Shown in pieces: positions 1-64,000 of a stretch of DNA of 64,000 nucleotides. This DNA comes from Pegea sp. RAD2-039 (taxonomy: Eukaryota > Chordata > Thaliacea > Salpida > Salpidae): the NCBI GenBank assembly GCA_034620365.1, contig JAQGEQ010000177.1, positions 921,355 through 985,354 on the forward strand, written 5' to 3'. The notes below the pieces were generated by a model, which was not told the DNA's origin, made no database searches, and saw only the letters and a program-made list of their open reading frames with translations. Each line of letters begins with the position of its first letter. Position 1 is the stretch's first letter. Both the position numbers and the translations under genes were made by a program.

Positions 1-1034
1 AGTTATTTAGGTAAACAACTTAGATTATTAAGCTTCACATTTTTTACTTTTTTAAAAACTTATAAGAATCAAATGCAAACTTCATTGTTTCTACAAAATG
101 CTTTAAATCAAATTAATTATTAACATCTTAAAAATCTCTTTTTACAAAACTGAAATTTAATTTGAATAGTTTATTGTTTATATATTCTTACAGATTTTTT
201 GGTTTAATGAAAAGTAAAAACTTTTTTGATTATAAACATTTGAAACACATTAAAAAACTTGTTTTTCAATTTTTTGAAGAAAAAAAAACAAAGTATTGAA
301 ATTTAATATTATTTTTAAGCTTCTTATGGAGTTTTATATTTTATTTAAAAGATTTTTAAATGTGTTTCAATTGTTGGTCAAAAAAGTCTTTTCTTTTATA
401 AATAAGTTTAAATAATTACTTATTTATAATTGTAGTTTACAATTTTTCTCACGTATAAGCGTGATAAATTTAAAACTAGTTTTATAGAAATTTTATTTGC
501 TTAAAATAAAGTCAGAAATGAAAGAAATTGCTTCTATAGGACTAATTCAATTATTTAGCCTTTTACTGTTCATTTTCTTTGTGGTTACGTAAATGATTAT
601 GTTAAATTTCAATGATTAGTGTATAATTAAAGAAAAAAAGTACATCGTTTGAAGCTTTAAATTTTTTTAACAGAAATTGTTGATATCATATAGATTAAGA
701 TGGCTCAGTTACAGAAAAACAGTTTTAAATTTTAATGTTTAAATATTCAAGAATTCATTTATTACAATAAAAGGTTTTTTAACGATTTTTAGATAAAGGT
801 TTAGTGAGTATAACTAGGTTGTTTATTCAATATCTAACAAAATTATTAGGGTGATATAATAGACTTAACATTAATTTTTTAAAGCAAAAACAAATTTATG
901 TTTTGTTCACTAAAATTGATTGGAAATCTAATCTAGCGATAAAATGTTGAATATTTGATGATAAGCTTATTTAATATTTGTGTGGGTCTAACATTATGAT
1001 TTTCTTAAGTTACATTAAAGCGATTAATACAAAA
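1..1034. other. AT-rich intergenic sequence
   Basis: No reading frame, RNA gene or repeat that I can support. The sequence is dominated by A and T runs. It lies upstream of the first copy of a duplicated orphan gene, and I see no clear TATA-plus-donor arrangement like the one upstream of the second copy. Confidence 0.5.
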
Positions 1035-1976
1035 AATTTAGTCGATTAAACTGTTTTTTTTATTGCATTTAAAGGTAAATGGAAACTTGTCGTAATTTAC
1101 GTTCGCGTTTCTTTCTGAATTTTTCAAATAAAATAAAACTGAAACGAAGGCATGGATCCAGGAAACCTTCATCTTATGAAGTTTATACAGAAGATGATGT
1201 TTGTTTCAACTATTATACAACAAAATACAAAAATGGGTATTGGAGAGTTTATAAGGCACAAATACTTGAAAGAATTGGTTGTGAATATTATATATTGAGA
1301 ATTTACAAAAGTACGAAAAAATCTTTAACAGTTTCTACAGTTTATGAAGGGAAATTGAATTATGTCAAAGAAAAATTGGATGAGTGGTTGAATAAGAATC
1401 AGAATAATTTATCTTTAACACCACTTTGGAAAGAAGAAGAGAATTATTTCTTTTCAATTAAATGACAATAAATCAGTGTAGGATAAACAAAGTTGTTAAA
1501 AATTCGTGGTACATTTAATTAATTAAAATTGTTCTTTTAAACATTTCATTGTTTCAGCAAAGTTTAATTTTGACTGGCAAATGTATTTGTTTGTTGCACT
1601 TGTTTTCTAAAACTTTTTTTTTGTATTATTTGTATTTACAAAATAAATGTGTAATGCAGTATTTGATAGTTGTGTAAATAATTTTGATATGATTTGGCTA
1701 GAAATTTGCATGGTTTGTATTTGTAAGAATAAAATGTAAAAAATAAAAATTAAAAACATGTTTTAATAAGTAGTTCTTGTAGTAGTTCTTGTAGTTTCAA
1801 TAAGTTCTTGTATTGTGTTTTGATTTTATAAAAAGGATTCTCATAAATCTTTAAGGTTCTTTTATTTTGAGTATGAGGCCACCAAATATTCGATACACAT
1901 AAAACCACAAAGCTCAAATTATGTAACTTTCAATTAGTAAAAGTTATCAAACAAAAGTTAATTATGAAAAAGTGGT
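1035..1976 (+). repeat. 942-bp direct duplication, copy 1
   Basis: Nearly identical to 4296-5237 with a constant offset of 3261 bases at both ends, so there is no net length change. The similarity starts just before GTCGATTAAACT and stops at GAAAAAGTGGT. It covers the 128-aa ORF and about 510 bases after its stop. Only a handful of single-base differences were seen by eye. Sequence on either side is unrelated between the copies. It is a recent duplication of an exon plus its 3' flank; no target-site duplication or terminal repeat was recognised. Confidence 0.9.
1079..1465 (+). CDS. Orphan 128-aa basic protein, copy 1
   Basis: Function not recognised. A complete frame of 128 residues has a strongly basic N-terminus (residues 3-30, rich in R and K: RSRFF, KLKRRHGSRK), then an aromatic-rich centre (NYYTTKYKNGYWRVYK) and a charged, probably helical C-terminal third (YVKEKLDEWLNK). 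No signal peptide or membrane segment is visible. The ATG follows GCATTTAAAG/GTAA, which reads as a 3' splice site, so an untranslated first exon may lie upstream. It differs from the copy at 4340 by C4Y and S27P. Keeping the frame open in both copies hints at selection, but the duplication looks too recent for that to weigh much. It could also be an internal exon of a larger gene. Confidence 0.5.
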   Translation: METCRNLRSRFFLNFSNKIKLKRRHGSRKPSSYEVYTEDDVCFNYYTTKYKNGYWRVYKAQILERIGCEYYILRIYKSTKKSLTVSTVYEGKLNYVKEKLDEWLNKNQNNLSLTPLWKEEENYFFSIK

Positions 1977-4295
1977 TTTTTAAATAAGGAACCATTAAGG
2001 TTGATAATTTTATTTGCACTACGACTGTGTTTTCTTGGTATTCTCGACCACTAAGTGCAAAGCTTATCTCTAATGTAAGACTTATGAGATTTATTGCTGT
2101 TGATCAAATGGGTTTTACAACATTGTGATTAATGAAACTTCCAGTTTTTAAATTTTAAGATATACGGAAAATTTAAGCAACGGTTCGCTGGTAATACAAT
2201 TTATCATGCTACCAGATAAATACAAAAATTACCGGTTAATATCTAATATATCTAATCTTTAATAATATCTAACTACATTTTTATCTCAAAATTATTAATC
2301 CAAACTTATTTATGCCCAAACTAAAAAAATTGCTAAGGATAATTATGCACAAATTAATTACTTAGTGTTTCTCTTATAATTATTTCGTATATCATTTTCT
2401 AAGGATTTTTACAATAGTTAGTTTCACTTCTATAAATATTTTTTTAATGTTGAATTTTTTTATAACGGAATTTAACAAACTGATCACCGCTTCTTAATGA
2501 AAAAACTTTTCAAAAAATAACTATTATCTGAAAATAATTAAAATTTTTTGATAATCGTTTAGTAACAAACTTCATTACATTATTTGCTTAGTTTGAATAA
2601 GTTAAACTGTTTGGCTTATAACATTTGATTTCTTATATAATTTCTTGAAGCTGTATTTAATGGTTAGTATCAGTAAGACTATACATAAATTATTATTTTT
2701 TATGAAACTTTTAAAAGGTTTTTGTAGAAAAGTTGACTGCAAGTAAATTTATCCTTAAAAGTCTGATTTCGGTTTTTATATTAACTTTTATTCTAAGAAT
2801 TTCAATATTGTTAGCACCTTGAAACCCCGGATTAGTTTGTAAACTGAGTTTTTTTTACTCAATTTTATTTACATGAATTTTCTACTGTCTACAAGGTAAA
2901 TTTGCTGGTAAATTGTTCAATTTACATGCAGTCGTTGATTTTGTAAGATTAGTTTTCAATAAAGATTATGTATAAAGTTTAAGCTTAATAGTCTGAACAA
3001 TTTAAAGAGATTATTTCATTGGAAAAAATGTTACTTGCTTGTTAGTTAAAAATTTATATGAAATTAAGAAAATGTTAATTATTGGTTATCAACTTTTTTA
3101 AACTCTTACTCGTTTCTTCATATTTAAGTAACTGAGTGTATTTTATTTAAAACTGTTTTCCGAAAGATGTTCGATAACATGCAAGTTTGTTAAAAAAGGC
3201 AAATTATTACTTTTGTTTTAATATTTTAATAAAATTATTTACAATTAAAAAACTTTCTAATTCTAACTAATATTTTTAAAAAGTAATTCTAATGTTCAAA
3301 AGTTTATTCAACATCTTCATAGTACAGTTAATATAAATTACTAATTAATATAAATTTAGGAAATTTAATTTAAACGTTTTGAAAATTGTAATTGTTTTGT
3401 ATTCAAACATATTTTTTCGATCGTTAAAAGCGATTTATTTTTCTTACAAAAACCTTAATAAAAACTAAAGTTTTCGTAAATTTATTTTTAAAATAGTTTT
3501 ATTAATTATTATACGATTCTAAAGTTATATAATGTTAGTTTAAGGGATTTATAACTTTAATTATTGATAAAAATGTTTCTTTCTTTATGTTTAAAAGTGT
3601 TTAAAGTGTTATTCTTTATAAAGAATTTGATAAAATATATCTTAGTAAAAAAGTATCGTATTTTTAAAGAGATTCAAAAGTTGTCACAATTACTTAACGT
3701 TACATAACAATGTCGTTCTAAATAATTTGATTATTACGCTTCCGATGTACTGACGTGATAGATTATGTAAAAATAATGCAAAAAAACATTTATGAAAAAA
3801 AGCAAAATTCGAAGATATAAATTCAGTTCGGAAAGAAAGAAGGAATTATGAAGAGATTTTAGTGACAGATCGTGTGAGGAATGTTTTATTCTGCTATCGT
3901 TTCAACTTCATATTTCCAGCTTTATCTATAAAGTAAACAATTTATCAGTAAGTATTACTTTATTCAAAAGTTAAATTTTACCATAATGATATTTCAAGTT
4001 TAACAATATAAACTAATTTTATTGAGGTTTTACATTTTATTTGTTAAAATTATCTGAAAAACAAAATTAACTACATATTTAAATAGTTGAACATTTCATA
4101 CCAAGTTTGTATATTATTGCGTTCGTCTTTTGCTACTCGTTTTCAGCGAAGTAGTAATTACAATAAAGTTACGAATAGTTAAAAGTCAATTTAAAATCAA
4201 TATAAATGATTTTTGAATTGGTAAATAACTTATATTTGATATTTTACTACTTGAAACTGATTTTATATTTTGATCAAACTATTTTAAATAGAGAG
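1977..4295. other. Spacer between the two duplicated units
   Basis: AT-rich sequence without a supportable coding frame. Its last 550 bases hold the promoter candidate and 5' splice site described separately for the second copy. I see nothing else in it. Confidence 0.45.
3751..3948 (+). promoter_or_regulatory. Candidate core promoter and first exon of the second orphan-gene copy
   Basis: A CRE-like TGACGTGA (3751-3758) is followed by TCGAAGATATAAA (3809-3821), a TATA-type core. About 125 bases later a strong 5' splice site occurs (TTTATCA/GTAAGT, GT at 3948). The matching 3' splice site would be TTTAAAG/GTAA just before the ATG at 4340. This gives a non-coding first exon and a roughly 390-nt intron. 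The same 13-nt TATA motif recurs at 12145. This is inference from motifs only; no transcript is available. Confidence 0.35.
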
Positions 4296-5237
4296 AATTT
4301 AGTCGATTAAACTATTTTTTTTATTGCATTTAAAGGTAAATGGAAACTTATCGTAATTTACGTTCGCGTTTCTTTCTGAATTTTTCAAATAAAATAAAAC
4401 TGAAACGAAGGCATGGGCCCAGGAAACCTTCATCTTATGAAGTTTATACAGAAGATGATGTTTGTTTCAACTATTATACAACAAAATACAAAAATGGGTA
4501 TTGGAGAGTTTATAAGGCACAAATACTTGAAAGAATTGGTTGTGAATATTATATATTGAGAATTTACAAAAGTACGAAAAAATCTTTAACAGTTTCTACA
4601 GTTTATGAAGGGAAATTGAATTATGTCAAAGAAAAATTGGATGAGTGGTTGAATAAGAATCAGAATAATTTATCTTTAACACCACTTTGGAAAGAAGAAG
4701 AGAATTATTTCTTTTCAATTAAATGACAATAAATCAGTGTAGGATAAACAAAGTTGTTAAAAATTCGTGGTACATTTAATTAATTAAAATTGTTCTTTTA
4801 AACATTTCATTGTTTCAGCAAAGTTTAATTTTGACTGGCAAATGTATTTGTTTGTTGCACTTGTTTTCTAAAACTTTTTTTTTGTATTATTTGTATTTAC
4901 AAAATAAATGTGTAATGCAGTATTTGATAGTTGTGTAAATAATTTTGATATGATTTGGCTAGAAATTTGCATGGTTTGTATTTGTAAGAATAAAATGTAA
5001 AAAATAAAAATTAAAAACATGTTTTAATAAGTAGTTCTTGTAGTAGTTCTTGTAGTTTCAATAAGTTCTTGTATTGTGTTTTGGTTTTGTAAAAAGGATT
5101 CTCATAAATCTTTAAGGTTCTTTTATTTTGAGTATGAGGCCACCAAATATTCGATACACATAAAACCACAAAGCTCAAATTATGTAACTTTCAATTAGTA
5201 AAAGTTATCAAACAAAAGTTAGTTATGAAAAAGTGGT
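4296..5237 (+). repeat. 942-bp direct duplication, copy 2
   Basis: Partner of 1035-1976. Visible differences include GGGCCC for GGATCC within the ORF, and TTTGGTTTTGTAAAAAGG for TTTGATTTTATAAAAAGG in the 3' flank. A short internal tandem motif (GTAGTTCTT units, near 5031-5070) is shared by both copies. Confidence 0.9.
4340..4726 (+). CDS. Orphan 128-aa basic protein, copy 2
   Basis: Same protein as the ORF at 1079 except Y4 for C4 and P27 for S27. The family is unrecognised. The N-terminus is basic, the middle aromatic and the C-terminus charged, with no membrane segment or signal peptide. This copy is the better candidate for an expressed gene: a TATA-like motif (3809) and a consensus 5' splice site (3948) lie upstream, and a 3' splice site sits five bases before the ATG. 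The 3' flank, with AATAAATG about 170 bases after the stop, is shared with copy 1. If an upstream coding exon exists the true N-terminus would be longer, but I found none. Confidence 0.5.
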   Translation: METYRNLRSRFFLNFSNKIKLKRRHGPRKPSSYEVYTEDDVCFNYYTTKYKNGYWRVYKAQILERIGCEYYILRIYKSTKKSLTVSTVYEGKLNYVKEKLDEWLNKNQNNLSLTPLWKEEENYFFSIK

Positions 5238-8200
5238 GTTCAAAGTTCTGTAAAATATTTGAATAGTTGTAAACATAATTTGATGAAATCTTTTTTATTG
5301 TTTATTTCGAATAAATATACTTTCATACTTTTGATATAAAATTTTGTATGTCAAATAAAAACTAGTACGTTTTTAAGATAAATTTAAAAATAGAAGGGGA
5401 AACATATGATAATTATTTACTCGTGAATTATAATCATTTTAATAATTTGTTCATTACTAAGGTTTTTTCGATAATTTTGTGATCTATTGTGAACTTACAG
5501 TTTTCATAGACTAGTATTTATCTTATTAAACAAATAATTTAGTATTTTTCTAGTAATAGCTTTTTTTTACTTAAAGTCTTACTCTAACTTTATGCTTAAG
5601 TTTTATTTATAATAGATCTTATGTAAGTAATTTTTCAAACATCCTGCATGCCACTGTGTTCTATCTAATATCTTTTTAGAACTGTTTATATAAGTCTGAC
5701 TTGATCTATAATGTAAGTTATATTAAATTTCAATAAACAACAAGATGATTAGATTATATTTGATGATTATTATATTTACCCTGACTGGTAAAACTTCGAC
5801 GGCCATTAACGTCCAATTAAAAATAACTTGTATTATAAAATCCAGAGCTAGTTTGTTGATTGCAAAATACTTCTAAAAAATTATTTAAACTAAAATAAAA
5901 CATTTCAGGTATACTTACTTTATTCAAAAAACAACTATTTTACAACAGCATTACAAAAATAGTTAAATTAACTTAATGGAATTAGAAATACAAGTTTAAG
6001 TTATTTTTATTACAAAATACCACATATAATTTCTAAGTGAAATAGCAAAATTGATTTGTGGATGATTGTTTGAACATTAAAGTAAATTACCAATTTTGCA
6101 ATTACCGTTTGTGGATATTGATTTTCCTGATATCAATAAATTTCGTAAACTTGTAAATAAAACATTGCTATTTTTGTAAAAGTTATATCTGCAAAAAATA
6201 AATATTTTCTTGGGAAGTTTCAAGTTTGAGTTGATAGCTAAATATAAAAGAGGTTATTATAAACGAAATTGTTATAAATAATTTTGATTTTTAAACTATT
6301 CTTTACTAAGTGCGATTAAAAATTGAGTTTAAAACCAAAACCTTGGTATTCATGTTAAAAAAGTATAATAATTAAAAAATGTTTTGAAGATCAGCAAGAA
6401 AAGTTTAAAGAAAGATAAACTGCATTTGAAAACTTGTTTAGGATAGAATAAAAATTGATTGAAGTTTGTTTAAAATGATCAGTTAAAATTCTATTTATTT
6501 AAACAATTTTCATATAAATTATTTCTACAATTTTTTAGAATTTTAAATTTAATATTATTCATTGTTAAACCAGTTGTAATCAAACAGGTACTACAACACT
6601 ACCTGACAACAAAGTGAAAATAAAGTTTTAATTCAAATAAAAATTGTTATAATTTATTTTAAAAAAAATAGTTTTGATTTTTTTTCAACTATTTTTCTGC
6701 AAAAAACACTTTTACTTTAGATTTTAAAAAAGTTTATATATATTTCATGAAAATAAAAATACATAACATCTGTTATAAGGTAATTAATTAACAATTCTGC
6801 TAACAAAATATATCAACGATAACTAAATCTTTTTATCACGATATGTTTCTTTTTAATAATAAAAATTTCAGCAGAGTGTTCCAAGCCAAGTTCAACGCTT
6901 TTATAACTTGTTATTAAAAGTATCACATGCCAAAGTATTTTGTTCACAGCATTCACATTTAACTGGTCAATAGTTCCTGAGACTAGTCCCTGATATAGTT
7001 TAACTACTGAAGGGTATCTTAGAAGATTTTTAGATAAATTTACTTCTTTAAACTTTCTTGAGCTTCTATTTTATAAGGAAAGTTTCTAACCTATTAAACA
7101 GAACATAAACTTGTTTAAAACTCATGTAGCTATAGAAAAATTCAAGTTTGATTGAAGTTAAGTTTTAATTGTTTCAAAAAATAATAACTTTAGACTAAAC
7201 TTTTCATTCAGTTTGAAGAAGATTTACACCGGTAAATATTTTATTTATCTATTCAACGGGTTCAGCATCTTTATGGCGTACATTTCCTAAACTTTTTTCT
7301 GGGTTGAGAAAATGTTCACAAACAACTTTGGGATAAATCCACTTTTATAGATCCAAAGTTTTGGATGTTTAATCTCAATTTTCTCATCTAATTACAGTTT
7401 TACCAATAGTCAAATAAAAATAATTTGTTGTCTTTTAGTTATAATTGCTTCTTTTGTAAATTACAAAGAACAATATTATAATGAGAAATTTGTTCAGTTG
7501 TTAAAAAAAGAATCAATATAATAATTTCTATCTTCCAAGCAATATTTTTCGAATTAATTTTGAGTCACTAAACTTCGAGCGTGAGAAAGAAAACTATTCT
7601 TTAAAATCTAGATATTGAAAATTTAAGATTTTTATTTTTGAGATATTTTAAAATCTTCTAGAATTTTTTTATAACTTATTTTCTAACAGTTTTTCAACTA
7701 CAAAGTTGCTTTAAGTTTTTTCTGACTTGAGGGATATATTTTACAAATAAATCAAAATAATTGTTGATTTTTGCAACAGCTGTGTAATTTGAGATATTTT
7801 ACTGCAATTCATAAAACTCTTTGCCCACGTGAAAATTTGAGACTTTTACGGTAATCTGACAAATAATTAATCCAAAATTAAAATTCTAAACCTCATAATA
7901 ATCTAAATCTCATTTTGTGGCTTAAAAGCTTTTCGTAAATCCGTTTTAACTCCGTTTTGATTTCAGTAAGAAATTTGCTGATAAAATCTATCAAGATAAA
8001 CAACTAGGTGAAACCGGACAGCTGAGAATGCTTTTGCTGAAATTTGAAACAAAAACTGTAGTTTTAGTTCAAAAACATTTTTTAATGGTTTAAAAAATCT
8101 GAAAATAAAAATCAAAGAGAATAAAAAATATAGCAGGAACGTAATTTGTAAAAAAATCTTCTAAATTAAATATTTATAATTTTTCTGAGTTTACCCATAA

Positions 8201-8408
8201 CAAGAGTTAATACAATTTTACATTTACCAATATCACTTTTCAAAACTTTGTTTCAGAATGTATCAAATATTATTTTGAAAATCCCTTTATTTTCTCGACT
8301 TCAAAAGCGGTAAAAAATATTCAAAAATTATTATCAAAAAATTATTTTATATGATAAAATGAGGTTAAGAATTTTATTTTTTTTAAATTGCGTGAAAGCT
8401 AGAAAATA
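5238..8408. other. Long AT-rich intergenic region
   Basis: No gene supported apart from a mini-ORF at 5745 listed separately. Several TATA-like strings and A/T tracts occur, as expected by chance at this composition. It ends at the 3' side of the rolling-stone-like gene. Confidence 0.45.
5745..5876 (+). CDS. Possible 43-aa secreted peptide or signal-peptide exon
   Basis: ATG at 5745 opens 43 codons to TAA at 5874-5876. The N-terminus (MIRLYLMIIIFTLTGKTSTA) looks like a signal peptide with a hydrophobic core of about 10 residues and a plausible cleavage after TSTA. The mature part would begin INVQLKITCII. A TATA-like TTTATATAAG lies about 65 bases upstream. It could be a mini-gene, the first exon of a spliced gene, or chance. 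I found no convincing downstream exon and do not assign a family. Confidence 0.2.
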   Translation: MIRLYLMIIIFTLTGKTSTAINVQLKITCIIKSRASLLIAKYF

Positions 8409-10527
8409 TTAAACCCACTCCACATTAGTTGGCTCAATACTGGATAATTTCAAATTAAAAAATTTGTAAATCATAAAACAAAATGTATTAATTATTAAAG
8501 GGCCAAAAAGTGAAGCTAAGGATACAGCTAACACCACTCTAGCTGAGTTAGAGTTCCAGTCAGTCAAAGAACCATAAATAGCAGATTCAATCCCTGTTAT
8601 GTGAGTAATATAAATAGTAAACAAATAAGCAAATCCAACAAGTACTGTAAAAAGAAAATGAAGAATTTTAATTGGATAACAGAATGCAATTAAATTAATA
8701 ATAGTTAATAAAAGCAAGATTGCGTGCAAGTGAATTGAGAAGAATCCAAAATGAGATTTTTCAGGCGCTAAAAAACTCCAGTAAGCGATAAAAACAATTA
8801 TCTGGGTATTAATAGCAATAGATTGCAACACCCAGCTCAATCTCAGCAAGACTTTTTCAATTTTTGTCAGATGATCTGTAAATGAAAGATGTCAAAAGCT
8901 TGATTTGATAATTTTATCATTTTTTGCAATATTTTTGTCAATTATATTAACTATTTCAGAAGATTTACTAAATTATAGAAAATTACTTTGACCAAAGCTT
9001 AACATTTTTATCTGCAAACTTTTTTGATGATATCAAAATATTTATTTGATTTGAAATATTTTTACAATTAGCAAAATTTCAGCTTTGAATCATATAAAGT
9101 TATTTTAATGATAGCTTCTAACCTGAACTTTGTTCGCAGATTACAATCAGAATAGAAATTGTTGAGGCTAGTAAGTAAACAATCACCACAATTTCTGACC
9201 AATGAGTAAGTTTATAATAAGCAGATCTTCCGCCTTCACCTACATAGTTGACACATAAACAAGACAAGGTGTAAATAAAAGAAACCAGCCGAACTAGAAA
9301 TATTGTCAATTGGCTGGTTTTCGTCTTTTTCTGAAATAAAAATATTTTTGTGAATTAATTCAAGTGTTTGGATTGCCTAGAAGCGCTCTATGTAAATGTT
9401 AACAAAGTCTGAAAAGATAAAAAAAATCATTGTTTGTTGAAAACAATAAACGTTTTTGGTTTTTTATTTGTAAATAAACTGAGAATTCTGACTTCTTTTC
9501 ATTAAACGTGAAATTCTGTTTTTAAACTTTCTGTAAACTTTCACCTTTTGATAAATTCAGCCTTTCAGTTAGAAAAAAATTCAACTTATACTCACAAGTT
9601 AATAATTTGAAAAAATATAAGATTAAAGTGCCTTACTGTAAGAAACAAAACAAATATTTGGGATAATTCATTATTTAATTAGAAACTCTTTTCTTAAAAA
9701 TGTTTGCTAAAAAATCAATTTAAAACTTAAATGTAAAACAAAGACGTCACTTAGAAGTGACGTGATTTATTTCCATTTGGTTGCCATATGTAACGTCATT
9801 AGTCAGTGTGTGATATCAGCTTTAGTGGTTTTAAAGCTACCAAATACTTTTGCTAAATTCAAATTTTGTCATTTTACTGAAAATGAAATAAGATGCAACA
9901 GTCAAAGTATGTTTCTAAAAGCAGACAAGGTTTGGTATTCTCAACAACTTCGACAAAGGCTCTTATTTCATTATTATCAGGAGAAAAGTCAAGGTCGATA
10001 CAAGTTATCTGGTTTGAAATTAAATATTCTAATGTTTTAAATATTTGTGACTTACATGGAGTTTTCAAGAAGGGGACAAAATATTTCATGAAGTAATTTT
10101 ATCTTTTTAAAAGTGATTTTCTAATGTAAGTATTTTTGATGTATAGCTGTATAAAGTAGGCTGCCGAGAAAGCTTAGGAATGAACTTGATACCTAAGAAT
10201 TAGTAAAAAAAATTGTTTTTCGTAAATCTATTAAATTGCTTTTAAGCCACATTAAACGAAAGATTTAAGCGAAAGATCTTCTCATAAATAAGTATGTATA
10301 AAAAGATGAATTATTTTCATTTCAAAAAACTTTGAAATTTAAGTTTATAATAAGTCATTAAAGTTTGTTAACTTTGATCAAGTAAAAAATAACATAAAAT
10401 TAAAATAAAACTCAGAATAATTTTGTAAAAACAAACTTACTTTGAATGAATTCCAAAATTCTAACTGACTCAAACACAAATTCTTTTTTTTAAATTCATC
10501 AACAACAATATTCCAGCTTCTATTCAT
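8409..10527 (-). CDS. Rolling-stone-like multi-pass membrane protein
   Basis: Three exons on the minus strand: 10441-10527, 9123-9330 and 8409-8875, joined by introns of 1110 and 247 nt with GTAAGT/TTTCAG and GTTAGA/TTACAG borders. The joined frame gives about 253 residues, close to the roughly 275 usual for the family. Exon 1 carries the short N-terminal stretch ending in SQLEFW. Exon 2 has two membrane segments around a THW motif (VRLVSFIYTL and IVVIVYLLAS). Exon 3 starts with LSWVLQSIAINTQ and has about four more membrane segments, including an H-rich IHLHAILLLL and a final IINTFCFMIYKF. Order and motifs fit the rolling stone family, known in Drosophila from myoblast fusion. The biochemical role is not established. 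The start is the first ATG upstream of a phase-0 donor. Confidence 0.75.
9744..9763. promoter_or_regulatory. CRE-containing 20-bp inverted repeat
   Basis: ACGTCACTT and AAGTGACGT form perfect 9-base arms around a 2-base centre, so each arm carries a CRE/bZIP core (GACGTCAC). It lies within the first intron of the rolling-stone-like gene. It could be an intronic enhancer or a chance palindrome. Confidence 0.3.
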
Positions 10528-12063
10528 TAAGTTAGCTTTAACCACAGCAACCTTGAAAAAATTGGTAATAAGTTAAAAATAAATTTAAAAAATAACTTTA
10601 GAAGATTTCAAAAACAAAAATTTACTTTCTACATTTTTATGAGTTTCGAAAAAAAATTATTTTTAATTTTCAGCTAAAAAATTTATAAAATCTCCAAACA
10701 AGTATTTTAAGACTAAATTATTTCACTGATGAAATAATTACTAAATTTTAAGAGTTGTATCTGTTGCTTAAACTAATCAAAAAATTATCATTATAGAATA
10801 AAAATATTAAAATGATAAAAAATAACAATTTATTAAGAAAAATATTAGTTGCATAAAATTATTTGTGCAATATGGAACAAAGTTATCGACTAAAATAAAT
10901 AAAAAAATCATTCTTTTAAACTTCTTTTAGTGTATTCTCTATACAAATAAGCTGAGTTGATTATTCGCGATATAATAATACACTTTCGCAAAACTTCAAA
11001 AGCACGTTTGATAAGTCATGTAAAAAGTTCATTCTCTAAAACCTATTTCTAAACTGCTCTAGATTTTATTTGTTACATTTCAAAACTTTTTTCAACTTTG
11101 AAAGGTTAATAATTTTATGCGTAGACAAGATAATTATTCAACATAATTGGATTTCACAGTTAAATAGTCGAAAATTTAAAAAAAAATTTGAAATAAAAAA
11201 TAAAACTTAAAAAAGTTTTTAACTAGTAATCCTAATATTAAGAAGAAACTTGCTTCTATCTACTAAGCAAATTTCTAACTGCGATTTTAATTTTGTTCTA
11301 ACTACTACGATGATGTTGGTTGCATACTGACAAAAATGACTTCCGCTAATAGCAAACTAGAATAAACTACTGCCTGAGGGTTGAGTATTAAGCTTTCAAC
11401 TCTGATGAAATAAGAAAATATTCTTCATAAAAGTGATATCTTTCAAATAAAACCCTTTTTTTTCTATTATTTTTATTCACAATGAGAAAAAGGTTTTTGA
11501 TTTAAAAAAAATTTTTTTTGCGTGTTTAGAAAGTCCTCAAATTGTAAATCGTTTTAAAAATTTATTTTTACAAGTCACATGAGTCTACTAGTAAGTATGC
11601 ATGATGTTTTAGAACACATTCAAGACGATGACGTCATTGGTAGAAATAATGCGTCACATCTAAACGATTAAGGAAATGAAGAAAAAAAAATTCTAAGAAA
11701 AAAAATTTTTTACTTATAAATTATTTGATTCAAAAGATGAAAAAAAATTGTTGGAAATATTTATTAAAAACTATTATTAGTTGAAAAACTGATCAATGGT
11801 TTTAAAAATCAACAAAATTTAAATTTTTATCAGCTTTGTTAGATATTTCTTTTATCCATTAAACTTTCATTAAAAGTTAGAATTTTCTCAAATTAAAAAA
11901 AAAGATTAAAAACAATATTTGTTTTTTTTAACCTCAAAAGTTGGATGCACAGTCCTAGAAATCTTGTTCAACTCCGTCTATTAAACTTGATATTTAGTTT
12001 AAAAAATAGATTATTTTTATCAAATGATATTTTTCTTATTCAGTTTCAAAATTGTTGGATTGA

Positions 12064-12157
12064 TGACGTCATAAACTTAGGTGAGGGGATTTACTAACAG
12101 TATCTCTACTTTCGTGACGTCATTAAACATCGTGTGATTTAAACTCGAAGATATAAA
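12064..12157 (+). promoter_or_regulatory. CRE pair and TATA core promoter candidate
   Basis: Two perfect TGACGTCA sites (12064-12071 and 12115-12122) precede TCGAAGATATAAA (12145-12157). The last 13 bases are identical to the TATA motif at 3809-3821. Spacing of the nearer CRE to the TATA motif is about 22 bases. A third TGACGTCA is at 11629-11636. Transcription to the right would pass the mini-ORF at 12277. Confidence 0.35.
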
Positions 12158-12276
12158 AAGCTGTTCTCTAAGAAGAGCAATATCTGTTGGGATTTGTTAG
12201 CTCATTGTTTATACAAAAAATCAAAGTGTTCCAAATTTCCTTTTTTTCAATTAAATATTTCTAAACGAATTATTTG

Positions 12277-12360
12277 ATGAAATTCAGAATTTTACTTCTT
12301 CTAATTCAAAATTATTTTTCTAAAACTTCCTTAGTAACGCAAAGAAGCAAGCTTAAGTAG
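12277..12360 (+). CDS. Possible 27-aa signal-peptide mini-ORF or first exon
   Basis: ATG at 12277 follows the TATA/CRE promoter candidate by about 120 bases and opens 27 codons beginning MKFRILLLLIQNYF, a short hydrophobic signal-like start. The frame stops at TAG 12358-12360. Possible 5' splice sites (CTTA/GTAACG and CTTAA/GTAGCC) would let it be exon 1 of a longer secreted product. No downstream exon was found. Confidence 0.2.
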   Translation: MKFRILLLLIQNYFSKTSLVTQRSKLK

Positions 12361-13664
12361 CCTTGACTACAAAAGGCTTCTGGCTCTTTAAGTAACCCGT
12401 TAAATAGTTATAAATAACTTTGTAGTCAACAATTTGAGAAACTTCAAATCAATTCCAACTTGATGTCAAATATTTGTGACTAATAAACTTAGACATTATA
12501 TTAGACATTCATTTTAAGACTTTAAACTTCGTAAACAGTGAAAATTACGTAAACTTCTGATTAATTTGCTTTTTTATAAGTAAAAATTATTATGGTTACT
12601 ATAGGATTAAGAAGAAAATTTTAGGAAATCAAGAATTTGTTTTTTTATCGTAAAAACTGATCTTATTTCTGATAATGATCAAATATTTTGATGTAATTTT
12701 GTGTAAATAGTTTTGCAACAAATAAATTCTCAAACTTCTTGAAGAACTTCTAATTTATATAAAAAAGAATGTTCACAGAAAAGTTAATTTTCAATTTATG
12801 TATAAATTTGCTAATGAAGTTTTAATCAAAAAGAAATTATTGATAAAAAATCGATAAAAATTAAATAAAGTTTTTGTTGAATATTTTCAAGTAAAATTTT
12901 ATATTAATTTGTTTTATTCATAAAATATTTTGTCAAAAGCAATATATAACAAAAAGAAAATTATTTTATTCAAAAAGCATTTTTTCTTAATGTGAAAATT
13001 TATTTTAGTTTTTAGTTGTAACAAGGCTTAAGCAAAAAAAATACTAAAATTTTACTTACAAATTGAAATAATGTTTTTTTTGTATTTTAACAATTTATAG
13101 TATTCAAAATTTTTTATCTCTAATCAAAACATTTAAACCAATTTTTTTAACACTTTTAAATTTCTTTTTAATTTCTATAAAATTTCAACTAGTTTACTTT
13201 TTTATTTAAGAAATTGAATTCGAAATTTTGAGAAATTTCTGTATTTGAAAATGAAAATTTTTTATTTCAAGAAATTTAAATTCTACAAAATGAATGAACT
13301 CAAGAAAGCTTACTTGATTTTCAAAAGATTCGAAATATCATCTTAAAGATACTTTTGAAAAGAAGTACTTGACATTCAATAATTTTGTTCTAATCTTAGG
13401 TAAAGTTCATATTTCAATTTTTTATCGGCGAAATTGATTAGAATTCTTTATAGGGGCTTATTTAGAGATTTATAAAATAGAATATGTAAATTTGCTGGAG
13501 TTAAATTGAGTTTTAGTCAAATTTCTGCTTACTTATTTCAACTTAGTATTGAGATTAAAGGATATTACAAAAGAATACTGAAATTAATTTTATAATAAAG
13601 TTGTGGCTTATTAGTTGATGATCATTTCATATTTAGTTCTAAGCTGAAACGACGCTGCAACGTC

Positions 13665-13838
13665 TATATAAAGAAACCAGATGAAATTGTTGCGCATCAT
13701 CTACTACGAGTCGAGATGCAGAAGCCAAGTCAATCTCTAGAAAACTCTTTGTGTATTTTTGTACACCTAGCCAAGAACTGTGATTTTTAAAATGTCACTG
13801 AATGTTGAAGCAAGTGACTTCGATACTCGACTAAGACT
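13665..13838 (+). promoter_or_regulatory. TATA promoter with short first coding exon candidate
   Basis: TATATAAAG (13665-13673) lies in a locally GC-richer stretch and is followed about 120 bases later by ATG 13792. The frame reads MSLNVEASDFDTRLR and ends in a good 5' splice site (AGACT/GTGAGT, GT at 13839). Splicing to TTGTTTTTAG just before AAAACTGCATACC (about 13931) would give only 26 codons. Either a longer exon has been missed or this is a microprotein. This is suggestive only. Confidence 0.3.
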
Positions 13839-13934
13839 GTGAGTATGTAGAGAAAAAGATGATTAGAAATAAAGTCAACTTATAAGTTAAAAATTCAACA
13901 ATCAACGGGAAGGCTAAATTGTTTTTAGAAAACT

Positions 13935-15240
13935 GCATACCACTATTAAACAAATCATTTAAGCTTATATGAGAAAGCTAAACAAACACGAGCTATTAAT
14001 ATCAAAGCTCTTTCAGTCATGTGATTACTTTATCCTTTCATCTAACAACGTATTAAAAAAACTGAGTCTTAAGATGTGTAACTTTGAGAATGTTTTTGAT
14101 AAGATGTTAGTTTTACGAAGCTGTTAAGCTTCCATTACCTCCCAATTAAAGTGAATTATTTTTAAGCTCTATAAACTTTAGCATTTAAATTAATTACTTC
14201 TCGTTACAATTGAACCGAAATTAAGTTCAAATGTAAGTTAGATATTACTTACTGGAAAGAATAAATCTAGCTGAATGGTGCTGCAGATATTAAACAAAAT
14301 AGTTTGAAAAAAAGAGAAAGACATCAAACGAAATCTTTTCTGTGCGTTTATTTTGAGATTTTTATGTTAAATATATCTGGCAGCTGTTTTCATGTCTACG
14401 ATATCAAATAAAGTTAAGCTTTAGTAGAGTTAAATTTATGTTTAGATTATTATTATTCAGATTCTAGTTTTTCATAACTTCACTGTAATGGACTTTTTCT
14501 TCAGAAATCTCCGAAATTTTATTTTCTAATTGATAAAGATAAAATTTAATTACATATTTCAATATTTGGATGCTTATCATAAGATCTAAATCAAAAAGTC
14601 GATTTGCAATGCAAAGTATTTTTATTTTACTAGAAAATAAACATGTATATATAAACAAATTCTCTTCACAAAATCTGCAGTGATCTCATTGCTTCCAGAT
14701 GTAGTAATTAATCTTCAAAATGATGAAAACAGATCTTTATACATCTAAAAACGTTTAGATGTACATCTGGCTGCTTTTGAAGAGTTTGAATATATAAGTC
14801 TAAAACTGAAAGTTTTTCTAATATTTGTATAGATGATATTAGTAATTATTTTATTTGATTTCTAGTAAAATTTCAAGAAGTTGTAATTACAAAAATGGCT
14901 GAGAACAGCGCACGTACTACGCAAAGTTTTGATGCTTAGATAAATTTAAAACATTTTTTAACCTTTTCCCTAAAAATTTTGCTTATTTTTATTCTTTAAT
15001 GTTGTCTAAGACCCACGCACATCGCGCCCTAATCGCGACCTCTGCTGTCGTGAAACATTCTCTATTTTTTACCTTTCTTGGTCTGTAGAAAATGTTTGTG
15101 AAACGCTCTTTATCTTCTTCAAAATATTTTAGTAAGTTATCTGGTTAACTGGCAAACTAGTCCTCTAATTTGATTTGTATATTTTTATAAAATTTATATT
15201 ATTTTACTTAATAAGTAATTCTACCAGCACAAGTACTTAT
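13935..15240. other. Intergenic region
   Basis: No gene supported. Reading frames here are short and lack recognisable features. A short GC-richer string around 15010-15055 (CGCACATCGCGCCC) stands out, but I cannot assign a function to it. Confidence 0.4.
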
Positions 15241-15249
15241 AAAAACGAT

Positions 15250-15850
15250 TTTAAAGATAAGTTTACTGGATTGTAAGCAACAACAAACAACTCAACAGTC
15301 AGAGAACAAACAAGTGATATGCAAAGCAACTTACAAAGCTTGAAAGAAATTAACTTATCCAGTGTACTTTTAAATGATCTAGTAGGCTGTTGAATTTCAA
15401 CCAGATGATCTTCAAGCTCTTTGAGTTGACGTCACAACTCCCTGGTACCCGGATCATCAAATCTCATCGTTATCTTTTCATTAGGAACCGATCCACTAGA
15501 TTCATCCAACTCTCCACTCTTTTCGTTTCCTATCATCATATTCTAGATATCGCCTAGATTCTAACTCACTTAACTTAGTAAATCCGGTCATCAGGGAACA
15601 TCCCCTCAATCTCTTTTTACGGAATCAACATCCAAATCATCATGATCAATTTTCTACCATCATCATTTCCTCTGCGTATAAAGTTTTGTACGAGTATCGG
15701 TCCCAAATTACCGGTTCTGATTTTCAAAGCCAATTTAGTGATTTGCATCCTTGAGATTTCCAGAGAATTCTTGCTTGTCGATGTACACAAAAAGAATCAA
15801 TGACCTTTAACGCCTCTTGCAACACCTTATCCCAAACTCTAGCTCTTTAG
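15250..15850 (-). pseudogene. Degraded coding patch, unidentified
   Basis: This block has a less AT-rich composition than its surroundings, and its minus strand reads as coding-like stretches broken by stops and frame changes. Examples are RVWDKVLQEALKVIDSF near 15800-15850, a run with ITMRFDDPGTREL followed after one stop by RQLKELEDHLVEIQQP near 15400-15450, and then a hydrophobic segment (LLCISLVCSLTVELFVV) near 15290-15340. The pattern suggests an old gene with a coiled-coil and a C-terminal membrane segment. No family was recognised, and chance is not excluded. Confidence 0.25.
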
Positions 15851-17439
15851 TTGTTGTTCGTTTTTAGCTAGTGTTTTCTAAACTATAACGCACACCCTAC
15901 TACCCTCCAAACTAACTTATTATATATATCTCTGTCTGATCTTGTGGCTGGTAGAGAGTTGTTCTACTGCTTGAGAATCTTTTTCATAATCCTTCAGTTG
16001 TCGAGATATACAAACCGACCCCCGATTTGAATTCATATAACTGCATCTTCAAAAAAGTGATAACATTCCGACCATATTTAATTTTGAAGTACACAGGAAT
16101 AAAAATAAATCTAGAAAACTTTTCAATACTGCAAAATAAAACATTCTTTGTACTATTCGCAATAGGAACATCAAAATCCACATTTAATCTTTCTCTCAAC
16201 TTTAACAAGAACTTTAACACTCATCATCTTCTCCGTGTTTTTCTTTCAGATTTTTCTTGAACTGAAAGATCACGAAAATATTTCTTTGGATTTATTATGA
16301 AAATATTAATCCCTTAAATTTAGATATCATCAAAAAAATTACCTTCAAAAGCATTTATTTGTAAATAAGTCATCAAATTTCTTTTAAAAACTTTATGTTA
16401 TTAGTCACCCACCCAGTCAAACCTAAGTCTTCGTATTCTATTTTTTTTGCAATTTCTTTCCTAATCTATAAATAAATAGAATAAATAATAAGCAAATACC
16501 ACATATATTAATAAATATATATAATCTCTATTTTTTCATTATCTATAAATGCAATTTTCATGCATCTTAATAAATTTGTAATCTCTAATCTGCAATTATA
16601 AAGAAAATTGCTTAAATTTCGACTTTTCCTAATACAATACAACTCATCGATGTTCAACGAAAATCTAGTAGTTCGTGGAAATTTTACTTCAAAAAACTGT
16701 TACAGTTAGATTCATCATCCAAATGACTTCTTCTCTAATCTGAGCGAGGACAAACTTGAACATAAGAATTTATTGAAAGAAGTAGCGTCTATGAAAGTTA
16801 AGAAAGACTGCCAAGAAGCCTTTTACATAAAAGGGTGGACTTTTACAAGAGTTATTTTATATGCATTTATAAAAAAATTTCAGATTATTTAAACCTATTA
16901 GGAAAATGTAGATATCAATATTTTAGAAAAACAACTAATTATATAAAATAGATGAAAAGGTTCATAAAATAGAAACTTCTAGATTTAATACAATCACTTC
17001 TAGTGATTGAAATTTCAAAAACTATTTCTTATATAAGTGATTTTACTATGAAGAAGATATATATTACTACATAAAAATTAATTGTTTATATATAGAAAGA
17101 GTGAACCAGATAGAAAGGTTGGATTTTCTGTCATTTTAATTTTTATGAAATTTAATTATTGTTCCACAAAAAAGGATTTTTTTATCAAAAATATTTTTAA
17201 ACTTAGCTGGCAATTATATTTATCATTATATTTTGGAGATTTAAAAAAATTAAAAATAATATTATAATTTGCACAACCTTTGAAGAAACATTATCTCCTA
17301 ATAAGAAAAAGGCAGAACAGTATAAAAGCAAACAAAATTTGTAGAAGGTCTTTTATTCTCAAACGTTTACTTAGCTCGTCTAGAAATTGTCTAGTAGTGC
17401 TTAATAACGTTTAAATACTTTGAAACTCTGTTTCTTGTA

Positions 17440-17585
17440 ATTGGATGGTTGGATTTCATGTGAAAAGCTAGAAGTACTGAATTTTTATAAATAATTCAGA
17501 TATAGGTAAAAATTGGATGGTTGGATTTGATTGGAAAAGTTTTATGTACTGAATTATGTATAAAACAGGTAAAATCTAAAATCAA
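17440..17585 (+). repeat. Two-copy tandem repeat, period about 73 bp
   Basis: ATTGGATGGTTGGATTT recurs at 17440 and 17513, each followed by a similar GGAAAAG/GAAAAGC string and GTACTGAATT, then an AGGTAAAA(T) tail. Two diverged units are present. There is no coding potential. Confidence 0.55.
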
Positions 17586-18358
17586 GATTCAGGTAAAATT
17601 GAAAACTCTATTTAATGATTAAACCTTGGTTAGTGAAAGTTAAATGTGGTCTATCATGATCACTTTTATCAGTCACTACCCGAGTTTTAGTTTAAAATCT
17701 ACATTTGTAGCATATATACAGTATAAAAATTATAATATTTAATTTATTTAAAATTTATTTGTTTTCAATAATTAAGATATATCAATTAACATTTGAATTA
17801 AACTTTTGTCTCTTTGAAAAGACATCTTAGAAACAAAAAATTTATCTAAAACTGATAAAAAACAAATTCAATGAGAGTTGGAAGATATGTTTAAAATGAA
17901 ACTTTTAATTCAGGTAAGTTTAATTTTTTATTTTTTTATCGTAATTAGAAATATATAAAGGAGCTGTCTAATTTGATAACCAAATAAAGTAAATGGTTTT
18001 ATTCTATTTAAAGCTTTACACTTATTGTAAAAGAATTATTTTATCAGTAATGAAAAACAATACTTTGGAATTTCGACTGAAAAGACAAATTTATAGTTTA
18101 TAAAACAATTTTGTTATTTATAGAAGAATGTTTTTCTTGATATTGTTTTGAATTGCTGGTTTCATGAAATATGTTTATTTTGTAGGTTTTCATATTCTTT
18201 TAAAACAATTCAAAACTTCTTTTGCACTTTTTAGTTTTTTTATAGTTTAGTTTATATTTATAAAAGATATATTTTTGTTTGTTAAAAGTAAATTGAAATT
18301 CTAAATTGTTAACAAAATTTGCAAAAACTACTAATTGTGATCAGCTTTTACAACTTAT

Positions 18359-18660
18359 GTCCAGTTTAAGATAATTGATGACTTCTGAGCTATCTAGAAG
18401 TCTTCAGCTATCTTTAACTGGACTTATGAACAATCAACACTTTTGGAACTATTGATGGAAACTGTAAATTTTTAGCTTGACAATTTTCTGATGGCTATCA
18501 GATCTTTCTACAAACGTCAAATTTAAGTTGGCTGTAGACTTCTACACTGTTTAGAAGTCTTCTGTCATCTTAACTTCGACTTTTTGTAAAATCAACGTTT
18601 TTGATGTTATTGTTAGTAATTGCGATTTTTAGCTACACACCAAAATTCTAACGTCAAACT
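18359..18660. repeat. Tandem hairpin repeat, two diverged units
   Basis: Unit 1 has outer arms 18359-18373 and 18409-18423 (14 of 15 bases pair; GTCCAGTT against AACTGGAC) enclosing an inner 7-bp stem GACTTCT/AGAAGTC. Unit 2, about 155 bases on, has a perfect 9-bp stem AGACTTCTA (18536-18544) and TAGAAGTCT (18552-18560) with an AAGTT/AACTT outer pair. Both stems are followed by a similar downstream string (ATCAAC..TTTTTAGCT..). It could be a small structured RNA, a folded transposon fragment or satellite debris. Confidence 0.45.
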
Positions 18661-21259
18661 CACTTACTTATTGCTGTAACTTACATCTTTGTTGTATGTT
18701 TGTATTTAACTTGATACAAAATTGTTCGTTGAAATAAATATTGTAATTAAAAATTTTATTGTATTTTATTTATCAACAATTTCATTATAATGTTATAAAC
18801 ATCCAAAAGATAGAAAAAGAAATACCAATTTTAAAGCACCAGATGCTTGCAAATAGTAGAGAAGGGGTTGTTGATCATATATTAAGTGCTGATGTGTTAC
18901 TATTAACAAATTATAATTCCAAATATCTCCTCATCGACAACTAAATTATGTTGCTGATTAATATTATTCTGGAAATGCTATTCAGTTGTTTACTACTTGT
19001 TTTTACTTTAATATAAAGTTTCAGCTAAATGTAAAGTTGACGTAGGTAAGTAATCAAAGTAAAATTTAAAGAAATTACGAATAGTTTCGATATTAATTGA
19101 TCATTTATATTTCCCAACTATCTAAAAGTTCAACTAGCCACACTTGATTAATATTCTCAAGATTTGTGTAACAATATGTTGAATGTAGAAAATATCCAAC
19201 AGGTTTCACACATCATGTAACTGTTAACTGTACCAACTTTAAAACGACCATTTTTTCTCCTTTTCTATAAACTGAATTTGAAGCTTTGGTGGTTTATTGA
19301 AATCTTATTGCCGCTTAAACAATATCAGAAGGTAAAAATCTTGCACAAGATTAAAACCTTATAGTATAAGTCCCTAGAAATAATACTATTCTTACCTTAA
19401 TCTTAATATTATATATTAAAACATTATTTACGTGAAAATTATTCAAACAAATGTTTTCAAGCATTTTTTTACCAATTTGATTAAAAAGTATATTCATTTG
19501 TATAATCTATAACACGTGAAAACAAAGATAGTTTTGAAACTGATAGAAAATTTTTGATTTTTTTTAATTTTTAAAAGCTATACAGCTTTTCGAGATAATT
19601 GCTGTAAAATAAAATTGTAAGGTGCAACAAAGAGAATCAAAATGTTTTTTTTTTATTAAGCGCAAATAAAAAAAGATTTAATCAAAAAAAGTGTAAGTTG
19701 ATGGATCAGCAACTTGCATTTTCAAGACCGTCTTTTATTTCATGAAAATTTTTACTGTAACAAAAAACAATCTTTTCAGCTTCTTATACAGATATAAATG
19801 AGACTAGTTTAAAATCTGACCGCAACTTACGTTGTTGATGAAGATTTTCCAGTTAAAATGTTGACTTTCTATCACAGCTTGCTCCAAAGTCTCCTTTTTG
19901 TTAAAAGATTCTATTTTTGGTTTAGTTGTGTATAACCCCTTATAAATTGTTCTACAAATTAAAGGGGTTATATTAGAATTGACATATTATGAGCTATATT
20001 GAACACTTTAATAAAAACTTTAGTAAACTACACTTGAATATTTACAGCAAAATTAACATTCAAAACTTTTTATATTTACTTTTTTGTGGATTCATACGCA
20101 GATAAAGTATTAGAACAAAAGTATGGTTTGCCAACTGATGGATTATTCATCCATAAGCTCTCATTATTCAAACCATATTGCAGAAACGGTTTGTTATTAG
20201 TATTTGCATAATATGTAACACCTGAAAACAAAGATAATTATGAAACTGATAAAGAGTTTTTGATTTTGTAGTAAGTTGATAAATATACTAAATACCTTTA
20301 TCCAGTTTAGTTGGTTGATGAAAGTGAAACTGACTGTTGCTAAAAGTATTTATATTTTGGTTACGATGGAGAACTACAGATGTTTGAGTTTTATTTCTAT
20401 GAATCTATCGAGAAGTCCTTTTAACTTCTATTGGTCGACTTTTCATTGCATCATTCTCGATTTGATGTTTCATATTCAACAAAAAAGGTTTTTCTAAATA
20501 ACAAAATTGATAAAATTATTATAAAGGTGATAATAAGATGTTAAATAAACTAGACTTGATGAACAAATATGATAATCTAATTTAAAAACTCAATAGATAA
20601 TATTAGCATTAGGTTTACATTATTATGACTATAAATGACGTTTTTAATGAATATTAATAAAATGAAATTTAGATATACTTGTTGGGCTAATATTACAAAA
20701 TCCATCAGTTGTAATATTTTCATGTTTTCGTTTATTACAAGTCTTTTGTACAAAAGTATTGTTTGAATTGCAATCTTTGTTAGCTTTGCTTTCAGATTGA
20801 TTAACTTTTGTCATTTTATTCTGAAAAGTTTTTTTTTATTTGTGGCTGACTGAAAGCAAATTTTTTCATGAATCAATTATAGATGGATCTTAAACGATAT
20901 GATAGAGAAAGTAATCATTTATCAAAATAATATCTGTATAAATACAATCTTTTTTAGTTTTTATTTAGATTTTTTTGTTAATACATTTTAATAAACTAAA
21001 AATTTCTACTTGAAATTATTTGACAAAAGTTAATGTCAGTATGTAAAAACTCTACTATTTAGTTACTCTTGGAATAATCTATTTTGAAAATGTTTGCTGC
21101 TTTTAATGGGTAAAAAACTTTGATGATGATATTGCTTACATATTCAAAATAAAAACAAAATTTTGAATAGTTTAATCGTGAAAAATAAAAAATAATTTTA
21201 GCTTTTCTTACTAATCTTTATTCTATGTGATAATTTGAGTTGTTTATCAGAAGAATATT

Positions 21260-21500
21260 TTACCGCTGATGTAGTTGTGCAGTCATTTTGGTACATGCGC
21301 ATCGCAATTACCTAGACTAGTTTGTGTGCTGAGTTGCTAGGCCTGCTTTCGTTTGTTATTAGTAGCTTTTACAATTGAATTAATCTCTCTTAAAAAGTTC
21401 TTATTATTGAAACTTATTCATTTGTATGATATTTCGTTTTTGGCGATTTTGCTGGTTGTTTTGAGGTTATTCGAGCCTAGCGCAGTTAAAGCTTAGCAAT
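21260..21500 (+). promoter_or_regulatory. Conserved GC-richer patch, candidate LRR1 promoter
   Basis: Within the repeat unit this stretch (around GTACATGCGCATCGCAATTACC and TTGCTAGGCCTGCTTTCG) is almost unchanged in all three copies (43090 and 53410 are the equivalents), although the surrounding AT-rich flank has drifted. It lies about 1.5 kb before the LRR1 ATG. A polypyrimidine/AG site (GCAATTTCTAG, 22778-22788) about 43 bases before that ATG could end a 5' UTR intron starting near this patch. Confidence 0.3.
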
Positions 21501-22831
21501 GGTTAAGATAGTTTACCATATTGTTTTTGTTCTATATAATTTAGTAGGATTTATTTCAGTTGTTTTAATTATATTGCCTTAAACATAAAAAGCTATATTT
21601 TGAGTATTTACAAAGTGTATATCTGAAGATTTATTAAAATTAAAAGGTTGATTATTTATTATTGTGAAAATTAATGGGCTGATGTTTTAACTTTTTGATG
21701 GGCTGATAAATTCTATAATATTTAAATATAATTAATATTTAGGTACAATTTTATGTCAGAACTTATTTTGCAATTCATTAACAATTTTTATTAAGCTTTT
21801 ATTTCTCTTTGGTCTTTTAAATAAAGTTAGTCAAAATTATGAAATGCCTTGAATGTTATTTTATTTTAAATTATTATTTAAAAAATGGCTACTGCATCTT
21901 AAAATAGAATTCAATATACAATTTTTATAATAAAATTATGTTTTCTTTTGATCTGTAGAGCTTATTTTCATAGATTTAGTTTTTTAATGTATTCATAAAG
22001 AATTATTAAATAAAGTTTTTCTAATTAAACTTTCTATGATTTATTTACAAAAATGATAAGTACATAAAATAGCTATAATGAAAATTTTATACATTTGTTT
22101 GAATTTGCTTAATAATGTTTGCTTTGAATTTCTTGATATGATTTATAATAAATCACTAAATTTAACATTTTGTAAAAACTCTTGCAAATTATCTATTTTT
22201 ATATTAAATGATTTCATTTTTAATTTTTTTTTGTCTTAAAGAACTTTTGCTTAATAATATTGTTAATTATACATTTATATTATATTTGATATTTACTTTT
22301 ATCGTTTAGATATTACACTAATAATATGGTTAAATATGAGCTAATATCTACTTTATTAATAACTTGTAACTTTTTTATATTTTGCAATTCAATTTGATGA
22401 TGGGTTTTAAAATTATAAATATACATTGCTAAAATAAAACTTTTTAAGCTTTGATATTAAAAAATTATTTGGTAATCTAACCGAAATTATCAAATAATTT
22501 TGATTTAACATTTACACGAATATTATTTACAAAACTTAGTGAAACTGTTTCATAGATGCTAGCAAAAGATTTTTAGGAGTTATAATCAAGAGTATTATTA
22601 TTTGGAAGCATTATTTAGTTATTGTTACAGTTTAATGTTAATCATACCAATTTCTAAAAAACATTTGTAAAAGTTAGTTTTAAATTTTAATTAGTTTTTA
22701 TCATCAAACTTTTACTGTTATGATCCTTAAAAGGAATTAGAAAACTATGAGAAGTATAATAAATATATAAATATTTGCAATTTCTAGGTTTATACTTTTA
22801 CATCTAACTGTTTTTATCAAAAAAATCGAAA

Positions 22832-24010
22832 ATGATTTTTGAATGTCAACTGGTGTCAAATGTCTTGAATCTTTGGGAGATAAAAGATGTTACAGTTATG
22901 CTCCTTCAAACATCAAATGGAAATGGATATATGGCTATTTATGAAAAGAAAACTGGAGAAGCATCAAAACTTGTAGTTTATGAAGTTATTTGGGGAAAGA
23001 TGGTGATTAACAATATAGATGGACGTAGGTGGGAATCACAACCAGATGGTGTGCTGTGTGTTAATTGGGGAGGAATGCAAATGGAATATTTCATGAATTG
23101 TGGTTCAGGAGGCTATAAGTTTTCCAAATCAAGTAATAAAAGCTTTCAAAGTGATTTTTCTAATTTCACCCAGATAGGTGAAATCAATCTTTCTACTCTG
23201 AATCAATCATATCCAAAATTGATTATTGAGGGCATTCACTATTTTCAAAGTCCTGTTAGTTTGACTACTATGATCAGTCATAAAGTAAGCTATGACGCTA
23301 TTACAAAGTTAACTTTGTACAATAATAATCTGACTTCCATTCCCAAAGAAGTTTTTTGTTTTAAAAATCTTGATGCTCTTCATTTGGACAATAATCAAAT
23401 TTGTGAATTAAACGAAGACATTTTTAATGTTGATTCCAGATTAGTTGCTACTCTGAGAATTTTGACTTTGTCTTTTAATCAAATTCAAAAGTTACCATTG
23501 AGTTTATTTAAGTTGAAGAATATTCAAAATATTAATTTGAATTTTAATGTTATTAAGTATATTCCTAATGAGATTGGGAATCTAAGCAAGCTGCGACATT
23601 TAAGTATCAATGGTAATCAGCTAACATGCGTACCCGCCGGTATATCGAAACTATCAAATCTCAAAAAGTGGCTTATGGATGCAAACCCACTTTTACAAAT
23701 TGATGACGAAGCTCCTCCTATTAAGTCAGAAATTGAAGATATCCCAACGTTGTATAATAAATGCTTAAATGCTGTCTACAAGAACAAGTTACTGTCGGAC
23801 AAAAAACCTCTTATATTAAAATTGTCTAGTCGTTATGAGGAGCGAAAAACTTGTCTCTGTGGTGATAAGGTTTTTAATGAATCGCGAAACAACTTGGTGA
23901 AGATAAGTAGATCTATATTTCAACCACAAACCTTTCCTGTTGAAGTAGTAAATTGCAGTAATCGATGTTATGTGGAACAGATGTCCAAACTTACAAACTG
24001 GAAACCTTAA
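22832..24010 (+). CDS. LRR1: LRR1-like CUL2 ubiquitin-ligase substrate receptor, copy A
   Basis: Intact, intronless, 392 residues, close to the roughly 414 of vertebrate LRR1. Residues 1-115 form the family's PH-like N-terminal domain. Residues about 150-290 hold five to six leucine-rich repeats (LTLYNNNLTSIP, LHLDNNQICELN, LTLSFNQIQKLP, LSINGNQLTCVP). TLYNKCLNAV (306-315) matches the Elongin-C-binding BC box, with a hydrophobic Cul2-box-like stretch after it. A C-terminal cysteine pair set (C341, C343; C375, C379) matches the CxC...CxxxC end of LRR1. CUL2-LRR1 ubiquitylates replication and cell-cycle proteins, including the terminated CMG helicase. This copy has W79 where B and C have R79. 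The start MIFEC aligns with the family N-terminus, so the frame is complete. Confidence 0.8.
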   Translation: MIFECQLVSNVLNLWEIKDVTVMLLQTSNGNGYMAIYEKKTGEASKLVVYEVIWGKMVINNIDGRRWESQPDGVLCVNWGGMQMEYFMNCGSGGYKFSKSSNKSFQSDFSNFTQIGEINLSTLNQSYPKLIIEGIHYFQSPVSLTTMISHKVSYDAITKLTLYNNNLTSIPKEVFCFKNLDALHLDNNQICELNEDIFNVDSRLVATLRILTLSFNQIQKLPLSLFKLKNIQNINLNFNVIKYIPNEIGNLSKLRHLSINGNQLTCVPAGISKLSNLKKWLMDANPLLQIDDEAPPIKSEIEDIPTLYNKCLNAVYKNKLLSDKKPLILKLSSRYEERKTCLCGDKVFNESRNNLVKISRSIFQPQTFPVEVVNCSNRCYVEQMSKLTNWKP

Positions 24011-25552
24011 ATCTCTGCTTAACGCAAATCAATATTCATTTTAATCGATAACTTACAGTTGTTATAAATATTTTGTTATAATTTGTGAAGATGAATTTTC
24101 GTGAATTTTTTTGAAAGTTTTTGTGAGATATTTTCTTAATAATTATTATGTGAGACTAAATAAGTTTATATATCAACAAATTGCTGAATATATTGTTGTT
24201 GTTAATCAGTAGGCAATTTTGTCTTCTGTATTTTATCGAATGTGATTTGTTTTAGTATAACTGCATATAAATGGTTGATCACTTATTAAAATTTGTCAAA
24301 CCAATTTGAATTTTTCTTTGCTTTTGTCAGATATCGTTTAAATACAGTATAAAAGTTATCTTGTTTTCTGCAATAAATTTCCTTAAGAAAAGGGTGCCTA
24401 AAAAAACACCTATCGCTAAGACACATTCACGCAGTAAATATAATTATAATATCAACAGATAAAAAATAGATAGCTTCTTGTAGCTTAGTAGTTTTTGTAC
24501 AATATAGCAATGTGCAATTAAATAGAATGTTAATAATAATAAAAAAGTCAAAGTTTAGAAAGAACAGTTGTAGTAATAATAAAAAACCTAGCTTCAGCTT
24601 GAAAAGCATAAAAATCATTTCGATTTTTAAAGTTTTATATACTTAAAAATACCATTTCAAGCAGTTCTTCAATAAGTGAACAAAAACTAATAGTAATTTC
24701 AGATCTTTTATTGGATTAATTTTAGAAAAATATTTTTTTTCTCAGGAACAACGAAAAGCATCTGAGTTGACGTCAATCACTAACAGAATTCAGCAGATTC
24801 ATAACAGTAAAGTACTTTTGTAGAGTGATGACGTGTCTTAAGTTTTAATTACAAAAATAGAGATGTAGGAGTAATTAAAGATGATCTTTGCTTAGGCACA
24901 GATATAATTTCGGATTACCGAAAACAAGTTAGCGGTTTCCTAGCACCAAAAGCTGCCCGGAGTTTATTGAATACTTTAGAAAGTCTTTTGTTTCAGGTAT
25001 TATGATAAAAACTCGAAAATCTTCTCCAAGGATAAGGATATCTTTGACAGATGAATTATTATATCATGCACACTTGTACCATCGAGGCTAATAGTAAACC
25101 AACCCTGCGACTAGAAATAACTATACACGAGTGCAGTTGATGTCATGAACTATCATAAGCTACGACTTTGATGAAACAAAGACCGTCATCACGAAAACAG
25201 AATCTACATCCAGCTGAATCCGGAAAGAGTCTAAAAACTCGCTGGATCAGTGCAGCGTCTGGATTCTTGAGTGCAGATGATGTCATGCTTCCATTTAGTA
25301 GAGACTCTTGTGTTGGATGAAGTGATTACAGATCACGTCAAATGTTGTAATCAGATTTGTGGTTGGTATGATAATAACTCTGTATATAGAGCTTTACTCA
25401 ATTGCACAGACGACTAGATATAACTATACACGCTACAACCAGCACCACAGTCAATTTCACAATGAACTAGGTATATAAAATAGCAAACGTTGACATATTT
25501 ACGTAAGCGGCAAAATAATCTACCACCAACCAATACAAATATAGGGCAATAT
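24011..25552. other. Conserved 3' segment of the LRR1 repeat unit
   Basis: This is the gene-free part of copy A. It includes an ATAAA-type polyadenylation candidate (CTGCAATAAATTTCC, about 24371), a CRE-like TTGACGTCAATC (about 24767) and a GC-richer stretch 24880-25550 that is almost identical in B and C. In that stretch, ACTAGAAATAACTATACACG-type strings recur about 305 bases apart. Frames of about 60 codons are open on either strand but no protein family is recognisable. It may be non-coding or a non-autonomous element. Confidence 0.35.
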
Positions 25553-26127
25553 AATATAAAGCGCAATTATGTTTCCAAAATCTTTGGAAAATCAATCAAC
25601 CTTGTCTTCCTTATTATAAAGACCTTTAATTCTAAGGACCAATGCTTTAATTGACCACAATTTAATTGACATTCAGTTTGATGATTTCTTTTCCATTAGT
25701 CCTTCCCTCAAGTTATATCAGCTCAGACGACACACCTTACATCTTAATAAGTCTATATCACCTGGTACATTAATATTACAGCAAATTAGTTCTCATAACG
25801 TTTGAATAATACTTGGAACCAACTGTCATCAGATATTGTCATCTCAGAACCACTTGCGTTGTTCAAGAAGTCGAACCGTTTTAATGTTGCCATAATTGTC
25901 ATTTATGAACTGTGACTTTTTTCCCTTCTTTGTAATAACTATCTATGTAATTATTATATGAAGCTATCTTGTATTGTATAGGACTAATGAAACGCCAAGA
26001 GTTACATCTCTTTCTTTCTATGTTTCTAACTTAATACGTATTATTTGTGAGAATGTGTGTGAGCGAGAGGTGCTCTCTTCAGACACCCTTCTTTGGGTTT
26101 ATTGTAAGAAATAAATAGATAAATAAA
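25553..26127 (+). mobile_element. 5'-truncated CR1-like LINE fragment (after copy A)
   Basis: Starts at the equivalent of SKIFGKSINL in the reverse-transcriptase C-terminus, has lost about 240 internal bases after GACCAATGCTTT, resumes at the equivalent of LIDLHFYDFFSISPS, and runs to the conserved 3' UTR (GCGAGAGGTGCTCTCTT) and an ATAAATA tail. It is the same family as the element at 33019-36556. Similarity to the LINE fragment after copy C covers the start and the 3' end; beyond the tail the two loci are unrelated. Confidence 0.8.
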
Positions 26128-27008
26128 AATTAAATAATTGAAACAGTTGAAGTTGATGAAGATAAGCTGTATATATAAGCTGATATGTATAAAATGTCTG
26201 TCGGAACTGATGCAGATGAAACAGCAGGAACTTATGAATTATAAAACTTGTTAACATTCATTTTGAAAAACCTATGAAAGTTATTAGCTTGATACTTACT
26301 TGACTTTTTTAAAAGAAACATATAACTTTGATGAAATGCTTTAACTGTTGTATACTTATCTTATTAAACTGACTTATGCTTATTGAATTGCGTTTTCTTT
26401 ATTATATTTGGACATGTAATTGAACCTTTTTAAACTAACTTGAAATGTATTTCTAAATCTTTCTAGACCTTGTTGGACAGCCATGTTGTAAATATTAACT
26501 TCTAATTTTCTAATTAAAACCTCTTTTTAAAGATCACAATAATCATCTTACTAAAAGTGTGTTTCAACAACTTTTTGTATCAGTCATTTTTATTGTCAGA
26601 CACCTTTTTCAACAACTCAGATACATAAATCGCATTAGCTACGAGTTTCTTAATTTACTAAATTTATAAAGTAGAATACAAAACTACTGAACAAGAAAGT
26701 TTAAACAGAAGAATTATTTTAAGAAAATTGCTAAAATGAAAGTTTTGTTAAAAAGCCAAACTTAACTATCGAGACTTGAGAATAAATATTAATATTTATA
26801 AATTGTAATAAAAAGGAAAGAAAATATCAAATAACATTGGCTCAACTAATATAATTGGTATTGCAAAGAATAAATAAGAATTAAGCTGTGAAGTGACAAG
26901 TGTTTTGGCAAGTTAATCTAGTGAACATTTTTCTCGGGATATTTCTTTTATTGATTTTAATATCAGGGAATTTTTATTACACTGTTTTTCGTAAACTTAA
27001 CAAATTAA
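26128..27008. other. Intergenic region
   Basis: No supportable gene. AT-rich sequence lies between the LINE tail and a small plus-strand gene. Confidence 0.45.
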
Positions 27009-27325
27009 ATGGGAAGACACAACCACAAATTTGACCCTTGTGTTAAAAAGATAAAGGAACAAGGGAAAGTATATATTTACACTAAGCACTCGAAATCATC
27101 GAGCGATTTTGTCAAGTGAAAATATATCAAATATTAAAGAAGTTGATAAAAAGGGAAGAAAAAGAGAAGAAGAAAAAGAAGCTACCATTTACAAATAATC
27201 ACCTGAAGAAACCAAAAAACAAACAATTTCCACAACACACATTTCGTGATTCTATTCATTCGTGCAATTTAAATTTGAAAGAAGAAAAATTAAGAAGTAG
27301 CAACATTAGGGGAGTACATCAGTAG
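27009..27325 (+). CDS. Small lysine-rich protein, two exons, unidentified
   Basis: Exon 1 (27009-27068) encodes MGRHNHKFDPCVKKIKEQGK. A 71-nt intron (GTATAT...TTAAAG, 27069-27139) is followed by exon 2 (27140-27325) in phase 0, ending at TAG. The product is 81 residues, with a KREEKEKKKKK run and a less biased C-terminus (HTFRDSIHS...SSNIRGVHQ). Composition suggests a nuclear or nucleolar protein; the family was not recognised. The intron size matches those in the adjacent SEC23 gene, and the two genes converge with only 66 bases between stop codons, so their 3' UTRs probably overlap. Without splicing neither part makes a convincing gene. An upstream exon is possible. Confidence 0.45.
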
Positions 27326-27391
27326 CCTGATGTCCAAAGTGATGCGGCTAGCATGAGACGAGATTGGTCCAGCAAACAACTTGTCAAGTGT

Positions 27392-31912
<4,521 letters not shown>

Positions 31913-32449
31913 TCAATAAAGGTTGACAAAGTAACGAATTTCTTTCGGAACTGAAGTGAGACCACTAAAAGCTAGATTTAAATGTGTAATTGAAGAGTAG
32001 CTGATACTATCTTTTACTACAGCAGTTAAATTTATGCTATTACTTTTATATTTCACCTTCCAAACATCTAATGTTGGGCAAACTCGTTTCAGATTAGAAA
32101 TGTCGATTTCTTCAACAGGAGAAAAGTTAGAAAAATCACTTTTTGGCTTATCCAAACAAGCATCCAAAAGTTCATATCGACCCAAACCAGAACTTCTGAA
32201 GTATCGTATTGTGGAAACATCAAGAAATAAAATTGCACCTTGCGGTTGTTGTGGCCCCCCAGCATTTTCAACCGCAGTCATGGAGCCAGCAAAGACTTCG
32301 AAAATATTAACCACTAAAATCCTCGATGCTTTCTCTTCACAAAAAACCATATACCGCCGTTTATCTGGCGTTGTCAAAAGCATCACTTTTCTAGTTTCTA
32401 CGACCTCAAAGCCATTTTGCACACTCCACACAAGACAATCAAAATGCAT
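31913..32449 (-). CDS. Truncated LRR1 paralogue: PH-like domain with one repeat
   Basis: An open frame of 178 residues starts MHFDCLVWSVQNGF and aligns along its whole length with the first 180 or so residues of the LRR1 copies. Shared motifs are SDFSNFSPVEEI (SDFSNFTQIGEI in the copies), SISYSSITHLNL (KVSYDAITKLTL) and LTSVPKEI (LTSIPKEV). It stops (TGA) right after the first leucine-rich repeat, so the BC box, Cul2 box and terminal cysteines are absent. It is much more diverged than copies A-C, so it is an older duplicate. It may be a decaying remnant or a PH-only protein that could compete with full-length LRR1 for partners without binding CUL2. Same strand as SEC23. Confidence 0.55.
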   Translation of the reverse strand: MHFDCLVWSVQNGFEVVETRKVMLLTTPDKRRYMVFCEEKASRILVVNIFEVFAGSMTAVENAGGPQQPQGAILFLDVSTIRYFRSSGLGRYELLDACLDKPKSDFSNFSPVEEIDISNLKRVCPTLDVWKVKYKSNSINLTAVVKDSISYSSITHLNLAFSGLTSVPKEIRYFVNLY

Positions 32450-33018
32450 TCTTAAACTTAAATAAATATCAATTTAGCAAAAGAATCTGTAAGTGAAAAA
32501 TGGTTGTAGGTAAGAAAAATAAGTTGGGAAGTTATGGCTTATAAAACATTTATTAGTAACAAAAAAGATGTAAATATGATTGTGACGATAGTGCCGACCC
32601 TTCTTAATGCCCTATATGAGCCATTTAATACTAAAAATAAACAAAATATATAATTGACTTTTAAATAGCAACCTGAGCGTCTTTGTAATTCTGCAATAAA
32701 TGCAAAAACTCTCATTACTCCCCATAAGCAAGAGGCCACGTGCATATCACTTACTAATACAAATATCTACTAAGCGACAAAGCCCTGACTGTTCAATATC
32801 ACCTGGAATCGCTTAGCTTACATCTCATATGTAGTAAGAGTGACTGAAAAGTTATTAAATGCATTAAGCTCGAGGTCTCTACGCAATTTTTCGGAGTCTA
32901 CAACAGATCATGATAGAAGCAACTTCTCGATTTCGTTATGAAAGAATGTCTACGATGCATCCAAGCATGTTTCTCTTTTCACTAGAATATACTTTGGTGT
33001 ACCACAACCTCTCTTTGT
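32450..33018. other. Short intergenic or 5' LINE region
   Basis: This lies between the truncated LRR1 paralogue and the recognisable part of the LINE. From about 32780 the composition is richer in GC and resembles the LINE, so the element's 5' end probably lies here, but I cannot place it. Confidence 0.35.
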
Positions 33019-33400
33019 ATTGAACTTGAACAAAAAGTGGCGCGTTGTGATGACCTTCTTGTAAATTCTTTTCAGACAAGAGACCAGTATGTATCTAATT
33101 TTCGATTACAAAACAGAATAAAGAAGTTATTATCAAATGAAAGTGTCCTTTCAGGAAAGATGGGACAAACGTAAGTTTCTTGCTAAGCTGTATAAGCTTA
33201 AGCAGGACGAAAAATTCCAGGGCATCAGAGTAGCACATGATATGTGTGAAGATGATCGCTTAGAAAATAAGCGTCTTCTAAAAGAGGCGTACAGCCGAAA
33301 TCAGAAAGAGCAACCAACTGATTTCAAATACAAAGTTCGAGGTCCACCATGGGCTTTAAAGATTGTGAAGGTCTTTTCAAAAAACGGAAGTGCAAAATAA
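33019..33400 (+). pseudogene. LINE ORF1 remnant
   Basis: Two frames are separated by a frameshift. One has a coiled-coil-like segment (IELEQKVARCDDLL, FRLQNRIKKLLSNE, about 33019-33140). The other is an open frame 33137-33400 with the basic ORF1 C-terminal pattern (WDKRKFLAKLYKLK ... RLENKRLLKEAYSRN ... FKYKVRGPPWALKIVK). It precedes the endonuclease/RT frame by 57 bases, the usual order of ORF1 and ORF2. Nucleic-acid chaperone function is typical of the family and is not shown here. Confidence 0.6.
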
Positions 33401-33456
33401 CCACTTGACCCACATCACCCTTATTCAACCTCTCTTCGCACAAAATTATTAATACT

Positions 33457-36395
33457 ATGCTTCCAGCCCAAGATAACAGTACACAGAAGCCTACCACCAA
33501 ATCTTACAAGTGTCAAAAAGACAATTTTTCTTTTATATTAGGTATGTTTTTCAACGCACGGTCAATTGTCAACAAAATTTTCGAATTGAAAGCTCTTTTG
33601 CTTTCTCAAGATTTTACATTTGTTTTCATTACCGAAACTTGGTTGAAACCCTTTTATCTTGACTCCTTTCTGGATGACAGTGATCTTTTTGTGCTTTCCG
33701 CTGTGACAGACTGTTTGATAGAGGCGGCGGTGTTTGTGTAATCTATAAAACATCACTGGCACATATGATTTCAAGAATTAAGATAAATACCATTGATTGC
33801 CCAGGATTTGAGATTATTGCTTTCAATTTTCATTACTCAAAGTCTAAGTTTTCCCGCTTTATATGTACCTACCTACCACCGTCTAATGTTAACAATGAGG
33901 TTACTATTAAGGCCTTATTGAAGGTTCTGAAAAGCCTTGTTTGTCCTGAGATTTATATTCTCGGGGATTTTAATTTTAGTAGAATTGATTGGAATAACCC
34001 AAATTTAGCATTCAATGGAAAATTGTTTAATTTGAATGGAGACAAAACTAATTTAGCCAATCTGAGTCATGTCTTTGTAAACTTCCTTGATGCCAATAAT
34101 CTATCTCAGATGGTTACTCTTCCAACCCAAGTTAGTGGTAATACTTTGGATCTTCTCATCACATCAAAACCTGAGAACGTTATCTACGTTGATCAAAATG
34201 AACCTTTTGCTCTGACATGCGATCACAACATGATTGAATTCAAGCTCCAACAATCTTTTTCTACGAACGTTAAAACTCCAAGCATACGGAACTTTTATCG
34301 TGGAAATTATAACAGTATAAACAAGTTTTTATCAGGTGTTGACTGGATTTCTGTTTTCAACTCTACCGAAGACATCAATGATATCTACTCGAGGTTTACT
34401 AACATTGTTAATGAGTCTATTAAAAAGTTCATACCTTTATATAGAGTCAACAAAAAACCCCACTTGCCAAGATATTTAAGGAACTTACAGCATTTGAAAA
34501 ACCTCTTATACAAACAAACTAAAGCAGATCCTTCCATCAAACCTCTATACAAAGATCTTTGTCTAGTCTACAAGAAATCAGTTTATAGCTTCTATTTAGG
34601 AAAAGAAAGTGCAATCTTATCTTCACCTAGCAAGAAAACCTTATTTGGCTTCATTAATCACAAGCTTAAGGCAAGATCTCATCTACCTCCCTTGCTTGAT
34701 AACGCCAATCAGCTGGTGATGGAACCAAAGAATAAAGCTGAATTGCTAAACAAACAATTTGAAAAAGTTTTTATAACCGATGATGGCAATACTCCTACAA
34801 TTTCCTACTCCAATATCCTTTCAAATATCTCTGAGATGGTAGATCTAGACATAACAGTTGATATAGTATCTAAGGCTATTTATTCTCTAAAATCAACAGT
34901 TTCCAAAACCCCAGATCAAATCCCAGCTTTGTTTTTAAGAAAAAGTACTTCTTCTTTAGCGCAACCCTTATCGCTACTCTTTAACATGACTCTTAAGCGG
35001 GGAAGACTTCCACAAATTTGGAAGAATGCTATTATTACTCCAATTTATAAGAAGGGTCCCAGAAACACTGCACTTAACTACAGACCAGTTTCGCTGACTT
35101 CAGTTATCTGCAGAACTCAAGAACATATCATTCACAACCATATAACTAGCCATTTGACGGAGCATCATCTAATATCCGATGTCCAGCATGGCTTTGTTAA
35201 GCAAAGATCTTCTTTGAATCAACATCTCACTTTTTTCAATGAGCTTACAGCTCATTACGAAAGTAATACTCCATGTGACATCATATACCTTGATTTTGCT
35301 AAAGCGTTTGATTCTGTTCCACACAACAAGCTCATTACTGTATTGAAAAACATAAAAATCAGCAACTCTATCTTAAAATGGATTGAAGATTTCTTATCAG
35401 GTAGAACCCAACGAACACGTGTAGAAAGATCTTTATTTACTCCTAGTAAAGTCACCAGCGGCGTTCCTCAGGGTTCCGTTCTGGGTCCACTTCTCTTTTT
35501 GATTTTCATTGAAGACCTCATCAGAAGACTAATAACAGTAGACAATGTCAGTGTGTTTGTGTATGCAGACGACATCAAGCTATTATCTGGTTCTCACTCA
35601 AAACTCCAAACTGCACTAAATATTGTAGAAAACTGGTCTGCGAATTGGCAACTTAAAATCCAGCCAACAAAGTCTGAAGTTATAACATTCTCCCGTAAGC
35701 CAGCTGCCAACTTCAGCAACCAATACTACATCAATGGATCTATTCTTGAACGAGTATCCTCAGTCATAGACCTCGGCATTACTCTGACATCTGACTTCAA
35801 ATGGCACAGTTATGTTTCCAGAATCTTTTAAAAATCTATCAAGCTTGCCCACCTTATCATTAAGACTTTTAATTCTAAAGATCCATGGTTTTACGTCAAC
35901 CTTTTCAAACTGTACATACGCCCTATTCTTGAATACAATGTCAGTGCATGGATGCCATATCAAGTTGGTGATATCAGAAAAATCGAATCTGTTCAGGCAA
36001 CATTCACGAGATTGGTTTGCAGGAAACTTAATATCAAATACGAGAGTTATAAGCATCGTCTCAGCTTCTTCAATCTAGATACTTTGGAAATCCGAAGAAT
36101 TAAATACGACCTTATTCTGATTTTTAAACTTATTCAAAACCTAATTGATCTTCATTTTTATGACTTTTTCTCCATTAGTCCCTCCCTCAAGTTCTATCAA
36201 CTTAGAAGACATAAATTACATCTTAATAAGCCCACTTCACCAGCTACGTTAACCAGATTAAATTTTTTCTCATACCGCACAATCAGTACATGGAACAATC
36301 TGCCATCAAAGATTGTCATGTCAAAATCACTTATGCTGTTCAAGAAAAAGCTGAATTGTTATAATATCGCCAACATTGCCATTTCTAAACTGTGA
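33457..36395 (+). pseudogene. LINE ORF2: endonuclease and reverse transcriptase with two lesions
   Basis: APE-type endonuclease: NARSIVNK and ITETWL (33550-33645), DRLFDRGGGVCVIYK (about 33710-33750), ILGDFN (about 33960), and SGNTLDLLI and CDHNMIEF. Reverse transcriptase: NYRPVSLTSV, DVQHGFVKQRSS, YLDFAKAFDSVPH, SGVPQGSVLGPLLF and the catalytic FVYADDIKLL (about 35555-35585). C-terminus: YIRPILEYNVSAWMP, VQATFTRLVCRKL, LNFFSYRTISTWNNLPS. One frameshift near 33690 separates the first frame from the rest, and one TAA at 35829-35831 replaces the glycine codon found in the fragments. The same frame continues after it to TGA at 36393-36395. The element is therefore recent but probably inactive. 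Confidence 0.85.
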
Positions 36396-36556
36396 ATTTT
36401 TCGCTTTTACAATACTATGATTCCGTGCAATTCTTCATTGTCATATGCTTTTTCGTTTACACGTCAAATAGATCTAGTTTGTGAGAATGTGTGTTAGCGA
36501 GAGGTGCTCTCTTTAGGAACCCTCCTTCACATTTATTGTAATAAATAAATACTAAA

Positions 36557-37950
36557 TGTTTCTTTTCCAATTATGCAGAATAAAAATGAATAACTAAACT
36601 TTGTAATTAGCATTGGTTATAAAGTAAATTTCCATCATTATGGTTTGAATTATAGATAAATTAAATAATTTAATTTTACATTTATGCTGTAAGTAATTAT
36701 TTAGGTTATAACTGATAAAATAATTTAAACTTATATTCACTTATCTCTCTACAATTTTTCTTTTTTTTCTACACCACTTATGTTAAAGCTTTTGATTATA
36801 GTCATTATGTTTTGTGTTTGCTATAAGAGATATATAAGTTGCTATCTGTCTTGATCTATTAATTTAAATAAATAAATGAAAAAAGTATTTATAATAAGCA
36901 GATTGTTAACTATTAGCCTTATAAAATAATTTAGTCTTACAAAAGTTAGATTATACAAAAACATTCTATAAAAATAGACCTTTCATAAATTTCACTTAAA
37001 TTGTCTCAGAAATACAATAATTATTATAATTAATAATAGGAAACAACTTTCTAGTAAAGTAAGTAAATAAAAATTAAAACATCATAAAAATAAGAAGTTA
37101 GAGTAAAATTGAAAAGATTAAGAAGATTATGTCTTTAAAAAGACAAATAGTTACAAGATTAATAGGTTTCTGCTAATTAGGTGGAAAAATACATTGTATA
37201 TATCAAATACAAAGTATATAATTGTTCATTATATGAATTGTAACCAAAATATATCATTTTTATATACAATATAAATTGTTTAAAATATTAACTGATTAGA
37301 GGGATAATAAAATATAAAATACGGACTATCATTTGTACTTAAATAGTATGTTAGTAGCCAATAATTGGAAAATTATATAAATCTTATATCCGATTTTAAT
37401 TATACTTCTTATTTATTATCTAAAATTGAAATAAAATGTAAAAAAAGATAAATAAAAAATGATATAATATATTAGAAAAATATTTTAAAGAAAATACAAC
37501 CTTAGATGAAATAAAATTGTAAAGTCAATTAGCTTTGTTGCTTAGAAACTAAGGAGCTAACAATGTAAAATGTTTTTTCTATAACTTTACGATAAAATGA
37601 ATTAGATGCAGATAAGTAAAGGCTCGTAAAAATATACATGATATTTATAATATACTACTACAGATTATCCTATCATAAGTGTTAGAGGCAATTTAGGTAA
37701 AAAACCTAATAGTTAAAAATGTCAGGAAAAAATAAACAAAGAAACTGATAAAAGAAGTCACTAAAAATTTAAAATAATTCAATTAAGTTCACATATATTT
37801 TCCGAATGAAAATACTTTTAAGAAAATTATTCTTATTGGTAACTCTAGAGTTTTACCATATATTTACTATAGAGAATAGATGCTAGCAAGAGACGCTAGC
37901 AAAGTAAAAAGAAACGAAACGCAACTGTACACTGATTCGTGCATAAAATT
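36557..37950. other. Intergenic region
   Basis: Very AT-rich with no supportable gene. It ends near the CTCF-like site and the Tigger remnant. Confidence 0.45.
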
Positions 37951-37970
37951 TAGCTAGAGGGCGCTGTTCC
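37951..37970 (+). promoter_or_regulatory. CTCF-like motif
   Basis: TAGCTAGAGGGCGCTGTTCC resembles the AGAGGGCGC core bound by CTCF in bilaterians and is an isolated GC-rich island in AT-rich sequence. It may instead be the edge of a decayed transposon. Based on motif resemblance only. Confidence 0.25.
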
Positions 37971-38214
37971 CAAGCTTTTTTATAATTGTGACGGGATTAG
38001 CTTTTGACCGGATAAGAACAAAAAATCGTTTTTTAAACAATCTACCTCTTTTATAATAAGCAATACATATAATAAAACACACACTAAATTTTCTGTGAAT
38101 TTAATTTATTTTTTTCAACGAACCAAACAATTAAAACAGACAAAAAATAAACGAAACAAAACTTTGATAAAGTTTAAGATCAATTTAACGAAAACAAATC
38201 ACACCGTAAACAGT

Positions 38215-39491
38215 TTAATTTATATCGGAACTCTTGCTGAGAAAGGAAAGAATGAAGGTTTGTTTGATAGTGCTTTCTCGTTTCTTAGCAGGAAACTCAC
38301 GGAATTGGACAAGTTGTGACATACTTTCTAGTATGGCTTCTGGTTGACAACGATAGTAGGCTAAGTAATCATCCATTTTCTGCATGGCTTCACAGTGAGA
38401 GAATGGACACTTTGATGATTGTGGAACATCATTTTCGTCTTCAACCTCCTCATCCGCCTCTTTTTGTTGTCTCCAGAAATCAGTGCAACAATTCCTTGCT
38501 CGTCCATGTGCTCATACCCAGGACCATCGCAACTCATCCAGTTTTGGATATCATTGTCTATAAATGTGATATTCGTTCTCGAAGTTTGCTGGATAAACTC
38601 GCTGTTTGTAGTTTTTTCCGAAGGGTCACTGTTTTGCATGAAAGAGCTTAGTAATTGCATCAATTTCTTCCATGAGTTTCTTATAGCAGTAAGTGTTACC
38701 ATATCCCAAGCGGATGCAATGGTATCGATAATTTTGATGTCAATTCTTTTCAAAAAGTATTGTATGGTGAAGGTTGATTGCGATACAAGATCTCTCTGAG
38801 TCGACTTTCTATAAGCCCTTCTGATAGAATTGAACATACCTTGATCCATTGGTTGTATGAGTGCAGTGACATTTGGAGGCAGAAACTTGACAGTGATTGT
38901 TTGCTGATATAAGTTTGTCCTCACTTGGATGGGCCGATCAATTGCCGAGAAAGAAAATGGCCCTTTCTTCTTGTCCAAGATCTATCAGCTTTTGTTTCGT
39001 TTCGGGAACGAAACAGTTATAAACCCAATTTCGAAAAATATCACGGTCGACCCAAGAATTTGCTTGATTTCGGTAGACAGCCGGCAGCGCCTCCTTGTTG
39101 AGATTACGAAAATAACGCGGATTTTTGGTCTTACCAATTAACAATAAAGGTGACTTTATTGTTTCACTGGCATTTGCACAGGTATTTATTGTCACCCTGT
39201 CTTTTGCCTTTTTCGTTCCATCCGGCCGGTTGTGTACTGATGCTAAGATATGTCCAGGCAACATTTTAAAGTACAGTCCGGTTTCATCGCAATTAAAATT
39301 TGATGTTCGGAGTAGCCCTCGGTTATGCCAGAAAAATCATTAACGAATTGCTCAGCAGATGAGCTAACTGAACTTAATTTCTCACTGCATATTTTGAGAT
39401 TCCTCAAACCGAATCTTCCGCAAAACCTCCAAACAAACTTGCGACATAAGCGTAAAAATGGATTTATTGTCAGCTTTCCAGTGATCTCCAT
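38215..39491 (-). pseudogene. Tigger/pogo-type DDE transposase, decayed
   Basis: Minus-strand frames joined by frameshifts read: part of the CENP-B-type helix-turn-helix (GRFGLRNLKICSEKLS), then NFNCDETGLYFKMLPG (first catalytic Asp; frameshift just before it), then DRVTINTCANASE, SPLLLIGKTKNPRYF and LPAVYRNQANSWVD. The second-Asp region reads FFLGN-stop-SAHPSE where LLDNxSAHP is expected, so the Asp is lost and a stop follows. After another frameshift come KFLPPNVTALIQPMDQGMF and the C-terminal part with AWDMVT. About 120 N-terminal residues with the first DNA-binding helices are missing. It is clearly non-functional. Confidence 0.85.
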
Positions 39492-39546
39492 TCAGGAAAA
39501 CATTGATTTTAGCTGAATTAATTAAATATACTTCTCGACTGAAACC

Positions 39547-39587
39547 GGACAGATTAGCAGCGGTCGTTATAGCGAGGATGCACTGTA
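39547..39587 (-). repeat. Terminal inverted repeat and TA site of the Tigger-like element
   Basis: On the minus strand the end reads TA then CAGTGCATCCTCGCTATAAC and continues GACCGCTGC; the CAGTG start and the CTCGNTATAACGA core are typical of this group, and TA is the usual duplicated target. The matching left terminus near 37.9-38.2 kb was not found, so that end is probably deleted. Confidence 0.65.
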
Positions 39588-41448
39588 TTTAGTTATAAAT
39601 CAAGTAGTTTACCGTTAAAACTATCAAAACGAGATTTAATCTTAACAAAAGGAAGTCAGTATGTAAAAAGTAATCTTATAATTTTGTTATACAATTTAAT
39701 TTTTTAAATTATTTATCTCTACTTTTTATTGGTAGTTCTTTAAATTCTGAAGGTATTGTATATATAAATTCATTCGGAAGTGATCGATAGAAAAATCCTG
39801 CTGCTATGTGAAAGTTTGCGTAAAATTCTGTCGTCTACTTCCGTATCAATCTTAGCAACAAATAATATTGTACTGCCAAATTACTTCAAGCATTGAGTGG
39901 GCTTGGATATCTTGCTATTAATGAGAACGTAAAGAAGATGCCAATTATCACACGAAACAAGTTGATGAAATCAATTGTAGGAATGGTTTTACTGCCTCCG
40001 CAAAGTAAAATGTTACTTTTTGAAATGCTGATTTATTATGTGCCACTAAACAGCATCAAGTGCAAATAGAAGTTCACAAAACATTCAGTAAAAAGTTTCA
40101 GTTTTAGAGATGAATTAAGTTAAATAGGCAGCGATTAAAGCGATACCTAACATCAAGATTTAATATCGCGTAATTTAGCATCATACTAAAGAATGTAAGA
40201 ACAGAAAACTTAGTTTTATAAAGGGTGATGATCACCTTATCACAAATATCGCCTCGTAATTTCCCCGTTTCCTGGCATAATAACATCAGCATACTTGATG
40301 GTCTTTTAAATGGGTAGATATTCATCAAGCTTCAAATTTACCTGATGATGTTGTAAATGAAGAAGAAATCTGTGTCTTAAACTGAGCACTTAGCGCTGAA
40401 TGATGACTAAGAGATTCAAACCACTTTGACAAAATAGACTTTTTGTCAGTCAGCTGAAAGGCAACCCAATCTCCATAGAGGGTTATCAGCCTAAGAAATT
40501 TGAAAACTGATAAATTACAACTATAGCTAAAATATGACGCTATATGACCTTTATTTACAAAACATTTATTTACTTTAGTTATTATTGATCAAAAAGTAGT
40601 AATAAGACTTATTCTTACTTATAAAACTTAGTAATCTATCAACGTTTTTTATAATAAAAATTCGAGTTTCTTAAAGTTGAGTAAGTTTTGTAAACTATTA
40701 GTTTTGTTGTTTGCTGTTTCAATAAATATTTTTTTATAAAAGTTAGTAAGCTTTTAACAACAAAATTCTCATTCATAGCGATTTGTAACAAATTTACAGT
40801 AAGTCACATTTAGCAAGCTTTATTAAAGGCTTAATTTGTTCAACAATCAGTAATAATTTGTACAAATTAGATAACTTGGCTTAAAAATTATAATTTTTCT
40901 TGTAGTTGTCTTATTATCATTTAAACAGTTTGTTCAGTTTAATAATTTTTCATAACTAAAAATCTAAAAGTATTTTCACATGCTATTTTTTTAGTATTTT
41001 ATCAAATTTTACATTTACGTATCAAACTTTATTTAAATTAACTGAGCTGTATATGCTTTTAGTGCCTTTAAGCTTGATATCATCTTTTGTTTTATTCTTT
41101 ATCTCTGGCTTATCATAGTCTTAGTTAAAATCTTTCTTTAAATATCTTTTTTTCTTTCTTCCGATGGAGATTTTAAAAGTAGTTTACAAAATTTATATTA
41201 CTTCACAAAGTTTGGAGTAATTGGTACGTTTGAAAGGTTTTTAACTTTTCTAACTTTTTCTTAATTTGTTGCCTTCATATTTTCTTGATTTAATTTCTTT
41301 GGTTAATTTTTTATAGCCTTAAAGGAAGTTAGATGCTTCAAGTTTCTTCAACAAATCATAGAATATCGTGATTATCTCTAGAAGAAAAAGATCATAATTT
41401 AATCAAACATTTTATATTTTTGTAGGTAAAAAAAAATCTTTTGACAAA
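39588..41448. other. Intergenic region
   Basis: No supportable gene. Short frames (for example 40104-40328 on the minus strand) lack any recognisable feature. Confidence 0.4.
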
Positions 41449-41727
41449 TTACGACTTAATCCTTATTTTTAAAATTATTCACAATTTAATTGACATTCAG
41501 TTTGATGGCTTCTTTTCCATTAGTCCTTCCCTCAAGTTATATTAGCTCAGACGCTACACATTACATCTTAATAAGCCCATACACCTGGTACATTAATAAG
41601 AGCAAATGTTTTCTCATACAGTACAATTAGTACATGGAACTAGCTGCCATCAGACATTGCCATGTCAGAATCACTCGTGCTATTCAAGCAGAAGTTGAAC
41701 TGTTATAACATTACCAATACTACCATT
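41449..41727 (+). mobile_element. CR1-like LINE scrap at the left edge of unit copy B
   Basis: Matches the C-terminal coding part of the LINE (equivalent of YDLILIFKLI ... FDGFFSISPSLKL ... STWNNLPS ... LFKKKLNCYNI), with stops, and ends within the last coding codons without the 3' UTR or tail. The repeat unit B begins directly after it. Confidence 0.75.
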
Positions 41728-41730
41728 AAC

Positions 41731-44700
41731 TATAATTTTGAAACTGATAAAGAGTTTTTGATTTTATAGTAAATTGATAAATATACTAAATACCTTTATC
41801 CAGTTTAGTTGGTTGATGAAAGTGAAACTGACTGTTGCTAAAAGTATTTATATTTTGGTTACGATGGTAGACTACAGATGTTTGAGTTTTATTTCTATGA
41901 ATCATTCCAGAAGTCCTTTTAACTTCTATTGGTCGACTTTTCATTGCATCATTCTCGATTTGAGGTTTCATATTCAACAAAAAAGGTTTTTCTAAATAAC
42001 AAAATTGATAAAAATTATGTTAAATGTGATAATAAGATGTTAAACAATTTAGATTTGATGAAAAAATATGATAATCTAATTTTAAAAACTCAATAGATAA
42101 TATTATCATTAGGTTTGCATTATTATGACTATAAATGACGTTTTTAATGAATATTAATAAAATAAAATTTAGATATACTTGTTGGGCTAATATTACAAAA
42201 TCCATCAGTTGTAATATTTTCATGTTTTCGTTTATTACAAGTCTTTTGTACAAAAGTATTGTTAAAATTGTAATCTTTATTAGCTTTGCTTTCAGATTGA
42301 TTAACTTTTGTCATTTTATTCTGACATGTTTTTTTTTATTTGTGGCTCACTGAAAACTATCAGACTTTTTCCAGCTGTTGATACAAAATAAATGTTTTAG
42401 AAAATCAAGTTTAATACTTTTGATATTTAGAATTCTTTGCCTATTTTCTAGTTATTATAAAGTTTGGCTTAATAATTTAAAAATAGTTTTAACCTAAATC
42501 TTTTGTTAGCAATTTCAATCCAAACTGTATGTCATCTTTAATATAAAAGAGATAAAGATAAATATGTTTACGTTACTGCCATCCAATTTGCATCTATATC
42601 ATTCATAGAGTTTTTACCAAGAAATTGCTGGATTTAAATCTACCATTGAGAATCATCTTTAGTCAGCTAAAAGAAAAATTATTCATGAATCAATTATAAA
42701 TGGATCTTAAACGATATGATAGAGAAAGTAATCATTTATCAAAATAATATCTGCATAAATACAATCTTCTTTAGTTTTTATTTAGATTTTATTGTTAATA
42801 CATTTTAATAAACTAAAAATTTCTACTTGAAATCATTTGACAAAAGTTAATGTCAGTGTGTCAGAATTCTACGAATGAGTTGCCCCTGGAATAATTTAAT
42901 TTGAAAATTGTTACTTCTTTTAATAAGCAAAAAAACTTTGATGATGATATTGCTTACATATTTAAACTAGAAAATAAGAATTTTGAATATTTTTATCGTG
43001 AAAAATAAGAAATAATTTTAGCTTTTCTTACTAATCTTTATTCTATGTGATAATTTGAGTTGTTTATCAGAAGAATATTTTACCGCTGATGTAGTTGTGC
43101 AGTCATTTTGGTACAGGCGCATCGCAATTACCTAGACTAGTTTGTGTGCTGAGTTGCTAGGCCTGCTTTCGTTTGTTATTAGTAGCTTTTACAATTGAAT
43201 AAATCTCTCTTAAAAAGTTCTTATTATTGAAACTTATTCATTTGCATGATATTTCGTTTTTGGAGATTTTGCTGGTTGTTTTGAGGTTATTCGAGCTTAG
43301 CGCAGTTAAAGCTTAGCAATGGTTAAGATAGTTTACCATATTGTTTTTGTTTATATAATTTAGTAGGATTTATTTCAGTTGTTTTAATTATTTTGTCTTA
43401 AACATAAAAAATTATATTTTGAGTATTTACAAAGTGTATATCTGAAGATTTATTAAAATTAAAAGGTTGATTATTCATTATTGTGAAAATTAACGGGCCG
43501 ATGTTTTAATTTTTCGATGGGCTAATTAATTTTATAATATTTAAATATATTTAATGTTTGGGTACAATTTTCTGCCAGAACTTGTTTTTGCAATTCATTA
43601 ACAATTTTTATTAAGCTTTTATTTCTTTTTAGTTTTTTTAATTAAAGTTAGTCAAAATTTTGAAATGTCTTGAATGTTATTTTATTTTAAATTATTATTT
43701 AAAAAATGGCTACTGCATCTTAAAATAGAATTCAATATACAATTTTTATAATAAAATTAAGTTTGCTTTTGATCTTTATTTATCTTTAGAGCTTATTTTC
43801 ATAAATTTAGTTTTTTAATGTATTCATAAAGAATTATTAAATAAAGTTTTTCTAATTAAAGTTTCTATGATTTATTTACAAAAATTTTGTGTACATAAAA
43901 TACCTATATTGAAACTTTCATACATTTGTTTGAATTTGCTTAATAATAATGTTTGCTTTGAATTTCTTGATATATTTTATATAAATTCACTAAATTTAAC
44001 ATTTTGTAAAAACTCTTGCAAATTATCTATTTTTATATTAAATGATTTCATTTTTAATTTTTTTTGTCCTAAAGAACTTTTGCTTAATAATATTGTTAAT
44101 TATACATTTATATTATATTTGAGATTTACTTTTATCGTTTAGAGATTACACTAATAATATGGTTAAATATGAGCTAATATCCACTTTATTAATAACTTGT
44201 AACTTTTTTATATTTTGCAATTCAGTTTGATGATGGGTTTTAAAATTATAAATATACATTGCTAAAATAAACCTGTTTAAACTTTGATAATAAAAAATTA
44301 TTTGTTAATCTAACCGAAATTATCAAATAATTTTGATTTAACATTTACACAAAAATTATTTATATAATTTAGTGAAACTGTTTCATAGATTTTAGCAAAA
44401 GATTTTTAGGAGTTATAATCAAGAGTATTATTATTTGGAAGCTTTATTTAGTTATTGTTACAGTTTAGTGTTAATCATACCAATTTCTAAAAAACATTTG
44501 TAAAAGTTAGTTTTAAATTTTAATTAGTTTTTATCATCAAACTTTTACTGTTATGATCCTTAAAAGGAATTAGAAAACTATGAGAAGTATAATAAATATA
44601 TAAATATTTGCAATTTCTAGGTTTATACTTTTACATCTAACTGTTTTTATCAAAAAAATCGAAAATGATTTTTGAATGTCAACTGGTGTCAAATGTCTTG

Positions 44701-47386
44701 AATCTTTGGGAGATAAAAGATGTTACAGTTATGCTCCTTCAAACATCAAATGGAAATGGATATATGGCTATTTATGAAAAGAAAACTGGAGAAGCATCAA
44801 AACTTGTAGTTTATGAAGTTATTTGGGGAAAGATGGTGATTAACAATATAGATGGACGAAGGTGGGAATCACAACCAGATGGTGTGCTGTGTGTTAATCG
44901 GGGAGGAATGCAAATGGAATATTTCATGAATTGTGGTTCAGGAGGCTATAAGTTTTCCAAATCAAGTAATAAAAGCTTTCAAAGTGATTTTTCTAATTTC
45001 ACCCAAATAGGTGAAATCAATCTTTCTACTCTGAATCAATCATATCCAAAATTGATTATTGAGGGCATTCACTATTTTCAAAGTCCTGTTAGTTTGACTA
45101 CTATGATCAGTCATAAAGTAAGCTATGACGCTATTACAAAGTTAACTTTGTACAATAATAATCTGACTTCAATTCCCAAAGAAGTTTTTTGTTTTAAAAA
45201 TCTTGATGCTCTTCATTTGGACAATAATCAAATTTGTGAATTAAACAAAGACATTTTTAATGTTGATTCCAGATTAGTTGCTACTCTGAGAATTTTGACT
45301 TTGTCTTTTAATCAAATTCAAAAGTTACCATTGAGTTTATTTAAGTTGAAGAATATTCAAAATATTAATTTGAATTTTAATGTTATTAAGTATATTCCTA
45401 ATGAGATTGGGAATCTAAGCAAGCTGCGACATTTAAGTATCAATGGTAATCAGCTAACATGCGTACCCGCCGGTATATCGAAACTATCAAATCTCAAAAA
45501 GTGGCTTATGGATGCAAACCCACTTTTACAAATTGATGACGAAGCTCCTCCTATTAAGTCAGAAATTGAAGATATCCCAACGTTGTATAATAAATGCTTA
45601 AATGCTGTCTACAAGAACAAGTTACTGTCGGACAAAAAACCTCTTATATCAAAATTGTCCAGTCGTTATGAGGAGCGAAAAACTTGTCTCTGTGGTGATA
45701 AGGTTTTTAATGAATCGCGAAACAACTTGGTGAAGATAAGTAGATCTATATTTCAACCACAAACCTTTCCTGTTGAAGTTGTAAATTGCAGTAATCGATG
45801 TTATGTGGAACAGATGTCCAAACTTACAAACTGGAAACCTTAAATCTCTGCTTAACACAAATCAATATTCATTTTAATCGAAAGCTTAAAGTTGTTATAA
45901 ATATTTTGTTATAATTTGTGAAGATGAATTTTCGTGAATTTTTTTGAAAGTTTTTGTGAGATATTTTCTTAATAATTATTATGTGAGACTAAATAAGTTT
46001 ATATATCAATAAACTGCTGAATATATTGTTGTTGTTAATCAGTAGGCAATTTTATCTTCTGTATTTTATCGAATGTGATTTGTTTTAGTATAACTGCATA
46101 TAAATTGTTGATCATTTATTAAAATTTGTCAAACCAATTTGAATTTTTCTCTGCTTTTGTCAGATATCGTTTAAATACAGTATAAAAGTTATCTTGTTTT
46201 CTGCAATAAATTTCCTTAAGAAAAGGGTGCCTAAAAAAACACCTATCGCTAAGACACATTCACGCAGTAAATATAATTATAATATCAACAGATAAAAAAT
46301 AGATAGCTTCTTGTAGCTTAGTAGTTTTTGTACAATGTAGCAATGTGCAATTAAATAGAATGTTAATAACAATAAAAAAGTCAAAGTTTAGAAAGAACAG
46401 TTGTAGTAATAATAAAAAACCTAGCTTCAGCTTGAAAAGCATAAAAATCATTTCTATTTTTAAAGTTTTAGATGCTTAAAAATACCATTTCAAGCAGTTC
46501 TTCAATAAGTGAACAAAAACTAATAGTAATTTCAGATCGTTTATTGGATTAATTTTAGAAAAGTACTTTTTTTTCTCAGGAACAACGAAAAGCATCTGAG
46601 TTGAAGTCAATCACTAACAGAATTCAGCAGATTCATAACAGTAAAGTACTTTTGTAGAGTGATGACGTGTCTTAAGTTTTAATTACAAAAATAGAGATGT
46701 AGGAGTAATTAAGGATGATCTTTGCTTAGGCACAGATATAATTTCGGATTACCGAAAACAAGTTAGCGGTTTCCTAGCACCAAAAGCTGCCCGGAGTTTA
46801 TTGAATACTTTAGAAAGTCTTTTGTTTCAGGTATTATGATAAAAACTCGAAAATCTTCTCCAAGGATAAGGATATCTTTGACAGATGAATTATTATATCA
46901 TGCACACTTGTACCATCGAGGCTAATAGTAAACCAACCCTGCGACTAGAAATAACTATACACGAGTGCAGTTGATGTCATGAACTATCATAAGCTACGAC
47001 TTTGATGAAACAAAGACCGTCATCACGAAAACAGAATCTACATCCAGCTGAATCCGGAAAGAGTCTAAAAACTCGCTGGATCAGTGCAGCGTCTGGATTC
47101 TTGAGTGCAGATGATGTCATGCTTCCATTTAGTAGAGTCTTTTGTGTTGGATGAAGTTATTACAGATCACGTAAAATGTTGTAATCAAATTTGTAGTTGG
47201 TATGATAATAACTCTGTAAATATAGCTTTACTCAATTGCACAGGCGACTAGAAATAACTATACACGCTACAACCAGCACCACAGTCAATTTCACAATGAA
47301 CTAGGTATATAAAATAGCAAACGTTGACATATTTACGTAAGCGGCAAAATAATCTACCACCAACCAATACAAATATAAGGCAATAT
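41731..47386 (+). repeat. Large LRR1-carrying repeat unit, copy B
   Basis: The longest copy, about 5.66 kb. It matches copy A from TAATTTTGAAACTGATAAAGAG onward and keeps about 320 bases (42350-42670) absent from A. From 42563 it also matches copy C. Its right end, CCAATACAAATATAAGGCAATAT, is the exact point where LINE sequence begins in A and C, but here unrelated DNA with an Arf pseudogene follows. Confidence 0.9.
44665..45843 (+). CDS. LRR1: LRR1-like CUL2 ubiquitin-ligase substrate receptor, copy B
   Basis: Intact and intronless, 392 residues, with the same domain order as the copy at 22832: PH-like domain 1-115, leucine-rich repeats about 150-290, BC box TLYNKCLNAV at 306-315, terminal cysteines 341, 343, 375 and 379. 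It differs from copy A by W79R, E195K and L329S plus about five silent changes. L329S changes the hydrophobic stretch after the BC box (PLILKL to PLISKL), where the Cul2 box is expected, so CUL2 docking could be weakened. R79 is shared with copy C and is probably ancestral. The upstream and downstream flanks carry the same candidate promoter patch (about 43090) and 3' segment as the other units. Confidence 0.8.
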   Translation: MIFECQLVSNVLNLWEIKDVTVMLLQTSNGNGYMAIYEKKTGEASKLVVYEVIWGKMVINNIDGRRWESQPDGVLCVNRGGMQMEYFMNCGSGGYKFSKSSNKSFQSDFSNFTQIGEINLSTLNQSYPKLIIEGIHYFQSPVSLTTMISHKVSYDAITKLTLYNNNLTSIPKEVFCFKNLDALHLDNNQICELNKDIFNVDSRLVATLRILTLSFNQIQKLPLSLFKLKNIQNINLNFNVIKYIPNEIGNLSKLRHLSINGNQLTCVPAGISKLSNLKKWLMDANPLLQIDDEAPPIKSEIEDIPTLYNKCLNAVYKNKLLSDKKPLISKLSSRYEERKTCLCGDKVFNESRNNLVKISRSIFQPQTFPVEVVNCSNRCYVEQMSKLTNWKP

Positions 47387-47755
47387 CCACAACCAAACAA
47401 CATATCCAAGCATTGGAGATTGCACTTTGTTTCACTATAGCCATCAACACCAATTAGTCCCGTCTGTAGGTTGTGGAGTAAATGATCTGGGGGAGTAAAA
47501 ACTACACCGCTGTTTTCCCGCTTATTTTGCTGACGTTGCAGCTTCTAGTGCCCCAACTATCACAGCTCGTCATCTTTTCTCTATTGGAAACACCCACACT
47601 GGTAAAAGTCATCATCTTATAATATGAATTCTCACTTACTTCTCTTTGTAAAAACCGTCAGGTACTATTCTCTTCATTACTCTGTACAGAATTAATATCA
47701 AAATAATCCTCATCATCACTTGGGCATCTGGCTAGATCACTTAATGACATGAAGG
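47387..47755. other. Junction and unidentified sequence after unit B
   Basis: Less AT-rich than average, with no continuous frame. It may be the 3' part of the Arf retro-pseudogene that follows on the minus strand. Confidence 0.35.
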
Positions 47756-47759
47756 TTTC

Positions 47760-48160
47760 CCTGCCATCCAATTAGAGACCCAAGCGTAGTTTGGGTCAGC
47801 TTCCTGCAGTTCAACTGTCGTTAAACTGTCATCATCTTGTTTATTGACTAAGGTAACCACAGAAACTCTCAATATCTTTCCTTCGCTAGTGATTGTATGA
47901 AGCTTTCATCTTGCTTTGTCAAATCTATCTCTATCACAACTGCTAACAACAAAGATTAAACCCGTGTCATTATAATTGTAGTTTCAAGCTTTTCGAAAGA
48001 ACTCTGACTGCCAACATCCCATACTGTGAGAGTAATCTCTTTCATCTGATGAGAGAGTTTCTACATTGAAACTTATAGGTGGAATGATTGGAATGTAGTA
48101 GTTTTCCAGCAGCATCTAGTTCTAACATGATAGCTTTAGCAGGGTACTCGTCAGATACTC
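47760..48160 (-). pseudogene. Arf-family small GTPase pseudogene
   Basis: On the minus strand, broken frames line up in order with Arf GTPases. The P-loop reads AIMLELDAAGK (about 48115-48150). Switch 1 reads PPISFNVETLS (about 48050-48085). The strand before switch 2 reads EITLTVWDVGSQ (about 48005-48045), matching the Arf WDVGGQ. The base-binding motif NKQDD is near 47830, and a C-terminal AWVSNW corresponds to the Arf C-terminal region. Several stops and frameshifts interrupt it, including the lost P-loop threonines and G to S in WDVGGQ. No introns are evident, so a retrocopy is likely. Confidence 0.6.
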
Positions 48161-48904
48161 TCCGACTTAAAAGCAGAATAACTCATTTCATATCCACAGT
48201 GTATATCCCAAATGTGGTTTTCATTTCAACTCTTTCCTCTCATAGAGAATTAACGGACTGTGTCCGAAAATAAACAAACCCAACTTCATAAGCAAAAGGT
48301 TTTTGTAATTTCTGTATGGCTTAATTTGATTTATTTCCGCACAATAACTTTGAAAACCAAGCTTTTTCATTCGATATACTGCAATTCGTTCAAGGTGTCT
48401 CCGACAAACGTAAAAAGTCGTTGGTATGGAGTTGTTCCATCATATATGCCCCTATTAAACAAATGAAATGTGCGAAATACAACAATTAAATAGGTAGAAA
48501 AGAAATTTATTCAAGTTTATTCCCCTTACCAGTCCTTGCTTCCTCCGTGGTTGTGTTGGCTTCTACGGATTCCACTACTAAATTTGCAAAAACGCTCATA
48601 TCGCTATCATCTGGGTTGGTGATTGCTGCTGTCTTGATTTTTCTCGCAGTAGTAAAGATTGCGCCTCTTTTTTGATCCGTGAAAAGATTTAGTAAAGAAT
48701 ACTGTCTGTTGTTGAGACTCTGTGGTAAAGTTTCTTTTTTTACTGTTCTTTTTAATATTTTTTACCTCATATTAAATAGAGTATTTAGATGCTTTGTTGG
48801 TAAGCTGAGCAGAAATACTCAGTTTTGATGTTAGTCAGGATAGACGCTCTTCCATTAATTCTTTTCTTTAGTGACTGCTTCCTAGATGACCAAAATTGAA
48901 CATC

Positions 48905-49110
48905 ACACAAACGAATATAATGTCCTCTCTGCTCACATCTGAAACATTTGGCATGGCAGTTTCCTCTTTGTTTTCTTTTCTTATATCCAGAGCGGAAAAA
49001 TCCTTTTATTGATCTTTCAACTCGAACACCATCTTATTAGTAATTTCATGAAGTTTCTTCCAAGGACCACCTTTAGACCAGGGCCATCCATGACGGACAA
49101 CCATATACGT
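48905..49110 (-). pseudogene. CCHC zinc-knuckle (gag/ORF1-like) remnant
   Basis: On the minus strand, 48905-48946 encodes CFRCEQRGHYIRLC, an exact C-x2-C-x4-H-x4-C zinc knuckle, followed by DVQFWSSRKQSLKKR. Just upstream in another frame is GWPWSKGGPWKKLHEITNKM (about 49030-49095), a retroelement-like stretch. The frames are interrupted. It may be a nucleocapsid-like part of a gag or LINE ORF1 protein, or a cellular zinc-knuckle gene. The element type is not resolved. Confidence 0.45.
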
Positions 49111-49149
49111 CTGTATTGTTTTTATAACAGAAGGAGATTGACATTACAA

Positions 49150-50255
49150 AATTTATTTATCTCGCTCATCAAAGACGATTGAGCCATTTCCACTTTAATA
49201 TTGACTTGAAGCAAATCTTGTATTTCTAAGAATTGTAAATGCTATTGTAACATTCGTATTTGTATTATTCATAAAAACACGATGGTTCTATATCATCTGA
49301 AATAGCTCAGTTGCAAATAATTAAACTGTTTAAATATAAAAGTAATTAAAACGTATTTGCTGAATGTAATTGGTAAAAGTTTAAATTAACTTAGAGGTTA
49401 CAAAGAAAATTTTATATCAGACATTGAGCTTGAGTCTATTTAATTGTAGCTTTCATGCGCTCGACTGATGGAAGAGCAAATGTTTACAAGATTAAACTTT
49501 CAACAACTCCCTGATGGTGGATTGTTGTTTTATTATAACGTTGTAAATCTTGCAGTTCTAAACAACTTTTCTACTTGAAAACCTCTTCGAGGAGCTAGTA
49601 CATTTAGGTATTTTAAGTATCTCACCATCACACATCTACCATCGCACAGTTAAATTTCTTGAAGATTCAAGAAAGTGCCAAATCTAATCAACTATTTGAT
49701 TGGCTGGTTGGCTTTCATCTGAAATAAGTTGATCCAAAGAGCATACTCGTTGAAATAGAAATGGTATTTAGCACTGATAAAACAATCAAATCTTTTAAAA
49801 GAATCTTCGAAACACATCTTAAATGCGTAAAAAATGACGAAAACTCTACGAATAAGTTTTTAAGGCTTTTAATGAACTTGTGACACTTTTCATCATCAAC
49901 AGATAATTGGTAAAATTATTTCACTTCATTGACTGGTTGAAATTGTTCAAATTCTTTCAATCCCACTTCAATAACTTGACTTTAAACACTAACAGTAAAC
50001 TGAAATTCTAAACATTAATTTAAAAATTTCCATACAGACATTATTAAACAAATTATCAATTTAAATTAGCTAAACTATTTAATTAGTTTAAATTAAGATA
50101 TTTAATAACTTTTCGATAAAATTCTATAAAATTTATGAAGAATAATTCTATAAGCTGTTGAAAATAAGGGAAGTTGTGACAACTTAAAATTGTTTGAATT
50201 CTCAAAGTATAATTTAAGTGAAAATTACTTTTTAAAGAGTCACGTGAAAGAATAT
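49150..50255. other. Intergenic region
   Basis: No supportable gene or repeat. Confidence 0.4.
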
Positions 50256-50259
50256 CAGT

Positions 50260-51098
50260 TCACTCGAGGACATCTGGGATAGCTAGTCATCGTGATTGAA
50301 GTTATGACATCACAGAGTAGCCAGTCGTGTGGAACCATATAGTGCGTCTACAAGTTCTGATCCATTATCCAAAAATTCTAAGATAATTTGAACTTTCGTC
50401 CATGTGGTATCTTGTTAGCTGGTCTATCTGGTTGTTTGAAGGAAAGAATTGTTAAGGCGGTGGCCACCTGGGCTCAATCGATGCTTCAAACTCGCACATA
50501 ATTCAACTTCTTGTCTCATCTTCTTTAATGAGCTTTATTGTGTGTCTCCGAAGATATGCATCAGAGATTTTTAAAATTTAATAAAAAAATGAACAAAATA
50601 TTAGCAGCAAAACGGCCAGTAGTCGATAATAAATAGTTTTATGGAATTGGACGGAACAGTAGCCAGAAAGTAATCAATAGATTCGGAGTGACCCTGTCTC
50701 TCATCTTTGCCAAACTGTCCAACTGTTTTAACTGTTTAAACGAAAGAATCGGCGAAACCTTGTTTGTTGAAACCCTTATTCCTGAGCATCGCCTAAAGAT
50801 ATCGAAAACTTTTACTACTATTTTCCACTCACAAAAGATTTGAAACTCATCAACAGATCTTTTTTCATCTCCTAAAACAAATTCAAACAACTTATATAAA
50901 TAAAATTTTACACAGAAGACTTCTCAGATGCACGATGTAATGGATCACAGTAGCGTCATCCACAAAATGATTCACTTCACTGGTTATCCTCATTTTGGGA
51001 GCTGATATTTCTTCCTTTGTAACTGATACTTTAAGGAATGTAATAATAGATTGCCTGGATTTCGTCCAATTGAATAAATTGAAAAACAAATCCACCAA
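50260..51098 (-). pseudogene. Unidentified degraded or unresolved multi-exon coding region
   Basis: The minus strand has two adjacent open frames with gene-like composition: 50892-51098 (KVSVTKEEISAPKMRIT ... NHFVDDATVIHYIVHLRSLL) and 50639-50890 (FEFVLGDEKRSVDEF ... SILS-type LSFKQLKQLDSLAKMRDR). Further down is DAYLRRHTIKLIKEDETRS (about 50500-50560). They are separated by a frame change or stops. They may be exons of a real gene or a decaying one. I could not identify the family, and the exon borders are not convincing. Confidence 0.3.
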
Positions 51099-51099
51099 G

Positions 51100-52905
51100 C
51101 ACTAAGAAATTATCAAAAAGGAAAGTGATGTTGGTCTCACTAAATTGCTCCTTCAGTTGAATCAAAAGTAAAATAAGTTGATTGCTGATTGCTGAAAACA
51201 ATTTCAAATATTTTATTTAGGATCTTTTAGCTTTGATGAAAAGACAAAATAGGTTGAGGTTGTAGAAGACAAACTTCTTCATCAAAAGTATTCTCATAAT
51301 TCTAAATTTAATAAATTACTAAGCTTTCTGATGAATTTAAATCCTTTTTAATTAAAAATATTATTATTTATGATCAAATTATATGAAAAATTTATTTAAA
51401 CATTTTAACTTAAAATAAATTGTTAGTGAAATAAATTTTCAAACTTTTAATCAAACATTTTATGGTTAAGACCTCTTGCCGCAAAGTTGAAGCATCAAAG
51501 TCAGAAGATAAAATTAAATTGACAACAAATAGTCTTAAATAAAAATTTATAAAAATTTACTTGCTGTGTAGGTGTTAATAGTAAAGATCTCAATCTAATT
51601 CATTGACTTTGTGTTTCATAGACCTCAAAATCTCTGTAAAAAACAGAAGGATGACTTGAATCTTACTAATTCATTTGATTACTTCAACTCATACCTTAAA
51701 TAGAAACCAAACAATAAAATTTTTCTTAATGAAAAGTAAGTAGTGTAAAAAGCAGGTAAGCTTCTGACTTGCATCCACTAGATTTCAATTTAGTTAAAAT
51801 GAAGAAATTATCAGCATCCAATCGACCCCATTAACGATTTTATTCAATTTAACACCATGCAAAGTAACTTCAAACAAAAAAATTGTAGTTCAATACTTCA
51901 ATATTGGAGATTTAAAAATCATACAATGATTAAATTTCTAATAATTATATTTATAAGTTTAGCAATTCTTGACAAATGAGAGGAACATAATATCTAACTA
52001 GTTAACAGGTCTTCACTTCAAAACACCTCAAAGCAGAAAGAAATACAGAAGAGAAGATAACATCAAAAGTTTAGATCAAATTAACATCATGAATAATACA
52101 AACAAAACTACTTTGTAGATTGATGTGGAAAGATTGAATTGGATTTTAGAATAAATCAGAAGTTATGAAAATTTTCTTATTTGACAAATCGTACCGTTTA
52201 AAGCATTAAATATGTACTAATATATGGTTTAGATGTTTATACTAATTTAAACCTGATTCTAATGGTAAATATTTATGGTACTTATTGTATGTCAGTGTGA
52301 CTATCTCTGGATTATAACTTCTGTCAATAAACTTGTTTATTTTTTTTCTGCCTTTGGAGATATTCCAAGATATGTTGGAAACGTTTGCTGCGTAGATAAC
52401 TCATTTTTTTATTATTGTATTTTGATTGTACTACCGAATATATTAAGAATTAAGATAACACTTTCCTGCATATAATAATATTCACTGTTAAAACTCTCCC
52501 TCTATAAAAGCTATCAAAATGGTAACTTTAATTTTCATAAGTTTCATGGTTGGAATATGGGAATAAATATAAACATAATAAGTTATACAGAAACTATAAA
52601 AAAGCATAAAAGAGCAATATTGAGCTGATTGATTTATGAAATCAAAGTAGTCGTTTATTTTAAAGCTTCTATATCCATTGTTTCTGTTTATTTACATTTT
52701 CAAAATATAATTGAGAAAATGGCTACTTCATCAATACTTTTTATCTAACAGATCTCTTTTTCATCTTAAATCAAAGCAATGAGAAAAGAATGTTACGAAA
52801 CTATTCAAAAACTTATGATTATGTAAATACTAATCATATAGTTTGGAGTAGCATTATTAATTTTCATGTTTTTATCTAAATAATTTATTGTTTTTCACAA
52901 ACTAT
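51100..52905. other. Intergenic region
   Basis: AT-rich with no supportable gene. A 66-codon plus-strand frame at 52275 is hydrophobic and cysteine-containing but shows no other sign of being a gene. Confidence 0.4.
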
Positions 52906-55900
52906 CATGTTTACGTTACTGCCATGAAATTTGCATCTATATCATTCATGGAGATTTTGCCAAGGAATTGCTGGATTTAAATCTACCATTGAGAATCATG
53001 TTTAGTTAACAAAAGCAAATTTTTTCATGAATCAATTATAGATGGATCTTAAACGATATGATAGAGAAAGTAATCATTTATCAAAATAATATCTGTATAA
53101 ATAAGATCTTTTCTAGTTTTTATTTAGATTTTATTGTTAATACATTTTAATAAACTACAACTTTCTACTTGAAGTCATTTGACAAAAGTTAATGTCAGTA
53201 TGTAAGAACTCTACTATTTAGTTACTCTTGGAATAATCTATTTTGAAAATGTTTGCTGCTTTTAATGGGTAAAAAACTTTGATGATGATATTGCTTACAT
53301 ATTTAAACTAAAAAAAAAAATTTTGAATAGTTTAATCGTGAAAAATAAAAAATAATTTTAGCTTTTCTTACTAATCTTTATTCTATGTGATAATTTGAGT
53401 TGTTTATCAGAAGAATATTTTACCGCTGATGTAGTTGTGCAGTCATTTTGGTACAGGCGCATCGCAATTACCTAGACTAGTTTGTGTGCTGAGTTGCTAG
53501 GCCTGCTTTCGTTTGTTATTAGTAGCTTTTACAATTGAATTAATCTCTCTTATTATAGAAACTTATTCATTTGTATGATATTTCCTTTTTGGCGATTTTG
53601 CTGGTTGTTTTGGGGTTATTCGAGCTTAGCGCAGTTAAAGCTTAGCAATGGTTAAGATAGTTTACCATATTGTTTTTGTTCTATATAATTTAGTAAAATT
53701 TATTTCAGTTGTTTTAATTATATTGCCTTAAACATAAAAAGCTATATTTTGAGTATTTACAAAGTTTACATCTGTAGATTTATTAAAATTAAAAGGTTGA
53801 TTATTCATTAATGTGAAAATTAATGGGCTGATGTTTTAACTTTTTGATGGGCTGATAAATTCTATAATATTTAAATATATTTAATATTTGGGTACAATTT
53901 TATGTCAGAACTTATTTTGCAATTCATTAACAATTTTTATTGAGCTTTTATTTCTCTTTAGTATTTTAATTAAAGTTAGTCAAAATTATGAAATGTCTTG
54001 AATGTTATTTTATTTTAAATTATTCTTTAAAAAATGGCTTCTGCATCTTAAAATAAAATTCAATATACAATTTTTATAATAAAGTTATGTTTGCTTTTGA
54101 TCTCTATTTATCTTTAGAGCTTATTTTCATAGATTTAGTTTTTTAATGTATTCATAAAGAATTATCAAACAAAATTTTTCTAATTAAAGCTCCTATGATT
54201 TATTTACAAAAATGATATGTACATAAAATACCTATATTGAAACTTTTATACATTTGTTTGAATTTGGTTAATAATAATGTTTACTTTGAATTACTTGATA
54301 TAATTTATAACAATTTACTAAATTTAACATTTTGTAAAAACTCTTGCAAATTATCTATTTGTTATATCAAATGATTTCATTTTTAATTTTTTTTTCTGTT
54401 TTATAGAACTTTTCCCTGATAATATTGTTAATTATACATTTATATTATCATGATAATAATAATAATAACATGATAATTACTTTTATCGTTTAGATATTAC
54501 ACTATTAATATGGTTAAATATGAGCTAATATCCACTTTATTAATAACTTGTAACTTTTTATATTTTGCAATTCAATTTGATGATGGGTTTTAAAATTATA
54601 AATATACATTGCTAAAATAAAACTGTTTAAACTTTGATAATAAAAAAATTATTTGTTAATCTAACCGAAATTATCAAATATTTTTGATTTAACATTTACA
54701 CAAAAATTATTTATATAATTTAGTGAAACTGTTTCATAGATACTAGCAAACGATTTTGAGGAGTTATAATCAAGAGTATTATTATTTGGAAGCTTTATTT
54801 AGTTATTGTTACAGTTTAATGTTAATCATACCAATTTCTAAAAAACATTTGTAAAAGTTAGTTTTAAATTTTAATTAGTTTTTATCATCAAACTTTTACT
54901 GTTATGATCCTTAAAAGGAATTAAAAAACTATGAGAAGTATAATAAATATATAAATATTTGCAATTTCTAGGTTTATACTTTTACATCTAACTGTTTTTA
55001 TCAAAAAAATCGAAAATGATTTTTGAATGTCAACTGGTGTCAAATGTCTTGAATCTTTGGGAGATAAAAGATGTTACAGTTATGCTCCTTCAAACATCAA
55101 ATGGAAATGGATATATGGCTATTTATGAAAAGAAAACTGGAAAAGCATCAAAACTTGTAGTTTATGAAATTATTTGGGGAAAGATGGTGATTAACAATAT
55201 AGATGGACGAAGGTGGGAATCACAACCAGATGGTGTGCTGTGTGTTAATCGGGGAGGAATGCAAATGGAATATTTCATGAATTGTGGTTCAGGAGGCTAT
55301 AAGTTTTCCAAATCAAGTAATAAAAGCTTTCAAAGTGATTTTTCTAATTTCACCCAAATAGGTGAAATCAATCTTTCTACTCTGAATCAATCATATCCAA
55401 AATTGATTATTGAGGGCATTCACTATTTTCAAAGTCCTGTTAGTTTGACTACTATGATCAGTCATAAAGTAAGCTATGACGCTATTACAAAGTTAACTTT
55501 GTACAATAATAATCTGACTTCCATTCCCAAAGAAGTTTTTTGTTTTAAAAATCTTGATGCTCTTCATTTGGACAATAATCAAATTTGTGAATTAAACGAA
55601 GACATTTTTAATGTTGATTCCAGATTAGTTGCTACTCTGAGAATTTTGACTTTGTCTTTTAATCAAATTCAAAAGTTACCATTGAGTTTATTTAAGTTGA
55701 AGAATATTCAAAATATTAATTTGAATTTTAATGTTATTAAGTATATTCCTAATGAGATTGGGAATCTAAGCAAGCTGCGACATTTAAGTATCAATGGTAA
55801 TCAGCTAACATGCGTACCCGCCGGTGTATCGAAACTATCAAATCTCAAAAAGTGGCTTATGGATGCAAACCCACTTTTACAAATTGATGACGAAGCTCCT

Positions 55901-57725
55901 CCTATTAAGTCAGAAATTGAAGATATCCCAACGTTGTATAATAAATGCTTAAATGCTGTCTACAAGAACAAGTTACTGTCGGACAAAAAACCTCTTATAT
56001 TAAAATTGTCTAGTCGTTATGAGGAGCGAAAAACTTGTCTCTGTGGTGATAAGGTTTTTAATGAATCGCGAAACAACTTGGTGAAGATAAGTAGATCTAT
56101 ATTTCAACCACAAACCTTTCCTGTTGAAGTAGTAAATTGCAGTAATCGATGTTATGTGGAACAGATGTCCAAACTTACAAACTGGAAACCTTAAATCTCT
56201 GCTTAACACAAATCAATATTCATTTTAATCGATAATTTAAAGTTGTTATAAAATTTTTGTTATAATTTGTGAAGATGAATTTTTTTGAAAGTTTTTGTGA
56301 GATATTTTCTTAATAATTATTATGTGACACTAAATAAGTTTATATATCAACAAATTGCTGAATATATTGTTGTTGTTAATCAGTAGGCAATTTTGTCTTC
56401 TGTATTTTATCGAATGTGATTTGTTTTAGTATAACTGCATATAAATGGTTAATCACTTATTAAAATTTGTCAAACCAATTTGAATTTTTCTTTGCTTTTG
56501 TCAGATATCGTTTAAATACAGTATAAAAGTTATCTTGTTTTCTGCAATAAATTTCCTTAAGAAAAGGGTGCCTAAAAAAACACCTATCGCTAAGACACAT
56601 TCACGCAGTAAATATAATTATAATATCAACAGATAAAAAATAGATAGCTTCTTGTAGCTTAGTAGTTTTTGTACAATGTAGCAATGTGCAATTAAATAGA
56701 ATGTTAATAATAATAAAAAAGTCAAAGTTTAGAAAGAACAATTGTAGTAATAATAAAAAACCTAGCTTCAGCTTGAAAAGCATAAAAATCATTTCGATTT
56801 TTAAAGATTTAGATGCTTAAAAATACCATTTCAAGCAGTTCTTCAATAAGTGAACAAAAACTAATAGTAATTTCAGATCGTTTATTGGATTAATTTTAGA
56901 AAAGTACTTTTTTCTCAGGAACAACGAAAAGCATCTGAGTTGAAGTCAATCACTAACAGAATTCAGCAGATTCATAACAGTAAAGTACTTTTGTAGAGTG
57001 ATGACGTGTCTTAAGTTTTAATTACAAAAATAGAGATGTAGGAGTAATTAAAGATGATCTTTGCTTAGGCACAGATATAATTTCGGATTACCGAAAACAA
57101 GTTAGCGGTTTCCTAGCACCAAAAGCTGCCCGGAGTTTATTGAATACTTTAGAAAGTCTTTTGTTTCAGGTATTATGATAAAAACTCGAAATTCTTCTCC
57201 AAGGATAAGGATATCTTTGACAGATGAATTATTATATCATGCACACTTGTACCATCGAGGCTAATAGTAAACCAACCCTGCGACTAGAAATAACTATACA
57301 CGAGTGCAGTTGATGTCATGAACTATCATAAGCTACGACTTTGATGAAACAAAGACCGTCATCACGAAAACAGAATCTACATCTAGCTGAATCCGGAAAG
57401 AGTCTAAAAACTCGCTGGATCAGTGCAGCGTCTGGATTCTTGAGTGCAGATGATGTCATGCTTCCATTCAGTAGAGTCTTTTGTGTTGGATGAAGTTATT
57501 ACAGATCACGTCAAAAGTTGTAATCAAATTTGTGGTTGGTATGATAATAACTCTGTATATAGAGCTTTACTCAATTGCACAGACGACTAGAAATAACTAT
57601 ACACGCTACAACCAGCACCACAGTCAATTTCACAATGAACTAGGTATATAAAATAGCAAACGTTGACATATTTACGTAAGCGGCAAAATAATCTACCACC
57701 AACCAATACAAATTTAAGACAATAT
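52906..57725 (+). repeat. Large LRR1-carrying repeat unit, copy C
   Basis: Begins at ATGTTTACGTTACTGCCAT, equivalent to 42563 in copy B, so it is about 830 bases shorter on the left. It is otherwise colinear with A and B. It has a private insertion, ATTATCATG(ATA)nCATGATAAT at 54444-54477. Its right edge is the LINE junction at CAATAT, as in A. Confidence 0.9.
55016..56194 (+). CDS. LRR1: LRR1-like CUL2 ubiquitin-ligase substrate receptor, copy C
   Basis: Intact and intronless, 392 residues, with the same PH-like domain, leucine-rich repeats, BC box (306-315) and terminal cysteines (341, 343, 375, 379) as the other two copies. Changes from copy A are E43K, V52I, W79R and I271V, with only about two silent differences seen by eye. 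No change touches the BC box, Cul2-box region or cysteines, so this copy looks fully competent. It is followed downstream by the same LINE fragment as copy A, and about 2.8 kb further by a decayed relative at 58990. Confidence 0.8.
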   Translation: MIFECQLVSNVLNLWEIKDVTVMLLQTSNGNGYMAIYEKKTGKASKLVVYEIIWGKMVINNIDGRRWESQPDGVLCVNRGGMQMEYFMNCGSGGYKFSKSSNKSFQSDFSNFTQIGEINLSTLNQSYPKLIIEGIHYFQSPVSLTTMISHKVSYDAITKLTLYNNNLTSIPKEVFCFKNLDALHLDNNQICELNEDIFNVDSRLVATLRILTLSFNQIQKLPLSLFKLKNIQNINLNFNVIKYIPNEIGNLSKLRHLSINGNQLTCVPAGVSKLSNLKKWLMDANPLLQIDDEAPPIKSEIEDIPTLYNKCLNAVYKNKLLSDKKPLILKLSSRYEERKTCLCGDKVFNESRNNLVKISRSIFQPQTFPVEVVNCSNRCYVEQMSKLTNWKP

Positions 57726-58523
57726 AATATAAAGCTCAAGTACGTTTCCAAAATCTTTGGAAAATCAATCAACCTTGTCTTCCTTATTATAAAGACCTTT
57801 AATTCTAAGGACCAATGCTTTTTTATCAATCTTTTCAAATTGTACATACGTCCAATTCTTGAATACAATGTTAGTTCATGGATGCCATATCAAGTTAGTG
57901 ATATCAAAAAAATCGAATCTGTTCAGGCCACATTTACGAGATTAGTATGCAGGAAACTTAATATTAAATATAATAGTTATAAACATCGTCTAAGTCTCTT
58001 CAATTTAGATACTTTGGAAATCTGACGGATTAAATACGACTTAATTCTTATTTTTAAAATTAACCACAATTTAATTGACATTCAGTTTGATGATTACTTT
58101 TCTATTAGTCCTTCCTTCAAGTTATATCAGCTCAGACGACACACATTACACCTTAATTAGCCTCTATCACCTAGTACATTGGTCAGAGCGAATTTTTTCT
58201 CATACCGCACAATTAATACATGGAATCAGCTGCCATCAGACATTGCCATGTCGAAGTCGTTCGCGTTATTCAAGCAGAAGTTGAACCGTTATAGTATTGC
58301 CAACCTTGTCATTTCTAAACTGTGATTTTCCCCTTTTTTTATATTATTAACATTCTATGTAATTGTTCACTGTTATATGCTTTGAGTTCTATCGAAATAC
58401 CATGTATTACATCGTTTACTTTCTATATTTCTAACTTAATATATGTTATTTGTGAGAATGTGTGTTAGCGAGAGGTGCTCTCTTCAGGTACCCTCCTTCC
58501 CCATTATTGAAATAAATAAATAT
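57726..58523 (+). mobile_element. 5'-truncated CR1-like LINE fragment (after copy C)
   Basis: Reads KLKYVSKIFGKSINL, then YIRPILEYNVSSWMP, VQATFTRLVCRKL and FNLDTLEI, where a TGA interrupts. It continues in decayed form to the 3' UTR (GCGAGAGGTGCTCTCTTCAG) and an AATAAATAAATA tail. Unlike the copy-A fragment it has kept the middle 240 bases. The unit-LINE junction is identical to that of A. Confidence 0.85.
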
Positions 58524-58985
58524 ACCCTTAAAGTTTTGTCATTCAAAAGTAATCTGTTCAACAACTTTAATAGCACCCAGTGCAGTAACAACTTTTTGAA
58601 TAGGGTAACCATGGTTTGAAATCTTTTTTCTAACTCTATTATTATATCAAAATCTATCACCTCTTTTATAATTCTGTTTTTTGGGGTATTTGTAATTGTA
58701 GGAGATATAGAACTTAAGGATATTGTAGATAATTTTAAATGATTTATACCAGTTTGCAAATATGTTTTTTAATTAAACTTATAAGTTTAATTTTGTTTGA
58801 GTATTTATCTTCAAAGAAACTAAAAAATGAAATTATAATTTTTTTCAGGTTTGCGCCTTAATTACTTTATGCTTCTTTTCTTCTGGAAAAGTTGTTTGGC
58901 ACTCATAGGTAACCATTCATTTCAAGAGTAGCTGAGAAATGTATTTTCTGTGTAACATCAAGGAATATGATTTAAACACATATAA
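58524..58985. other. Intergenic sequence
   Basis: Begins immediately after the LINE tail. The minus strand has an open frame (58484-58759) rich in leucine and charged residues, but I cannot support it as a gene. Confidence 0.35.
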
Positions 58986-58989
58986 ATTT

Positions 58990-59740
58990 GTCTATGTTAA
59001 AAGTACTGTAACACTTTTAAGAACTTCCAATGGTTGTTTATAAAGTACTAGATGAAAATAAATCAGAAGTTAAGATTTATAAAGTCAATGAAGGTTTTAT
59101 GAGTAACTCAAGTAGAGAAAGAAAGACAATACCAAGAGGTATGTTGTCTGTTACCGAGTATAAAAATACAATTTTTTTAAAATTCCGATTCACCACTTGG
59201 CTTTGAATTTAATTATTTTAAAGGAAGAGTTCAAACTGATTTTAGTAATTTTACTCCAGTAGATAAAATAAATAATTTTAATCTAAAACAGTCATATCCA
59301 AACCTGGTGCTTGAAAATGTGGTTTTTGATAGTAGAAGTGGTCCCATAAGTGATAAGTTGGAAAATGAAACCAGCTATAACGACCAGCTTAAACGGAAAT
59401 CGTTTTTTGAACTTCCCAAAGAAGTTGCTAACTTTAGAAATCTTCATGCTCTTTCAGCTAGTAGTTGCAGAATTGAAAAGTTGCCGGAAGATTTGTTTTC
59501 CATTCATTCAGAATTAAATACCAGTTTAAAAGTTTCAGATCTTCATGAGAATCTAATTGAAGATCTTCCATCAAACTTTTTCAACTTGGTACATATCGAC
59601 AAAATCAATCTTTTTTGTAATAGTCAAACATTTTTACCTGATAAGTTCCACAACTTCCCTAAACTACAACGCTTGTTGGTTGATGACCTTCAAGTTTGCC
59701 TGCCACCTTATTGGAACTGTCAAGTCTACAATATTGTGAT
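58990..59740 (+). pseudogene. Decayed LRR1-family member
   Basis: Plus-strand frames follow the LRR1 order: STVTLLRTSNG (DVTVMLLQTSNG in the intact copies), then after a stop/shift VVYKVLDENKSE, then after another frameshift near 59195 GRVQTDFSNFTPVDKI (SDFSNFTQIGEI) and LKQSYPNLVLENV (LNQSYPKLIIEG). Repeats follow: FFELPKEVANFRNLHAL, IEKLPEDLFSIHSEL, IEDLPSNFF. Similarity ends around CLPPYWN; the BC box and C-terminal cysteines are missing. The open frame from 59307 is only the surviving part. It is more diverged from A-C than they are from each other, so it is an older duplicate, not a broken copy of unit C. Confidence 0.8.
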
Positions 59741-59929
59741 TATCGAGATGGTTCCCGTAATCGATTTAGATAATTTTTTTAGTCTGACAGATAGAATAAA
59801 ATTCATGTTTCCAACGTTGATTTTGATACTTTTAATTGATTTGACTTTTTGGAATTTGTCCTTGATATCTGTGCTCATTTGTTGACCAATTTTTTAAAGA
59901 TTAGTCTTTGGTTCCTTCAATTTGATAGA

Positions 59930-60290
59930 AAAAGAAATTTATAGCAGTCAGAAGTCCCCGAATATCCTGAAAGAAACCCAGCCTCTAGTAAGGATTTTCT
60001 TCATTAGTATTAGACCCCACAAAGTACCCACATGATTCCAGATAATGACCTTACTGTTAGCTGTTGCCCCAGGAACAGACAGTACTCACAAATGCTTTTT
60101 TAAGTTGGTTGATGTCAAGGATTGTCTTAAGTCTTCCTTTAAAAGACATCCAAACTTCATCGGACATTAAAATGAACTTTTTTTCATCAGATAGTTTTAC
60201 AATCAACACTAGCACATTTTGAAGCCAAGAAGATGTAAATGTTGAAGTCCTGAGTTTGAAATGATGTTGCACAACGAATCGTATGTTAAT
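59930..60290 (-). pseudogene. Possible IS630/Tc1-mariner transposase scrap
   Basis: On the minus strand, FILMSDEVWMSFKGR (about 60130-60185) resembles the second catalytic Asp region (SDE-x-F-x-L-x-G) of IS630/mariner transposases. After a stop, KVIIWNHVGTLWGLI (about 60000-60050) and RGWVSFRIFGDF (about 59960-59995) fit the KVTVWCG and ERY-x-x-ML-x-x-F blocks that follow in that family. It is short and broken, with weak similarity. Confidence 0.3.
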
Positions 60291-63200
60291 TGTGTCATTT
60301 GAACCAACTTTGTTTCAAAAAAGTACCTTTTAATTATGTACTTCACACTAACCTTGTTCCAAGAACGCCATCTTGCGGAATGTGTCATTTTTATCCATGT
60401 TTAAAAGTTTAGTTAAAGCTTATAAAGCTGCTGATTACTTAGTTCTCTAATTTACAGCAGATAAATATTCGTCTAATAAAATTTTATTGAAGTAGTATCT
60501 GAGTGGTTTATATTACTCTTTTTTTTTCTAATTTGATTTCATCTAACCACCTACAAATAATATTACCCACAATTTTTTTTTTTAACACATATTTTTGTTT
60601 ATAAATTCTCGATGCTAAATGACTTCACCTCGTGTTCATTCATGCGCAACACACTATCGATTAACAAATGATCAAACAACGATTGACAATTTTGATGTAT
60701 AAATTGAAGAAGATTAAAATTATTTAGAATTATTTCACAATCTTCACATAAAGTTATTTCAATGAATTTTGTTCTAATATTTTGATGAATAGTTCAGTGA
60801 CCTTTATTTCACGTCAAGTTCTGTTTCAAGTTTTTGATTTGATCAATTAGTCCTCTGGGTAAACATTTATGAATTTTGTGTCACTATGTCCTTATCATGT
60901 CATGCTGATAATATTCGATAGTGAGTACTTAGCAGATGATGTTTCTCTGAAGGATCAACTTATTTAAATGTCTTGGAATTTTTTTAGCAGCTTTCGCAAA
61001 CAATCCTCAAATTTGTTTAATTATTTTCATAAATGGAGAAAGATTTCTTGTAAAGCCGTTTAAAGATTCCAGACCACCAATAAGAAGTGGTTTTGTATGT
61101 TTTTGTACTATTATAAAAGCATTTTAGATATCTTCGAAAACTTTCTGGGAATTTTCAGCAGTTTGTAAGTCATCAGAAGTATCTTAGGTTCTGCTTGGTT
61201 TTAACTTTTCCGATAAAGATTTACATCAAGTAGAAACATTTTTATTTTCTAAAAAAATATTTTTAAATGTTTTAGGGTAGATCAGGAGCAAAAAAAGAGA
61301 AGTTTAAAGCATAGAATCAAATCTTGCTAGAAGTCGATCAACAAAGACTCGATATAAGCCAAATATAAATTTTAAAAAAGTTGAACGATTATATTGAAGT
61401 TTGTTAAGATTTAAAAAGAATGGAATTAATTTTGTTGTGGGAGAAAGTGGATACAGTTCATGTTGTTGAATGCTTCACCAAAATTTGTTACAGATTTTGA
61501 GTAAATCTGATAGATGAACATCTTGAATAACTAAGCTGCTAAAAGCGATTGAAAGTAGCTTTATTAATTAATAGGATTTATTAATTAATATTCTTTATTT
61601 ATTTTTTAGCTCTTTTGTTCAAGTAGATCTCCAAACTTCATCACTTCTACTCTAGAATTAATCTTTTGTTTTCTAATTGAAAACAGATTTTAAAAAGAAG
61701 TAAATTGAAACTGAAAATCATAATCAATTATCAGAAGATAAAAAGAAATTTAAAAATCAGAAATAAATATTTCAAGAAGAAATTTAGATGGTTAAGAATG
61801 ATAAATTTGCTGGCTATGGTTATGGTCCACATCAAATTGTTTAGAAGAAGATTGCTGAAAAACTCAGCAAGGCCGAAAAGAATAATAGATAAAATATCAT
61901 CTTTCGTATCTTTCAATCAACATAGAAAAATAGTTTCAGCTATTTGTTAATTGAAGATGTCGACTTCATCTAAATTTGCAATAATGATGATACAAGACTT
62001 TATCTGACTTTATCAAGAAGCGTCTTCAACTACAGAGTTGGATGCATATGTTTTGATGCCGTCTAATACGTTTTCTATCAGCAGTTGATTTATTAGATAA
62101 GCCCACAAATAATTTCAATTCAGAAAAAGTCTTTCTAATGCAGTAGTCAGATAACTGATTATGACAACTGATCTTCATCCCTAACCACCCTTTTCTGTAG
62201 TATAATAGAATCGAGATCGAATCGGGGGAAGATCCAACTAATCATTCTTACTCAAGACCGAGACTTTATCAAACTTCTCAACTGAAACTCAACTTGTTGA
62301 CTCCTCTAACGATGTTGGCATCTCATAGAAACAAGATCATTGGTTAAGCGTGAAAAGACTTCAAAATAAAACCAATTGGAGTCATATCAAAAAGTAAGAT
62401 GCTAAATGTTTGAATTCTATACAACTCTTCCTTTAAGATCTTCTTTGTTTCCAGTCTTAAGTCTCTAACTGTTTTAACTTATTTTTTTAATTTGACATTA
62501 TTTTCCAATCAATGTTTAATTTTAAAAGATGTTTTATCTTATTATAGATTGTATATCTTAAGTATAAATTAAATTGTTTATTTTTAGTTTTATAAGCAAT
62601 TAAAAATAGTAGCTGATTATTGAACTAAAGAATCAAAAATCAAGCATTATCAATTGAGGGTAATTTAAAAAAATTAGTTCAAACTATTAACATAAAGTTT
62701 TTTCATAAATTTTATTCTAACTAATAAATTGGTAATACATTTGCGTTGAGTATGGGTATGGTTAAATAAATTGCAATAAAAAACATCGAAAGCTAAACAA
62801 CTCTCTAATAAAAGACTTAATCTTCGATAAATCAAATTTTTTTTACTTTCAAATATAAATGATGATGATAATAATGCTTTTCGTAAAATTTCTAGAACTT
62901 TTATTTGGTTGAGCTTCGTATACAAAGCACTAGATCCTGTTCATGGGATTGGAATATAGTGATGAGTAACGTGTCTTCACTATTTAGCTGTTCAGTGACC
63001 TCAAAGTCAACGTACTGTATATTTTGTGTCTGTGTGTAGAGCCTTTTTTCTTTCTAGGCAATCTAATGATGATTGGCGCTACTTTCGATAACGACGAGAT
63101 AAGATTCTAATCTAGTGTCTACTGCCCACATTTTACCGACTGTAAAATATATGTAAAAAACTGAAAATTATGAATTAAAGTAAATAATTAGCTGGAAATA

Positions 63201-63732
63201 AATACAACTTTGATGACAACGTGTTTTGAGGTTAACGCCACCGTCAGAAATATTTGAAATTCTCAAAATTGATGTTGCTCCACAAAAATATGATTATTCT
63301 GAAGCCAAAATTGAATTTCAAATACAACTAAACATATACTGCGCAACAAAATTAGATAAAAAACGGCCTAGAACGCTCGGCTTGTTGCCTTCTACCAGGT
63401 TCTTTCCTAATAACAAATATGTGTCCTCATGGAGAAATCCGCGAATATCCGCGTACCAGGCGAGTGTGGTAACTGCTATACCACGGAGATGGACAGCAAC
63501 CTTTCCAACAACGATGTTTTACTTTATAATAATTATTTTAAAAGAAATATTTTCAAAAATTCTTAAATACTTAAAACGTGTTGGTTTGATCTTAGCAAAT
63601 TCAGACTGCTTATGTTTTATACCGTTTAATATTTACAACTATTTGAAGAAAGCTTGAATTATACAAATTGTTATCAGTCTGCAGAATAATGTTTATTTTT
63701 GAATAAGTATCAATTGAATAATTGTTAAAGAA
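60291..63732. other. Intergenic region
   Basis: No supportable gene. The open frames at 61705-61950 and 63226-63657 show no recognisable domain and no convincing splice context; the latter begins on a TTG. Confidence 0.4.
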
Positions 63733-64000
63733 TCACAAAGTAGATTTGGGAAGCCAGCTGTGAGATTTTAGAAGAGAAGTAGATTGTCGAAAGTTTGGAT
63801 TAAGATCACACATCTTAGAGATAAAATCAATACATTCATCCGACAGAAAAGCTAATTTTCTGCGTAAATTACTTTCTTTTTCACTCAGATAATCCGCCAT
63901 CGTCATATAAAGTTCACGAATTATCAAAGATAATAAATAGATAAGTGTAGTACCAAGACACCATACATCAGCGGCAAAGGGATTTTTTAATTCTTTTTCT
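63733..64000 (-). CDS. Serine/threonine protein kinase, C-terminal exon (partial)
   Basis: The minus strand is open from the window edge to TAG/TAA at 63733. It reads PFAADVWCLGTTLIYLLS, which is kinase subdomain IX (D-V-W-x-L-G), then LSDECIDFISKMCDLNPNFRQS (subdomains X-XI, with the conserved Arg) and HSWLP, the usual end of the C-lobe. The protein ends about 10 residues after HSWL. The spacing and the LSDEC...L.SHSWL pattern recall testis-specific (TSSK-like) or CAMK-group kinases, but the catalytic loop and activation segment lie outside the window, so the family and activity cannot be judged. The exon runs off the right end. Confidence 0.75.
   Translation of the reverse strand, partial: EKELKNPFAADVWCLGTTLIYLLSLIIRELYMTMADYLSEKESNLRRKLAFLSDECIDFISKMCDLNPNFRQSTSLLKSHSWLPKSTL

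Follow-up and report, generated by a model that had tools for sequence, protein, structure and literature searches.

In nematodes and plants, F-box and MATH-BTB receptors of cullin ligases have expanded to many copies whose target-binding parts evolve fast; they use CUL1 or CUL3 and are not known to be Elongin-based. LRR1 is known mainly as a receptor of replication termination and the cell cycle. It is the substrate receptor of CUL2-RBX1-Elongin B/C (human chain 7plo_O, Xenopus chain 7shk_L), and its N-terminal PH domain is needed for CMG recruitment (PMC8682755). LRRC58, a CUL2/CUL5 receptor, also has an LRR region, a BC box, a Cul2 box and a zinc-binding loop (PMC13156300). PRAME of eutherian mammals is an expanded LRR family that associates with Elongin C and CUL2 (PMC3584020, PMC4878042); its VHL box is N-terminal (PMC4878042), and one clade is reported to be under positive selection (PMC3037382). 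For LRR1 itself, no report of a family expansion was found in the portions of the open-access literature covered by a search.

The 64,000-nucleotide stretch analysed here (the window), at the end of contig JAQGEQ010000177.1 (C47) of Pegea sp. RAD2-039, carries members of a family that resembles LRR1 in its order of parts (an N-domain of ~110-150 aa, a short LRR solenoid, a C-terminal BC-box region and a CxC...CxxxC motif) and in its length of ~400 aa. It differs from LRR1 in being only about 21-22% identical, in having an unrecognisable N-domain and often no strict Cul2 box, and in being multicopy in a genome where a true LRR1 orthologue is separately present. It differs from PRAME in its C-terminal docking tail; the likeness to PRAME implies neither common origin nor positive selection.

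Copies in the window and in the genome

The ORF list and a search of the organism's own genome identify in the window three 392-aa ORFs, a truncated copy and a decayed copy, all five of which an earlier note on this DNA had recognised. Copy 1 (22832-24010, plus strand; an intronless ATG ORF), copy 2 (44665-45843, plus strand) and copy 3 (55016-56194, plus strand) are 99% identical to one another. The truncated copy (31913-32449, minus strand) is a 178-aa ATG ORF, 35% identical to copy 1, that consists of the N-domain and first LRR only and sits in a 1.2-kb duplicate (98.5%) of a full-length gene ~10 kb outside the window (L017, C47:910283-911434); since it lacks the docking module, it is probably a pseudogene fragment. 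The decayed relative (59139-59882, plus strand), previously placed near 58990, is real: its match at C47:980493-981065 (window 59139-59711; E 1e-22) contains one in-frame stop (TAA) and ends short of the docking module, an open stretch runs from 59181 to 59882, and a second copy lies at C47:273199-273771. Across the five loci, E values range from 3.5e-20 to 7.7e-265 (the latter for copy 1), which excludes chance similarity. The whole window gave no match to Rfam at gathering scores.

Genome-wide, the search returned 44 matches at E<=2.1e-9, half of them (22) without stops and half with. The 22 intact members detected represent about 17 distinct paralogues; a second own-genome query (L029) recovered these 22 again and added no other full-length one. 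All are intronless, and they are spread over many contigs, with eight on C47, three of these in the window. The earlier note's "local expansion" understates a family that extends throughout the genome. The diversification that the note proposed is likewise seen genome-wide. Paralogues outside the near-identical group share 25-46% identity with the window copies. Tandem LxxLxLxxN repeats, together with Pfam LRR_8 in 16 of 16 members scanned, place the family in the LRR superfamily; Pfam and NCBIfam gave generic LRR matches only, those of NCBIfam far below cut-offs. Elongin C is apparently encoded by two genes in the same genome. Searches for the nematode spliced leader SL1, a rotifer spliced-leader pattern, the arthropod cuticle domain PF00379 and nematode TTR-52 (PF01060) were negative, at most a faint indication against an arthropod or nematode, since the family searches gave no signal in any of their 14 controls.

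The young copies were duplicated as DNA segments together with their flanks. Sequence comparison within the window places copies 1, 2 and 3 in duplicated units of about 4.7-4.8 kb (20850-25552, 42667-47386 and 53012-57821, respectively) that are 95.7-96.7% identical. A 622-bp dispersed repeat lies left of unit 1 (20234-20855) and again left of unit 2 (41732-42355), and occupies at least 18 genomic places including these two (40 of 3210 candidates scored). Directly right of unit 1, another dispersed repeat (25649-26117) is 78% identical to 58058-58522, right of unit 3; it is related to the DNA on the 3' side of the LINE ORF at 33765 and occurs in more than 20 genomic places, nearly all at 78-82%. 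The last 11 kb of the window (52907-64000) repeat C47:268.9-280 kb in inverted orientation at 98.2-99.6% identity, as far as the contig end. Because of this near-identity (98.2% to C47:270.5-280 kb in the surroundings of copy 3), copy 3 may not count as a gene separate from the one at C47:276730, and may be its allelic or assembly duplicate.

Relation to LRR1

A separate LRR1 orthologue is located on another contig (C57:185797-187026). It matches LRR1 chains at full length from its first Met (the query in that search began 12 codons before the Met and lacked the last ~24 codons), and it pairs with human LRR1 at 100/100 in an unrooted tree of all 22 intact members plus these two proteins. The tree sets the family apart from both, with weak support for deep branches within the family. 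Identity between the window proteins and the C57 protein is about 21%, and the window proteins match human LRR1 over the LRR and docking region only, not over the full length including the N-terminal PH region as expected of an LRR1 orthologue; when the genome is searched with human LRR1, ordinary LRR proteins (e.g. C3:3941036, E 1.4e-10) are interspersed with family members. With a clear LRR1 orthologue on C57 to which the window proteins are only ~21% identical, sequence comparison does not support the family members as extra copies of the replication LRR1, nor the claim that the replication receptor itself had been amplified.

The PH label given earlier to the N-terminal domain likewise finds no support in sequence. 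A profile of this domain from 16 of the 22 intact copies (A4) matched neither the PH region of LRR1 (hhalign probability 0.3%) nor Pfam, and neither its matches in the PDB nor a single-sequence search with the N-terminal part included LRR1. By contrast, profile comparison and motifs uphold the LRR1-like architecture and C-terminal tail. A profile of the whole protein (A1: 16 of 22 intact copies, omitting L036, L019 and the near-identical L002-L005) matched human LRR1 with 99.2% probability (hhalign E 1.5e-19); the match spans columns 152-384 and takes in the tail, but rests largely on the LRRs. The C-terminal profile (A3: the 15 copies of A1 other than L018, which has no tail) matched C57 and human LRR1 together at 73% (E 3e-5), C57 alone at 62% (E 7e-5) and human LRR1 alone at 18% (E 0.0014), versus 0.3% (E 0.23) for LRRC58 alone. 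Against 177,635 PDB sequences the same profile gave two matches at E<=10, the top one an unrelated VLR/TLR4 chimera (E 0.5) and the second human LRR1, colinear to its end at a non-significant E of 0.55; LRRC58, present in the set, was not matched. A single-sequence PDB search with the C-terminal part yielded no LRR1, so that the match needed the profile. By sequence, then, the VHL-box/zinc tail is of LRR1 type.

The LRR1-style Cys4 motif CxC...CxxxC occurs in 20 of the 22 intact members, all three full-length window copies among them (residues 341/343/375/379 of copy 1). The BC box, with consensus (S,T,P)Lxxx(C,S,A)xxx-hydrophobic (PMC4878042), is present in strict form in 13 of 22, again including the three window copies (TLYNKCLNAV in copy 1), compared with 3.5% of shuffles; the other 9 fail the strict form. 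A strict Cul2 box, (hydrophobic)Pxx(hydrophobic)xxx(hydrophobic), is found in 5 of 22 (shuffles, 6.5%); the window copies keep PLIL, but a K before the P replaces the first hydrophobic residue. L018 and L019 lack the docking module.

Variation and probable selection

Of the site classes measured, the concave LRR face varies most: over five LRR repeats its entropy is 2.46, versus 1.84 for convex positions (permutation p 0.0001), and pooled pN is 0.56 for concave, 0.40 for convex and 0.20 for framework positions. Entropy and dN/dS were computed from 15 of the 22 intact copies (the A1 set without L018; L019 and L036 are also absent), and the dN/dS values are rough because pooled pS, at 0.61-0.72, is near saturation. 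A stronger overall constraint on the docking region than on the N-domain was considered and rejected: entropy is 1.99 in each, pN is about equal (0.45 in the VHL-box region, 0.47 in the N-domain), only key residues stand out, and the lower dN/dS of the docking region (0.28 versus 0.58) is due to its higher, near-saturated pS.

The coding sequences of the five near-identical C47 copies are 99.0-99.6% identical without indels, whereas their upstream sequences are 93.9-96.0% identical. The conserved block of copy 1 (22650-24049, plus strand) comprises ~180 bp before the ATG and the coding sequence, and is gap-free among four copies with 0.2-1.1% divergence per 200-bp step. Among the five young copies there are 9 synonymous and 10 non-synonymous variable sites, a depletion of non-synonymous change (Fisher p 0.006); dN/dS is 0.38 for L006/L007, and dN equals dS for L003/L004. 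Some of this identity could be due to gene conversion, because divergence is lower at synonymous sites than in the upstream flank, and in two 200-bp steps downstream it is 0.6%, on a par with the coding sequence.

Alternative explanations and biological meaning

With moderate confidence, we interpret the family as a lineage-specific set of Elongin-C/cullin receptors that derive from LRR1, are kept by selection and have diversified in their targets, comparable to mammalian PRAME; their ligase binding and substrates are what we infer from sequence. Passive amplification, in which repeat-rich duplication generates decaying copies, most of them without selected function, would account for the stops in 22 of 44 strong matches, the dispersed repeats among which the units lie, and the several intact copies without a strict BC or Cul2 box; but it is unlikely given that the indel-free coding sequence and proximal upstream sequence are more conserved than the upstream flank, that non-synonymous changes are depleted in young copies and dN/dS is 0.38 for L006/L007, and that 22 ORFs of about 370-420 codons are still open where window GC is 22-37%. 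It is very improbable that the copies are extra doses of the replication LRR1, still recognising the terminated CMG helicase and raising or tuning replisome unloading: the LRR1-type tail would fit, but a well-conserved orthologue exists separately, the window proteins share just 21% identity with it, and their N-domain has no similarity to the PH region that CMG recruitment needs (PMC8682755).

Equally improbable is that part of the copy number reflects uncollapsed haplotypes or a misjoined contig end, as the inverted copy at the window end might suggest, along with three locus pairs (L018/L019, L022/L023 and L024/L025), each across different contigs, with 97.5-99.7% identity along almost all of the sequence retrieved. 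The three window units, however, differ by several per cent (95.7-96.7% identity), and because they lie on the same contig in the same orientation, separated by differing sequence, copies 1-3 are, barring misassembly, not haplotigs of one locus; the other paralogues, at 25-46% identity, cannot be alleles of them. Least credible is an unrelated LRR family that gained its BC-box/zinc tail independently, as the occurrence of such a tail in LRRC58 might allow: whole-protein PDB matches are to generic LRR proteins first, the N-domain is unlike LRR1 and the match to the human LRR1 tail alone is modest, but the C-terminal profile prefers LRR1 over LRRC58, and the sequence of N-domain, short LRR, docking and zinc motif within ~400 aa fits LRR1.

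If the family is such a repertoire of LRR1-derived receptors, each protein would be the receptor of a cullin-RING ligase, with the C-terminal tail docking on Elongin B/C and thereby on CUL2 (or CUL5). The concave LRR face, perhaps together with the fast-evolving N-domain, would pick the target, and paralogues would therefore differ in substrate. The youngest copies would be expressed and selectively maintained, gene conversion also playing some part, and recombination between the dispersed repeats flanking the units (the 622-bp repeat and the LINE-related repeat) would be the likely amplifier. A further, rather unlikely possibility is a PRAME-like, fast-diversifying repertoire of degradation receptors in an invertebrate, each reading a different protein via the hypervariable concave face, possibly to counter viruses or mobile elements inside the cell or in germline conflict, with the docking-less L018 and L019 as competitors. 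A large derived family with retained docking motifs and a varying recognition surface would show that the LRR1 design can be turned to new targets, and its many natural variants would help to map how LRR1-type receptors recognise their substrates.

LRR1-like genes in the window and the genome

All five LRR1-type features reported for the window in the earlier note were recovered in place by ORF listing and by a search of the organism's own genome. The three full-length ORFs (22832-24010, 44665-45843 and 55016-56194, plus strand) each comprise 392 codons without introns and encode proteins that are 99% identical; they are surrounded by duplicated units of 4.7-4.8 kb (20850-25552, 42667-47386 and 53012-57821, respectively) with mutual identity of 95.7-96.7%. 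The truncated ORF (31913-32449, minus strand) is part of a 1.2-kb partial copy (98.5%) of L017, a full-length gene on the same contig that lies some 10 kb beyond the window (C47:910283-911434), and the decayed copy (window ~59139-59882) has an equal-scoring partner at C47:273199 in the own-genome search. Downstream of the truncated ORF lie Sec23 exon pieces (minus strand, 28045-31311), of which one of three scanned exceeds its Pfam cut-off; they suggest that ordinary genes in this region have introns.

The window is the terminal 64 kb of a 985-kb contig, C47, in an assembly of 105.7 Mb and 387 contigs. The own-genome search returned at least 44 matches at E<=2.1e-9, at least 22 without an internal stop and at least 22 with stops; 21 intact ORFs were extracted from 30 fetched loci, and a 22nd (L036, on contig C76) was read separately. 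These counts are lower bounds because the best candidates alone were scored, and the weaker matches include ordinary LRR proteins. A second search, started from a divergent family member, recovered these 22 again and added none that is full-length. C47 carries five near-identical copies, the three window copies among them, plus three further members; L018 and L019 form a pair on two contigs (97.8% alike); and counting each near-identical group once gives at least about 17 paralogues.

Relationship to LRR1

With human LRR1 as the query, the genome yields one standout gene (C57:185797-187026; 31% over residues 1-408; E 8.7e-39), the runner-up reaching only E 6.3e-13. In the PDB, the C57 gene product best matches the two LRR1 chains, with the alignment beginning at its first methionine; it possesses a BC box (SLQEICSKHI), a Cul2 box (LPYLIRLFI) and the Cys4 motif, and pairs with human LRR1 in a tree with support of 100/100. 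By orthology, this gene is the predicted replication-type LRR1. The window proteins share 21% identity with its product, and in the human LRR1 search the family members rank near ordinary LRR proteins; thus, LRRs alone do not assign the family. The layout of the family is nevertheless that of LRR1: an N-domain, LRRs (from residue ~157 in copy 1, at 22832), a BC-box region (305-314) and cysteines at 341, 343, 375 and 379.

A C-terminal profile excluding the LRRs has two PDB matches at E<=10: a VLR/TLR4 chimera (E 0.5), which is an unrelated protein, and human LRR1 (E 0.55). It does not match LRRC58, which is among the PDB sequences and has a similar tail (PMC13156300). In direct profile comparison, C57 LRR1 together with human LRR1 scores 73% (E 3e-5), C57 LRR1 alone 62%, human LRR1 alone 18% (E 0.0014) and LRRC58 0.3% (E 0.23), a ranking that favours LRR1 over LRRC58. 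The PH label formerly attached to the N-domain was not upheld: profile comparison detected no relation to the LRR1 PH region, nor was any relation detectable in Pfam or PDB.

Origin of the copies

Duplication occurred at the DNA level, because the duplicated units keep their flanks; intronlessness alone is no sign of retroposition, because the C57 LRR1 gene is also one open frame. A 622-bp repeat (20234-20855 and 41732-42355), present in at least 18 genome places, nine of which lie less than 8 kb from the start of a contig, stands at the left of the first and second units, and a LINE-related repeat at the right of the first and third. Recombination between such flanking dispersed repeats would be a plausible cause of copying. 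The window also contains a LINE-type ORF that encodes an endonuclease domain and a reverse transcriptase domain (33765-36451), and the stretch from the end of this ORF onward (35811-36451) recurs at 57741-58383. Other repeated or mobile sequences are fragments of a pogo/Tigger-like DDE_1 transposase (minus strand, 38364-39336) and a 951-bp duplication (1026-1976 and 4287-5237; 98.9%) carrying near-identical 128-aa ORFs at 1079 and 4340; a Pfam scan of one of the two gave nothing above cut-off.

From 52907 to its end at 64000, which is also the contig end, the window repeats C47:268.9-280 kb in inverted orientation (98.2-99.6%); therefore, the third copy (55016) and C47:276730 may be alleles or the product of a misjoin. 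Three locus pairs on different contigs, 97.5-99.7% alike, suggest uncollapsed haplotypes elsewhere in the assembly. The count of diverged paralogues is unaffected by possible assembly duplicates.

The five young copies on C47 have coding sequences that are 99.0-99.6% identical without gaps, compared with 93.9-96.0% in the upstream 2 kb and 97.7-98.8% downstream in four copies, the fifth not being comparable. When four copies are compared in 200-bp steps, they diverge by 0.2-1.1% within 22650-24049, by 2.3-7.5% before this stretch and by 0.6-3.2% after it. Of the 19 variable coding sites, 9 are synonymous and 10 are non-synonymous (Fisher p 0.006). Between pairs of copies, dS ranges over 0.004-0.034 and dN over 0.003-0.006, with dN equal to dS in one pair, and the L006/L007 pair of family loci has dN/dS of 0.38. 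These patterns indicate that the gene, and probably its proximal promoter too, is under purifying selection. Gene conversion may add to the identity, since the synonymous sites too have diverged less than the upstream flank.

Docking motifs and the putative recognition face

Of the 22 copies, 13 have a strict BC box, all three full-length window copies among them (shuffle rate 3.5%), 20 have the Cys4 motif and only five a strict Cul2 box (shuffle rate 6.5%). The genome encodes Elongin C, and apparently twice (C249:435090-435526 and C67:494607-495082); exon by exon, the two genes match the human sequence at 77-79% and 60-61% identity, respectively, and the presence of a second one could have a connection with the expanded receptors. 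Together, these motif counts and the presence of Elongin C make Elongin docking likely for many family members. L018 (C240:8175) and L019 (C160:58993) are intact ORFs that have lost the docking module, lacking BC box and zinc cysteines.

Within the LRR repeat, variability is highest at the concave positions 3, 5, 7 and 8 (2.5-2.9 bits), and mean entropy is 2.46 bits at concave sites versus 1.84 at non-consensus convex sites (permutation p 0.0001). Pooled over 15 paralogues, pN is 0.56 for concave, 0.40 for convex and 0.20 for framework sites, while the N-domain has 0.47, the VHL-box region 0.45 and the zinc region 0.38; the corresponding dN/dS values, rough because pS is 0.61-0.72, are 0.72, 0.23, 0.11, 0.58, 0.28 and 0.34. 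None of these six regions exceeds 1 among the 15 paralogues, and therefore positive selection is not demonstrated. The docking region as a whole is as variable as the N-domain; what is conserved (entropy <0.6) are the key residues N313, P326, the four cysteines and G344.

F-box and MATH-BTB proteins in nematodes and plants are expanded families of cullin-ligase receptors. PRAME is another, in mammals (PMC3037382). Such expansions are thus known as a kind, and no report of an LRR1 expansion was found in the open-access literature searched. A docking pattern that is kept together with a recognition face that varies is how a diversified receptor set would be expected to look.
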